DNA of 64,000 nucleotides from Lophium mytilinum. Its lineage: Eukaryota > Ascomycota > Dothideomycetes > Mytilinidiales > Mytilinidiaceae. Every line of letters starts with the position of its first letter. The first letter of the stretch is position 1. Shown piece after piece: positions 1-64,000 of this stretch. The notes beneath the pieces are model-generated. The model saw nothing but the letters and a program-made list of their open reading frames with translations. It was not told where the DNA came from and made no database searches. Location: contig MU004186.1 of NCBI GenBank assembly GCA_010093605.1, positions 327,765 to 391,764 of the forward strand, written 5' to 3'. The position numbers and the translations under genes were made by a program.

Positions 1-2
1 CT

Positions 3-1292
3 CTGGAAGCCGTTCTTCTGACGGCTTTGCCCCTCTCTCTCCAACTCATGGCCTTGACCAACATTCCCGCCGTCTCCAAAGTCCTCTGGTCCGAATTTCT
101 CGATAACAACAAGCCCGACTGGTTCACTGCCCTCCCAGCAGACATCAAATCATACCTTGTCCGGCAATACGGCCCCTCAACAGCATGGGCTACTACCAGC
201 GCTCCCTCGGCTAGTTCCTCTCCGAGTTCATTCATCACTTCAACCGCAACCCCTTCTTCCTCCATTGCCCTCCCCATCGCCGCTCCAACCTCCAGCTCCA
301 GCACCAGCGCTTCTCCCCACCATGGCCTGTCCGCCGGCGCAAAGATAGGCTTGGGCGTCGGCATCCCCATTGCTGTCCTTGCTATCATCGCCGCTCTCCT
401 CGCATGCTGCCTCCTCCGTCGCCGCCGTCGCAACGCTGCAAAACGCAGTTCCCGGCCTCCAACCCCCGGCTTCATCCCCACGAGCACGCGCCACGGGCAT
501 TCAACCTCGCAAGACCGTCATCCGCTCCGTGGTGGCGCCGGCGTAGCCTCTCCGGCATCCGCTAGCACAGGCTGGAACCGCGACCGCGACAGCGGCTTTG
601 GGACTGAGCGCGATAGCGGCATGAGCGGTGGGGAAATGCAACATATTCCCCCACCACCAATCCCCTATCACTCGAGCAACTCGATGAGGGGGTCGAGGAC
701 CAGTTTCAGTAGCCTCCACTCCGTCCCCGAAGAGCACCCCGTTCACTCTGGTATTCCCGTGGTGCCGCCTCGCTCGCCGCATCGACGGTCGAGATCGGGG
801 AGTCTAGGGCCTTTCGACGATGCATCCTCCAATCCCCAGAACTTCCCTGCTTTTGTGGCTGGCAATGAGCGGAGGAGGAGCAGTAGCGGGCTGAATCCGG
901 CGTTCGGGATGAACAAAGCGGAAGAAGCGCATGCGGCGACAGCGGGCCAGCACGCGCACCAACTGCCCGCAACGACGCACCCCGCAAGTCGAGGGCAGGG
1001 TATCTATGCAGGTCAACAAAACCCGTTCGGTAACGAGCACAGCTACGAGAGCTCGTCGGACGAGTACGTGTCCGCGCCGGAGAGTGTGGAGATGCGCCAG
1101 GGGCAGGGCGGTGGAGCGTACCCAGCCTATGGGGGCCATGGCTATGGGCATGGGAATGAGCATCGAGCAGAGCTACAGACGCCGTCGAATGAGTGGCGGG
1201 AGTTTGCGGAGTGGCCTTTGAGGAATGAGACGGCGGGCCAGAGGAGTGCGTATGGGAGGCCGGTTTATGACCGGGTTTATGACGGGACGTGA
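3..1292 (+). CDS. Single-pass membrane protein with Ser/Thr-rich ectodomain (3' part)
   Basis: The reading frame is already open at the left edge, so the true start (probably with a signal peptide) lies outside the window. From the edge one sees a conserved-looking segment around WFTALPADIKSYL, then a Ser/Thr/Pro-rich stretch likely to be O-glycosylated, one hydrophobic helix (AKIGLGVGIPIAVLAIIAAL) followed by a basic stop-transfer run (RRRRR), then a long low-complexity cytoplasmic tail rich in Ser, Pro, Gly and His. The stop is TGA at 1290-1292. This layout is common among fungal cell-surface proteins of unknown function, including WSC/mid2-like stress-sensor shapes, but no sensor domain is visible in the part present. 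Topology call is fairly sure; function is unknown. Confidence 0.7.
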   Translation: MEAVLLTALPLSLQLMALTNIPAVSKVLWSEFLDNNKPDWFTALPADIKSYLVRQYGPSTAWATTSAPSASSSPSSFITSTATPSSSIALPIAAPTSSSSTSASPHHGLSAGAKIGLGVGIPIAVLAIIAALLACCLLRRRRRNAAKRSSRPPTPGFIPTSTRHGHSTSQDRHPLRGGAGVASPASASTGWNRDRDSGFGTERDSGMSGGEMQHIPPPPIPYHSSNSMRGSRTSFSSLHSVPEEHPVHSGIPVVPPRSPHRRSRSGSLGPFDDASSNPQNFPAFVAGNERRRSSSGLNPAFGMNKAEEAHAATAGQHAHQLPATTHPASRGQGIYAGQQNPFGNEHSYESSSDEYVSAPESVEMRQGQGGGAYPAYGGHGYGHGNEHRAELQTPSNEWREFAEWPLRNETAGQRSAYGRPVYDRVYDGT

Positions 1293-1995
1293 GTGATTGA
1301 TCATGAACTAGAACGTTCGTTTCTATGTTTGATTTCTTTACGTGCAATGAGGTATAGGAATGGGATATCCCAAGGGATGGCGTTTGGCGGATTCATACTT
1401 TCTCTTTTCATTCCTTTCAGAGGGATAGGAAGTACGGTCTCTGGATTTCTTTTCTCTACGAACTTGTCAGCAATGTATAGGGTCTGCTGTATCTAGCCGA
1501 GAAGCCAAAGCACTTCTAAGTTTAATCTCCTTCCCAACGAACTATTGTCAGCAAATTGTACGACATGCAGAGCCGGCACCTATCTTCCAAATTCATATCG
1601 CGTGCGCATCACGTGCTGCCGCTACCCATGAGGTACAAAATTTTTCACTCCCTTCAGTTTGTTTTCTTTCCTTAAGGTGTCGCAAGATAAAGCGGAGGAA
1701 AACTTGTATGCATCGACAACTAATGGAGTGGATTAACTGCAAGCAACGGATGACTCTATGTTGCGAGGCTGTTTGCTGCAGTCCCAAGTTTTTGAAGCTA
1801 TGTCTTCATGCCCATCATTACCAATCAACGTAGATGATTCCCACCTCTTTACATCACAACTTCTCTAGCGCGTCGAAGATTTCCATCAGCACTATTTGCA
1901 CATAGTGACGTTCTTCGTCTCTCGTTGCATCACTAATGCTCCAAATATTCTCTGCCTACTTAACCTAAATACCCAACCATCCCAACCATCAACTC
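1293..1995. other. Intergenic, converging 3' ends
   Basis: About 700 bases between the stop of the membrane protein gene and the stop of the permease on the other strand. It presumably holds both 3' UTRs. I see no gene, repeat or RNA here. Confidence 0.6.
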
Positions 1996-3785
1996 TTACT
2001 CCCCCTTCAACACAACCGGCGGCGCCTCATAAACCCCCCTAACAACCACCCACACGACCCCAATCAGCAGCGTCAACCCGCCCGCAATCAAGCACGAATA
2101 GTTCATATCCTGCGCCGACACCGGATACACATACGGAAAGCAGTAAAACACCAACCACACCGCCATAAACGCGCACGACACGCCGCTAACCACGAAACCC
2201 GCGACGCCGCGCACGAAAAACGGCCCCGGCGGGACCGACTTGCGCCCGCTGAAGAGGAAGGGGAGCAGCGCGGCGAGGTAGGAGAGGGTGGTGAGGACGA
2301 CGAAGGAGCCGACGAAGGCTTCGAAGGCGATGGCGCTGCCGAGGTAGATGCAGCCCATGACCGTTGCTGGGGGTTTGTTAGCGGTGGAGAATTAGGGATT
2401 AGGAAAGGGAGGGGTGGGACGCACAGAAACATCCCATAAAGAGTACGGCAGCGAAGGGGTTCTTCCAGCGCGTGCTGACGTGGCTGAAGGTGCGGGGAAA
2501 GGGCATGGCGTTGTCGCGGGCCAGGCTCCAGAAGACGCGGCTGGCGGTGAGCATGGAGCCCATGACGCTGCCGAGGATGGGGACGAGAACGAGGACGGAG
2601 AGGCCGATGGCGCCGCTGGTGGAGCCGGTGGCTTGGTTGTAGATTTCGGAGAGGAGGAATTCGGAGGTGGAGCTGAGGACGGCGTCGAAGTCGGAGATGG
2701 CGTAGAAGAGGACGATGAGGTAGATGAGGGTTGTGAGGAAGCTGGAGGTCATTTGGATGAGCATGGCTTTGGGGATGTTTCTTTCGGGCCTGGTGGTGGA
2801 GTGTTAGTAGAGGAAATGGGAAGTGTTGCTGGTAAGGGGGGGGCGCGTACTTCTTGATTTCTTCGGCCATGTGGGTGGTGCAGTCGGGAGTGCCGATGGC
2901 AAAGCTTCCATTCAGCATACCTAATACAAAGACGAGGCCGTTCTTGGTGTAGCCGGTGTTGTTCTCCCATGTCTTCCAGACGAAGTCGCTGCTAGCATGC
3001 GAGCGACCCCCTTGCGCTGACATGACTCCAACTACGATGAGAGTGACGAACCACCCTCCGATCACGAGAACCATGAGCGCATAGTTGATGCTTGGTAAGA
3101 GCCTGTTTCCGAAAAGGAGAGTAAAACAGCAAAGCCAGATAATAATGATATAGGAGACGAAGATATGCCATCTTTGCGGTTCCAGTTCCGGATGGGTCAG
3201 GCTGTAAAGCCCAACTAGACCTTCGCTGCCTACGACTGCTAGAGACGAAGCTCCAAACGAGTATGCGAAAGCATTCCAGTAGCCGGCAAAGAATCCAATG
3301 ATACGGCCCATCTTACGGCCGGGTGTGACGGATGCCCAGTGGTAGACGCCTCCGGCAGTTGGGATCGCAGACGCCATTTCAGCGAGAGAGACCGTGATAA
3401 AGAGGTAGAGTATCCCTGCTACAATGAATTCGTAGATGAACCCCGGCGAGCCCCCGTTGTAGATAGCAAGTCGCTGCATTGTGTTAGAAAGATACTGTGG
3501 CTTTCAAGTGAGGTGTGTTACAATCGTTGCTCCAGTAATCGCCCAACAGTTGCCAATAACTATGGCAACTGCACACATACTGAACAAACTCTGGGCTGTA
3601 GTTAGCAAGATGGGCTAAAAAGAAGTTATCCTAGTAGTCCTTACAAAGTTACGATCCAATTCTTGCGCGTGTCCAGACGCGTTGATGGGAGTTCCATCGA
3701 CGATATCGACGACCTCGCCATTGGCGACGTCTGGGTAGAGACTTCCCTCTTTGACCTTGGTACCTTTCTCCTCGACGAAGGACAT
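1996..3785 (-). CDS. Amino acid/choline-type permease (APC superfamily)
   Basis: Five exons on the minus strand: 3785-3645, 3590-3522, 3473-2851, 2789-2425, 2366-1996, giving 522 residues. The introns are 49-61 bases with GT...AG ends, and all phases close. The N-terminal cytoplasmic tail is followed by RNFSLFSMCAVAIVIGN and then IYNGGSPGFIYEF, the diagnostic first-helix region of the fungal GABA permease/choline transporter (Hnm1-like) group. Next come AGGVYHWASVTPG and about 12 hydrophobic segments, and the C-terminus ends in -LKGE. By family it is a plasma-membrane importer of an amino acid, GABA or choline-like compound; the substrate cannot be read from sequence. It is the outermost gene of the putative catabolic cluster and lies upstream of the hydroxyacid dehydrogenase's 3' end. 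The last donor could also be GTTTCT six bases upstream; GTGCGT was preferred. Confidence 0.88.
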
Positions 3786-4234
3786 TCTGTGTACTGTCGA
3801 TGTTGGCCTCTACCGAGAGATTGGACGCGAGGAAGAACTTCTTGAAGGCTGTAGGATATGTGAAGTGGTTCAGATTAAGGTCTCCCATGACTCGATGTTG
3901 GAAAGGACCAATCAGGTCGTGTATAATGCCAGGCCTCGGAGATGGGCGTCGATGCGATTGCATCCACCTAGGTAGCGAGTGGCTTTAGAACATTGCGCTA
4001 GGCAATCAGTATCGCTCGCGTCAACTAATCGCGTTCATTATTGCCGGTGTCATATGATATAGATTTCATATGAAAGATAGGGAGAGGCATCAGGCTTGAA
4101 AGGTGTTTTGCGCACTTCATGATTGGAAATATTAGATCTGTTGGGGTAAATACAGGACGTGGCCGATGCAACAGCGTTTAGCAAGTATAGTTTAAACTCA
4201 CGCATACTTTAAAAGACGGGGTTAAAGATTCTCT
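3786..4234. other. Permease promoter region
   Basis: Roughly 450 bases between the permease start and the stop of the dehydrogenase, both on the minus strand. It should contain the permease promoter and 5' UTR. No further ORF or repeat is supported. Confidence 0.5.
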
Positions 4235-5304
4235 TCATACAACGATATGAGCTGCTGGTATCTTTCCCCCACAGAATCCCTCAACATTCTCCCCTACCAT
4301 CCGCTCCAGATTCTTCAACGTCGTGTCCGATACCCACGCCGTATGTGGCGACAGCGTTAAGTTCAAGTCTTTGGTGTCTTCTGTTGCGAGAGGGGATGTT
4401 TCAGGTCCTGCCGGCTCCGTAGCGTACACATCTACTGCTGCACCTGCGATCCACTTCTCTTTGAGTGCCTGCACCAACGCAGCCTCATCCATAATCCCAC
4501 CTCTTGAGACGTTGACAAGCACCGCCTGTGGTCTCATTATCTTCAACTCGGGGGTCGATATGAGGTTGATGGAATCTGGTGTTCGAGGTAAGATGAGGAC
4601 TAATACCGAACTCTGCTTGAGCACTTCTTCGAAAGCCGTGTAGCCCTCTCGTATTGTTTTCGCGCCGCGCCGGTCTGCTACTAGGACCTTCATACCCAGC
4701 ATGCGTGCTATGTTGCCTATTTTCTTACCTGCGTATGACCTCAGCAAGTGATCCAACTCATGTCGTGAGGTAGCCGTCACTTACCAATGAATCCATACCC
4801 AACCAACCCCATAACCTCCTCCTCACAAGTCAACGGCATCGTGCCCGTATTATCCTCCAACATGTTTATCAGCGTCCCTCTCCACGGCCATTCGTTCGCT
4901 CTTAGAGCCATATGGGTCTCCACGAGTTTCCTCCGCGCGGCAAAATACAGCCCAATTGCATGCTCACTTACAGAAGAGGCATTCGCGTTGACAGAATTGC
5001 AAACTCGGATCCCGCGCTTTCGGCATGCTTCCAGGTCTATTGTGTCGGTTCCCACGGCCATAACAGCGATGAACTGGAGATGCGGTGATACATCTTCGGA
5101 AAGAACCTCTGCGGGCAAAGCAATCGTGGTCGTGACTAGGATCGTAGCATCTTTTATGCGTTCTGCGACTTGAGCGGGCTGGGTTCGTGGGTAAGATATC
5201 AAGGTATGCGTGAGGCCATTTGGGAGCTTGAACTCAGGAATCGGACTGAAGACTGCTTCGAGGACAACGATGGTATGGTGGGTTATTGCTGTTGCGGAAC
5301 CCAT
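4235..5304 (-). CDS. D-isomer specific 2-hydroxyacid dehydrogenase
   Basis: Two exons, 5304-4785 and 4728-4235, encode 337 residues, the usual length for the family. The single intron has a GTAAGT donor. The NAD-binding Rossmann motif GLVGYGFIG spans the exon junction. The catalytic Arg-Glu-His triad is visible as R249 in NVSRGG, E278 in DVYATEP and H302 in LSPHTAWVS. The Arg-Glu spacing of 29 residues matches the family. The enzyme would interconvert a 2-oxoacid and a D-2-hydroxyacid with NAD(P)H in the cytosol; the exact substrate is unknown. It is divergent from the aldolase-like gene at 5712 with about 400 bases between starts, so the two are likely co-regulated. An alternative upstream, spliced ORF (see findings) precedes the chosen start. 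Confidence 0.9.
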
Positions 5305-5711
5305 TGCGAACTTGGTTTCGAGCTCGATTCTTCAAGGAAGTATTTGGGTCTCGTAGGAAAAGATTTGATATGGAATGTCTGTAGACAAAAAAATAATTGA
5401 AACGTTGAAACTCTGGAATACCTACCCCGGTCATCGGCCTCCCACCACCGACGGGAATCTGCCCCTCATATAGCTCTCGGAGATGGACGACATGCGCCCT
5501 ATGCTTATCGCACTCCACAATTGCGGGGACCGGCATCGAATGGTACGCTACCGAAATGCGCCCTGTTTCCCTTATTAAATGACACTGTGGGACACTTACG
5601 TCCCGTGCGTTGCGCTAAAAGACTATTTTCCTTTCTTCGTTTGCATCCTCATCGTCAAAATCTAATCTGCTTGGTAATTGTTGCAGCAATTTCATTGTAA
5701 TAATTCCAAAA
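5305..5711. promoter_or_regulatory. Shared divergent promoter, dehydrogenase / aldolase-like gene
   Basis: The 407 bases separate two outward-facing starts. The half nearest the dehydrogenase contains a short spliced ORF on the minus strand starting at 5536. The half nearest the aldolase gene is pyrimidine-rich, as in many fungal promoters. No operator is assigned. Confidence 0.45.
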
Positions 5712-6795
5712 ATGGCTCCATCCGCTGTCTCCCTTCCCCCGGCGCCATCGACAAAGGCAGCCCAAGAGGAGGCAGAGCGTACGAGTGGTGATCCTGCATT
5801 GGCGTTCATTCAAGATGAAGGAACTTCGCCGCCTGTATTCGAGGACAAGTACGAGGAGCGAAAGTACCTGAAGCATAGGCTCGCAATTGCGTTCCGCATC
5901 TTTGCGAGTTCTGGATTTGCAGACGGAGTAGCGGGGCATATTACGATGCGTGATCCATTGGATCCGACGAGCTTTTGGGTGAACCCGTTTGGTGAGTAAC
6001 TTTAGTGACACGTATGAGGAAGAAAGCAGGCGAGGTAGTTGGAAAACCCGAAATTGGCTGATATTCATCCAGGAATGCATTTCTCGCTCATCAGAGACGA
6101 AGATCTTATCCTCGTCAACCACGCCGGTGAAGTAATTGATGGAGGAAAGAACCTAAGGCTGAATTACGCGGCATATGCTATCCACGCCGAGATCCACAAG
6201 GCGAGACCGGACGTCACATTTGCTGCTCATTCACACAGCACTTACGGACGAGCGTTCTGCGCGACTGGTAAGCTTCTAACGATTGTCAAGACTGGAATGT
6301 TTGCTGATAAGCCTTCAGGCAGGACACTGGACCCACTAACTCAAGACGCCTGCGTCTTCTACAACGACCACGTGCTCTACGCGAACTTCGCCGGCGTGGT
6401 GTTAGCAGCTGAAGAGGGCAAGTCGATTGCGAAGGAACTGGGCTCTAAGAAAGCTGCACTTCTTGGGAACCATGGCCTTTTGACCGTCGGCCCGTCGATC
6501 GAGGCCGTAGTAGCGTGGTTCGTGCTTTTGGAGAAGTGCTGCGAGGTCCAACTGCTAGCGGATGCGAGCAGTGCAGGAAGCGGAAAGCCACTGGTGAAGA
6601 TTGGGGAGTCAGAAGCCCAAAATACATGGGAGGCGCTTGGAAAGCCGGCGACGGGTTACTGTAAGTCATCTAGGAGTTCAGTGATCGTTCAAAATACTAA
6701 AGGAAGTAGTCATGGGGCTGCCCCTTTTCCAAATAGCAGAGAAGAAGGAATTTGGAGAGAGCACGTTTTTGGGCAGGGGGTTAGAACCGCTGTAA
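5712..6795 (+). CDS. Class II aldolase/adducin domain protein
   Basis: Four exons, 5712-5991, 6073-6267, 6319-6660, 6710-6795, encode 300 residues and end at TAA 6793-6795. Around residues 70-100 the family signature appears as GFADGVAGHITMRDP, followed by WVNPFGMHFS. The zinc-ligand histidines are in AAHSHSTYGRAF, and a later one in LLGNHGLLTVG. Bacterial relatives include sugar-phosphate aldolases and, more relevant here, decarboxylases of ring carboxylates such as the pyridine dicarboxylate and dihydroxyphthalate decarboxylases. Given the oxygenases nearby, a decarboxylase or retro-aldol step in ring catabolism is plausible but unproven. The gene converges on the NmrA-like gene with only 40 bases between stops. 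The last, short exon was chosen because it restores the usual C-terminus (GYFMGLPLFQIAEKKEFG). Confidence 0.88.
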
Positions 6796-6835
6796 ACTGG
6801 CGCGATAGATGTTTCAATAAATCTGAGCTTTTCCC

Positions 6836-7917
6836 CTACATTTTGCCACTCCTGTAGCCTGGCGCATCATGTTCGATGGCCTGAGCGACCGCAATCTCGA
6901 GCGTATCACTGTCCGTGACACCAAGCTTTTCGTTGTCTCGCTTCTTGTATAAAGTACCTCCTTCAGTCCAGATTCTCCGCAAGGTGAAAAGGGTAGCAAT
7001 GGGATCTCCTTTGTCCCAGGCTTCCTTTTCTAATTGCTTCAACTTGTCTAGCGGTGTGTATGAAGCTTCCCATTTCTTCCCCGTTTGGCGCTCAAACTCG
7101 GCGAGGATTTGGTCGGGCGTGGCAGTGAATGAGTTCACTTTCAAAGCGCGATTGCGGGATACGTCTGGGTGCTTGAGGGCTCCGACGAGGAGTTTACCAA
7201 CGCTATCAGTCGTCAGCAATCGGCCAGCAACTACATAACAAAGACAGAGATAGCTCACTCGGACATGGTGACCAAAGATACCGGATCCTTTCCACTCCCT
7301 AACAGTACAGCCTTTTGCTCTTTGACGTTCCACGATCCTACGGGATTGCTGCCCATGTTTCCAAGGTACAGATCCGCATAGGGACCTGTGACCAAGTAAG
7401 TGTACTCTAGCCGTCTCACAGACTCCTTGATATAGGCCCGTACTTTCAGCTTCAGTTGATGAGGCTTCTCGTTGACGGAATGATCAAAGTATTCGATATC
7501 CGTTCCATACTCGCTGGGGAAGAATCGTATGATGTTCGGGGACTGCTCAGCGAGGCGAATCAAGTTGATTTGTTCTGCTATGACATTTCTGCCGACTGCG
7601 CTGACGACGGTGTTAAATCCTAGACTTTGTATCAATAAATGTCCGCAGGTGGCTTTGTAACGGAGAAGTGTTGTCATTTTATACATACCTTTGTATGCCT
7701 CTACCACATCCTCCTCATTCCTCACGTCTCCCACGATAATCTCAAGCCCATCCTCTCTGAGAGATTGAATGGAATCTGACTTAGTATTCACCGTATTTTG
7801 TGACGTGAAGATAGCTAAACGGCCGAAATCTTCCTTTGCTGCGAGCAGTGCATTGACGATATACTGCCCGATGACGCCGGTGCCCCCAAACACCAGGATG
7901 TCTAACTTTCCACTCAT
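6836..7917 (-). CDS. NmrA-like / isoflavone reductase-like NAD(P)-dependent enzyme
   Basis: Three exons, 7917-7689, 7619-7259 and 7202-6836, encode 318 residues. The start was placed at the ATG that gives [20 protein letters not shown], so the dinucleotide-binding GGTGVIG lies about 10 residues from the N-terminus, as in the family; an in-frame upstream extension is open but lacks family sequence. [10 protein letters not shown] and [10 protein letters not shown] match the NmrA/isoflavone-reductase-like (atypical SDR) group. Members either reduce aromatic or phenylpropanoid substrates or sense redox cofactors. With neighbours for ring oxidation, a reductase role is the likelier one. It is head to head with the LigB-type gene (473 bases between starts). 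Confidence 0.87.
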
Positions 7918-8390
7918 GTTGACAAAATCGAATGCCTTCTGAGGGTATACAATTGATACTTTGTTGAACACAGTTGCGATGCCGGCGGAGATGCCGGTCA
8001 CCACCGGCACGCCCTGCAGGAACCAGCACTCGTACACTCTGCCCCACTCTTGATGCCCCGCCATATTCTAAGTCGTGCTCAGAGTTAGGTAGGGGTTACT
8101 AGTGTCGGACATCCCCTATCGACATCCGCCCCTCATCGCAACAACGCGCTTTCTGCGAGCCATCGCGAAAAATGGTCTGGAGATGTTGCCGATGGATCAG
8201 GCGGTTTTCCTTATCAGGTTCGGCATGCGTGCGGAGTCAGAACAGTTCTAAGTAGAATAATTCAATATTCCATCTCTTCTTGGTTCCTGCGATATAATTG
8301 TCCTCTTAGTTGAGAAACATTTATTCCGTATCAACTTTATTGCACTTCCATACTCATATTCGTTACTCTTTAACATCATCGTATTTCATC
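7918..8390. promoter_or_regulatory. Shared divergent promoter, NmrA-like / LigB-type dioxygenase
   Basis: The 473 bases hold both 5' regions. A GATA-type site in reverse orientation (TTATCA, 8211-8216) is present, and several CGG triplets lie between 8140 and 8240 that could serve a Zn2Cys6 factor. These are pattern matches only. Confidence 0.4.
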
Positions 8391-9503
8391 ATGGGTAAAA
8401 TCGTAGCAGCTGTCGGCCTCTCTCACGCGCCAGGTGAGTCTATTCATCCTCAATCTTTTCCGTAGCTTGTAACCAAACTGACTTCGTACTGTCCAGGCGC
8501 GCTCGCCTTCCCCGAGACCGCCACCCCAGAAGCCCGCGAGCGCACCGAGAAAGCCACCAGAGACCTAGGCATTAGCCTAGAAGAAGCAAAACCCGACATC
8601 ATCTTCGCCTTCCTCGATGACCACTTCGAGAACTTCTACCGCAACCTCATGCCCACCATCGCCGTCAGCGTCGCCGAAAGCCACGTCGGCCCCGCAGACC
8701 AATGGATGGAAACCCTCCGCATACCCAAGAAAACACATTTCCCCGGCAACCCAAAAGTCGCGGAACACCTCATCCACTCGCTGGTGGAAGATGGGTTTGA
8801 TGTTGCGCGGACGGGGACGGTGGAGTACGGGAACAACCTCATGATGCCGTGGGTGCTCATGCGGCCGGAACTGGAGAACGTGGCGATCATTCCTATTTTT
8901 CTGAACGTGTTCACGCCGCCGTTGATGAAGTATTCGAGGGCGTATGCACTTGGCGAGGCGTGTCGGAAAGCGGCGTTGGCGCTGCCGGATGAAACGTGCG
9001 TTGCGTTCATGTGTACGGGTGGGTTGTCGCATTGGCCGCCGTACTGGAGCCCGACGCAGGCGGGCGATCCGCCCGCGGACCCCTTCCTTGCGCTGATGAA
9101 GAAGTTCCAGACGGAGGGCAAGCCGGTGTTGAAGGAGCATCCCGATCTGTTGGCTAGGTTGGACGATTATGAGATTGAGATGGCGAAGAATAATGAGTAT
9201 CCGCTGAACTCGAAACATCCGCTTGTTAATTGGGAGTGGGACCGAGGGTTCTTGGATAAGTTCTGTGCGGGGGATGGGAAGTGGTTGAGCGCGCTGACAT
9301 ATGAGGAGGTTGAGGAGGAGGCGGGACATGGAGGGCATGAAGTGCTGAACTGGGTGGCACTTTCTGGAGCTATGAACAGCAGTAAGGCGAAGATGGTGCT
9401 GTATGAGCCGGTCGTGGAGTGGATTTGTGGGATGGCTTATGTGGATTTCGAAATCGGAAAGGAGACTAACGGGGCGACGAATGGCAGTAACGGTACGCAC
9501 TGA
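8391..9503 (+). CDS. LigB-type extradiol aromatic ring-opening dioxygenase
   Basis: Two exons, 8391-8433 and 8497-9503, encode 349 residues. The short first exon MGKIVAAVGLSHAPG puts H12 in LSHAPG, the position of a ferrous-iron ligand in protocatechuate 4,5-dioxygenase beta (LigB). A second ligand fits H57 in LDDHFEN, and GLSHW (H193) matches the conserved catalytic histidine. WEWDRGFLDKF near residue 250 supplies an acidic ligand candidate. LigB-family enzymes use Fe(II) and O2 to cleave catechol-type rings beside the hydroxyls. The protein is single-chain, with no separate LigA-like subunit in the window. Its substrate would be a dihydroxylated ring, made perhaps by the FAD monooxygenase at 17128-18557. 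Gly/Asn/Thr-rich residues end the protein. Confidence 0.9.
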
Positions 9504-9666
9504 GTGCGATGTTCAGTCTTTTTGGACATGGTAGTCGAAAATAATTTTCCGTGGTTTACACAAGCTTTCTGTATCAAACTTCATGGCTCTGTCGATTTCT
9601 GTAGAGCAGTAGTTTTAAGCGTAAAATCATGTCGATGCTGATAGTCTACTCTTGTCGCCTCAGTCG

Positions 9667-11850
9667 TCAAAATACTAGTCCCAGATCATCTAAACGGAGG
9701 GTATGATCTAACAGCGCGGTACCGGGCGTCCCGTCGGCAACCTCCGCGTTCGCCCCCATATCAAAGAAGTCCTCGTCGATATCAAACAGGCTGAAATCGA
9801 AAGTCCCCAAATCTTCCACATGCCTGCTCCCGAATCTCAACTTATCAAGATGAGCAGGACCGGGATAAAGAAGCCGCATGAGCTCCGCATCTTGCGTGGA
9901 GTCTAAGCTAGTCTCCGGATTCGATACCGGAGAAAACACAAACGCCAAAAGCGGTCCAAGCATTCGTTCATAAACTCCGGCGTGGTTTGATACTTCAGAC
10001 CACCCTTGCGACGCAATGCTGAGGAAGTTCGTTGTGAATATCTTAGTCATGTCGAAGATCTGGCTTGGGTTGTATTTCTGCGTAATACTCGCCTGGCCGT
10101 GCCGGAGACAGAATAGCAGGACCATGGCTGTTTCTAGAGTATGATGCGCCGACATCCAAGGACGGCGGAAGAAGCCAGAGAGGATGTGCTCACGGTGGCT
10201 CCGAGCTGATAGCGCTGCGGCTTCGAAGGCGATCAAGAGGCTCCGCTGTGATGGCATTGGCGTCCTTCCGGACGGTCGGTGAAGCATCGTAAGACCCCGT
10301 GCTAATGCAAACTCTACGAGCTCGCTGTTGGTGGCTTCGGCCTTTGATTTGTCGTACCAGGCTTGAAGCTTTTTCTCCATATTTTGCAACCAATCGTCCC
10401 AGGACATTCCCACGGGCAAGGGTTGTCCTTGAAAATGGATCTGAATCATTTCAGATTGAAGTTGATGATAGTGAATTTGATCTAAGAAGGGCCTTGAGCT
10501 CAGTCCAGTGACACCATCATTCATGTAGGGGAACTGGGTGTTGATGGCGGCATCCGGAATAGAAAGCGGCCTCTGAAGAGCAGCACATACGCTGCGATCG
10601 ATACAATATGCACTCCAGAAGACGCTACGTCTAAGGTTTAAAGTTGTAGTATCCATGCCATGGGTTTCAGGAGACTCTCTATGCAATCCGAGCTCCTGGA
10701 GTCGAAGCGGTTAGCCCTTTGTACTTTACCTCTAGCTGAGATTGCTTGGGAAGAGGTTAAAAAGGACTCACTAATGCCGACCGCATAGCCGCACCTGATA
10801 ATATCCATACATTAGCTGAGCGAGGGTTTATTGTCGCATATAGCAGAATCAGAAGATTCATCTGAATCCCCGTGAAATCTGAGGAGGCATCCGGCTGACT
10901 AGGAAGATGGCGGATCCCTTCTTCGAAAAGCGAAGACGAGAGAGACATGCATCGCGACTCGTGCCCTCCTTTCGCGCTACCAAGCGTGACAGATATCGCT
11001 AAGATCAAGTAGATAACCAGAAATCCGTGGTCAGGCATGACCAAACAGTTCTGAGAGTCTTGTCTACTGATTTGCAGGAAGCTTAACACGTGCCTTAGCT
11101 GGTCCCAGATATCTGGCTCGTGCAGAAATGGAAACTGAGGGAGCACTCCCTGTACATACTTCTTGACTAGACTTTGGATGATCTCAATTGGAATGTTGCG
11201 CAAGACTCGCGTCTCAACGACCTGGGCTTGTACAGAGACTGCGTTTGGACTGACGCTATTTCTTTGCAGGTCGTTCACGTTCGTCACAGCCGTGCTCGAA
11301 GATGGAGTGAGGCCCATTCTTACTCTCGAGACTAGATCAGTCAAACCCGATCCGTAGGGCAGAGTAGCAGAAACCATAGATTGCAGCTCTCGACTATTCA
11401 TGATTGAGGAAGTTAAAGGATCCTGTGATGGAACCGGTTGAGGTTCCGCGATATCCAGGGCCCAACGAGGACTACTATCGACAACTGTGCCATTGAGCTG
11501 ATGTCCAGATGAGTCTTGATTGAATTGTAGTAAGATATCAGATGCGTTGAGGGCATCAAGATGACCTCCTTGGGCAAGCTCCGTCTCCAATCGCGCAATC
11601 TCATGCTCGAGGTGCCTTACGATGCTGCGAGGGACCTCGGTGGAAGAAACAGTCACGCTGAAGCCGGTACACGTGGTCTTTGCTCTCAAGCATGGAGTAC
11701 ATGCTGGGAGCTTACGATCACACTGCCTGGTGTTAGTGGGCAAAACTGGGACGCGTCGCGCGAATCTACGAAGAACAATGAACGCACCTTCGTCTTTCGC
11801 CTTCTGCATCTCCCACAGCTGAGCACACTCCTCGAACACTCGGTGGACAT
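9667..11850 (-). CDS. Zn2Cys6 transcription factor with fungal-specific domain (cluster regulator 1)
   Basis: Three exons, 11850-11788, 11722-10772, 10695-9667, encode 680 residues. The first intron interrupts the DNA-binding domain. With it removed the binuclear zinc cluster is perfect: SCGRCRRRKTK joined to CDRKLPACTPC and on to KTTC, i.e. C-x2-C-x6-C-x6-C-x2-C-x6-C. This decided both the start (ATG at 11850) and the acceptor. A short linker and a helix (IVRHLEHEIARLETEL) that may be a coiled-coil dimeriser follow. The middle-homology region includes LRRSVFWSAYCIDRSVCAAL. Such proteins bind CGG repeats in the nucleus and commonly control the genes around them. It is divergent from the M20 amidohydrolase gene, so autoregulation with that gene is possible. 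Confidence 0.9.
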
Positions 11851-12675
11851 TGTTTTTTACGGACTTCACCGCCATCAAGCCCTGCGCATCCATCATCGCG
11901 GAGAGGTAGGGAGAAGTACGAGGTGGAGTCTCGGGTCGCGCAAAACGGTCCGAAAGCTGCGGTGCCTGACTCAGGTCAATTGCAAGGCTTATCAGCAGCC
12001 CCGGCTTGACTCCCGATCGGCCCTTTTGTATGGATATGGAAAGGGGGCTAGAGCGCTGTTCTCCGACGACATTGTTCATTCCTCCATGTCACGCGTACCC
12101 TCTCCAATCTGGTCGTGTTGGAGAGGAAACGACGTGTCGAGACACCTCAACAGCGGCAAGGCAGTATGCACAGACTGCAATAGTAGAAAAAAACTACGTT
12201 GGTATATGATGGGAGCCAGATCATGCCGTGACACATGATAGGGCATCGAGATTATCATGAAGCGTTATATCATTACCCTCTTCACGCCAGTCTGATTCCA
12301 CTTGGTAAGCCTCAAAGACAGTATCGTCTCATTTTTACATTGCTCTCATTATGGTGGAATGCGAGTTCATTCACTTATACTCGTAATCGACGTCGCTCTA
12401 CAGCTTTGATGTCTAAAATGATGGACTAGCATCTACTTGTTGAGGGAGCGCTGCCGCAATTGGGTCTTCGTGTCTTTATGCAGGGTCTCCAACGGTACCG
12501 CTCTTCTCCGGGAGTGCCCTGGAGGCCTCGGTGCCACTCATAAAGGAATGAGGACTAGTCAAGCGGTTACGGTCATTCTCCGATCGCGGAGTGTCCATCT
12601 TTGCTATCCAGAAATACTCACTCACTCAAAATTTCGTTCTGAGATTCATTGTTCTCATCCTCTCATCATTTCATC
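11851..12675. promoter_or_regulatory. Divergent promoter, regulator 1 / M20 amidohydrolase
   Basis: About 825 bases between two outward-facing starts. A reverse GATA-type site (TTATCA, 12252-12257) is present. No RNA gene or extra protein gene is supported. Confidence 0.4.
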
Positions 12676-14449
12676 ATGGCTACCTATGAGGCCGTCGAAC
12701 GAACAGCTAGCATCCAACTACCAACTCTCTCTTCAAGGTATGAGCCTCTACAGACCAATGCCTTGCGTACAAATGCAACGCTAGAAGCAGCATGTGCTTG
12801 GGGGAAGTGAGTATATCATCTTTCAAGTCTAATATCTCTATTGACACCATGTCCAGTACTCCAGACGGCGGCATGAGTATGTCTCTTCCCCCTAAACCAG
12901 CCCCTCAAACCGTCATAAAATGACGGGCCATGAGTCTATGCCTACCCGGTCGCCACTGCTTGGACTACTCCAATGAGTCTCAAATTTCTGAACGCGATGT
13001 CAAGCTCCCAGCATTGCAATTAAGACTGCTCTTCGTTCACCGGCTATTGACTAGCTGAGCTCCTCCTCCCAGTAGCAGCCAGTGAGCAAAGTTGGAGCCA
13101 AGCAGTGACAACTCCATATGCCCAGACTCACGGCCGAGTACTGTAACCCAAACACTAACACTACAAAGACCGCCTCGCCTCCAACGACGACGACAAACGC
13201 GTCCGAGACTGGTTCATCGCCGAAACCTCCAAATTCGGCTGCCACCACAAGATCGACGCCATGGGCAACATCTTCGCCATCCGGCCCGGCCAAAACAACG
13301 CCCTCGCCCCCATCGGCCTCGGCTCCCATCTCGACACCCAGCCCACTGGCGGCAAATACGACGGCATCCTCGGCGTTATCTCCGCCATGGAAGTTCTCCA
13401 GACCATCCACGAGAACAAGATCACCACCTACGCGCCCCTCGCCGTCATCAATTGGACGAATGAGGAAGGCGCCCGCTTCCCGCCCGCGATGCTGTGCTCG
13501 GGTGTCTGGGGTGGGGCGTTCACGACGGAGTACGGGCACTCGCGGACGGATCCGGAGGGGCTGACGTTGAAGGAGGAATTAGAGCGGATTGGGTATCTGG
13601 GGGAGACGGAGTGTTCGTTTGAGAAGAATCCGTTGACGGCGCACTTTGAGGTGCATATTGAGCAAGGGCCGGTGCTGGATCAGGCGGAGGAGGCGGCGGC
13701 AGTGGTGAAGGGGGTGCAGTCGATTAGGTGGTACAATGTGGGCTTGGTGGGGAGGGAGGCGCATACGGGGACGACGCCGATGAATAGGAGGAGTGATGCG
13801 TTATTGGGTGCTGCGAAGATGATTGTAAGTGTACTGCGAGGGTGTTTGGAGGTGGTTGCTAATTGACGAGAATAGGTTGAAACCAACCGCTTCGTCACGG
13901 AAGGTGAAGTAGCTGCTCGAGGTGGCCGTGCCACGATCGCTGTGATCAACTCGTCGCCGCAGAGCATTAACACTATTGCCGGCCATGTGGATTTCGGACT
14001 CGACATCCGAGCACCTGCAGATTCCGACGTCGAGCTCATTGAGGCAATGTGCCGTAAAAGGTTCGCGGAAATTTGCGACGAAATCGGCCTCGAAATGACA
14101 TTCGACAACTTCTGGGTCTCACCCGCGGTGAACTTTGATCCTACGATGATCGAGTGCGTGAGGAGTTCTGCGCGAGAGATTGGATGCACGACGGAGCTGG
14201 TGAGTGGCGCAGGACATGACAGTGTCTACACGAACAAGAAGGTGCCGACTGCTATGATCTTCGTGCGTTGTCGCGACGGTATTAGCCACAATCCGGCTGA
14301 GTACACGAGACCGGAGGAGTAAGCCATTCTATTCCTACTTTGAAAACACTTGCTAACACTTAAAAAGTTGCGCTGCCGGTGCTCAGGTGCTTCTGGGTGC
14401 GTATTTGCGATATGATGATTATCTCAGGAGAGCAGCGGCAAAAATGTAG
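12676..14449 (+). CDS. M20-family amidohydrolase (N-carbamoyl-amino acid / ureido hydrolase type)
   Basis: Five exons, 12676-12806, 12857-12876, 13169-13824, 13876-14318, 14368-14449, encode 443 residues. The 20-base second exon is needed to build CAWGNTPDGGMNRLA, the usual family N-terminus; intron 2 is unusually long (292 bases). Metal-binding residues are H104 and D106 in GSHLDTQPTGGKYDG, E149/E150 in NEEGARF, and His in HIEQGP; GAGHDS lies near the C-terminal part. This is the hydantoinase/carbamoylase branch of M20, which contains N-carbamoyl-L-amino acid hydrolase, beta-ureidopropionase and allantoate amidohydrolase. It would split a ureido or similar C-N bond, releasing ammonia and CO2 or an amine. 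Being convergent with the NCS1 permease gene, it links the cluster to nitrogen-containing substrates. Confidence 0.9.
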
Positions 14450-14680
14450 AGCTATAGATATCACAGTTTCCGTAGCATGGTTGGGGGCCGCGGGTTGATA
14501 ATTATTATCGTGTATTTACTTACAATCAGTCTTTGCATCTTGAAATGGAAAGCTGTGTCAATATGGGGGCATTGAGATAAGAGTAAAGTCATGAAGGAAT
14601 TGTCACTCATTAAAGCGTATGCGCTAATGTGCTCTATGATTTGCTGAAGCTATGTTTAACATCTTTAGTATCTCAATAAT

Positions 14681-16347
14681 CTAACGTCCAATAAACTTCA
14701 ACTCTAGGAAGCGCAGCGGAGCGTATACTATAGCTGCCCAGGACATAGCGAGTGGGATTCCCAACTACATAAAGTTAGCTGAGAGAAATCAACTCTCGTG
14801 AGTGCAAACTTACATCAGCGCCATTACCAACGAGTTTTGCGATGGGACCAGTGTAGTAAGTCTGGTACATTCCCATCACAGCACCTACCCATCCCACACC
14901 GAAGCCGACGAAAGCAGCATAGCCTATAGGCAAAGCCGACTTTACATTCCAGTGGGACCAGTCATAGCCGGACTTGCGACGGAAAATCAGTTGCTCTTCA
15001 ATAGTCATAGCGACCTGTGATAAGTGTCAAAACATGGCATTGGTTGAATAATAATGCGGATGGAACCCACCCAGCCCACAGTCCAATACCCAATAATACT
15101 CAAGAAGTTGATGAAGATCGAGAATAAATGATCACGGCCACCAATTGCGCAGGCAAGATATATGATGACTGTGACTGTGCTCCAGATCGGTTGCGGAACC
15201 TTAGCGAACCACCGTCCAAACATTTGCCAATTGAGAGCAGCCGCGTAGGTTCCCGGGATATTGTTTGCCGTAACGCAGATAGCGAGGATAACGGCGCAGA
15301 ACTTGCCAAAGTTGCCTAGAGGAGCGAAGGCTTCGACGATGAGGGCGCCAACGCCATGGCTTGAGAAAGCAGCAGCGAAGTCCGGGTTGGTCGTGAGTCC
15401 GCTGCCGAGACCGATGCCTAGAAACTCGATGAATAGCTTACCAAACACCATTCCGCATGTTGTCATTGCGAAGACGAGGTATTTGTTGGTCTGAGGTGGG
15501 TAATAAGAGTAGTAGTCGGCTGCTGCGGAGGTCCATCCAAGGGGCCCGGAAGCAGTGAGGAAGAAATAACTCAATCGGTTGCCAGCAAGAACTGCGCCAG
15601 AGCCAGCACTTGATGTGGTGATGTCGAACTTAGGGCCAGCAACGCCGATGAGGATGAACAGTGATATGACAGTTGGTGCCCAGACGTAGCTAAGGAGATC
15701 AGCTTAGCTCCAGAGTTTCACAACATTCGGGAAGCGTGCTCACCTTTCGAACTTATGGAACCACCTGATACCAAAGGTTGCGACAACCCAAGAAATGAGG
15801 GCGCAGACAACAATGCCAGTGATCACAGACATGCCGTGGCCATTGACTGCGCTCAGAATAAGACCTCCAACCAAGCAATCAATGACTCCATAGCCAAGCT
15901 CAATAACTAGATTGAGTAGAACGCAAAGCTTTGAAGGCCACCATCCCATGGTATACTTAGCAATGATCAGTGTTCGCAAGCCTGATTGAGGTCCGAAAGA
16001 AGAGAGGTATCCAGAACACATAGCACCAAATATCGTTCCGAACATGCAACATCTGATCTTCTATCAGCTCAGGCAACATCCTATGTTTGGTCAAATACTC
16101 ACAGAATGGAATCCGTAAAGCCCAATCCATAAGCTACCGGGCCCAATATCCCTAAAGTCATCTGGTTCGCGGTGCAGTTGATCGAAAACCACATGACAAA
16201 CATGTGGACGTAATCGCCAGTCACCACCTTCCTCGCTCGCAGCTCCTCGGGAATTCTTGTGATACCTTGACTCTCGACACCCAAAGCTTTATCAAGTCGA
16301 CCTGCCCACCGTTGGAGTTTGTTCTGTTGAGCAAGGGGATCGCCCAT
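14681..16347 (-). CDS. NCS1 permease, Fcy-like purine-cytosine/N-base transporter
   Basis: Exons 16347-16103, 16052-15744, 15689-15071, 15014-14814 and 14764-14681 encode at least 485 residues ending ELKFIGR. Family marks are the N-terminal RIPEELRARK then MWFSINCTANQMTLG in helix 1, FGTIFGAMCSGY in helix 2, and ASGPLGWTSAAADYYSYYP. About 12 membrane segments are visible. Fcy-type NCS1 carriers import cytosine, purines, or vitamin-like N-heterocycles by proton symport at the plasma membrane. The start is uncertain: the frame stays open upstream to about 16527 without an ATG, so a short 5' exon may exist; ATG 16347 is the minimal start. Five GATA-type sites lie upstream (16521-16669), which suggests nitrogen control. 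Confidence 0.88.
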
Positions 16348-17127
16348 CTCTTCCACGCCGCCCTCGCGGACGCTGGACGATGAAGTGACTGGCTCGACGA
16401 CCTTTTCGTCCTTATTGTAGAGGGATGGAGAAAGTTGACTGAAATTGGATACGATGGAAAATAACTGTTCGCAATTCAAGATTTTCGGTTCGGGTCTGAA
16501 TGTTTGATCCTTCCAGATGTTTATCACTTACTCCGCGGTTCAGATAAATAAGGCGCTAGCGAAGGTGGGCGCGGTACGCCGATCCGATCCTGGAAATGAT
16601 AAAGCATACGACGGGACGGTGCGCTCTTTGGGATTGCTATCTGGGAAGATCAGCAGATTAGAACGATAAAGAGGGCTACAGAGTCATGCTCTACCATCTC
16701 TGATACGCCCGCCTAGCAGAGATCACAGTTCGACGGGTTTGGTGGACGCGGATGTCCGCGCTAATCGGCCCTAATACCCAAACACCGCTCCCATGGTATC
16801 TGGATAGCTTGACAGCCAGATCTGGACCCAAGGCAGTGGTAAACCGGAGTGAGTGCAGGGTGGTTCTAGGCCTTTCTGAAGTATTACAATCTAATACTGT
16901 ATAGTTTCAGAAAATCGTGGAGTGAGCGGGATGCTTCAAGGAAAGTATTGTCCTTTCTGATTGCCGTACCACTATGAGACCCCGGGTAAGTTTCGAGCAT
17001 TCAAAACATAGCCCAGATGCTGTCTTTACAAACCTCGTCACTTGACGCGGTCCAAACATGAAAGAGAAAATAGGTGTGTACGAGCAGTAATGGACTAATA
17101 TCATCCTAGTAGTGCAGTATCGCGTTG
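16348..17127. other. Intergenic upstream of NCS1 permease
   Basis: About 780 bases between the permease start and the stop of the FAD monooxygenase, both genes on the minus strand. It includes the GATA-site cluster and a possible unresolved 5' exon of the permease near 16500-16620. Confidence 0.5.
16521..16669. promoter_or_regulatory. Cluster of five GATA-factor (HGATAR) sites upstream of the NCS1 permease
   Basis: Seen directly: TTATCA 16521-16526, AGATAA 16542-16547, TGATAA 16597-16602, CTATCT 16637-16642 and CGATAA 16664-16669, i.e. five HGATAR matches within 150 bases on either strand. In fungi this motif is bound by AreA/NIT2-type nitrogen regulators. Binding here is inference. Confidence 0.5.
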
Positions 17128-18557
17128 CTATACCACTTTTGTTACTTGTGGGATAGAACTTGCCGTAGAGACTTTCGAGTCATCCGATGCGTCAACAGCA
17201 CTCAATCTACTTGAAAGCTCCGCTAGAAGGTCGTACTCCATCACCCACCGCATACGTTCTGCTACAGCCCCTGGCGAAAACTTCTGACTCCAAAGTTCTT
17301 CTGGAATATCTGCACTCGCTAGCTTCCCCGTCTCGTAGCTAGTCTTCGTGATCTTATCCGTTCGCGGCTTTCGAAGATCTTGGAAAAATTGAAAGGCACT
17401 TTCTGTGTCTGCTGATTGCCAATTGCTCATGACTTGTGCCAGTGCAAATCCGGATTCGATTGCCATACAAGCTCCTTGACCTAAATGCTGTTAGCGAACG
17501 TCGCGTGCACATACTACGTTGTGAAAAAGGATCCTACCTTGATGTGGAAGAGTCGAGTGAACAGAATCACCAATTAAGATTATGCCAGATTTCTGCGAGC
17601 TTTGCGCTGAGTACCACTTAGGCGTCGGGTCTCGAACATATAAAGTCTGTTTCAGGATTTTGCCATCCTCTGCTCCTTTTCGTAGGCCATGTATGATCTC
17701 TTGGACTGCTGGACTCCAGTCCTTGACGTGTTCGTAAAGATCGTCAACAGGCGCTTTCGCCAGCCAACTCTCGGATGTCCAGCCTTGGAGGGGCTCGGTC
17801 ATGAATCCGATTATACCAACTCGGTCAGTTTTAGATTCTTCATTTCCAATAGGCAGGGTGAGAACATGTCGCTGCGGTCCTCGGAAATTGACCGTTTTCC
17901 GTAAGAGATCGGCGGTTTCCGGAGTCAAGTCATCGTAGGCAACGTAGCCACGATACACCATTTGGCCGGAGTAAATGGGCTCATCGGTGAAGCCAAGATG
18001 CTGTCGCACTTTGGATTTGATTCCGTCGCAACCTACGACGATATCTGCTTTGGATTCCGTTCCATCTTGAAATTTGATCGTGTAACAGTCATCTGCCTCG
18101 TTGCGTTCAATGGCTACTAGCCGCTTCCCCTTGCTTATCTTTGAGTCAGGAACGTTCTTCTTCAGGACCTCTATCAAATGTGCGCGATGAATCTGCCGCG
18201 ATCGAGGCTCGCCAAACTCATCAATCTGTCCCAGGAACTCTCCAGTTCGGTAATGTCGGTACTCCATGTAACTCGGCGGGTCATGAGAGGACTTCCAAAG
18301 CATGTCATCCTTCAAGCCAAAAGCGTCGAGAACACGATTGGCATTGCGAGTGATATTGACACCTGTGAAAGGTTAGTAAAAGTTGTTGAGATTTCGTTGC
18401 CTGACTCTAGAAACTTACCAGCTCCAACTTCGGTGAACTCAGGCGCGGCCTCGTAAAGGTGCACATTTTCTAAGCCAGCATATAGAGCCGAGTTCATGAA
18501 GGCCATTCCTCCAATGCCGCCCCCAATTACCGCTATCCTCTGCCCTCGGAGAGCCAT
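17128..18557 (-). CDS. FAD-dependent monooxygenase (salicylate hydroxylase-like)
   Basis: Three exons, 18557-18419, 18362-17538, 17480-17128, encode 438 residues, normal for class A flavoprotein hydroxylases. The N-terminal ADP-binding motif is IAVIGGGIGGMAF; the second motif VVGCDGIKSKVR (DG motif) and the third LIGDSVHSTLPHQGQGACMA (GD motif) are all intact. These enzymes use NAD(P)H and O2 to hydroxylate aromatic rings, often with loss of a carboxylate; relatives act on salicylate, 6-hydroxynicotinate, kynurenine or urate. In this cluster it could prepare the diol for the LigB-type dioxygenase. The gene is head to head with regulator 2 (357 bases between starts). The usual acidic residue after the third motif is Ser here (IESG), a small deviation. 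Confidence 0.9.
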
Positions 18558-18914
18558 GGCGTGAACGTATTGGTGACAAGAGCGGTGATTTCGAAGGCAC
18601 TTTCGTCGTCAATGTAGGTAAATGTACACCTTTGACGCGCCTGTCGATGGGATTTGATGTGGACATATTGGCTATTGTATGATAGTGATGGAACAGGTCC
18701 TCTTTCAGATGGGCCAGTGGTGTGAGGGCTGAAGCGCTCATCGCCGACGCGACGCTTTTCGGAGAGAAGTGTGCGGGGCGAGAAACGACACCAACTTTCG
18801 ACATGACTCGTGAGAGGCCGGAGGATATCCGACCACCGCATCGCCCCCGCCGCCCTTTCATCAGTCTCACCGTTGTTCTCCGATACAGCTGCTTCGCAGT
18901 CCCCTCGTACATGG
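18558..18914. promoter_or_regulatory. Divergent promoter, FAD monooxygenase / regulator 2
   Basis: The 357 bases separate two outward-facing start codons. An in-frame ATG at 18810 would extend regulator 2 by 35 residues, so part of this stretch may be coding. No operator is assigned. Confidence 0.4.
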
Positions 18915-20921
18915 ATGTCGACGTCAAGAGAGCTTATTCAGCAGCTGCTTTCGACCTGCCAGAGATGTAGGCGATTGAGGAGAAAATGCGATACGCTATT
19001 ACCAGACTGCAGACTGTGCCGCAAGGTCTGTACCCCCCTTAATGGCCATGACTATAGACTGACTTCTTTGCCAAAGGCTGGTGTAGAGTGCTATCATTTT
19101 GACCACGCGCTACAGCAATCGCTACCGCGAGCGTAAGCACCACTTATGCCTCTCATCTCTCGTTTTAACCCATAGTGCAGATATGTTCATTCTCTCCTTG
19201 CCCGTTTAGAGCATCTCGAGGCTGTGAAACGCACCGCTGAAGGACCTTCTGATCAGCAGGATGTCCCACTCCCTGTGCTGCCTGATACTCCATTATCAGA
19301 CAATCTCTTTCCCCATGCATCTCCGTTCCAAACCTCTCCGGTGGTTATTCGAGAACATGCTCCCGATAGCGTCGAGTATTACTCATACTTGAAGAACGAC
19401 CAGATAGACACGTTCGATAAACATTTCATCATACCGTCAGCCGCTGGGAGATCGCGTTTCTTCGGTGCAAGCTCCGTATTTACTATCTCTGTCGAACTCT
19501 ACCATCATGCGATAACCACTGGTCTCCTTCCAGAAGGATCTTTGAGTCTCCCCGTATCACGAGACAATGATGAGATGGAGCCTGTAGAGCCTGTGGCTCT
19601 ACACTTCAACCACCAAGCTCAAGCTGAATCCGTCAGGGAATTGTGCAGATTCTATTTTGTTACCTCGAACGTTTTGTATGGATTCGTGGACGAACATCTG
19701 GCAGCGAATGACATCCAGGCGTATCTTGACCTCAAAGATAATCCCCGTCTGAATCCGCAAGATCTACGAGGCATGGAAGCGCATCAGTACTTCAGGGTGA
19801 GCATGATGTGTGCTATTTCATGCTCCACCCAGGCTCGACATCGACACAAACGGCTTGTAGAGGGTATGGAGTACTACCAAAACGCCCTAGATTGTGTCGA
19901 GGAAGTCACCTCAGAAGTGACCCCATCATCTTTGCAGGCCCTGTTGCTTCTTGCTATCTTCTGCCTCTTCCACCCCCGGAAGGGTGACATCTGGAAATTG
20001 CTTGATTACGCGTGTAGGCTCAGCGTAGAACTGGGTTATCATACCGAGCAGCAAGTGGAACTAGAAACCGAGGCACAGAAAAGGCTGCGTCGGTCGACAT
20101 TTTGGGGTCTCTATGCAATTGAACGAATCGTTGGCCAGCTCTTTGGGCGTGGCTCTGACCTCCCCGAACCTATCATTACGACCGAATATCCGCGCAGCCT
20201 TTCCGCTATCGACAGCATGGATCAAGCCTCTGTACAGCCGATATCGATCGCACATCATTATCGACTGGTTTATCTACGGTCTGAAATATTCCGGGATCTT
20301 TACATGCCCGCAAACCCTCCTCAGTTCGAATTCGACTGGTATCGCGATCGTTTCAGTACGCTTCACCTTTGGCGACAAGAACATCTAGTTTCAGACGATG
20401 ACTTAGCAGGACCCGGAACTATTAGCTGTGACGTTGGCTATAATTCCACGATTTGCTTTTTATTCCAGCCACTGCTGCTTGTCGCGCTTCGGACCACAGC
20501 AACGAAACACGATGGCTCGTCGGTAGACTTGAAAGCTATACCACAGGATAATTACTGGTCAGCTTGCGCATTGATTCGAGCATACGAAAAGGTTATTCGC
20601 GCTCCGGAGAAATCAGTACTAGGCGCGTATCCAATGACGTTCCTCTCTGCACATTACATCTATCTTGCCGGTGTCACATTGATGGCTCATGCTCTACTTG
20701 CAATCGACGGCAGAGTGCCGGTCTTAAAGCCAATGTTGCAGCTTAGAGAGACACCAGAAATTGGCTCACTAGATTTCACCACTCTCTACGAGATCTCAAA
20801 CTCTTGCCTAGTATTGCTTTGTTTTTGCGCGGAAAGATGGACGGGAATGGAAGGGATGCAATATGCATTCAAGAAGCTTGCCGATAAAGTCATTCCTGCA
20901 CTTCTCAGAAGACAGCCTTGA
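18915..20921 (+). CDS. Zn2Cys6 transcription factor with fungal-specific domain (cluster regulator 2)
   Basis: Three exons, 18915-19025, 19077-19132, 19181-20921, encode 635 residues. Splicing of intron 1 completes the zinc cluster: CQRCRRLRRKCD, then PDCRLCRK joined to AGVEC, giving C-x2-C-x6-C-x6-C-x2-C-x6-C. HSLLARLEHLEAV follows as a short coiled coil. The fungal transcription factor domain is visible as LSVELGYHTEQ then RRSTFWGLYAIERIVGQLFG. An ATG at 18810 in frame is an alternative start. It is a second pathway regulator candidate next to both oxygenase genes. Its stop lies only 12 bases from the stop of the converging 2-oxoglutarate oxygenase gene, so the 3' ends must overlap in transcripts. 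Confidence 0.9.
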
Positions 20922-20933
20922 CGACGTGATAGC

Positions 20934-22118
20934 TCAATACGTGGCTGTGAGCCGGTTTACCATCCATTCGCCTGGATATATCGGCGAATACTTTTTCGGC
21001 CTCTGCTCATCGAAGCAAGTTTCAATAGTGTTAACCAGGCGGTCGTGGTCTGGATGTGCGAAGTACTACGTCGGCTTTGTAAGTTTCTCGGCATCGATCG
21101 TAACAGCATAGCAGAACTTACTGCGATAGAGTAACGCGCAGAGAACGATCCATCATCCGTGGTCGGCGCGCTGGGTGGCGACACAACTCGGTGGTTTGTT
21201 GATTTGATAACATCATTGGTCCATATTTGCAACATGTCCCCTGGTACTCATGTTTAGCAAGGCATCCCATTGCTTGCAATGGAAGCTCATCACCTGAGTT
21301 TATCACAACCGCTCCTTCGATTGGCTCGACATCTTGCCACTCTCCCTCTGGTGTCCGCACTTGTAATCCACCACTCATGTCCTGGAACAGCAACGTAACC
21401 GTTCCATAGTCGGTGTGCGATCCTGCACGGACAGTGCCAGGTTGCTCTAAAACCTGTTTTGATACAACGGGATAGTGCAAAAGCCGTAGAACATGATCAC
21501 CAGCAGTAACGTATTGCTTGAAAAAGTCTCTGTCGAGTCCCAACCCCTCGGCCACCGCACAAAGGAGCTCATGATGTAGCTCATCGCAGCTCTCGTAGAA
21601 TGCCCGCATCGCCTCGCCAAAGTCAGGGAGCTCAGTATCTGGGTAATGATTTTTCCATGGCTTCGCTGGATAACGACCTGCATCACTTCCGATCTCCAAG
21701 GATTCTTTAAGGTCTGGCACTGCGGCACGCAGCTTCGCAATCGAGGCTTCGTCTTTGCTGTCCAAATCAAGGTTGGTTACTTTTTCGACGCCCATGCCAG
21801 AATATCCCCGATTTGCTTCCTTGTTGACATTCGGATGCTTGTCTTTGACAGATTTTGGGAGAGCAAAGTATTGTCTACTCCATTCGAATGCATTAGCTGG
21901 AGAGAGGCCGCTGTTCGTGAGGTAGAGGAATCCCGAGGTGGTGAAGCCGCTAATGATCTCCGAGACGCAGGCGGCCTTTTCTTCCAATGTGCCGTGGAGG
22001 TATTTGGAGAAGTCTATGAGTGGAATTTGAAAAGACGACTTTTGGTAGCTATGTCAGTTAAGCTTTTTCTCGAGTCACAGCCTACGCAACCTCATACCTT
22101 GGCTTCGAGTTTAGTCAT
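20934..22118 (-). CDS. 2-oxoglutarate/Fe(II)-dependent oxygenase (isopenicillin N synthase family)
   Basis: Four exons, 22118-22098, 22038-21294, 21240-21122, 21065-20934, encode 338 residues. The tiny first exon (MTKLEAK) joins SSFQIPLIDFSKYL, the classic N-terminus of the family. The iron triad is H215 and D217 in GSHTDYGTVTLLFQD and H272 in KSTNHRVVSP; R291 in ARYSIA binds the 2-oxoglutarate carboxylate. The last exon gives YFAHPDHDRLVN and ends -LTATY. The family hydroxylates or oxidises small molecules; fungal members include thymine 7-hydroxylase-like enzymes and the HxnY enzyme of nicotinate catabolism. Here it is a likely pathway hydroxylase of unknown substrate. Splice sites all close in frame. 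Confidence 0.9.
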
Positions 22119-22912
22119 CGTGAGCGAAATATCAGCTTTCTTTATTCTCAAATTTTTAACAACACCTTGCGCGCCTCGTATGAAGGTAAAAAGAGTCTCT
22201 AGGCAGGCCAGCCATTGTATATACCATAGGTCTTGGTTCTGTCGATGAACTGGGGTCGTGATAAGGCTCTTTCAAGCGCGGGCGGTGTTCTCCGATATTC
22301 ATTCGACGGTGATCTAGACTTATCCTCATATTTTATTAGTCACGTGCTATGTTATGATACCTTTATTTAGGACTCGTTTGAAAGGTAGCCAAAGAACGAT
22401 GACGACAATCTGTATAAAAGAGTTCTAAAAGTACTCTTTAGTACTCTAATGCTTAGCCGGCACAGGTACGTTTCCCCACCCCTCACTATTTCCATTGATA
22501 TCTTCCAAAGTCCGAAGTACTAATCAGCCAGTCATATGCACATGATATCAATGCTGCGATCGAGTTCCAAGTATATTACTTCCGACAGCCTGAGAATTTT
22601 CGATACAGCCCCTTTCATAGGGCCCATGGCGATGCCGTGGTAATAGAATGTGTTTGAGCTATGTTCAAACACATTGCAGGGAATAGCAGTTGCGTTATAC
22701 AATACTTGCGCTAAAAGTACATTGTGACAGTGCAGGTCAACGATTCAAGTGCATCGAATGCATTGTTCACTTACGTCGCATAAATACTGCTAATATTCAT
22801 GGACTCTTAAACCCATCATCGCTCAGGGTGGTATTTTCATCTTAATTCCCATTCAACAGCGACGGTCGGCACGCTCTCAGCAGACGCCCTCATTGCCAGC
22901 CCACGTACCGCA
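22119..22912. other. Intergenic, right edge of the catabolic cluster
   Basis: About 790 bases containing the promoter of the 2-oxoglutarate oxygenase gene and, to the right, the 5' region of the hypothetical gene at 22913. Locally AT-rich around 22300-22450. No gene seen. Confidence 0.5.
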
Positions 22913-23617
22913 ATGGTTGGCACTTTCTCATCAGGCGTCCTGAATGCCTTCGTCCTAGACAGCTCAGCCCCAGCAACAGGCATCATCGATACGCCCATCA
23001 CTGGACCCTCAGGCGGCACTGCTTGGTGGGAGACTCCTACTACCCTACGCTCTAGATACTCCGGGCGGCATCAGACCTCCTACCTCGAGGCTGCCCCGAA
23101 GATGATAGCAGACACGAAGATGTCTCGACCTACCCGCAACGTCCTCGTAAAGCCCCATGAGCTTCCGCGGCCAACTCAGACTCCTCGAAAGAAGTCTCGG
23201 TATTATGCAGGCATGAATTCCCCTCCGCCGAGCCGCAAATATGAACCTGCTCGCCCTCGTGGGCTCCCGGGCTTAGCCTACATCGGCCCAGACAAGCATG
23301 AGGATGCTAAACGCCCTTATACGAATGGGCTAACCCGTGAGGAAGCCCTCAATAAATGGCAAAAGTTGCGCGAAGAGCATGCGGAGCGCCCTAAGCCACG
23401 TACGTCCTCACTTTCTGCTGATAAACTTAGGTCGTGCCGCTCCGTGGCTAACTTCTCTAGGCCATTCTACAGCCAGCCAAATGCTACGCAAATCAGCATT
23501 TGCAGTTCAGCAACAGATCTCGCTGAGTCGCCTGATTGCAGAGATGAAGCTGCGAAGAAGCTCGCGAAGAAGCCGTCGCGAATGCGCCTCGTCATGAAGA
23601 AGATGGGTGGCTCATAG
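22913..23617 (+). CDS. Hypothetical basic protein
   Basis: Uninterrupted frame of 234 residues starting at ATG 22913. I do not recognise it. The first 60 residues are Gly/Ser/Thr-rich, the middle contains a charged segment (LTREEALNKWQKLREEHAE) that should be helical, and the C-terminus is strongly basic (KKLAKKPSRMRLVMKKMG). No signal peptide or membrane helix is seen. An upstream in-frame ATG is not evident. It resembles the 24183 gene only in general style (short, charged, basic tail). Likely a lineage-restricted fungal protein. Confidence 0.6.
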   Translation: MVGTFSSGVLNAFVLDSSAPATGIIDTPITGPSGGTAWWETPTTLRSRYSGRHQTSYLEAAPKMIADTKMSRPTRNVLVKPHELPRPTQTPRKKSRYYAGMNSPPPSRKYEPARPRGLPGLAYIGPDKHEDAKRPYTNGLTREEALNKWQKLREEHAERPKPRTSSLSADKLRSCRSVANFSRPFYSQPNATQISICSSATDLAESPDCRDEAAKKLAKKPSRMRLVMKKMGGS

Positions 23618-24182
23618 ATGACTGACTACCATAGACCGCTCACATGTTTGATAGGTTCCAGAAACGGTTGTTTTGCAATCTTTGCTGGCGCATTGGAGAT
23701 AAGTTTCATTTCAGAACTCAGTCAGCTTTCTAAAGTTATTTTTGAATCTCAAAGCTACAGTCAGATAATCAGACTCTTTCACGAATACTCTCCCCCCACC
23801 GTCTACTCTGCTGTGATAAAAGCGTGCACACCGCAAACATGGAACGTATTTGATCTACAGTTTCATCCTAGATCATAGTATATGGGCTTTCACAAGCCGC
23901 AGATTGTATTTTCCTTCAAGGTAAATTATCATTTGTTTTGTGTTTTGTGTGCGCGAGTCTAACAAATTCATACTGTGCCAATCGTGATCATGTCACACGC
24001 CATTCTCGATATACGTTGTTCATCCACAACCTTAGTGTATGTTGCAGAAGACATATACAAGCATCTTTAGGACCTCTTTCCAAAGCATACGCTTCCCCTT
24101 TCCATAACCTCCGGATCTAGAATCCTTCGAAAATTCATAACATTCGCAACCAACCAATCTGCAATCCCGTCAATCATCGCCA
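23618..24182. other. Intergenic
   Basis: About 565 bases of 3' and 5' flanking sequence between two hypothetical plus-strand genes. Nothing further seen. Confidence 0.5.
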
Positions 24183-24629
24183 ATGGAACACGGTCCACAG
24201 AAGCCCGACAAGCACCTTCGTTTCTCTGATACTGCGCAGGTTTCCATCATTCCCCCAGAGCTAGACACTTTCGCAAATGACAGGCCAGCTCCCGAGCCGT
24301 CTAATAATGACTACATGCTTTCGGAGCGTATGTGGCGAAGCGCCACGGAAAGACAGCGTCGCGTGGATGAGCAGCGCATGCAATCCGGGTTGCAAGACGA
24401 GATGCTATCAGGTGCGCCCACATCCCCGAATTCGCAAGGCGAGGTAGGCAATAGTGATACAGAAATCGAGAAGTCCATGCAGGACGGCAAAGCTGTCGGT
24501 CGGAAGGCGGAGCGCAAAGTACTAAAGTGGCTTGACAAGAAGCTTGCTAGACGAAAAGGAGGCCAAAACGAATGGTTTGTCAGTGTCCCCAATCTGGTAT
24601 TACTAGATGTGCGGCGGAACGAACGATAG
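24183..24629 (+). CDS. Hypothetical small acidic-to-basic protein
   Basis: Single frame of 148 residues. Not recognised. The N-terminal half is acidic and Pro-rich; a region MWRSATERQRRVDEQRM is probably helical; the region KAERKVLKWLDKKLARRK is strongly basic and could bind nucleic acid or serve as a nuclear signal. It ends with a short hydrophobic stretch and VRRNER. No known domain. Coding status rests on length, composition and a sensible start only. Confidence 0.5.
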   Translation: MEHGPQKPDKHLRFSDTAQVSIIPPELDTFANDRPAPEPSNNDYMLSERMWRSATERQRRVDEQRMQSGLQDEMLSGAPTSPNSQGEVGNSDTEIEKSMQDGKAVGRKAERKVLKWLDKKLARRKGGQNEWFVSVPNLVLLDVRRNER

Positions 24630-25322
24630 CTGACGCCACAGAAATCCCAATAAGAATTTCGTTCCCTTAGAATCGCGTTTCAGCTAGTTTTGCTGTATGC
24701 ACCGACTTAATACCAAATTCTCAAAACCGGCTTTATGTTTGATCCCGGTGGTTCAGCTTACGGCCCTCAAAATCATCCCTTTCGAAGCAATTGCCACCTC
24801 GCCAACTTGAAGTTATTACGGTACGAACATTTTGGGCACACAGAGCACTGATTATCCATACGGTATATCGGTACATGGGCACTGCCGAAAGGTATTCATC
24901 CAGGTTCAACCCTCCTTGAAGTACCTCTAAGGAGTGAGCAGAGCTGATTATACCACAGCCGGTCTACTAGGCCTGATCATTCCGTGGTTACGGCTAAGCC
25001 ACGCATCGAGGAACGTGATTAAATTTACTCCCCCGTGGGCCGTAAGTTTTACCTGTTCACAAAGGGTCAACACACTCGTAAGTGAGCAGCGTTGGCCATT
25101 GATTACGTGAATGCCACGAACGATCTCTTCTACCTTGCTAGTGATAGATAGAAGCGTAAGTATGAGAAGCCAGAGGTACGTAATTAGGCTTCTCGTGCCT
25201 TGTCACGTGTTTGCTAGCGGCAAAGCTAATTCTGCATTCGGCAGATTCATAAGGTATATATTTGAGTTTATTTTTCTCATCAACAAATCAACACATGGGT
25301 GGTCCAGTCGGTCGGCTGGGCT

Positions 25323-25478
25323 ATTCCATAGTCTAGGGGAGTCTTTATGATGTCCGCCCATACCGTGTACGCTGCGGTGATCGCATCTTGGGGCCTAGAC
25401 ATCCCATAATCTGGGGGAGTCTTAATGATGTCCGCCCATACCGTGTACGCTGCGGTGATCGCACCTTGGGGCTCAGAT
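25323..25478 (+). repeat. Two-copy 78 bp direct repeat
   Basis: Units begin at about 25323 and 25401 and are nearly identical. Both contain GATGTCCGCCCATACCGTG and then TACGCTGCGGTGATCGCA; the differences I see are mostly single transitions. The second unit is followed by a copy of its own beginning in inverted form, making a perfect 13 bp inverted repeat (25401-25413 with 25474-25486). Confidence 0.8.
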
Positions 25479-25517
25479 TATGGGATAGGTTCGAATCTCG
25501 GACAACTCTTTTTTTTT
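25401..25517 (+). other. tRNA-like / SINE-like segment with B-box and T-run
   Basis: GGTTCGAATC at 25488-25497 matches the pol III B-box (T-loop) consensus, and nine T residues (25509-25517) follow as a pol III-type terminator. TGTCCG (25429-25434) can pair with CGGACA (25499-25504), 76 bases apart end to end. I could not fold a canonical cloverleaf, and no clear A-box is placed, so this is a tRNA relic or tRNA-derived repeat rather than a working tRNA gene. Confidence 0.35.
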
Positions 25518-26041
25518 GATATATTTGCTTCCCTTTCTTTGTCTTGTTGTCCGATCCGACACCTCCATTGAACCCACTCACTTCGCGGCGATCTCTAGTG
25601 GTCTTACTTTTCAATCAATACATCACTATGCACCCTTCCTTCATGAGTGGGAAGATAACTAAGATTCATCTCTTTTAGTTCCATCTAGAGCGCTACGACG
25701 ACTACTACACTACCGCATCACCCTCACTACTCTTTGGGATCTGACTTCACTTGGAGCTCCTTAAGTGAGAAGCAGTAGAGAAGTATACGGCTATAACGAG
25801 CCATTAATCGGACGTCATAACATCGAGTCTGCTTGGCACGGTATAGAGATGTTCCGCCCAGGCATTCACCAAAAGAGTCGCGCCACTTTAGCCCGCCACG
25901 TGCGTCTCTTTACGTCACATGTAAACAGTCAAAAAGTTTTCACTTACCGCTTGACTCACCGCAAGGAATTCATTCCTCGCGGGTCTGCCTCACAGAGCTG
26001 CATCCTCCATCCACGATCCTCACCACAGCAATACAGCCTCG

Positions 26042-28251
26042 ATGTCCGAGATAGTGTCTCCCGAAGCCCTTCGCAGGCAGATTGAAGCCCATGAGGCGAG
26101 CCATAGCTCCCTCTTCCAGAGGCGACAGGCGGCGATGCACACCTTTGATGAGCTCAACGAGCAGCTCGCTGAGTCTGACCGAATTAGAAAAGTGAGTAAC
26201 TCATCGTCTAAGGACGCCTCCTGTGGCTCTAAGCTGACGTTGATCTCTAGGAGCTATATCGTCAGTTAAGAATCGCAAACCAACCTATCCCCGCAGTGCA
26301 CACTACAAATCTGCCCCCAGCGGCCAATCAACAACCTCACAGCAGCGCAGTACTAGCTGTAGGACTTGGGAACTCGGCCCTCACTGGGATCACCGCACAA
26401 GAACGTGAGCTTCTGGAGACTGCGAAGCGACTAGAGAAATACCCAACGGTAGTCCGATGCGACGATGGCACTTGGCGCGAGCTACTGTGCAACGTCTGCA
26501 AGGGAAATTTGAAAAAGAATGAAGCAACGGGTGAAAAGACCTTCATCCGCGGAACGGAAGGATTTCAAGATCATCTATCCTTCATTCACGATACAAAATC
26601 AACGCGAGAAGAAATTCTCGTCCAGTGTCTCCACCGAAAATGGAGCGTTAACGAAATTCTGTCCGTAGTCCGCGGAGATCGAACTGCCCGTCGAGTACCT
26701 CGAGTGCATGGCAGGGTCTTCGATCCCTGGAGCCTCCCTGTACGCGCGCCCAACCCCAAAGAGACCGCCCAACTGAGTGGAATGGACACCTTGGCAAGCT
26801 TCGGTCTCCCCATGATTGTCCAAACGGATAAGAATACCTGGAGTGACCTGAGATGCGGGTGGTGTCAAGGGAATGCTCGGAACGCGGAGCAGAGCTCATC
26901 ATCCGAGGATCTAGTCTTCCTCAGAGGGGTTGAAGAATTACAAGGCCACATTCGACAAATTCATTGGGTGGACCTGTCGGAAGAGGAGATCTACATCCAA
27001 TGTCTTCATAGACGCTGGACTACTGGTGAAGTTCTCTCGGTGCTTCGGAAAGATGCCTGGGGATATCCTGATGTGGAACTGATTGAATGCTCTATGCAAA
27101 AGGAGCCCAGCAATGCAGTCTTACAGGGGAGAAACCATGGCCCTTCACTCACCTCTACTAGCAGTCTTCCTCGAACTGGATCCCCTTCAGCTCCCATTGG
27201 CCCTTCAGCGCTCCAAGCATCGGACACTGCGACCGCACGGCAAGCCATCAGAACTTCCATTTTATTCCAGATGGCTCCTGGAGCTTGGGACGACGACACC
27301 TCAGCTCCTCCTCGCTCTGTTGGGTCTAATTCCGCTCCTCGATCCAGACATGGCCCGTCTCCCCTTCGCCGCGCGTTTAGCCCGAATCCTGGTCCAAAGT
27401 CCTCTCGAGCTTCACAGAACGTTTTCAGGGCCTCCAATTCTGCCAGTCTACCTCCAGTAGCTCAATCACAGGATTCGACCGACCCGTTTGCCGCTGCCAC
27501 CGCGACCTACTATCAGGCCAATAACACGATTTCTCGACCAGCTGTAAATCCAGGAGTTTCTCAAAATCATACGGCTACTACTAATAGTGATTCTAATCTT
27601 TCTGCGGAGGTTCAAGGCGTTGCTGGTCCATCTAATACCGTCTCTCTCACTAGCGCTGCTCCGCTCAGCCAAACTGGTAGCACAGTCCCTCCGCCAGACT
27701 CCATGATGCAGGAGATACTTGCAGGGTTGACCCGTATGGCTAGGTTGGCCGTCGCCCAACTTGATGCGAACCCACCTTCACTTGCCGAGTCTGCTGCTGC
27801 TTCTGCCGGAGTCCCAGAAACCACCGAAGTCATCCAACTTGATACACATTCACCTGCACTTGCCGATTCTGCCGATGCTGCCCCGACAACCCCGGCATCC
27901 TCGGGATCCAATGGCCCAGCGGCCTCGATTCCCCGTATCGAAATCCCCGATTGGCTAGGCTGTGTAGGCCAGTGGGCGAGTGGCCAATACGTGGAACTTG
28001 CGTGTCCCCGTTGCAACGCCAATACGAAACTCTCTAAGCACCCTGAATACTTCCACAGGTCGCATGGATTCGCCTACCACTTGCGGGAGCACCATGGGGA
28101 ATATCTTCCAGAAGAGTTCAAGGGAAGGAGGGCGGACTGGATTCTAGAGTATTGTGGGAAGAGAGTCATTGCAGTCGATGAACTCGAAGAGGTCATCGCG
28201 GCAGGCCTGGAGGGGGCTCGAAGTAAGAGGTCCCGCCCCAGTCGCATATGA
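26042..28251 (+). CDS. Protein with three diverged C2H2-like zinc-finger repeats
   Basis: Two exons, 26042-26191 and 26251-28251, encode 716 residues. Exon 1 gives a helical N-terminus (LRRQIEAHEASHSSLFQRRQ) that may form a coiled coil. Three copies of one domain follow. Copy 1 (about residues 117-190) has TWRELLCNVCKGN, then FIRGTEGFQDHLSFIH and QCLHRKWSVNEILSVV. Copy 2 (about 237-315) has TWSDLRCGWCQGN, FLRGVEELQGHIRQIH and QCLHRRWTTGEVLSVL. Copy 3 (about 618-690) has YVELACPRCNANT and FAYHLREHHG. Each fits C-x2-C-x(21-27)-H-x4-H, so zinc binding is likely. Copies 2 and 3 are separated by a Ser/Pro/Thr-rich linker of about 300 residues. The C-terminus is basic (RSKRSRPSR). I do not recognise the family; a nucleic-acid or protein-binding nuclear role is a guess. 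Confidence 0.75.
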
Positions 28252-29618
28252 AGGTCTTACTAACGTTTGTTAGTTCCCCACGTGAAGCCGCCGGCCAAAG
28301 AACAACCTGAGCCTTCAAGGGCTCGGAAGCGCCGCAGGAAGGCATATTAGTTGTCAAGATGGTCAGGCTCAGGAGCCGTGAATTGGCGCGGAGGGTAGAT
28401 GACAATGTTCTGAAGGTGTATTTCAGGCCGGATTGTAAAACCTGTTAATTATAACATTGCGGAGTTAAGCCACCAGTAGCTTGCCTTCAGTACAGAAATT
28501 ACCAGGCCACATCGACTCAATTTTAAATGCAATGAAAACCCATGGTGACTTTATATGTCATAGCAGGCTACATTTCCACAGAGCCGGAAACAGACATGTT
28601 CGCTAACCTGTTTGCTAACACTGTATCAACGTCAGGCGTGGCCCAGTGTGGTTCCATACGATATGGAAAATGCAAGACCATATCAACTTAGTTTAAATGC
28701 AGTGAAAATCTGCAGTAACTTTAGATATTATAGCAGGCCATATTTTTACAGAGCTGGAAACGGACTTGTGTAATTAGTTGTTTTGCTAACACTATAGCAT
28801 CGTCTGGCGTGGCCCAGTGGGGTGCCAGACGATACGGAAAATTCAAAGCCCTATCGACTTAATTTCGAATGCAATGAAAAGCCATGGTGACTTTAGATAC
28901 CGAAGCAGGCTACATTTTCACAGAGCCGGAAACAGACTTGTTTGCTAATATATTTGCTAACATTCTACCACCGTCTAGCGTGGCTCGGTGTGGGTCCAGA
29001 CGATACGGGAAATGCAAGGCCATATTGACTCAATTTTAAATGCAATGAAAATCTATGGTGACTTCAGCTATTATAGCAGACTACAGTTCTACAGAGCCGG
29101 AATTAGGCCTGTTTACTAATCTGGTTGCTAACACTATATCACTGTCTGGCGTGGCCCAGCGTGGTTCCAGATCTTAGACATAATATAATACTTAAGAGCC
29201 TTTAAATCGGGTGCTATGATGCTATGGTATGAAAATGAGGAAGAAAAACGACTGGAGTACTCCTCCCATAAATATAGGACTCCCCGGCTTCCATTCTTGA
29301 TCGACCTATACCACCGTAGGGGGTGTTTCAGCCAGCAGGTGTTCGACCAGGCAAAAGGCAGGCTAATATTAAGTGGGGCAGCTGTCGTGTCCTGAATGGC
29401 GTTCGATAATGGTGCCAGGGTATCCAACTACATCCGCAGAACCGTATCATACAAATCTATCCTGATTAGCAACGTGTAGCCAGCAAAACGAACGCCATTC
29501 AGCTTCAAAAGACACGAAGACTCAATCGCATCATCACGTGACCCTCAATATCCCAACCCAACCTAGACGGCAAGAAACTAAGACAAACGACTTACCAACT
29601 CGATCCTCTTCCAACACT
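28252..29618. other. Gene-free interval carrying a tandem array
   Basis: 1.37 kb without a supportable gene; its centre is the 171 bp tandem repeat at about 28490-29176. Confidence 0.6.
28490..29176 (+). repeat. Four-copy tandem repeat, period about 171 bp
   Basis: The anchor ATCGACTCAA (and variants) occurs at 28511, 28682, 28853 and 29024, a spacing of 171 each time; a second anchor (GCAATGAAAA) gives 170, 172 and 171. Each unit also contains CAGAGCCGGAAACAGAC-like and GGCGTGGCCCAG-like segments. Copies differ from each other mainly by C/T and G/A changes, with few indels. The unit codes for nothing obvious. Confidence 0.85.
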
Positions 29619-30110
29619 CTACTTCATCTCCACCTCCACCTCCTCCGCCGTCGTCAGCTCCGCACTCGAATCAAGCCTATCCCATTCCCGTTAGCATCCA
29701 TTCCCCATCATCCATCCACTTCCCCCTGCACAGGTAAAAGCTCACCTCATCATCCCCCCCTCCCTTCTCTCCCGCCTCCTCTTCTCCCTCAACCTCCGCA
29801 ACGGCCGCTTCAGCTTCACAATCGCCCGCACGACATCCCACGTCGCGCCAACCCGCTTGGGCTCCTTGTCGCCACCGAGCTTATGCGGCGGCACGAACGA
29901 GTCGAATGTGTGGCCGCGGTCACACCCCGCAGACTTCCCATCGTCAACGGCGAGTGGGGAGTCGTGGCGGACCGCAGCAGGGGCAGTGCTAGCAGTGGAG
30001 TCGGACGTTGGCTGGGATGGCCTCGCCTTAGGGTCGCGGAAGGGGTTGTTAGAGGCGAGGCCGGGGCTGGGGTTAGGGTAGGGGGATGGGAGGCCGTAGC
30101 CTTTGAGCAT
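29619..30110 (-). CDS. Hypothetical small basic protein with NPF motif
   Basis: Two exons, 30110-29746 and 29676-29619, encode 140 residues. The N-terminal part is Pro/Ser-rich and contains ASNNPFRDPKARP (an NPF motif as used in EH-domain binding). The C-terminal half has WDVVRAIVKLKRPLRRLREK, amphipathic and very basic. The intron was accepted because GTGAGC, a GCTAAC branch sequence and a TAG acceptor join in frame to RLDSSAELTTAEEVEVEMK and a stop. No known family recognised. Confidence 0.55.
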
Positions 30111-30997
30111 TTTGGTGGTTGTTGGGGATGGGATCCTGGTGGCGATGGATGCGCGATCCGAGGTTGGCGGTGCGGAGCGGGAGTGCGGTCCTGGCTGGCG
30201 GTGTTGATGGTGGAGAGGGTTTATAGAAGATGGGACTGCATTGTAGGTAGATGTGGTAGTCCCATTTCACTTAGCTCTGCCAGGTGCGGCTGAGACATAT
30301 ATGGGTAGGGAGAGACAAGAAGGAGGGTTGCTGGCTGACTGGGCAGGTTCTAGGCTGAAGTCTGGCGGGAGGAGAGCGGGGCCGCGAGGCGATCCGAGCC
30401 GCGCTACCTGGAAGGTATGGGTGGTAGCGAGGCAGGAGGTGTTTGATTGGGTGGAATGGTCGTAGGTGAGATGGTGAGTTGGTATGTGGTGACGTGTGTA
30501 GGAGACGTGGATGGTGAGTATGCAAAATACTGGAGTAACTATGAATGCGGTTTTATCCAGACTGTTCATTTGCGTGTCAGTGCCGATCTCGGTGATGATC
30601 GACAGCGACGTAAAAAGCGGCGCGGTGAGTTGACAAAATGTTCATAAGGATAGGTTCGTACCATTTTAAGATCTTAAAAGCAGTGGGAAGGTCTTCATAC
30701 AATGGTAACCTACCATAGACAGGTTGGTCCTTTGAGTGCTGTAAGTTTTCTTATTGAATTAGTAATTATAAGTACATGAGCATGTCAGCTCTTGAACTCT
30801 TAGGTACCACCGAATGTGGGCTATGAGTGTGATCTAGCCCTTCCCAAAAAGAACTCCATATTCTACATCCGCATATTTAGTAACCTTGAAACCTCGACGT
30901 TACGCAGTCCCGAGAACATTTGGTCTAAAATCGATTCCAGACCACTTCCCTTCTCAAGCCTTCCGGCACTCCGCAGAAAGAACTCAATTTTCTTAGC
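30111..30997. other. Intergenic
   Basis: Nearly 890 bases between two minus-strand hypothetical genes, purine-rich on the plus strand near 30280-30460. Several short frames overlap one another here and none has convincing protein character. Confidence 0.5.
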
Positions 30998-31984
30998 CTA
31001 GACGCTTTGTTTCTTTCCCTTCCTCAACTTGAACGCCGATTGTCCTTTAGTAAGTTTTTTGCGAGTATGAGATTTGCCACTTACTCGAGTCTCCTCCTTC
31101 ATCTCCACCATGCCATCAAGCACGCTCCCTTTCAATATCTCTTCGCTTTCGAACTCATCCCCGGCCTTCGCAAGCGCATACGCATCCGGCTCGTCCGAGG
31201 TCGGCACAGGCAGAAGGAAATCATCGAAAGTCCTCCCCGGAACAACTCTCGGCTCCTCTGGGCTTGTCGTCTCCCACAACGGGGACGGTTTCCGCGGATT
31301 CGCCATCGGAATCGTCGCCACCATACTCGAGAGCGAAAGCGACGAAAGGGATCGGTTCGTTGGGCGGACAGGGCGCGTCCTCCTGACTTCTAGTGATGCA
31401 GGCCTAGCTGGTGACGACGAGCGACTTGCACGAGCTCGGTGTTCGCGTTCACGCTGTTCGAAGAATTGACGCTCACGCTCGCGCTCGAGGTCCTCCTGTA
31501 TCATCCACTGCTCCTTCAAGTCCTGGCTGCCGCTGCCTTTGAGCAGGAGGTCTGCATCTGTCCACTTCTTGACTCCGCCACCGCGTCGGAGCAATTCCCG
31601 CTCTGCTTCGGAGAGGGCGTGGGCATAGTAGCGCTTGCCTGGTTTATGCTTGATAGGGGATCGAGGTGTATGATCAGGCTCTTCATAGACTTCGGAATCG
31701 GAGTCGTTGTTGTTGCCTTGGTTGACGGAGATCCTAGAGTCTGGGAGCGGGGGCTGCGAGTACATGGAGATTGGCGGGGACAGTCGGGAGGATGTTATTG
31801 GGATGTAAGACGGGAGGGCGCCTGTGGGCTCTGTAATCGGGGCTTCATCGACGTTATCGATATTTAGCATGAACTTGACGGCTTTGGATTCGGGGTCGCT
31901 TGGTGAGCTGTCCTCTGAGGACGGCAGGAACGTCTGGGAGGGACTGCGTAGCATAGCAGCAAGCTTGCGGCGGGTTGATTGCAT
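30998..31984 (-). CDS. Hypothetical Ser/Pro-rich protein with charged coiled coil
   Basis: Single frame of 328 residues from ATG 31984. Not recognised. After a Ser/Pro-rich N-terminal third there is a more ordered segment (KPGKRYYAHALSEAERELL, then KKWTDADLLLKG), then a highly charged helix (QEDLERERERQFFEQREREH) and basic, Ser-rich sequence. Near residues 245-270 a conserved-looking block RTFDDFLLPVPTSDEPDAYA is visible. It ends in a Lys/Arg-rich tail. No membrane segment or signal peptide. The KRYYAHAL...SEAERELL segment looks typical of a fungal family of unknown function. Confidence 0.65.
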   Translation of the reverse strand: MQSTRRKLAAMLRSPSQTFLPSSEDSSPSDPESKAVKFMLNIDNVDEAPITEPTGALPSYIPITSSRLSPPISMYSQPPLPDSRISVNQGNNNDSDSEVYEEPDHTPRSPIKHKPGKRYYAHALSEAERELLRRGGGVKKWTDADLLLKGSGSQDLKEQWMIQEDLERERERQFFEQREREHRARASRSSSPARPASLEVRRTRPVRPTNRSLSSLSLSSMVATIPMANPRKPSPLWETTSPEEPRVVPGRTFDDFLLPVPTSDEPDAYALAKAGDEFESEEILKGSVLDGMVEMKEETRVSGKSHTRKKLTKGQSAFKLRKGKKQSV

Positions 31985-32911
31985 TAGGAGATGTAGTTTA
32001 TCACATATTAGGTCGAGGTGAATGGGGTTGTGGTGAAGAAAGGTAGGTTGGTGAGGTGCAAAGCCGCTGATAAAATGTCAACAAAAGGCGACGACCTGGC
32101 CCGGTTTCACTACTGACTGCGATACCAGCGCCTGAGGCACCCTGATGAGTTTATCGAGCATTCACAATGACTACTGTGATTCTGGCATCGGAGATCAATG
32201 ACATATCGAATGGAGCATGGCGCGGCGGCAGAGGAGTATATGATTTGTACGTAGCATCTCGTCATACCGTGGTGAATTCCTGCGAGGGGTCATTTCAATG
32301 CATGCACACCCTCGGATTGCTGGTAGGCTTAGTCTTTGCTTAGAGTTCGGATCTCTTTGTGTCTTTCCCCGCTCATGGCTCGAGCACGGGATTTGGCAAC
32401 AATGGCCGGCGCTGCCCGAGGCAGCTCAATGAGGTTATCGACCAGACAAGAGGATTGTTGTAAGTCTCAAGCTAGATTTTCAGAAGGCGCCAAATGGCTC
32501 AGATGAGAGTGCATCAAGTTGTGTCCTGGTGTTGCACCGGCAAAGACGAAACGTGCCTTCGGAGTATGGCTCGAACCGCGCGAGACTCAAGCTTTACCAC
32601 GTAAATTTCAATGTTCGTCACTCAAGCAGATCACGCGTATAGAATCGGTAATGTTCATTCTCATAGTCGCTATCAAGGGAATCATAGAAGTAGAGTTGAT
32701 GTTAAAGTATTCATTGAAGTAGGTGGCAGCGCCGCTTGAAGCATTCTATCGAGTAAGTGATACAGTCTCGGGCTTTGGAAAACACTATCATGATAGATTG
32801 GGCACATGGCTACCACATGACGAGCGCAAGGAAGAGGGAGAAGCTTAAAGCTATCTCACCGTTACCAAGTTGGATATGAAAGAGCAGAATGATCACGCTA
32901 GAAAAGCAAAG
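31985..32911. other. Intergenic
   Basis: About 930 bases of promoter and 3' flank between two minus-strand hypothetical genes. No repeats or RNA genes noticed. Confidence 0.5.
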
Positions 32912-33829
32912 TTATTCACTTTTCCTACTTCCCGCGTCACTGCCGAAATCGCTCAGAGTTTTCTTGATACCTCTCGCAATCTGACTTAATGGCGAGAACG
33001 GGCTTACAATCGTGTCATCACTAAAAGCACTTACGGGCTGCTGATAGAGTGAGTTTAACGAACTATCAGTCGAGAGTGGACTAGCTGGGGGTTTTTTACC
33101 CTCTGGGCGAAACTTGAGGAGTTTCCCACGTTTATGAACTGAATGCGACGATGAAGGGGTATTGAGCTCTACTAGAGGTTTCTCCGTCTTGGCTTCCTGC
33201 TGCGCTTCATCCTGGATTTCTGATTTGGCCTCCTGTTTTCCAGGGGGATCAATCAGAGCCATGAACGTGGGATCACGAGATTCAAGTCGTTGTCCATACC
33301 TTGCTAGATAGGCCAACCTAGTGGCTAGTACTTCGTCCACCTTCCCATGTGTTCGCCATGTCGCAAAAGACGTCTCAGTCATATCGTCTTGATACCGAAC
33401 TCGATCAAACTCCATGTTGTCCTCCCAAGCGCGTTGGTTGTAGCGTTCCTGTCGGCCTGGTGGTAAATAGTTTGGAAAACGCTCCGAAGCGTATTCGGGA
33501 AGCTCATCAGGGTCGAATTCGGGATCTAGCCATCGAGGATCTGTTGCGCTGGGGACGTTCATGCTCCGCATTTTGACCTGGTTTACTATAAGCCTATGTT
33601 CTTGATCAGCCTCTTCAGACAATCTACCGTGTTTCTCCCGTAGCGACTCATCTATGCATGCTTGCTGGGCTTGTTCGTGCTGCCGTTTGAGAAAGGCAAA
33701 TTCCTCTCCAGGCAGCATGTTGGCGCGCGGAATATAGTCTTCAAATTCCACGCAGACGATTCCCAGTCCAATCGGCTGTGGGCTAGAAGGGCTGACAGGG
33801 TTGGACTTGAGGCTGTTGTGAGAGCTCAT
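32912..33829 (-). CDS. Hypothetical hydrophilic protein
   Basis: Single frame of 305 residues from ATG 33829. Not recognised. Residues 25-60 hold FEDYIPRANMLPGEEFAFLK and a helical, charged stretch; the middle has an acidic-aromatic segment (DPEFDPDELPEYASERFPN); the C-terminal third is Ser/Pro/Lys-rich low complexity. No signal peptide, membrane helix or known motif. The neighbouring hypothetical genes on the same strand share the low-complexity style but no obvious homology. Confidence 0.6.
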   Translation of the reverse strand: MSSHNSLKSNPVSPSSPQPIGLGIVCVEFEDYIPRANMLPGEEFAFLKRQHEQAQQACIDESLREKHGRLSEEADQEHRLIVNQVKMRSMNVPSATDPRWLDPEFDPDELPEYASERFPNYLPPGRQERYNQRAWEDNMEFDRVRYQDDMTETSFATWRTHGKVDEVLATRLAYLARYGQRLESRDPTFMALIDPPGKQEAKSEIQDEAQQEAKTEKPLVELNTPSSSHSVHKRGKLLKFRPEGKKPPASPLSTDSSLNSLYQQPVSAFSDDTIVSPFSPLSQIARGIKKTLSDFGSDAGSRKSE

Positions 33830-34543
33830 CTTGACTCTGAAACTAGAAGGCTTGCTTTTTGAGTCTAGAATGCTTGCGTTCAGGTTCGGGAAAGTGCTTA
33901 TCGAAATCGATGAACTTCAATACCATGACCTGAAATCCATACTTATCTAGTTTCGATAGACCTCACAAAGCACATTATCATGTATGAATGGTGAAACAAT
34001 GTTTTTACAGTGATTGTATGCGATGGGAACATCCACATGCTTGTTTTCACTGGAATGCGCTTCAGTCGTCTTTCACGCGCAAACTGTACCAGTCACTGCC
34101 TTATCTTTGCCATAGGATCAAACCTGGTTGGATTTGGTCCCAGTAGTTCTCTACTTTATGCGCGTATTCCTTCGCACAGCCCGGGGGTACCATCCATCCG
34201 CTGGTAGGCTGTCAAAATGCATGTAAACTCGGGCGGATTCAAAAATATCTGTGAATCGTAAAACCTCTACTGACGATACTAACAAGCGTCTGCTTTAGGC
34301 GTTAAAGTTCTTTACATTGTCTGCGTATATTTTCGCATCGTTCAGAGGTACCATCCGGCCGGCGGTAGGCTGTCAAAACGATAACAGCTACAATATAGTT
34401 TAGGAGTAGTTGCAATTCAATGCCATGGCAGATGTCTACGATTGAGTCTATTGAACTACCGAATGATGCAACACATGCAATGCTAATCTAGAACTAAAGG
34501 CACCGGATGCTTTGCGTTCGGGCCTGGTAGAGTCCTCTATGCT
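33830..34543. repeat. Intergenic with a 57-58 bp direct repeat pair
   Basis: Two imperfect copies, about 34160-34217 and 34324-34380, share GCGTAT, GGTACCATCC and GGTAGGCTGTCAAAA in the same order. The remaining sequence of this 714 base interval shows no gene. Confidence 0.6.
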
Positions 34544-35516
34544 TCAAAAGAAACCAGGGGATCTTGTAATGATATTCTTCAAGCTTCGGAAGAATCTCAA
34601 GAACCACTTCTGCTTTTTTGCTTCCGCATATCTAGCTCCGCTTCGATCTAGTACACTTGAACGATCGCTATCAGAGCTATTATCCTCACTGCCTCGTGAG
34701 CTCGGCGAAGAGCTCCAGCTGCTCTTTGGGTAGTACTCGAAGTCCCCTTCATCAATATACGGGAGCCCCAACGCGACTGCGGAGTCCATTTCAAACGCCT
34801 GGTCGTCAAGTATATGCCGTGGACTTCGAATCCGTTCCGTGTAGAAATCCATGTTGCGGTCGCTCAAATGAGGAAGGTAGTACTTGAATTTGATGTCGTC
34901 GCCTTCGCCTTTCGACGACTTTGGGCTATCTTGGAGCTGCGGCATCAGGACGTGTGAGCGGGAGCAGCCGCACGGAAGGATCTGCTTACTCGGGTGCTTG
35001 GAGATGTAGGGACTTGCGGCCGACGGCGAGTAGAATTGGTGCGCAGAACGGCTGTGGGTGGGTTTATAAGGTTGTTCGTCTTCGATGTTTGACAGATCTG
35101 AGGCGCTTGGTCTTCGAAGGAAGTCGATCGAGTCTAAGAGCATGCTTATAGCAGTAAAGAGGCCTGCTAGTTCCTGAAGAATGGAAGGATTGGTTTGGTA
35201 ATGACGGGTTTGTAATAACTCAATGACGGAAAGGTAAAGGAAGGTGCTGTGGCGAGAAGACCCGTTCGATAAAGGTGCGACTGCGTGATCATATATGTTA
35301 GGCAAAGGGCTATTACAATAGTCTAAGAGTTCAAGCACCGAGGTTAATGAATAGAGACAAAGAAGAAAACTTTCGACAAGTCCTACACAAAGGAGGACGG
35401 TGCTAGGGTAGTGCTATTAGTGTTCGCCACCTCTTTGTTCGAAAAGTCAGGCGGCCACGCCTGAAATGGCAAACAAGGCAGGAAGTCCTTCATTACCAAC
35501 CAATAAATGATGACAT
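34544..35516 (-). CDS. Hypothetical protein with hydrophobic N-terminus
   Basis: The main frame runs from about 35402 to the stop at 34544. It lacks a sensible ATG at its 5' end, so I propose exons 35516-35497 and 35402-34544 (292 residues). Exon 1 reads MSSFIG with a GTAATG donor; the acceptor TAG follows an ACTAAT branch sequence, and phases agree. The protein then begins with a hydrophobic stretch (CTVLLCVGLVESFLLCLYSL) that could be a signal anchor, followed by a Ser-rich body and a basic end (KKQKWFLRFFRSLKNIITRS). Family unknown. The frame is supported better than the start. Confidence 0.5.
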
Positions 35517-36016
35517 TCGCTCCGCCTCACGTAGCTACTTTGCGTCTTTGCGGCTCTGCAGTCAGGTCGATCTTCTTTCGGGGTTTCGCAATGACTAGGG
35601 GTTCCCATCACACGCTCCAATTCACGTAGCTGACCAGAAAATACAAAGTATGTCGAGCCTAGTCAAACAGAACTATGACCGAGGTTATGGATAGGTCACA
35701 AAAATATCTGATTTGCACGCTTCTGGATCATGCATTTGGCCTAGAGATTGAGAGTAAGTCAGGGCTCCTCTGAGGGCCGCTTCATCGCTGAGTAAGGGCA
35801 CATACAGCAAGCACCTGTTTCGAGGGCTCTCAATTATTCTATCATAATCAAGCCCGAGATCTGGAACTACGCTGGGTCACCCCAGACAATTGAAATGTGG
35901 TTCTAAATGAATCAATGAACGAGTCTGAATGCGGCTCCCTTAGGAAGAGCCGGTTGGTGAGCGGAGGGGCTTTCTATACAAGACCAACTGCCACTTCTCA
36001 CGCTCTCCCCTTACAT
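35517..36016. other. Intergenic
   Basis: 500 bases between a hypothetical gene start and the 3' end of the P450 gene. Nothing recognised. Confidence 0.5.
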
Positions 36017-37898
36017 CTACCTTCCCAACGCAACCTTACACCCTCCCAACCCCGTACACGTAATCGACAGCCTCTCCCTCCACGGTTCCCCATCCCGACT
36101 CTCCAGCCTCCCAAACTCCTGCAAGAGCCTGACTACAACATACCCCGCCTCAGCGAGCGCGAACTGCTCTGCACACCCATTAGCACAGTTCCCTCAACCC
36201 CCTCGCAAACAGAAGAATACGAAGACAATCACTCACGTCCAACACAAATCCTCGGCCCGCCCCCAAACGGCACAAACGACCACCCGGGCCTCAACTTCTC
36301 CCCCTCCGTATCCAACCACCGCTCCGGCCTCCACTCCCCCGCATCCTTCCCCCACACATCCGCCCGCCGGTGCATCTCATACGTGCTCCACATCACAAAC
36401 GTGCCCTTGGAAATAAACACCGGCTGCGTCCCGTCCGCGCCCCCGCCGAAGGGGAGCACCGTGTCGATGGTGGCGGTGCGCACGTTGTGCGGTACGACGG
36501 GGTGCAGGCGTAGGGACTCGTTGAGGACGGCGCGGAGGTAGGGGAGGGATTTGAGGGCGGCGTAGGTGGGGGGCTCGCTGGAGGGGAAGGCGGTGGCGAT
36601 CTCGGCGCGCAGGTGGGCGAGGGTGGTGGGGGAGCGGGAGAGGGACCAGAGGAGGTTGGAGAGGAGGGCGGCGGTGGTGTCGCGGCCGGCGAGGAGGATG
36701 TCTGGGGGGTGGGTTAGTGAGGGGGTTTGAGAGGAGGGAGGGGAGGGGTTACGTACTTAGGCATTCGGAGCGGAGGCGGAGGGGCGAGGGGGCTGGATCG
36801 TGGGTGGAGAGGGTGGAGAGGAAAGTTGGGTGGGTCGGGTCGGGAGGTTGTGCGCTGGCGCGGGAGATGAGGTTGTCGACGAAGTCTAGTAGTGTTAGCT
36901 ATGGAGATGTGCGGAGGAGAGGTGGAGGATAAGATTAGAAAAGGTTTGAAAAAGGTTTGAACATAATCAATCTTCCAAGTACTCTGGAGATGTCGGATGT
37001 GGCAAGATAGCCTCTTACGTGGTCTATGAGAGATCATAAGAAACGAAGACCTACCATTCACGACCTTATGATACTTCACAAACTCCCCACTCGTAAAGTA
37101 CGCCGGCGTCAGCTCCTCAACCAATGCGCACAAGAAGCTCCACACCGTCATCCCATCCGCCATAAACGGGTTCTGGCAATAGTCGAATGCCGTCGCAAAC
37201 GCCTCACCCTCCTTACTTTTTGCCCCCGTCCCTAACGTACCCGTACTCTCCCCAAACAGAAACTCCGTCGAGACATCTAAACTCAGCTTCCCGAACAGCG
37301 GTTGCAGATCGACCTCAACCAACCCATCTTCTTGCTTCTTCCCTTCAACACTAATCGCCTCAATCAACTCCGCTACGTGCCGCTCGAAGAGGCTGACGTC
37401 TTCAACCCACTTCCTCTCAAACGCTCCCCTCAACATCCCCCGACTATCCTTCCACTCCTCCCCCTCCGTCGTGAACACCCCCCGCCCAAGCAATCGCCCC
37501 ATTCCCTTCTTCTCGTTCGTCCTGTCGTCTCCAATGCTCCACTCCGCGAATTTAGTCGCTAGCATCGCTTGCAAATTCCGCGCGTCAGCCGTCGCGAAAT
37601 TCGTGCCGCCGAAGATCTTCAACGCAATGGTGCGGCTGCCAGGCGGACTGTACGTAGAGAGGGCATGTTGGAAGCGTGTGAGGAGCGTGTGGTCGCGGAA
37701 GGCACGTAAGTTGCCGTATAGTACGTCGAGACCGAGAGGGGAAGGGTCGCGAGAGGGCCAGGCGGGTACAGGGGCGCAGTGATGGGAGATGGCGAAGGCG
37801 CGACGGCGGGAGCGGTTGGCTAGGTGTTTGAGGAACAGATGGGAGAAGTAGACTAAGACTATAGTGGTCGCGAGGATGGGAATGTAGTGAAGAGCCAT
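36017..37898 (-). CDS. Cytochrome P450, CYP52-like
   Basis: Four exons, 37898-37055, 36885-36757, 36701-36237, 36168-36017, encode 529 residues. An N-terminal membrane anchor (IPILATTIVLVYFSHLFL) would hold it in the ER. EFLFGES in the first half, the I-helix AGRDTTA, the ExxR in NESLRLHP, the segment YEMHRRADVWG then WRPERW, and the haem loop FGGGPRICVGQ (C477) are all intact. These features match the CYP52 and related fungal groups that hydroxylate alkanes or fatty acids with a CPR partner. The first intron is longer (169 bases) than usual here. It stands alone, with no linked alcohol oxidase or dehydrogenase, so its substrate is open. Confidence 0.9.
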
Positions 37899-39562
37899 TC
37901 CAGCACCTGAGAGTTGAAGGCGTATTTAGGAGAGAAATATAAGGCACGCTTTGGGGATGTGTTGGTTGGTCGAGTTATAAATGGTTGGCGAGCGCCTTGG
38001 GAGTCACTCTTCCTCGAGTCGTGAGGCTCGATCGTGGGACTGAGGTCGGATGGAATCCAATTAGACCTTACACTTGCGGGAATATTCAAACCTCCAAAAA
38101 TATAGAAAGAGGCTTCCTCGAATTCTTATATGGTATCTGGAAAACGGCTGCCTAGCTCGCGAAGTAAGCCCAATTCTGCGACCTACGATGTAAAAGCCCA
38201 CAAGATCCTACCTTTGAAACTAGTGCATGTACCTAGCGGCTCATCCTATAGCCACACTGCCGCGGGCCGTGGATGGAAGAACAGTTTAAGAGAGTAAAGA
38301 CAGCAGTTCATAGGCTTTTCAGCACAAGAGTTAAAATATAGTCGCGGGGCGTCGCAATATTTCAGGGATCAGACCCTGGAAGGCCCGATCTACCAGGGTA
38401 TCATGACGAAGACAGCGTTCCAAGATTGCTATTTTGAAATAGGCGCCGCGACATTAGTGCCTAAACGAGTGTAGTGGGCACATTAGCTAACAAGCGAGCT
38501 CAGTCCACCTACTTTTTTGGGTACACACTGCGTGTAGTGATACGTACTTACTTCGATAAGAGCTAAGAGGTGATGGCATGTAGTCTGAGCTCGCTTGAAG
38601 CTGAAGCACGGCCAGCGATAGACCTACATCACGGAAGTGAACTACCCCGCTATTGCGCCTATATACTTCCTACTGCCTCTCTTCCCAGGACACTGGTTTT
38701 TAAGTAGCGAGAGAATTTAGTATACGGCCAAGGGTACCGAAATATTTTGTTTCTGCATTCATAATAACTTTGCGACACGAAAAGTCCTGTGCATTGATAG
38801 CTGAGAGGGGTTGGTTGTGGGGATAGTTAGGTGCTGTGCGCTAATCGCAGAGGTCACGAAAATGAGAAATCCAGCGCCGATGATTCCAAAATGCAGGATA
38901 GAAAAGAGAAGTGTCGTGATTCCCCATGCACTACGCCATGCCAGACGCAGATACTTCCCAAAGACTTGCAATTAATATGTAGCCCTACGTTTTGTAGTGC
39001 AGATGCCGCCCAGGCTCAATGCCGTTTAGACTCGCAGTGCATATCTTGTTTGAAGAGTTGCAGTGCAGTTGTCGGCAGGAAGAGTCCATAGAAACTTGGG
39101 AAAAAGGAAAGCCATGATCGCATGACGAGTCGAAAGAGGTCGGGCGAAACGCAGAGACTGCAGCATGTGTTTTTTGAAGCGCAAAAAAAGAGTAGTCCAG
39201 TGGAGGAGAATGCTAACCACGCAATGCAAACCAAATCCAGAAATTCAAACCCAAACGCCTGAATGTGCCGTGGGTAGAAACATGCTGCCGTGACAAGGCA
39301 AGAATCGTTTATCTCCTCTTCCGTGGGTCAATCCTCATTCTTGACGGTTGTAATAGAAGTCGTGAGTAGTTGAGATTCCTGATCAGTCTTGTCGACGTGT
39401 GGTGAAGGTCGTGAGTCGTTGATATTCTTAGTCAAACTTGTCGGTGTGTAGTTGGAAATTGTGAGTCGTTGAAATTGATATCCTGTCTGAATCCCAAGTC
39501 CGATGTGCCAAATCTCCCCGCGTCGTGTGTTAGCCTAGGAATGATTGTCTGACGAACGGCTG
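37899..39562. other. Gene-free interval with a short tandem repeat
   Basis: 1.66 kb upstream of the P450 gene. A three-copy tandem repeat of about 49 bp lies at 39359-39500. Otherwise I see no gene; short frames near 38760-39230 lack protein character. Confidence 0.5.
39359..39500 (+). repeat. Three-copy tandem repeat, about 49 bp
   Basis: GTGAG followed by a GTTGA core recurs at 39362, 39411 and 39461, with GTCGTGAGTCGTTGA-like and CTTGTCGRTGTGT-like segments in order. The third copy is partial. Confidence 0.65.
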
Positions 39563-40171
39563 TCAAGCGTCGCCTTCAAGCTTGAGTGCTTCCAACAGCT
39601 CCGAATTAAGAAGATCGGGAACGAATTCTTCGTCGATTTCGTCAACTGGAAGGAGAACGTCTTCCAGAGTGGGGATCTTGCGAACATCGTCGAACGGGAA
39701 AGCAGGCAAGACACGTAGATTGTGCCAGGCCACGGCAGCACTGCCAGGCTCACGTGGAAGAGGGAGGAAACGGCCCACAGTAGTCTTCGCCCTGTCATCC
39801 CCCTCCCATTTCATCTCCGGGAGAGTTGGCCAAGGCGCCATTTCCTCCTTGAGTTGCCACTTAGGGCACCATATGGTCTTCTCGCAGAGAACCACACCGT
39901 GGTTCTCAGGGAAGTTCTTTTCCTTCAGACGGTTCAGGATCTGTTGCTGTCCGCCCTTGCCCAGACCCTCCTCTTTGATTGCAACCGCACGCTCAAGTTC
40001 TTTCGTGCGCGACTCGACAACGGCTTGCCGATGTGCCAGCCATGCTGTCTTATCCATCTTTGCCACCTCCGACTTTGGGAACAATCGCCGCATCGAGTTC
40101 ATGACCACCTGGAATTTCTCGTTCTCCCTCGCCTCTGGAGAGATCCAGGCCTTCTTGTTCCAGTAAGCCAT
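39563..40171 (-). CDS. Hypothetical conserved-looking fungal protein
   Basis: Single frame of 202 residues from ATG 40171. It starts MAYWNKKAWISPEA and has ordered, non-repetitive composition: a helix-rich N-terminal part (RRLFPKSEVAKMDKTAWLAH), a Trp-rich middle (KTIWCPKWQLKEEMAPWPTL), then GRFLPLPREPGS and a C-terminal acidic segment (PVDEIDEEFVPDLLNSELLE). No signal peptide or membrane helix. I do not recognise a named domain. The even composition makes it a better gene candidate than the other hypotheticals of the region. Confidence 0.7.
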   Translation of the reverse strand: MAYWNKKAWISPEARENEKFQVVMNSMRRLFPKSEVAKMDKTAWLAHRQAVVESRTKELERAVAIKEEGLGKGGQQQILNRLKEKNFPENHGVVLCEKTIWCPKWQLKEEMAPWPTLPEMKWEGDDRAKTTVGRFLPLPREPGSAAVAWHNLRVLPAFPFDDVRKIPTLEDVLLPVDEIDEEFVPDLLNSELLEALKLEGDA

Positions 40172-43100
40172 TTAGATAGGGCTGTCGTCCAGCGAGTCAC
40201 TTGGGATGACGTAAGCGAAGGGGTAAAGGCTGTCGACCTGATAGTTACTGGCGCGGTGGGTTTTCGGAGACTGCTGTTGCTATTTTCGAGCTAGGTACGG
40301 TTGGGGCGTTGTTTCGGGCGCTGAGCAGCGGCTTCTGGCTTTCACCGTGGGCTGGACGGAGGTCGTCGGACCTATTTGTTGCGTTGGTGACCACACCGGT
40401 ATGAATATCCTGTCCCTTTAATAATGATTAACAATGTTCCAAGAACTGACGGCAACGGCAGCACGGCACGACGGCTGGCGACAGTCGACTGGTGTTGGTG
40501 GAGTTAGTGGTGGTTAGTGGTGATGAGGTTGGCGAAAGAGGTTGTGGCAGCTGATCAAGACGGGTGAAATAGTGAAGGCGTGGGGCACGATTTCTGGCTG
40601 CCTGGGCAAAGCCGATTCACCAGGTCTTGCTCCTGCAGGTGTAGGTGCTTGTGTTGCTTCAGAGTCCCGGGATGCTATGGGAGCACTTCCAGCGTACCTC
40701 ATCCTCTACTCCGCTACTCCGAGCTGTTCAAACCTCGAAACAACACACGCTCTTCAACAGCCCATAACGTCGCTGCAGTTGGCCTACCTGAGTGCTTGCA
40801 GTGGCAAAGTGCACGATGTGACCGCCTTTTCTTCCCAAGGACTGAGCTCTGGACGTCTGCACCGAAGCTATCTGCGAAGAGCCCACACAGTCGAGGAAGA
40901 TTGAAGACAAGCAATCTGGAATGGCCGGCTCCAGTTTGAAACTATTCGACCCGAGGACCTGTTTTGATAGCCGTGTCGAAGGCTTTAAGTCTTCGATTCC
41001 AATCCGCAGTTGTCGATCACCGAGATGCGGAGGAGTATCCCAATAGTCGTGCGCGTTGTTTGAGTAAGGTAATCGTGAAGTAAGTAGAAAGCTGGTTGGT
41101 AGAGCTCAAAGAGAGAGTTAACTGTTACTTTTTGATGCCTACTATTAGTACTATCATGGTAGACTGAATAAGAATGGCGACAATAGGAAGGCAGACACGT
41201 TGCTATTGTTCTGTCAGCGTCAATAGGAAATGGCACGGGCGCCGGCCAGGCGGCAACGGGCGGTGTGACATAATTTTGCCAGTTTTGGAGATGTAAAGGA
41301 GACAACAGAGTGCGGGGCAGGTTGGAGACGGGTTTTGGGTAGATATAACCTACTTGAAATGAGCTTGTGTTACCGCACAAGGTCAACTGGACAGCAGCAC
41401 GGTCCAAAGTGAGGCAAATAGGTGAGAGATTGGCTTTCCCTAAGTTTGAGAGAGGCGAAACGTGCAGCGTACGGTTCTCACTGTGACCTAGCAGAGATTG
41501 CGACTTGAAATGGGGTATTGGCGGTGAGCTGGCAGACATGTGATCCCAATCTCGGAGGGATTTTCAACCTTTCACTGGCCTCTCGTACCTGAAACATCCG
41601 AGTTGAGTGTGGATAATGGGCACTATCTGAGCCTTACGAGAGAGTTGTAGAGTTCGTGAAGTGAAAGTGACGTGGCTGAGAAAATTTAAATCATTATAAC
41701 GGCAACGAAGGTGGGGAGATTAGGTGATGTCGATATGCTCATCCAGGAAGGGATACTAGTCAGGCCCCTAGTGAATTTACAATGATATGATGGCGAAGGG
41801 AGCAGATATGAAATCGTAGACGATGATATGAAGTTGATGTTGATGATGGACAGGGCTCTTGGCGCTGATGCCATTCACAGGAAAGTGGGTTGGTCTCTGG
41901 ATCTTCGTTCTCACAGTGCCATCGCACTGTGACAGATTGGCACGATTGCATGGATCACGGCCGTCTTAACGCTCTTTAGACTTGCCCTCACAGTCTCAAG
42001 ATAGAGGTTTCCCAGTCGGAGATGTATGACAACAGGAAAGATTAGGTCCAAAAAGACAACCTACATACCTCAGGCCATGAACTGCTCTTTCCCAAGAGAT
42101 TCGCCTAAACCGTCAGTGGCTAGGCTTCAACGAGCGTGCCTCAGCATATGAAGCGTAAAGGAATATTTATGTACGCTGTACCCAGATTGAAATCGAATAA
42201 CAGGCCCCCTACGGAGATGCATTATTACCAACTTCCGCATTCCATCTTCTTCCATCAAACATCATCGGGTATATCCTCTCTTGAACCCGCTCCCGGTGTT
42301 CTTCGTAAAGGCGCATTGAGCTCAGGGCGTTGACAGACGTGGCGAGTGCGTCCCATTATACCTTGACGGAGTCTTGACGCGTTCTAGGATCCGCAGACAC
42401 GTCAGGTGGTCCGCCTGCCTCCCTTGATGCCGTGATTGTCGTCAATGCGGCTGGCGTCCACGAATTCGAAGAGTACGTGTCAGGATTGAAACGTCGTGGA
42501 CGCGTGATGGTTCGCGAAACAAACCTTCATCAGCCGCATGGAAACGGCCTCGAAATAGCCAGGCGGTTGGATCCGGCGCGCGGGCGGGCCTTTGTGACGG
42601 CAATGTCGTGGGTTGAGGGTGAATTTGGGTGTGTTTCAAGGGCGAAGTCTCAGGGCGCGTTGATTGGCAGGGCGACGTTGTTCGGGCCGGAACAACTTTT
42701 TGAACGTGCGGCTCCAATGCACCAGCGCTTCGCCGCAGCCACTTATAACCTTGCACCCATCATGCAAGTGGCGCGCGACACGCAAGGATCTCCGCAATCA
42801 TGGCTCTGATCGTCCAGCTATTCTTGGGCCGGCGAGACGAGGGAGGAAGTCGACGATCCGGGAGAGGGCAGTCCGAATAGCCTCCTGGCAGCTCAACACC
42901 ACGAGCACAGAGATGGAGGGGGTTCACGTAGAAGTTGGAGAGACGCGATCCTTGCAGATGACGATGGCCTGCAGGCGAAATCAAGGCGCGCCCCATGCAA
43001 CACGGTCGCCCGCCGCACGCCCCGCAAGATCGCCATACATAACGGCCGCAGCCCCGGTGTTGGGAAGGGTGGACATCTCCTCTGCGTTCACCTGCACCCT

Positions 43101-43933
43101 AGGTTTTGTCCCCTTGCGGTCGACCACTAACTCTACGACGACTCGGGACGGGTGCTGCTCGCCCGTGGAACCTGCTCACCGAGCTGGAGAAGCGACGCGC
43201 TGTCTCGCCCGTCTCGAAGTCTGTCGGCCAGTGATCGCAAGTCCAGGAACAGAGGTCTCTGCCAGAATCTCCCCCCGGCCAGTGACAAATAACCCGATCG
43301 AATATAGCACGCTGCCGCTGTGTTCGGGCCTCCCGCAAGCTGGCCGCTGCACTCCCAAATGACTGGCCGCCGAGCACTCCTCCGGGTTTTGCGGGGCGGC
43401 TATTTGGGCCTGACCACCAAGCAGCCTCAAGTTCCAGAATAGAGTCGCGACCGACTAGGTGCCAGCTGAAACGCCTCGACCGGAGCCGCCTCTGAATGCT
43501 AATTCGCAGAGGTCGCGAAACGGGTCCTGTTCAACCTCGCGGTACGTACTGCTCTTTGTTTCATCGCGCCAAGCCTGCTTTGTGGTGAAGGACATAATGC
43601 CCTGGTCCTCCCCCCACCACTTCACTCTTGCACCTCCTCATTGTTCTGCGGCGTGGCAAATCCTCGGCATTTCCTTATTGTTCCTTTGTTCTATTGTTCT
43701 GCCTTGCCTGTAATTTCATAGTAATATTCCTTCTCTCCGCAAAATCTCTGGCAGATTTTTTCTTCTACCTCCACCCTGCTACACCCGCCCAAGTCTTGTA
43801 GCGCCTCTTTGTTCAACTCTTTTTTGGCCACATCCATCATTCCATCACACCTTCGCCTTCCTCGACTAGACCTGCCTTTTTTCTAACGACTTCCGCCTCC
43901 AGGTTGAGGCTTTCAACTCCACCTCTCGTCGTC
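40172..43933. other. Gene-free interval upstream of prm1
   Basis: 3.8 kb with many overlapping frames up to about 230 codons on both strands, none with convincing composition, start or domain. The part from 42400 to 43500 is GC-rich; the last 350 bases before prm1 are pyrimidine-rich. A lineage-specific gene or non-coding RNA cannot be excluded. Confidence 0.45.
43640..43698 (+). promoter_or_regulatory. Four HMG-box core sites (WTTGTT) upstream of prm1
   Basis: ATTGTT at 43640-43645, 43677-43682 and 43693-43698, and TTTGTT at 43685-43690, within a CT-rich tract about 240-290 bases before the start codon. Fungal mating HMG proteins (MAT HMG-box, Ste11-type) bind such cores. The functional link to Prm1, a mating fusion protein, is inference. 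Confidence 0.35.
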
Positions 43934-46198
43934 ATGGCTTCCTCAGAGAACCAACAGCACATCTTCCCGGCTGTACCTCCGTCTCACTCCGCTGGCGATC
44001 ATGAGATGCGAGACTACTACGCCCCGCATGATGCACCACGACCTCCAATGAACCAAACACCATACCTCACACCATACCTCGGCCTTCGAGCTAGACTCTC
44101 GCAAGTATGGATTAATCGCTGGACCATTCTCCTCCTCCTCGTCCTTGTCCGCACCCTCATCGCCGTCGCCGGCATCAACGACAACCTTGGCTCCGCAAGA
44201 GACAAGGCCCTCCGCGCCTGTACCGAAGTCGAAGGCATCGGCAGCACCATGGCCTCTGGACCCCATTTCATGGCCCAGGGAATCAACGAAATGACCGCCA
44301 CCGGTGTCGAAAAGGCCGTCAACGGGCTCATGTCAATGCTCACTCTAAGCGTTACCACAGTTGAGGAGATCGTGCTCTTTGTCATCAACATGATGACTTC
44401 GACCTACGTCTGCCTCATCACGCTTGCTGTGAGCGGTAGTCTCCACGCCGCCATCGAGCTTGGTGACGAGGTCACCCAGTTCTTGAACAAGACACTCCCC
44501 GGCATCGGAGACGACATCGGGAACACCGCTCAGTCCTTCACGAGTGACTTAAACGGCTTCTTGCAGAAACTTTCAAGCATACCATTCGGTGGGGGAGAGG
44601 CACCTACTTTAAACCTCGACGGCGACATCAACAAGCTCAAGAACTTTACCGCCCAGTTGCCCTCCGATGTCAGCGACAGCCTAGAAAAGCTTAACAATTC
44701 GATACCTGACTTCGCCGACGTCAAGAACTTCACCGACAGCCTCATTAGGCTACCGTTCGAAGAGGTCAAGAAGCTGATCAATGAGTCAATGACGAACTTT
44801 ACGTTTGATCGTTCGATTCTGCCGGTCCCCGCAAAGGCGAAACTGACCTTCTGCACTGGCAGCAACGGAATCAACGAGTTCTTCGATGATCTCGTTGCTT
44901 TGGAGATCAAGGCTCGCAAGATTTTCATCGCTGTCATTGTTATCTTGGCTGTTCTCGTCTGCATTCCCATGTGGTACAGGGAAATCCGCCGCTACCGTTG
45001 GATGCAAGAGCGATCTCAGCTAGTCAACCAGAACGGATACGAGCCAATGGATGTCGTGTATCTCACCTCTCGACCATACACGTCAACCTTCGGTGTCAAG
45101 CTCGCGAACCGGTTCGGATCCACCCGACGAAAGACTATCATGCGATGGTCTGTGGCATATGCAACGTCGGTTCCCGCTCTGTTCGTTCTATCACTAGGTG
45201 TCGCTGGGCTGTTTGCGTGTCTCTGTCAATTCATCCTCCTCAAGACAATCCAGAAGGAAGTCCCCGGGCTCACAAATCAGGTGGCCGATTTCGCGGACAA
45301 CGTTATTCACTCCCTCAACAGCGCCTCTTCATCTTGGGCTGGAGGAGTGAACCATGCGATCGGTACTACAAATGCCAACATCAACCAGGATGTGTTCAGC
45401 TGGGTCAACACCACGACTTCTGCCGTGAACAATACCCTCAACGGGTTTGTTGACACCATGCACAATGATCTTGACAAGGCTTTCGGAACAAATACCCCGT
45501 TGTCAGATGCTATCACGGGAGTCCTGGACTGCCTCGTCACCCTCAAAATCACGGGCATCCAGAAGGCGTTGACATGGGTCACAGACCATGCCCACGTTGA
45601 CTTCCCTCTCATGAACAACGACACATTCACACTTGGAGCCTTGGCTAGTATCAGCAACAGCTCATCCGCCGCCGATCTTCTTTCAGACCCCAGCAGCTCC
45701 ACCAAGGATGACATTTCTGATGCGATCACCAGCTTGACAAACAAACTCCAAGATGGTATCCGCACAGAGGCGCTCATTTCGACTTTCATCATCCTTCTGT
45801 GGGTTCTTATCGCACTCGGCGGCTTCATCCGGGCTTGCTTCGTGATGTTCGGTCGCGACAAGACACGCGGTGAAGGTGGTCAAGCTTACACAATTGATCC
45901 TGCCACCGACAACGTTCGAGGTCACGACTTCCCCCCACCCGATACTGCGGCACCCCCGTCCTATGAGTACCCAGTCAACAAGGCTGCGCCATACACAATT
46001 CAACCACGACCTTTCCCCACGTACGAGCCGTCACCAGAATCACCTACTTCTCCAGACGAGAAGGTCGGCCAAGTTGGTGCACGAAACGTTGGCGATTCGG
46101 TTGCCCGGCCAAACCACCTCAGGGCCAGCAGCCACGGACATCTTGGAGGCAACTCACCTTACGACGAGAAAACCCCGAATAATCCATTTGCCGATTAA
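43934..46198 (+). CDS. prm1: Plasma membrane fusion protein Prm1
   Basis: Intron-less frame of 754 residues. I start at ATG 43934 (MASSENQQHIF); no ATG lies closer upstream in frame. The protein shows the Prm1 pattern: a short cytoplasmic N-terminus, the segment PYLTPYLGLRARLSQVWINR directly before helix 1 (about 63-81), helices near 139-165, 329-350, 412-436 and 613-640, and two long extracellular loops with many N-glycosylation sites (NFT, NNS, NES, NNT). The C-terminal tail is Pro-rich and ends NNPFAD. Prm1 promotes plasma-membrane fusion of mating cells and, in filamentous fungi, of germlings. The gene sits about 1.3 kb from the AT-rich, RIP-mutated block, and itself looks intact. Confidence 0.92.
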   Translation: MASSENQQHIFPAVPPSHSAGDHEMRDYYAPHDAPRPPMNQTPYLTPYLGLRARLSQVWINRWTILLLLVLVRTLIAVAGINDNLGSARDKALRACTEVEGIGSTMASGPHFMAQGINEMTATGVEKAVNGLMSMLTLSVTTVEEIVLFVINMMTSTYVCLITLAVSGSLHAAIELGDEVTQFLNKTLPGIGDDIGNTAQSFTSDLNGFLQKLSSIPFGGGEAPTLNLDGDINKLKNFTAQLPSDVSDSLEKLNNSIPDFADVKNFTDSLIRLPFEEVKKLINESMTNFTFDRSILPVPAKAKLTFCTGSNGINEFFDDLVALEIKARKIFIAVIVILAVLVCIPMWYREIRRYRWMQERSQLVNQNGYEPMDVVYLTSRPYTSTFGVKLANRFGSTRRKTIMRWSVAYATSVPALFVLSLGVAGLFACLCQFILLKTIQKEVPGLTNQVADFADNVIHSLNSASSSWAGGVNHAIGTTNANINQDVFSWVNTTTSAVNNTLNGFVDTMHNDLDKAFGTNTPLSDAITGVLDCLVTLKITGIQKALTWVTDHAHVDFPLMNNDTFTLGALASISNSSSAADLLSDPSSSTKDDISDAITSLTNKLQDGIRTEALISTFIILLWVLIALGGFIRACFVMFGRDKTRGEGGQAYTIDPATDNVRGHDFPPPDTAAPPSYEYPVNKAAPYTIQPRPFPTYEPSPESPTSPDEKVGQVGARNVGDSVARPNHLRASSHGHLGGNSPYDEKTPNNPFAD

Positions 46199-47524
46199 GC
46201 CACTAGCATTTGATTGCTAATCCTCTGTGACCTTTTCTCCTGATCTGGGTCTACGAGGGCGTAGCTTTTTCGGACGCGCGAAGAGACGTAATTGCTCAGG
46301 TTACGTACCTTGGTCCCTAGGTCCTTTCCAAATGATGCTTTGCTCTTTGGAAAAACTGCCAGATGCAGAGCTTCGGCTCTCTCTAGCAGAAAACTGGTGT
46401 TTATAATATTCTTCTCGTCCACTCGTTGGATAACTTTTATATTTTGGTTTATTGTTTGTGTTTTGCTCTGCATATGCGCGCGGCGTTGGATGATATCCCC
46501 TCATTGCACTTTCAAGCATTTTCTTAGCGTTCCTTCAAAAGATTTACTTGATGACTATCCTTTTCATGAGCGTGTGTGTATCTCCTTTGGTATGTCTGTT
46601 CCCGAGGCCCTTTTCATCCCGTTCCTCTCCAGTACTCTCTATCATCCTTCATTTCCCTTCTCCATTCTCCATTCGTCCCCGCCTTCCCGTCGGCTTGCCC
46701 GGTTGGCCGCGACGTCGTGGAGTTCGGACCTTAGGATGCGATGTTGTCGATGTTAGAGCGGTGCTGTGCACGAGCCGGACATATTGGGTATGATCGTTCA
46801 TTCGCCTCTCACTTGTTCCCTTCTACCCCTTGCCCTTACGGTTGTATCTTCGGACCCGATTGTGGTGATCGTGGCGGAGGAGGAGCTGCCGACCTGACCC
46901 GTCTTGTGTTGTCTTGCTCGGCGGAACAGTGGGAGTTGCTGATCGATAACAAGCGTTATTCCTTCCTCCTCGTGTATTTTCTTTCTTTCCTCTCGGGACC
47001 ATGGCAGACAGGAAATTTGCGAGTTGAGCTGGAGGAGAGTGAGAATGTGTTGAGTCGGCTGGTTGAAGTATCCTCGTCCCCTGGATGAAGGGTTGGTTAT
47101 TGCGCTTTGCGACCTGTGGATCCTGCTGCTTTTAGCAGCGGGACAACGTTCAGAACATGAAGGTTTAGTGGTGGAATAAACTATGCGCGGCCAGCGCCTT
47201 ACAAACAGTCGCTCTTTTGAGAATCATGTCCTACGAGAGGTCGGGCTACCTCCGAAATTGCAATTGCTGGAGGCCGTAGACTAGACAAATTTAAAACCTC
47301 TCCTGGACAGACTATATACATTTCATTGTGATACTTGAGACGGACTTATTAATGCCTATGAGTAAGCATTAAAAGTGCAGGATATAATTGTTCACGTGAC
47401 TTAAACCCGAGCTCGGGCCGCCTCGTCCTCGTTACCGCATCGTGCATGTGAGCTACTCTCTCAAGCTTCAAGTGCCAACTTGACGTTCCCATCCGCGCTA
47501 ACAGGGGGCTAACGCTTGGGCCAC
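46199..47524. other. prm1 3' flank up to the AT-rich boundary
   Basis: 1.3 kb of mostly CT-rich, normal-composition sequence. Short frames exist but none is convincing. Sequence composition changes abruptly at about 47525. Confidence 0.5.
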
Positions 47525-49444
47525 CCCACTAAAATCAAACGTTAACACTACTATTACTAAAATTATAATAATACTCTTCTATATACTAGAAAGCTTTAAA
47601 TAATTATAATATATTACTAATAATCTTTAATACTATTTAAAAGTAATATATAATACTCTTATAAGGTAATTTCTATTATATAAGGCCTAAAATCTAGCTA
47701 GAAATTAATTAGTTTAGTGGCCTTATTTTAAATAAGCAGTTTCTTTTATTTCTTATAGTTGCATCTTAGTATTCTATCTCTTATTACTTTTATTAAGTTA
47801 TTTTTATTAATTTTTAATATAGAGGATTATATTAGACACCTTTTAGAGTATAGCTACATGCCCGTAGGCCTTCTTATTTAGAATAAGAAAAGAAAAATTA
47901 AGAAATTAAAAGTATAGGGGCCTTTATTTAAGATAAGCCTAAACTATAGTTAATTCTATAGAGGCTATTATCTAATTATTATCTAAAATAAGCCTAAACT
48001 ATACTAGAAACTACCTGCTAGCTATCTTTATACTAGATAAGGTAGCTAGATATTAGTAGGTAGCTAGATATTAGAAGTATTAATATTAGTGTTAGGCCTA
48101 TATTATATAATATCTAGCTAGATCTCTATAATGCGTAGATTATAATTAATTAGCTATTATATCTTATTAGCTTTATTAATAATAAGAAAGAAAAAGAAGA
48201 CTTATAGTATCTAGAGTTTAAGAGATACTAATTATACTATCTAGCAGTTTAAAGAACGCTAGATAAATATAGAAGAATATAACCTAAGATTATTAGAAAT
48301 AAAGTAAGAGGAAAGAAAGAAAAGAAGCCTTACTAGAAGCTTAGAGGTACTAGAAAGAGAGTTAGAAGGCTAGATATTCTTTATAATAAGGTACTCTTTA
48401 ACTATTACCTTCTACTAGGTGCACCTATAAGGTATAAGGTTCTCTATATTAAGGCTAATTAGAATAGTAGTTAAGTCTAGAGGCTAATTTATACTATAAG
48501 ATATACCTAGTATAGGCTTATATCTATAAAAATATTTCTAGTATTTAGAAATACTATTTATAGAGCGCTAGAGATAAGTATAGAGCTTCTTAATATCTAT
48601 AGTATTCTATAGCTTATTTATACAGTTCTAATAAGCTGTATACTAAGTAATAGCCCTAGAAGATTATTAGAAATAAAGCTAAAGAAGGGTAAAAAGGTAA
48701 GAAGGTAAGAAGGTAAGAAGGTAAGAAGGTAAGAAGGTAAAGTAAAGAACTTACGCTCGCTACGCAGCTATAGTTGTAGGGTTAGCTAGAATATTAGCGC
48801 GCCGGGTGGCGACACGCTAGTAATAGGGGATAGCCTTAAAAGGTATTATTATTAATAAGCAGGGTAAGAAGTAGATAAGGTTAATAAAGCTTATAAAGCT
48901 ATAAAGAGATAGATTATTTTAAATAAGCTAAAAAGATACTTTAGTAAAGAGAAGGTTGTTCTAGATAAGCTAAAGAGATAGAAGAGTAATAATAGAAGAG
49001 TAATAATAGAAGAGTAATAAAAGCTAATAAAAAAGTTATTCTAGATAAGCCTAAAAGATAGAAGGTTAGAGAATAAAAAAGAAAAGCTTTAAGGTAGTAG
49101 AAGATAACTCTATATACCCTGCTAGTAATAAGATTATAGAGTATATTTCTCTATCTATCTCTAGCATTAGTATAAGCTTTAGTATAAAAATAGGCGGTAT
49201 AATACTAAAAGCTATTATATAGTAATACTATTCTAGAAGAGTATACTACCTAACGCGTTTATAAGGCTAATTCTTATTATAAATAAGCCTCTTAACTTTA
49301 AGAAATAGGCTTATAACTACTATAATTCCTAGAGAGTATACTTATATACTAGTACCTAAGAAGCTTATAAGGCTAATCTTTATTATAAATAAGTTTCTTA
49401 ACTTTAGAAATTAGGCTTATAACTTCTAGAGAGTATACTTCTTT
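47525..49444. repeat. RIP-degraded repeat DNA, left of the Gypsy element
   Basis: Very AT-rich, with CA and TG almost absent, as expected from repeated CpA to TpA change. No intact frame; stops are mostly TAG and TAA. Inside lies an 8 bp microsatellite-like array (GGTAAGAA, about 48693-48742) and a diverged direct repeat pair at about 49260-49330 and 49365-49440. The original element cannot be identified. Confidence 0.75.
48693..48742 (+). repeat. GGTAAGAA microsatellite-like array
   Basis: About six copies of the 8-mer GGTAAGAA in tandem. Confidence 0.85.
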
Positions 49445-49644
49445 TGTTAGGGCTTAAGGTTAGAACGTTGGAATTATTAGATTAAATAGTATTAATATTA
49501 ACAAAAGATAAATATAAGAGAGAAAGAGGTTCCTAGGACGGACGTTATAATAACCTAAAGGGCGGAGCAACGTTTACCTATTCTATAGAGCCTCTATTAC
49601 GTAACCTCTAGTTACGTGTTATGCGCAATTATATAGCTATAATA
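49445..49644 (-). repeat. Gypsy 3' LTR (relative to element)
   Basis: 200 bp, begins TGTTAGGGCTTAAGG and ends GCTATAATA on the plus strand. It matches the other LTR at 187 of 200 columns with no gap; all 13 differences are transitions. Confidence 0.9.
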
Positions 49645-49892
49645 TGTTTCCCCCCTCTAAAGAAGCCCCCTAATTAAAGCCTTCTTCTTGTAAGAGAGTC
49701 CTTTCTATACTAGAGTATCTATAATTACTTAAATATCTATTAAATAAAGTGCTAGGTTATACTATAGTTGTAATTTAAATAAAGAAAATAAATTAATTTA
49801 TAGAGAATTACTTATTCTTTCTATTTTTATGCAGCCTTCTATAGCCTTACTATTTAGTATAGTATTATATAGCTACTCTATTAGTCTGCTAG

Positions 49893-49975
49893 TATTGCTA
49901 TGTATAGTATTACTATACACTATATTACTATGCGCAGTATTGCTATACGCAGTATTACTATACGTAGTGTTACTA
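49893..49975 (+). repeat. 15 bp minisatellite inside the Gypsy element
   Basis: Five to six copies of a 15-mer such as TATTGCTATACGCAG and TATTACTATACGTAG. It creates a spurious Leu-rich open frame (49829-50020). Confidence 0.8.
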
Positions 49976-52900
49976 TTTTATTATTTATCTAGACTAGAGC
50001 CGGCTATAACAGGGCTGTAAGGAGCCGTATAGCCTTTATAGCTGCTAGCCTACTGCTAGGTACTTATAATAATCTGCGCTATTACATTGCATTTAATTAT
50101 TACGCACGTCCGCGGTTAGGCCTCCTTAATAAATTAATTTAACCGCCGGTCCGGTAATTAAATTACGTAGCTTCCGCAGCGTTAGTTGTACGGAGGTCCA
50201 TTGCAGTAAGGATAGCAGCTAAGGTTAGTTCCTAGTCCGATAGTAGTTAGAATAATAAGTAAGGGCCTAGTTTCTTAGGGTATTAGTAGTAGAAATCTAT
50301 AATAAGGTGCGGGTAACTATTAGCGTAGTTGTAGTTATTCTATTAGGGCTTATTATTCTATCTAATAAACTTAATTTTATATTATAGCATGCCCCTTTTT
50401 CTAGTAGTAGAATTAAGACGTCTTCTATCTAGGCGGCTATTTATAACTTCTTTAGTATTACCTTTCTAGTATATAGGTATTATTTAAATAGAGGGAGGCT
50501 TAGGATTATATTATCCTTTTATAGAAATAGCGTTAGCTAGATAGAGGAGCTATAGGTAAAACACTAGATAGATATTCTCTATACCTTTTAGTAGGTTAAG
50601 CTTATATGCGCTTCTATTTTTATAGCTCTCTAGAATCTTAAAGGGGCCTAGCTTCTTAAAGTTAAGCTTCTTATTTAGTCGCGTTATTTTAATAAAGCGT
50701 CTATCTAGCATAACTTAATCGCCTGGATAATACATTTAAGCTAGTTATTATCCAGCGTTAGCATATTTCTTTTACTTAGCCTATGCCTATTTAATTTCCG
50801 TGCGGAGGAACGCGCGTAACTTGTCTAGCTTATTAATAAGTTTATCCGCTAGCTTAGTAAGTTAAATAGTTAGTGCAGTTACTTCCTATAGTAAACGCGC
50901 GGCTAGTATAGTGCCTACGCTAGGAATATAGCCTTTAGTAGCTATAAAGGGGGCCACTCTAGTAGAGGCGTTTCTTAATAAGTTAGCTTTAAATTTAGCT
51001 ATAGTAAGAAAGTTACACTAGTTATCTTACTAGTAGTTAATATATACTCTAAGGTACTATTTTAAGCCTATATTAGTAATCTCTATCTATCTATCTATTT
51101 TAGAGTAAAAGGTAGTAGAGAGCTTTAGCTTTATACTAATATACTTATATAGGCGAAACTAGAAGATTAAGATAAATTATATTCCTCTATTAGAAATAAT
51201 AGACTATAGATACCCTTTAGTACGCTATACCTATTTAAGGAAGGCTTATACTACTTCCTTAGCGTCTATTATAACTATTAGAATAAACTTGCGCATTTTA
51301 GAGAGTCTATTAATAATAACTATAATATATTAGTAATCTTATCTAAAGCGTAAGCACATTAGTAGAGGGCTAATAAAATTAACTATAAGATTAGTTTAGT
51401 ATTACTTAGGAATAGAAAGTAGTTTAAGAAAGCCTTGCTTTATATTGCGTGCATGCTTAATGCAATTATATAGCTGGCAGGCCTTAATATAATAGTTAAC
51501 GTTATTAGTTATCTATAGCTAGAAGTAATATATTAAAACCCGGTTATATATAGATGTAGTTCTACTATAGCTAACCGGGGGAGGTTTATATAAACCTTTA
51601 ATAATAGCTAATTAGAGTTCCTCTTTAGTAGAAATATATAGGCGGTCCTTCTAAATAAAAATAAGGCTGTTATAAATTATGCAGTTATAAAGCTTAAGCT
51701 TAACACTGTAATTTTTAACTATATTAGTAGGTAGGCGGCGTAGCTTAGCTTTAATGGCGTCTTTAATGGCGTTGCCGACGGCGTTATTAATAAGGGCTTC
51801 TTATATGCAATCTACTATATCTTACTCTACGGCACTATTAGCAGGGTTACTCTATAACTCCCCCTGCCTTAGTAACTTCTATAGTTCTTTATTAAGGTTA
51901 CTTTAAGACTCCCTCTAATTAAGTTCTACTTTGCTAAGGTTATATAATATTGCTAAGAGGGAAACTATATTATAGGTAACGCCGTTAGTTATAATATAAG
52001 CTAGTTTAATAGTGTAACGCATTTCTAGTTCTAGGTTATAGTCCTTTAAGATTGTTTATTATTAGATTTTATAGCGTTTATTATCTTAATCTAGTATATT
52101 ACCTAGGCGTCTAGTTAGTAGATTAGCCTTACTATTATCCTTGCCTAGTCGGTAAGTAATTTAGAAGTTAAATTTAGAAAGAAACTCGGCCCATCTAGCC
52201 TATTATTAGTTAAGCTGCTTAGTTTCTATAAAGTATTACAGGGTGCAGTAATTTAAAAGAACTTTAATTAGATTACTATATCTATAGCTAGCAAGTTCTA
52301 TACACTATTCCTTAAAGGCGCAGATAATTACTAGGAGTTCTTTATTATAAATCTAATAGTTAAGTTAGGCTGCGCTTATTTAATAGGACATAAACGCGAT
52401 AGGGCGGAGGACGCTATTAGCCTGCATTTAAGATAGTATAGTAGCTGTAACAGTATTAAATGCATTATATTCTACCTATATCTCTAGATCTAGATTAAAA
52501 TAAGCTATCTAAGAAGCGTTAATAAACGCTTATTTTATTTATTTAAATAAAAAGTCTTTTAAGCTGCCTTTCTACTATAGAAAGGTAAACTACTTATAGA
52601 CCTTAGCCCTAGTAAGTCTTATAAGGGGTCCTATAATATTAGAATAGGCGATAATAAATTACTAGTAGAAGTTATAGAAGCCTAGAAAAGCTTGCACGTT
52701 ATAGAGGTTCTATAGTTATAGCTAGTTAACTATAGTTTTAACTTTAGCTAGGTCTATCTTAAGGCCGTTAACGCTAATAATAACGCCTAGATACTTAACT
52801 TTCTGCTTATAGAATTTACACTTTATAATATTAAGAAAGAGACTAGCCTTATAGAGTTGCTAGAGGACTTTCTTAATATAGCCTACGTGTTCCTCTAATA

Positions 52901-54080
52901 TCTTACTAAAAATAAGAATATTGTTAAGATAAGCTATATAGAAATTATCTAGGTATTTTAAGAGGATGTTATTAATAAAGGCTTAAAATGTCGCTGGGGC
53001 ATTGCATAAGCTAAAGGGTAGAACGGTGAATTTAAATAGGCCGTATCTAGTAAGAAAGGCCGTGTATTTCTTATCTCCTTCGCGCATTCTAATTGCGTTA
53101 AAGGCAGCGATAACATTAAATTTAGTATAGTAGCGAGCGTATTTTAGTAATGCTAAAGTATCCTTTATAGCCGGTAGAATGTTATAGGCCTTAATAGTAA
53201 TAGTATTAAGGCTATAGTAGTTAATGTAAATTTAGAGGCCTCCCCTAGGTTTATAAATAATAATAACTAGAGCGGTATACTAGCTATTACTTTTCCTAAT
53301 ATAGCCTTTGCCGTACATCTTATTAATAAATATTTTAATAACTAGTATCTCGTCCTGTAAGAGTCTATAGACTTTACGCGCTAGTGCCTTTATTTCTAGT
53401 TTAATATTAATATAGTAGTTAATGTCTATGCCGTCTTTTACTTTATAATGCAGTAGTAGCTTATTAGCTTTCTTTAGGTTCTATATATTAAGGAAGCCGT
53501 AATATTCTATAGATACTAATACTTTAAGTTTATTACAGGTTATTAGTTTACGCTCTATCTTCTTAAAGAATTTCTATTAGTCGTCTTTTAACATTACGTA
53601 GAGACTAATAGCCGCCAGGTTATTAGTAAAATTAGCTAGACCTAATATAATGTCGCTAGATTTATACAGGCGTCTATTAGCGCGCGCTTAAGCTTTAGCT
53701 TTCTTATTAGTAAGTGCTAGCTTAAAGTGTTTAGGCTATATATAGATAGTGTCTTCCTCTAGTAAATACTAGGAGTTGTATAAATATTTATTACTAGATA
53801 CTACGTTAATATTAAGTACTTTAAAAGCAGCGAGCTAAGCATTAAGCTTCTACTAGAATAGGCGCTTACCTATATAGGCGATAGGGTCTTTAGACTATAT
53901 ATAGACTAGTTTATAATTAACTAGGTATTAAGAATAGTAGTAGTCTAAGTCTAGCTATATTATTTAGGTACTAAACTTTATATAAGCGTTGTGTATTATA
54001 AGCTAACCTATACTAAAAATAATATTATAGCTCTTAAGGTTATAGATTAGTGCCTAAAATTTATTATAATGGCTTCTAAT

Positions 54081-54287
54081 CTATATAGTAACCTTAGCTG
54101 CTTTATTAATAACGGACGTAGATCTATTTAGTAGCTTAATATTACATAGAGTAGCTTTATAGACGCTAAGCTTATAATATTTTATAAAGTCTATAGAAAT
54201 AAATATAAATCCGCCGCATCTAGAGTCTATAAGAATAGTTAATTTAACTAATCCAGTTAAAGTAATAATTCTATAGTTAAAATCCAT
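54081..54287 (-). pseudogene. Gypsy protease remnant
   Basis: The longest surviving open frame of the element (68 codons). LTILIDSRCGGFIFISIDF aligns by eye to the retropepsin active-site region, where DSG or DTG is expected; here it reads DSR. It lies between the zinc-knuckle and reverse transcriptase relics, as Ty3/Gypsy order predicts. Not functional. Confidence 0.65.
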
Positions 54288-57200
54288 CTATTTACTAGAT
54301 AGGGGGGTAAGCCTAATAGCGCATGCGGAGAGCTTAATATTAGAAGGTCTTAGAGGGGGTAACTTAAGCTCTTAGATACATGCAAGGGCTTAAGTTAGCG
54401 TGTCTTCTAACTATCTCTAACGACGACTTTCGTTAGAGATTAGGCATTTCCCGAGTTGTTAGAATAGGTAGCCTTATTATTATTATTGTCTTAGCCTTAG
54501 TTATTCTTATACTTATACTTATATTAATACTCCTAATTACTACTATAATTAAAAGCATTAAGTTCTATACTATTAATACTAGTAGTAGTAAGGCGCTTAT
54601 CGCGCTAAGCCTTTAATATAGTCTTCCTAGCTATAGCATATTTAGGGTTACTAGCGCGGTAGTTCTTCTTAAAGTAGCTAAAGTAACGTCCTTCCTTACT
54701 AAGGCGTAGGCGGATATGCGGTGGGACGCTTAGTAGTAGGATAGTAGTAGTCTTCTTAACTATAATACAGTTATTAGTCTTAGTAGTAGATACTTTATAC
54801 TAGGCGCGGTTAGAGTTATAATAGATATTCTACGCGTATATATTATTTAAGCGGCGCGCTAAGATTTATATAGCTAGAAGCTCTTTATTAGCCCGCTTTT
54901 CGCGTTAAATATAATAATAGTCCTTATATAGAATATTATCTTTTACCTAGTACTAGGTTAATAGACTAAAGTTAATATATTTAGTAAGATCTATTTATAG
55001 TATTTCCTTAAGGTAATAGTATTAAGTCGCGAGGCCGTTATTAATTTTACTATACTTAAGCCTGTTAAGAACAACGTTAAGGCATTATAGAAAGTTAGAC
55101 GTTTTTTTATTATATTACTATTTTATGCCCTTGCTATTAAGCTAGTTAAGAAGGCGATCGCGATAAACAGCGTTACTTTCCTAGAATATAGTATCTAGGT
55201 CTTAGACAAGTTTCTTAAGTAATTAATATAGATTAGTAGATGTAAGAAGTCTATAGTCTTCTATAACCTTATATACGCGCCCCTTATAGTAGCTAATAGC
55301 GAGCTAAATTTAGGTTATAGTTATAGGGTAAGTCTATTAGTCTACTTAGACTAAGTAGATTAGGTAGTTCTTCTACGCTGCGTATACTATAGCTTCTAAT
55401 TTAAAATTCTATAGATATATATACTTAGGGCGAGGGCCTTATTATTATCTATATTAAGGATAGATAGGTCTATATACCTATAGCTAAGTAAAACCGCCTA
55501 GTTAGCTTAGGTTTAGGTTATCTCCACCTCTACCTCTACCTCCTGCAGTAGTAAAGTATTAGCCTGGAACATAATTATATTAGAAGTTATCTGGGTTAAT
55601 AGTATATAGTCCCACTAGTAGCAGTAGAAAGGCGTTATTAGTAGAGTTATAATTAGTAGTATATTTATCTATATATAGATTATTAGGTTATCCCGTTAAT
55701 ATATTCTACTAAACTTAAGCTTTAAGCTAGATAATCTATATTAAGGCCTATTAATATCTAGTTTAGAGCTTATTAAGTTAATAGATTTAGGCTTAGAAGT
55801 TAGCGTGTTTCTTATTATATAGGTAATGTACGCGGGCTAACTCTATTTATTTAGACTTAAGCTTATAGTTAAGGGTGTAGACTTGCGTCTAGAGCTTATT
55901 AAGTTTACTATTAGTAAGTAAATACTTTTTATTTAGTTCCTTAATAGTAGTATTAGCGGCGTCTTATTTCTATACCGCGATATTTATTTTATACTTATAG
56001 TTATTACTATCTTAGTAAGCTAGTATAATATAGTTCTACTACTATTCTAGTATAAGTTAGACGTCTTTAGTAAGGTTCTATAGAACTTATAGTTTATATT
56101 ACTAGTAAATGCCGTCTCTATAGCGCATCTTAAAGATAAAGCTATTTATACGCTGCGCAATTGCAAGATGTAACTACTAATAATCCTCCGCGCGTATTAT
56201 AGTATAGTACCTATTACTCTATTCTATGCCCGCTACTTACTAGGCTAGGTTAGAAGTATTAAGTCTAGTAATAGATTTAACGCGGGTGGATTAGTATTAT
56301 AATAGAGATATATTAGGTAAGAAAATGCCGTAAATAGATAGTATTCTTAGATACTTAGAATCGCGGAACTAATATAGCTTAGGAATAGTATTATAGTATA
56401 CTATAGCTTCTAGAGTATTAATAGTAACGCCTTAATAGGCTGTTTTAAGCTTATTAACTTTATCGTCCGCGTTATTACTAAACTAACGTTCCTTCTTCTA
56501 TTAGTTGTGTTTATTGGCGGAATTAAAGTTAAAGGAGGAGTCCTTATTATAGGCGGCAGTTGTGTTATTAAGGCCGGTAGTTATATTATTAAGGATAGGT
56601 AAATTAAAGTTGCCTAGTACGTAGCTACTAATGCAGGAGAGTAGAAGTATAGTTTCCTCTACTATAGTTACTGCCGGAGGAGCTAGGGTAATTAGTAGAG
56701 GTTTACCTATAGTACTAAACTTAGTCTAATAATATTATAAGTCTACAGGTGTTACTAGAGGAACTAGTCTAATAAATAGAGTTAGTTAAGAAGTAGTAGC
56801 TAGTATCTACAACTAGAATTAAGTCGCGCCTTAGAAGGGTTAGTTTGCTAGCTAAATAAGAGAAGGCTATAGCCTGTAATTAATCTATATTATATTATTA
56901 TTATTATCTCCTATAAGTAGGTAGTATAAGTTTAGAGCGCCTTCCTATTATAATATAATGCGGCGGGGGTTAATAGAAATACTATTAGCGTTGCTAAATA
57001 GGCGTCTAGTAGTAGAGCGTCTACTAGAGATAGAGTTACTAAACTATAGGGCTTTAGCGCGGTTAAAGGTATAATAGTTGGGGTTAGCTATATAATAGGT
57101 GGGAGAAAAGTTAGTATAAAAGAAAGAAAACTTAAAGGGCGAGGTATTAAATTTATATGCAAGTACCTATTAAATTTAGATTATTTACTACGCGCTCTTA

Positions 57201-57883
57201 GACGCGTAGAAGGTTTAAGAGAGTAGTACTAGTAGCACTAGTTATATATAGCTATAGAACTGCCTAGAGGGTTATAGTAAATAATAAGTCTACTATTTAT
57301 AAGGCGCGGGTAGTATATAGAAAATAGGTAGTCTATAGAAAATAGATAGTCTGCAGGAAATAGTTATTCTATAATACTAGGCATGCGCTTAGCTTACTAT
57401 TATTAATACTAAGCTTTCCAGGCGTTAGTCTTTATACTGCAATAGCAATTAATTAGTAACGCTAGGCGCGCGCACGCGCTATTATCTATACTAAGCTTTC
57501 CGGGTATTAGTCTCTATATAATAATAGTAATAGGTAGAAGAAGAAGTTATAGAGCCGTTAAAGTAATAGATAAGAATTAGTAAGGACTTTCTAGAGTGCT
57601 GCTACTACCCCTCTATTATAGGGGCTTATTATAAGCGCTGCTATAGTTATAAGGTCTATTATCTAGCTTTACGCATAATAGCTAGATCGCTTTATTAGGG
57701 GCCTGCGGCGCTACTAATAGAAGTACTACGTTGGTGTAGTCTTTATTAGGGGTCCGTAATACTGCTAACGGTTACTATCTAGATATAGGTATACTATAGC
57801 TTATTATAAGAGCGCACTCTATTACGGAAAATTTCTAGGGGTTGCTTCCATTACTCCCGGAAGCTAGAAGGGTATTTATCTTA

Positions 57884-58083
57884 TATTAGGGCTTAAGGTT
57901 AGAACGTTAGAATTATTAGATTAAATAGTATTAATATTAATAAAAGATAAATACAAGAGAGAAAGAGGTTCCTAGGACAGATGTTATAATAACCTAAAGG
58001 GCGGAGCAACGTTTACCCGTTCCGCAGAGCCTCTATTACGTAACCTCTAGTTACATATTATGCGCAATTATATAGCTATAATA
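57884..58083 (-). repeat. Gypsy 5' LTR (relative to element)
   Basis: 200 bp partner of 49445-49644. Its first two bases on the plus strand are TA instead of TG, the expected outcome of RIP on the opposite strand. Confidence 0.9.
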
Positions 58084-58221
58084 CCTTTACTAGTATATAC
58101 TAAATATATATAGTATATATTAATAGCGCGCCGTCTAAATAGTAGTATTAGTATAAGGCCCTTATTCTTCTCTATATAGTGCTAGTACTAGTACTATATA
58201 GAGAAGAAGAATAAGATAGAT

Positions 58222-58745
58222 AGTATTTATTATAAATAAGTATAACTATATAGAGAATAATAAGTAAGTATAAAGTTTAGATTTATTCCCCCTATAAAGT
58301 ATAAGTAGCATTTATTATAAATAAGTATAACTATATAGAGGATAATAAGTAAGTATAAGGTTTAGATCTATCCCCTCTATAAAGTATAAGTAGTATTTAT
58401 TATAAATAAGTATAACTATATAAAGAATAATAAGTAAATATAAGATTTAGATCTATCCCCTCTATAAAGCATAGGCAGTATTTATTATAAATAAGTATAG
58501 CACTATAAAGGATAAGTAAGTATAAGGTTTAAATCTATCCCCCCTATAAAGTATATATAGTATACATTTAAAATAAGTATAGTACTATAGAGAATAAGTA
58601 AGTATAAAGTTTAAATCTATTCCCTCTATAAAGTATATATAGTATGTGTTTAAAATAAGTATAGCACTATAGAGGATAAGTAAGTATAAGGTTTAAATCT
58701 TTCTTTCTCTCTTAAGTATAGAGAGCATGCATTTAAAATAAGGCG
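58222..58745 (+). repeat. Seven-copy tandem repeat, period 85 then 82 bp
   Basis: Unit starts (AGTATTTAT or variants) at 58222, 58307, 58392, 58477, 58559, 58641 and 58724. The spacing is 85, 85, 85, 82, 82, 83. Each unit carries ATAAGTATA, AATAAGTAAGTATAA and a CCCCTCTATAAAGTATA-like segment. The array sits about 140 bases beyond the Gypsy LTR. Confidence 0.85.
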
Positions 58746-58899
58746 CCTAAGAAAGTTAATATAGTAGCATTTATTAATAATAAGCCTTATAACTGCGGTA
58801 CTCTATAAAGAAAGAGAATAAACTGCCCCCGCTAGTATAGTAGCAGTATTTATTAATAATAAGCCTTATAACTATAGTATTTACGCAGAATATTAAGAG

Positions 58900-59260
58900 A
58901 CTACAGGAGATTATATTAAGAACGCTGGGGACGTTAAGAGACTACAGGAGATTATATTAAGAACGCTAGGAACTATAGAAGATTATATTAAGAATATTAA
59001 GAATACTAGAGAACTACTAGAAAGCATACTAGATTAGTAAGATTAGTAAGGTATAAGATTATATTAGGAATACTTAGAAACTATAGAAGATTACTTAGAA
59101 ACTATATAAGATTGCTAGGGAACTATAGAAGATTACTAGGGGACTATTAGAAAGTATAGTAAGATTAGTAATATAATATAGTATATTAAGAATACTTAGA
59201 AAGTATAGTAAGATTAGTAATATAATATAGTATATAAGAGTATATTAAGAATGCTATAGA
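58900..59260 (+). repeat. Irregular short tandem repeats
   Basis: Runs of GATTATATTAAGAA and CTATAGAAGATTA-like units, about 20-40 bp apart, with variable spacing. Confidence 0.6.
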
Positions 59261-59626
59261 GGTACTATGCCTTTATTCTTAATATAGTTATAGTTCTATA
59301 CCTTTACTTCTAGTATAGTTGTAGTTATATACCTTTATTTCTAATGCAGCTATAATTCTAGGCGTTTTCTTCTTATAAATCTATACCTTCTCTTCTTTTA
59401 TAGTTTTATATCTTTATTTTAAATAATTCTATAGCTCTTTACTTATTTCTAATACTTCTAGAGTTCTTTACCTTCTCTCTAAGTTAATATAGTCTTATAC
59501 CCTATACTATTATACTAGCGCTAATACTTAAGCCTTAAATATCTACCGGCGCTAATACTAAAGCCTTACGCCTATTTCTATATATTTATTTAAAATAAAG
59601 TAGACTGTAAAATAGAAAGGCTATAT

Positions 59627-59704
59627 AGAGAGGCTATATAGAAAGGCTATATAGAAAGGCTATATAGAGAGGCTATATAGAAAGGCTATATAGAGAGGCT
59701 ATAT
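59627..59704 (+). repeat. 14 bp minisatellite
   Basis: Five to six copies of AGGCTATATAGARA in tandem, alternating GAGA and GAAA ends. Confidence 0.85.
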
Positions 59705-62700
59705 TTTAGCTATATAGTACCTTTATCTCTAATAAGTATAGCTTATACTTATTAGAGATAAAGGTATAAAGCTATATATAGTTACACGTTCTATTATAAC
59801 TATAGTATACTTATTTATAATAAAAGTTTAGGTTTATAAAGTTCTACTACTTATAAGTTGGCCTATTATTCTAACTAATAAGATACTTTATAATTATTAT
59901 AGATAAGAAGTTCTCTAACTAGCTACCCTAATTATAGATCTTTTATATATTCTAGCGCCGCTTACTAGATAGCTACTAGCAGCCACCTCGGCGAAAGAAA
60001 TAGCTAGAGAAAGTAATTAGATTATAGCTAATATCTATAAGATTGTTTTAAAAGTTAAGAATAAATTAAAAAGAGAACTATTATTATTAATAAAGATGCA
60101 GGCGCGTTTATAATAAAGGAGAACCTATAATTAACTTATCTTTATTAATAATAGGTTAGTTATATAGGTTAAACTTCTAGAATAGGCGGCTAGAGTAAAT
60201 ACCTAATAGATAAAGCTATTTAAGTAGTAGATTAGGTATAGAAATCTATAGGTTCTTCTATTATATATAGATAATAAATAGCTTTACCTCTATTTATTTA
60301 TGCGTTAATAATAAGTAGGTAGGGGAATTTATTAGAAATAAGGGGGTAGTATACCTCTATACTAATAAGTTTTCTAGAAAGAAAAAGTAATCTTAATAGA
60401 TCTAGAATTCTTATTAAAAACGCGTATATTACTTATCTTAATTTAAAGAACCTCTTTAAGTTATAAAAGGTAGGTAAATATAATAGTATAGGCTAGATGC
60501 ATTATTATTCTCTATCTATAGCCCGCCTAGAGTGCTCTTCTATCTTTATTCTTTAGATAAGAGAAAGAAGAGGTATCTTCTTTCTCTAGTTATTTAAAAT
60601 AAGCCTTAGTATCTTTATATATCTTTTAAAAATCTTACTCTTAGATAGCTTAAGCGCTTTCTAGTACCTCTCTAGCTATAACCTAGGCTATTATTAGTAA
60701 TAAATAAAGCTAATAGATAGTAGTAGTATATCTTCTCTCTCTAGAGCTACTTTATTGCGTAGTAAATAGTATAGAATACTAATAGATTTCTAGTATATAT
60801 ACTATTAGTCTACCTTATCTAAAAGTTAGATTCTTATTAATAATAATATAAATAGTGCTAGCTAATTATAGCCCTTATCTTCTAGGTATAGAAGTATAAA
60901 GTGCTAGAATTCTGCATATTCTTATTTTTATCTCTAACGCTAGAGGTAATAAATATAGTAGTAGACGCTTATCTAGAATAAGGCTTTACTTTCTTCTTTC
61001 TTTCTTACCTTATACCTGCTTTCTATTCTAAGTCCTCTCTTATTACTTTTCTTATTTTAACTATCCCTTAAATCTATTATATAAAATAGTTTAGCGCCTA
61101 TTTACCCGGGGTATTAATATATTTATAGGCCTGTAGCTTATAGAACTTTAGCTATTTTAGAAACTTAGCCTACTACCTAGTACTTATTAGAAATAAATAA
61201 GATATATCTTTATCTAGAATATACTCTTAATACGCTTTTATAGTACCTTATATAAGGCTCCCTTTAGTTATATAAAGCTAGTACTCTTTATTCTTCTCTA
61301 TAAGCTTTCTACTCTATAGCTTATTAATTAACTTTAAGAAATTAGGATTTAAATAGCTAAGGACCACTAACTTAGTATTCTAGCGGATAATCTTAGTTAT
61401 AATCTCCCCTTTATTACTAACGCCCTTTTTTTTATTAGTATTATTAAGCATCTCTTTCTAAGTTACTTACTTTACTATAGACTTAGGTATAGCCGCTAGA
61501 AGCTTCTTAAGCTACTCTAGCTTATCTTTATCTATAATAACTACTTTCTTCCCCCTCTTAGGCTTTATTTTTAATACGCTCTTTAGGGTTTATAGTAGTA
61601 AGAACTTAGCCTTAGCTATTTTAGCTTTTTATAGAGGTATAGAGAATAATAAGTATAGATTTATTATTAATAAGTAGATAGAAGGGCAGATTTTAATATA
61701 GGTATACGCTAGGCTTATTTATATTTAGTAATAGCTGTTATTTAAAATAGAATAAGTTATCTAAATTAGAATAAGCTACCTTATTATTAATAAAGACCCC
61801 TCTTTATATACTTTTTTGCACCCTTTATTATCTATAAACTCCTAGTATTAGCCTATCTACTAGCCTACCTATCTATATACTACCTATCTATATACTATCT
61901 ATTCTTTTATTCTTTAACTTATTTAAAATAAATTAGTATACCCCTAAAAGTAAGTACTATTTTAAAGGCTTCTCTTTAAGAGCGTCTAGCTAAAGAATAG
62001 CTAAAGTAGTAGGCTAATTAGCCCCCCTAAAATAATACTTTTCTAGATAATAACTTCCGGCTAATAGCTAAGATAAATAGGCTAGAAGTATAGATTAAAA
62101 GCTATATCTTCTATAACTTTAAGACTTTAATTTAAATTTAAGAAGAAAGTAAGGTAGTAGTAAGAGTAGTATATTTAAGACTATATAAGTAGTTTACTAT
62201 ATCTTAAGAATATACTCTACTACCTATATAGAAACCTTCTTTATCTATAATAAACCTGCTAGTATATTTATCTATAATAAACCCCCTACTACTAGTACCT
62301 AGCTACGCCCTTTCTATTTCTTTTACCGGGCAGCCTCTACTAATATAATTATCTACAACGCATCTATAGTAGCCTTAGTTATTACTAATAAATCTATAGT
62401 AGAAACTAATACTCTAAGAAAGTAATTAATTCTAGGTACCGCAGGCTATATTTAGGTAGTAAGGCTAGTTATATATAATGCAGGTACTCTTACGCCTAGA
62501 GGATTCTTTTAGCCCTTATTCTAGCCCCGGTAAGTAAAGCTAAATTATATTAACGCTAGAGAACTATCCTCTAGCTAGTAGTAGAATTACTACCTTATTT
62601 ATATACTATTATATCTATAACCTCCCTAAGTAGTACCGGCTATAACCTTCTTTTATATCTCTAACTTATTAATAATAAGTTAAAAGCCCCCCCTCTTCTA

Positions 62701-64000
62701 CTAACTACTAGTACTAGAACTAGCCGTCTCTAATAAAGCGTCCTAAGATAAAAGAAAAGAAGAAGGCTACGCCGGAGGAGGAGGAGAAAAAGATAACTAT
62801 TACTATACCGCACGGAATAGTAACCTTTATTAGTAGTAATATCTCTATACTACCTATTATCTTAATTAATAGTACTTTAGGTATTATAAAGATTAAAGGC
62901 GGATAGAAAGTACCTTAAGAAGTAGAAGTGTTTCTAATAATTAAGGAAGTTTCTATTCTACTTAAGTATTAGATTAATATATAGAAGTATAAAGAAAATC
63001 TAATATAGATAAAACTTAAGTAGAAGTATAGTAATTAGAAAGTAAGTATTCTTATTCTTATTAGAAATAAATACCCCCTCTCCTTAATAAATACCCCCTC
63101 TCCTTATTAGAGATAAAGGCTTATTTTTTATAGGTTTTTATAGATAAAAGAAGAGAGTTTAATAATAACCTTCTATTCTAGAAGTAGTATTCTACTATAC
63201 TAAAGAAGAAGAAGAAGCCTAAACTATTAAAATAGTCCCCTCTTTTTAACGCTATTAAGCTCTAGTAAAAGAAGGTTAATAAAAAAAATATAGAGAGAGT
63301 AAGAGCCTATTAGAGTAATAGTTTTAATAAGAAGTATCTCTATAGGTATAGCTTAAACTAGAGAATTAAATAAACCCCTTAAGTAATTATAGCTAAATTT
63401 AGGCGTAATATAGGTAGAGCCTTACCTTAAGATATTAAGAAGAAGAGGCAGAACGTTATTAAGAATAATAATAAGAATAATAATACTTAGATATTATTAT
63501 AAATAAATATAACTCTATTTAAATCTATATATATCTATATAGCTATAATATCTACTAAGTAACTTATTATAGATAAACTATATAGCCGTGCAGTATAATT
63601 ATATAGTATACTTATATAGTATACTTATATAGTATTACTATATAGTGTAGTATTTAGCTATAAGGTCTACTAAGCTACTTATTACTAATAAAGACTACTA
63701 GGCTCTTTATAGAATACTAATAAGGGCTAAGAAGTACTAAGGTATATTCTAGAAATATTTTAAATATTTAATCTTATATAGTAGAATATTAAGATCTCCT
63801 TTAATAGCGCGTTTAAGACGCACTAGATAAGATTTTAGTAGACTTTTTATATAAATAGAATTTTCTATTCTAATATAGATCTTAATATTCTAATACCTAG
63901 TTTAAGTATATACTAGATACCTAGCGTTTAGAATAAGTTAATATAGCGTTATAAAGCGGTAGAAAAGGGGGTAGATAGGCTATAGAAGGGAGAGAGTATA

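Follow-up and report, generated by a model that had tools for sequence, protein, structure and literature searches.

Which compound would a fungus import and break down with eleven adjacent genes that include two permeases, two regulators and a ring-opening dioxygenase, and how would the ring be opened? The genes lie in Lophium mytilinum (GCA_010093605.1, contig MU004186.1, forward strand 327,765 to 391,764), in a stretch of 64,000 nt that was analysed as a whole and is called the window here.

Layout of the gene cluster

The initial annotation had placed 11 adjacent genes of named families at about 1.9-22.1 kb of the window. Matching spliced gene models to Pfam and NCBIfam recovers all of them as a contiguous series whose reading frames are open after splicing (Pfam families in brackets):

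g1, 1933..3785, minus strand: APC-family amino acid/amine permease (AA_permease_2), short end exons approximate
g2, 4235..5304, minus strand: D-2-hydroxyacid dehydrogenase (2-Hacid_dh), one intron, from spliced model and family match
g3, 5712..6857, plus strand: class II aldolase/adducin-type metal enzyme (Aldolase_II), matching NF004855/PRK06208
g4, 6836..7917, minus strand: NmrA/isoflavone-reductase-like NAD(P) protein (NmrA), alternative in-frame upstream ATG at 8064 possible
g5, 8391..9503, plus strand: class III extradiol dioxygenase of the PydA (NF009913/PRK13373) group (LigB), 349 aa, one intron
g6, 9667..11850, minus strand: Zn2Cys6 regulator of 680 aa with an entire Zn cluster and a Fungal_trans domain (Zn_clus + Fungal_trans)
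g7, 13159..14449, plus strand: M20 amidohydrolase of hydantoinase/carbamoylase type (Peptidase_M20), start provisional, taken as that of the open frame downstream of the first exon(s)
g8, 14681..16347, minus strand: NCS1 permease (Transp_cyt_pur), four introns, from spliced model and family match
g9, 17128..18557, minus strand: group A FAD monooxygenase (FAD_binding_3), from spliced model and family match
g10, 18915..20921, plus strand: Zn2Cys6 regulator of 635 aa with an entire Zn cluster and a Fungal_trans domain (Zn_clus + Fungal_trans)
g11, 20934..22118, minus strand: 2OG-Fe(II) oxygenase (DIOX_N + 2OG-FeII_Oxy), 338 aa, three introns

The families first proposed hold for every gene model, while the end of the 2OG oxygenase gene had to be moved to 20934, giving the three-intron model of 338 aa. 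Several frames upstream of g7 contain stops, and g1 scores 304 bits with its nearest NCBIfam model, TIGR00907, below that model's cut-off of 598. The genes are closely spaced: the 3' ends of g3 and g4 share 22 bp, and 12 bp lie between the ends of g10 and g11. On the left the cluster is flanked by an ORF without Pfam match, followed by clathrin adaptor and frataxin genes; the first ORF beyond its right end likewise matches no Pfam family. Among the best candidates listed in a search of the genome, no second locus holds relatives of at least three of six proteins (LigB family, g2, g3, g7, g9 and g11) within 20 kb.

The predicted ring-opening dioxygenase belongs to the PydA group

As judged from sequence comparison, the informative member of the cluster is g5, which falls among the PydA proteins of bacteria (3-hydroxy-4-pyridone dioxygenase). 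In fact, g5 scores 426 bits with the PydA model NF009913 and 130 bits with the next model; the cut-off of 462 lies above it, as it also lies above two bacterial proteins in PydA context (432 and 421 bits). Identity is 43-54% to 18 bacterial PydA-type proteins but only 24-32% to six other LigB-family rows, two of them annotated as 3-carboxyethylcatechol dioxygenase, one as protocatechuate dioxygenase and the others unnamed. In the tree, g5 is nested among the PydA rows as sister of L015 with support 98/97, the deeper order being unsure given the long outgroup branches. Moreover, 68 residues of g5 are invariant across the 18 PydA-type rows, and 12 of these 68 are absent from all six outgroup rows. 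The conserved motifs EWICGM and DDHFENH are the targets of PydA primers in the accessible text of PMC3637104; g5 carries EWICGM exactly and DDHFENF, differing in the final residue, while the 18 bacterial rows have DDHFENH throughout and the exact EWICGM in seven. When aligned to solved LigB-family structures, g5 keeps the LigB histidines. H57 and H193 align with H61 and H195 of 1b4u, whose metal and acid-base residues we take to be His12, His61, Glu242 and His195; H12, H57, H193 and E240 of g5 are invariant in the 18 PydA-type rows, E240 being the assumed Glu ligand.

PydA is understood to be the 3-hydroxy-4-pyridone (3,4-dihydroxypyridine) dioxygenase of mimosine-degrading rhizobia. This reference activity is itself deduced from genetics, because the dioxygenases of TAL1145 and NCIB 10413 were unpurified as of 2013, as stated in the available part of PMC3637104.

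Considering that the solved LigB-family enzymes to which g5 aligns, with the LigB histidines kept, cleave catechols, protocatechuate or gallate, and that g9 resembles salicylate hydroxylase, the cluster might instead serve carbocyclic meta-cleavage, with g9 making a catechol, g5 opening it, and the M20 and NCS1 proteins serving an unrelated side group. We regard this as unlikely: the identities given above favour the PydA types, NF009913 is ahead of the gallate and protocatechuate models on g5 by about 330-350 bits, and the genome contains two DOPA-type LigB genes apart from g5. These two copies are only 17-18% identical to g5, which sets it apart from the fungal DOPA-type extradiol dioxygenase CDO3/EpCDO3, a class III LigB-family enzyme likewise (PMC8896014, accessible portion).

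Comparison with bacterial PydA-type loci

Rhizobial plasmids that carry close homologues of g5 come from Leucaena, Desmanthus and Acaciella, but also from Phaseolus and Vachellia. The pyd/mid loci of Leucaena rhizobia, for which TAL1145 stands in the literature and L005, L007 and L008 here, resemble the fungal cluster in combining a ring-opening dioxygenase of this LigB subgroup (in L005, L007 and L008 about 47-49% identical to g5) with neighbouring genes for transport and for a hydrolase. Their own are ABC transporters, an alpha/beta hydrolase, an FAH hydrolase and RidA, with a PatB-type C-S lyase in L005, whereas the fungal cluster has NCS1 and APC permeases, M20, class II aldolase, D-2-hydroxyacid dehydrogenase, and 2OG and FAD oxygenases.

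Across 19 bacterial PydA-type loci, FAH-like proteins are found in 16, RidA in 16, a PydB-like hydrolase in 11 and a strong FAD monooxygenase in three. None of the first three is among the 11 fungal genes, a difference of locus context and not of enzyme property; FAH genes are present elsewhere in the genome, the 13 PF01557 matches listed all being on other contigs. Conversely, the fungal M20, class II aldolase, 2OG, NCS1, NmrA and APC proteins have no match in the 19 loci (E<=1e-8). NCS1 genes are present in 7 of the 12 records searched, and the two that could be placed (G008 and G009) are more than 200 kb from PydA. Since the hydrolase family varies among the PydA-type loci, with Amidase in L018 and Amidohydro_1 in L017, M20 as a substitute hydrolase is plausible.

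Parallels with the kpi and hxn clusters

By analogy of gene content, g8 and g9 are paralleled most closely by the 4-hydroxypyridine locus kpi of Arthrobacter sp. IN13, which, in the accessible text of PMC7356986, comprises an FAD monooxygenase, an NCS1-type permease, a ring opener, an N-formyl hydrolase and two regulators. The fungal cluster is alike in its FAD_binding_3 monooxygenase (g9), NCS1-type permease (g8), ring opener (g5) and two regulators. In contrast, the kpi ring opener KpiC is described there as an amidohydrolase-1 family protein, about 20% identical to PydA and unrelated to the family of g5, and kpi has its own alpha/beta hydrolase KpiB and FAH-family protein KpiD. The slot of the N-formyl-formiminopyruvate hydrolase is taken by the alpha/beta hydrolase in kpi and may be taken by the M20 amidohydrolase in the fungus; no PF01557 protein that could be an FAH-type 3-formylpyruvate hydrolase as in kpi occurs among the 11 genes. 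The N-heterocycle pathway suggested by the initial annotation is supported: g5 is in the PydA group, and kpi has counterparts of the FAD monooxygenase, the NCS1 permease and the amide hydrolase. For its ureido-bearing ring the M20 family name is the sole support; an N-formyl amide formed on ring opening would account for M20 equally well.

The hxn nicotinate cluster of Aspergillus nidulans is also a case of fungal pyridine catabolism with an FAD monooxygenase and a thymine-7-hydroxylase-like 2OG oxygenase, HxnY, but there the ring is opened hydrolytically by a cyclic imidase (PMC9304392, available sections). It further differs by the molybdenum nicotinate hydroxylase HxnS and the Cys2His2 regulator HxnR (PMC5746545, in part); no HxnS-type or HxnR-type protein and no cyclic imidase is among the 11, in agreement with the earlier statement that the cluster is not the hxn set.

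The oxygenases and the aldolase-type protein

The nearest solved relatives of g9 are salicylate hydroxylase, tropone 2-monooxygenase and 6-hydroxynicotinate 3-monooxygenase. It is no closer to PydA-linked monooxygenases (128-141 bits) than to salicylate hydroxylase (148 bits). Salicylate and 6-hydroxynicotinate hydroxylases replace a carboxyl by a hydroxyl. For g3, the NF004855/PRK06208 match reaches 309 bits, above the cut-off of 255, His-x-His and NHG motifs can be read by eye, and the best solved match is 4xxf, followed by NovR and others including TqaM. The nearest solved protein of g11 is thymine dioxygenase/7-hydroxylase (5c3o/5c3p), with 255 bits; such an enzyme converts a ring methyl to a carboxyl, according to the accessible part of PMC9304392.

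These relatives could also fit the degradation of a substituted 3-hydroxypyridine, e.g. a vitamin B6 catabolite, where g11 would oxidise the ring methyl, g9 swap the 4-carboxyl for a hydroxyl, g3 decarboxylate, g5 open the substituted 3,4-diol and M20 remove the N-acyl group. The closest matches of g11 and g9 speak for it, as does that of g3 to NovR, named a decarboxylase, and weakly to Mlr6791 (2z7b), presumably the pyridine-dicarboxylate decarboxylase of B6 breakdown; NCS1 proteins, moreover, include the yeast pyridoxine transporter. Yet the match of g3 to 2z7b is 57.7 bits against 225.7 for 4xxf, g9 scores about 72 bits with 2-methyl-3-hydroxypyridine-5-carboxylate oxygenase, half of what it reaches with salicylate hydroxylase, and we know of no PydA homologue acting on B6 compounds, so that this route seems rather unlikely.

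The structure matches also include the fungal relatives TropB (g9), TropC and TraH (g11) and TqaM (g3), which we take to come from secondary metabolite clusters, and g5, g9 and g11 could be imagined to tailor a product. Such a biosynthetic role is very improbable, as no backbone synthase is found by family matches among the 11 proteins, and two importer-type permeases with an M20 hydrolase better fit catabolism.

Regulators and a shared upstream site

The two Zn2Cys6 regulators had been recognised correctly, and their Cys6 motifs are in fact complete once an intron is placed within the motif (37.4 and 35.5 bits, cut-off 21). A 13-base candidate site, TCGGAGAACANCG, is found upstream of g6, g9/g10 and g11:

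12054..12066, minus strand: candidate regulatory site TCGGAGAACAGCG, between the divergent genes g6 and g7, about 204 bp before the start codon of g6
18871..18883, minus strand: candidate regulatory site TCGGAGAACAACG, preceding the start codons of both g9 (by about 314 bp) and g10 (by 32 bp)
22283..22295, minus strand: candidate regulatory site TCGGAGAACACCG, preceding the start codon of g11 by about 165 bp

In the 43 Mb genome TCGGAGAACANCG, a pattern discovered by search, has 14 copies, three of them within 10.3 kb in the cluster; its backwards control pattern occurs five times. The g1, g2/g3, g4/g5 and g8 promoter regions have no match with fewer than three mismatches, which leaves the site in three of seven. 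This, together with several genes that have no assigned step, would suit neighbours sharing no common pathway, among which only a subset (e.g. g6, g9, g10 and g11 near the shared site) is co-regulated. We hold this to be quite improbable in view of an unbroken row of 11 genes of catabolic type, two permeases and two regulators among them, the unrelated genes on the left and the very short convergent spacing inside.

Proposed pathway

Taken with modest confidence, the cluster would serve the inducible import and breakdown of a 4-pyridone/hydroxypyridine-type compound via 3,4-dihydroxypyridine (3-hydroxy-4-pyridone), as N or C source. While the gene families, motifs, group membership of g5 and shared site were computed directly, we infer every reaction, the entry substrate and the induction. 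The NCS1 permease g8, perhaps with g1, would import the compound, and g11, of thymine-7-hydroxylase type, would trim a substituent, if present. Hydroxylation to the 3,4-diol would fall to g9, and an ortho carboxyl might be lost in this step, as with salicylate and 6-hydroxynicotinate hydroxylases. Then g5 would split C2-C3 with O2 to give 3-(N-formyl)-formiminopyruvate, whose N-formyl amide g7 would hydrolyse to formate; loss of the imine would give ammonium, leaving 3-formylpyruvate. This C4 oxo-acid may be processed by g2 and g3, replacing the bacterial FAH-type hydrolase, and the C4 fragment and ammonium would then be used. The regulators g6 and/or g10 would activate the genes via the TCGGAGAACANCG site. 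The steps of g2 and g3 are guesses, and those of g11, g4 and g1 are not secure. In nature, the compound degraded may be mimosine or another plant pyridone, or else one of the vitamin B6 type.

Implications for fungal ring cleavage

Extradiol pathways are little known in fungi, for which only intradiol cleavage is described in the accessible text of PMC10512348 (2021). The worked-out fungal pyridine pathway, hxn, opens its ring hydrolytically, and an extradiol enzyme is mentioned for prokaryotes only in the available sections of PMC9304392; in the literature searched, pyridone dioxygenase appears in a bacterial report only and in none on fungi. We give an even chance to a eukaryotic pathway with extradiol (meta) cleavage of the pyridine ring by a fungal PydA-type dioxygenase, set among fungus-specific partners, in which M20, class II aldolase and D-2-hydroxyacid dehydrogenase replace the bacterial hydrolases. 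If the function implied by g5 is true, the cluster would be a case of meta-cleavage acting on a nitrogen ring in a fungus, a function would be assigned to a fungal LigB gene that is not of the DOPA type, and the use or detoxification of plant pyridones by fungi would become directly testable.

Gene content and genomic setting of the cluster

The initial annotation had described a block of eleven adjacent genes of named families, and the block was confirmed by Pfam and NCBIfam scans and by gene models, for which a codon-usage and splice-site model was built per gene and three gene ends were corrected by hand. The genome comprises 43.2 Mb in 24 contigs, the window being positions 327765-391764 of contig C6, and the genes lie in the following order at about 1.9-22.1 kb of the window.

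g1: APC permease
g2: D-2-hydroxyacid dehydrogenase
g3: class II aldolase
g4: NmrA protein
g5: LigB dioxygenase
g6: Zn2Cys6 regulator
g7: M20 amidohydrolase (model begins at the start of the open frame)
g8: NCS1 permease
g9: FAD monooxygenase
g10: Zn2Cys6 regulator
g11: 2OG oxygenase

The spliced frames of all eleven genes are open, their introns are short and of the GT-AG type, and both regulators, g6 and g10, have the full six-cysteine motif. Introns of this kind and Zn2Cys6 regulators identify the sequence as fungal. To the left of g1 there is an ORF without Pfam match, followed by clathrin adaptor and frataxin genes. Among the matches listed, the closest M20 relative of g7 in the genome is a paralogue with 55% identity at C6:319563-320787, some 7 kb beyond the left edge of the window; a leftward extension of the cluster to this gene was rejected because the clathrin adaptor and frataxin genes intervene.

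Among the best matches listed in genome searches, the relatives of g2, g3, g7, g9, g11 and of the LigB gene are dispersed across many contigs and form no second such cluster; relatives of g11 and g3 are found about 16 kb apart at C11:1236662-1253405. Four paralogous LigB loci were also screened for a second cluster, 20 kb around each, and there phmmer detected no relatives of the other cluster genes at E<=1e-4, FAH matches being the only ones. Two of these four loci are DOPA-type with FAH genes near: at C2:658607-661074 and C12:1706154-1712095 (within the extracted loci L025-L028) the FAH gene is about 1 kb and about 5 kb away, a proximity that may point to additional meta-cleavage gene pairs in fungi.

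Several other features of the window were observed. At 36717-37925 on the minus strand there is a cytochrome P450-like ORF with a weak and partial Pfam match (27 bits), and at 28504-29171 a 171-bp unit is repeated in tandem about 3.9 times (76% match) in surroundings of normal GC. An AT-rich block at 48000-64000 adjoins the gene-rich part, with GC down to 27-34%, many short tandem repeats and a strong RIP signature (TpA/ApT about 1.8, (CpA+TpG)/(ApC+GpT) 0.1-0.3).

Affiliation of g5 with PydA-type dioxygenases

The Pfam family of g5, LigB, spans many substrates, and a narrower placement comes from comparison with PydA, the inferred 3-hydroxy-4-pyridone (3,4-dihydroxypyridine) dioxygenase of mimosine-degrading rhizobia. 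Against the PydA group model NF009913 (putative dioxygenase) g5 scores 426 bits with the model cut-off at 462, and the values for two bacterial proteins are 432 and 421 bits. The next model for g5, 3-carboxyethylcatechol dioxygenase, gives 130. In 72,556 plasmid records the best tblastn matches of g5 are in Novosphingobium resinovorum (51%) and in five rhizobial plasmids (47-48%) that come from Leucaena, Phaseolus, Desmanthus, Acaciella and Vachellia. The conserved PydA blocks described in the accessible part of PMC3637104 are DDHFENH and EWICGM, and g5 has DDHFENF and EWICGM.

In a 29-row maximum-likelihood tree, whose outgroups are long-branched and may be misplaced and whose root and deep order are unsure, g5 falls inside the PydA-type rows as sister to bacterial locus L015 with support 98/97; L020, whose open frame does not cover the length of its match, was therefore omitted from the tree. 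The identity of g5 is 43.4-53.9% to the 18 bacterial PydA-type rows (L020 excluded), 47.8% to a second copy in L011 and 29.4% to L024. For six other LigB-family rows it amounts to 24.0-32.4%, and for the two copies of its own genome whose DOPA type was confirmed by test, to 16.7-18.3%. Moreover, 68 residues of g5 are invariant across the 18 rows, and 12 of them are found in none of the six outgroup rows. Carbocyclic substrates of g5, namely gallate, protocatechuate, dihydroxyphenylpropionate and DOPA, were set aside on these subgroup scores and identities.

Bacterial loci with PydA-type genes

A three-row alignment used to scan the collection of prokaryote genomes yielded 16 loci, a lower bound because the scan relies on short patterns; 15 of them, at 48-73% to the Novosphingobium query, count as close, and one is distant (23%). 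Together with four plasmid loci, the close ones make up 19 PydA-type loci, in which phmmer found FAH-like genes (16/19), RidA (16/19), a PydB-like hydrolase (11/19) and a strong FAD monooxygenase (3/19). These counts are not independent: several rhizobial loci nearly duplicate one another, contig ends truncate some loci, and three of the loci also supplied the reference queries. As for the fungal proteins, g5 has matches in all 19, g9 in five (32-141 bits) and g2 in one (44 bits), and the same screen gave no match at E<=1e-8 for g1, g3, g4, g7, g8 and g11. Greedy ORF picking in these GC-rich loci produced false ORFs, with nine of 20 stretches lacking a Pfam match at E<=1e-10.

The hydrolase family differs among loci, being Amidase in L018 and Amidohydro_1 in L017 (Pfam), and L015 carries a Rieske oxygenase and an alpha/beta hydrolase. 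In L005, from the Leucaena plasmid, the genes after the dioxygenase encode an alpha/beta hydrolase, an ABC transporter, an FAH hydrolase, RidA, pyruvate carboxylase, a second transporter and a PatB-type C-S lyase. The gene content of L005 is in keeping with a pathway in which PydA, PydB and others degrade mimosine and 3-hydroxy-4-pyridone, as outlined in the accessible part of PMC7356986, and the mimosine literature describes Leucaena as a producer of this compound. In five mycobacterial loci (L016, L017, L019, L021, L022) FAH, PydA-type and RidA genes occur together, in L017 with an adjoining Amidohydro_1 gene as well, an apparent pyridone locus in actinobacteria as judged from gene content. 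The second PydA-type gene of Zavarzinia marina (L011 20159-20986) lies about 9 kb from the first and is truncated by the locus end.

Other enzymes and the proposed pathway

The group A flavin monooxygenase g9 has as its best solved relatives salicylate hydroxylase (148 bits), tropone 2-monooxygenase and 6-hydroxynicotinate 3-monooxygenase, and its resemblance to the PydA-linked monooxygenases (128-141 bits) is not greater than that to salicylate hydroxylase. g7 matches M20 carbamoylase-type enzymes across its known length, and its possible substrates could not be told apart by M20 subfamily name (allantoate amidohydrolase, beta-alanine synthase and others). The initial annotation had proposed an N-heterocycle or a ureido ring as substrate, and a purine, hydantoin or allantoin route was weighed in view of the combined FAD, M20 and NCS1 genes. 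For g9 the urate hydroxylase HpxO model scores 137.8 bits against 181.6 for the salicylate model, both below cut-off, and a ureido route leaves g5 unexplained; it was rejected. The N-heterocycle part is supported and can be narrowed to the 3,4-dihydroxypyridine type by the place of g5 in the PydA group.

The closest solved relative of g11 is thymine dioxygenase (255 bits). HxnY of the nicotinate cluster hxn is likewise closest to thymine dioxygenase, and the available text of PMC9304392 takes a pyridine derivative to be its probable substrate, with no step assigned. g3 is above cut-off for a class II aldolase subfamily, and one of the solved proteins related to it is NovR, which bears the name of a decarboxylase. 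No solved-structure match at E<=1 was obtained for g8.

Taken together, a 3,4-dihydroxypyridine (3-hydroxy-4-pyridone) type pathway is what we regard, with somewhat better than even confidence, as the function of the cluster. In bacteria, according to the accessible part of PMC7356986, hydroxylation of 4-hydroxypyridine gives 3,4-dihydroxypyridine, ring cleavage then gives 3-(N-formyl)-formiminopyruvate, and hydrolysis leads to 3-formylpyruvate and finally to pyruvate and formate, the structure of the ring-cleavage product being postulated. If this chemistry is transferred to the fungus, the cluster would have a candidate for each step but the last, from 3-formylpyruvate to pyruvate and formate. 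There, as a guess, g2 may reduce the 2-oxo group and g3 may split the product in aldol or decarboxylase fashion, or FAH genes elsewhere in the genome could replace both. g11 and g9 jointly would suit the removal of a ring substituent ahead of cleavage, so that 4-hydroxypyridine may be a smaller molecule than the natural substrate. The scheme contains no step for g4. A formate/nitrite transporter gene is found about 19 kb left of the cluster (C6:309795-310872; L039 2031-3108); formate would be among the products of the pathway proposed here, but other genes intervene.

A candidate site shared by promoters

The seven promoter regions add up to 4,249 bp, and at one of five word-length settings a search of them yielded a 10-base word, TCGGAGAACA, common to three regions; the other four settings gave none, and 100 resampled sets averaged 0.01 such words. 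Its exact sites in the 64-kb window are the three promoter sites only, and these extend to the 13-base pattern TCGGAGAACANCG. In gene orientation they lie upstream of g6 by about 204 bp, of g9 by about 314 bp and of g11 by about 165 bp. Genome-wide the 13-base pattern has 14 copies, three of them at the cluster, and the pattern read backwards has five. The candidate site speaks for common control of g6, g9/g10 and g11 at least. The promoter regions of g1, g2/g3, g4/g5 and g8 contain no such site with fewer than three mismatches, and CGG/CCG spacings of Zn2Cys6 type gave nothing above chance (lowest resampled-set fraction 0.07 in 48 tests, the ten lowest being listed). Another copy of the 13-base pattern is located at C6:316256, about 1 kb upstream of a 981-aa NLR-like frame with NPHP3_N and ankyrin repeats (C6:312263-315205; L039 4499-7441).

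Comparison with known systems

A literature search at the level of listings and abstracts, with most subscription journals outside its coverage, recognised no report of a fungal pyridone dioxygenase, and the fungal extradiol enzyme of PMC8896014 is DOPA-type in the part available. In hxn the ring is opened by a cyclic imidase, a feature described in the accessible text of PMC9304392, and the present cluster is not hxn. The ring opener g5 is of the pyd type, while the permease g8 and the monooxygenase g9 are by family of the type of kpi, the 4-hydroxypyridine locus of Arthrobacter sp. IN13; g8 belongs to NCS1, as does, according to PMC7356986, the proposed 4-hydroxypyridine importer KpiP. In the loci and records examined, bacterial PydA genes do not stand out for having NCS1 genes nearby, and the hydrolase set of the fungus is its own, unlike either system. 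By this analogy the Lophium cluster would work like the bacterial pyd and kpi systems, yet it is identical to neither.
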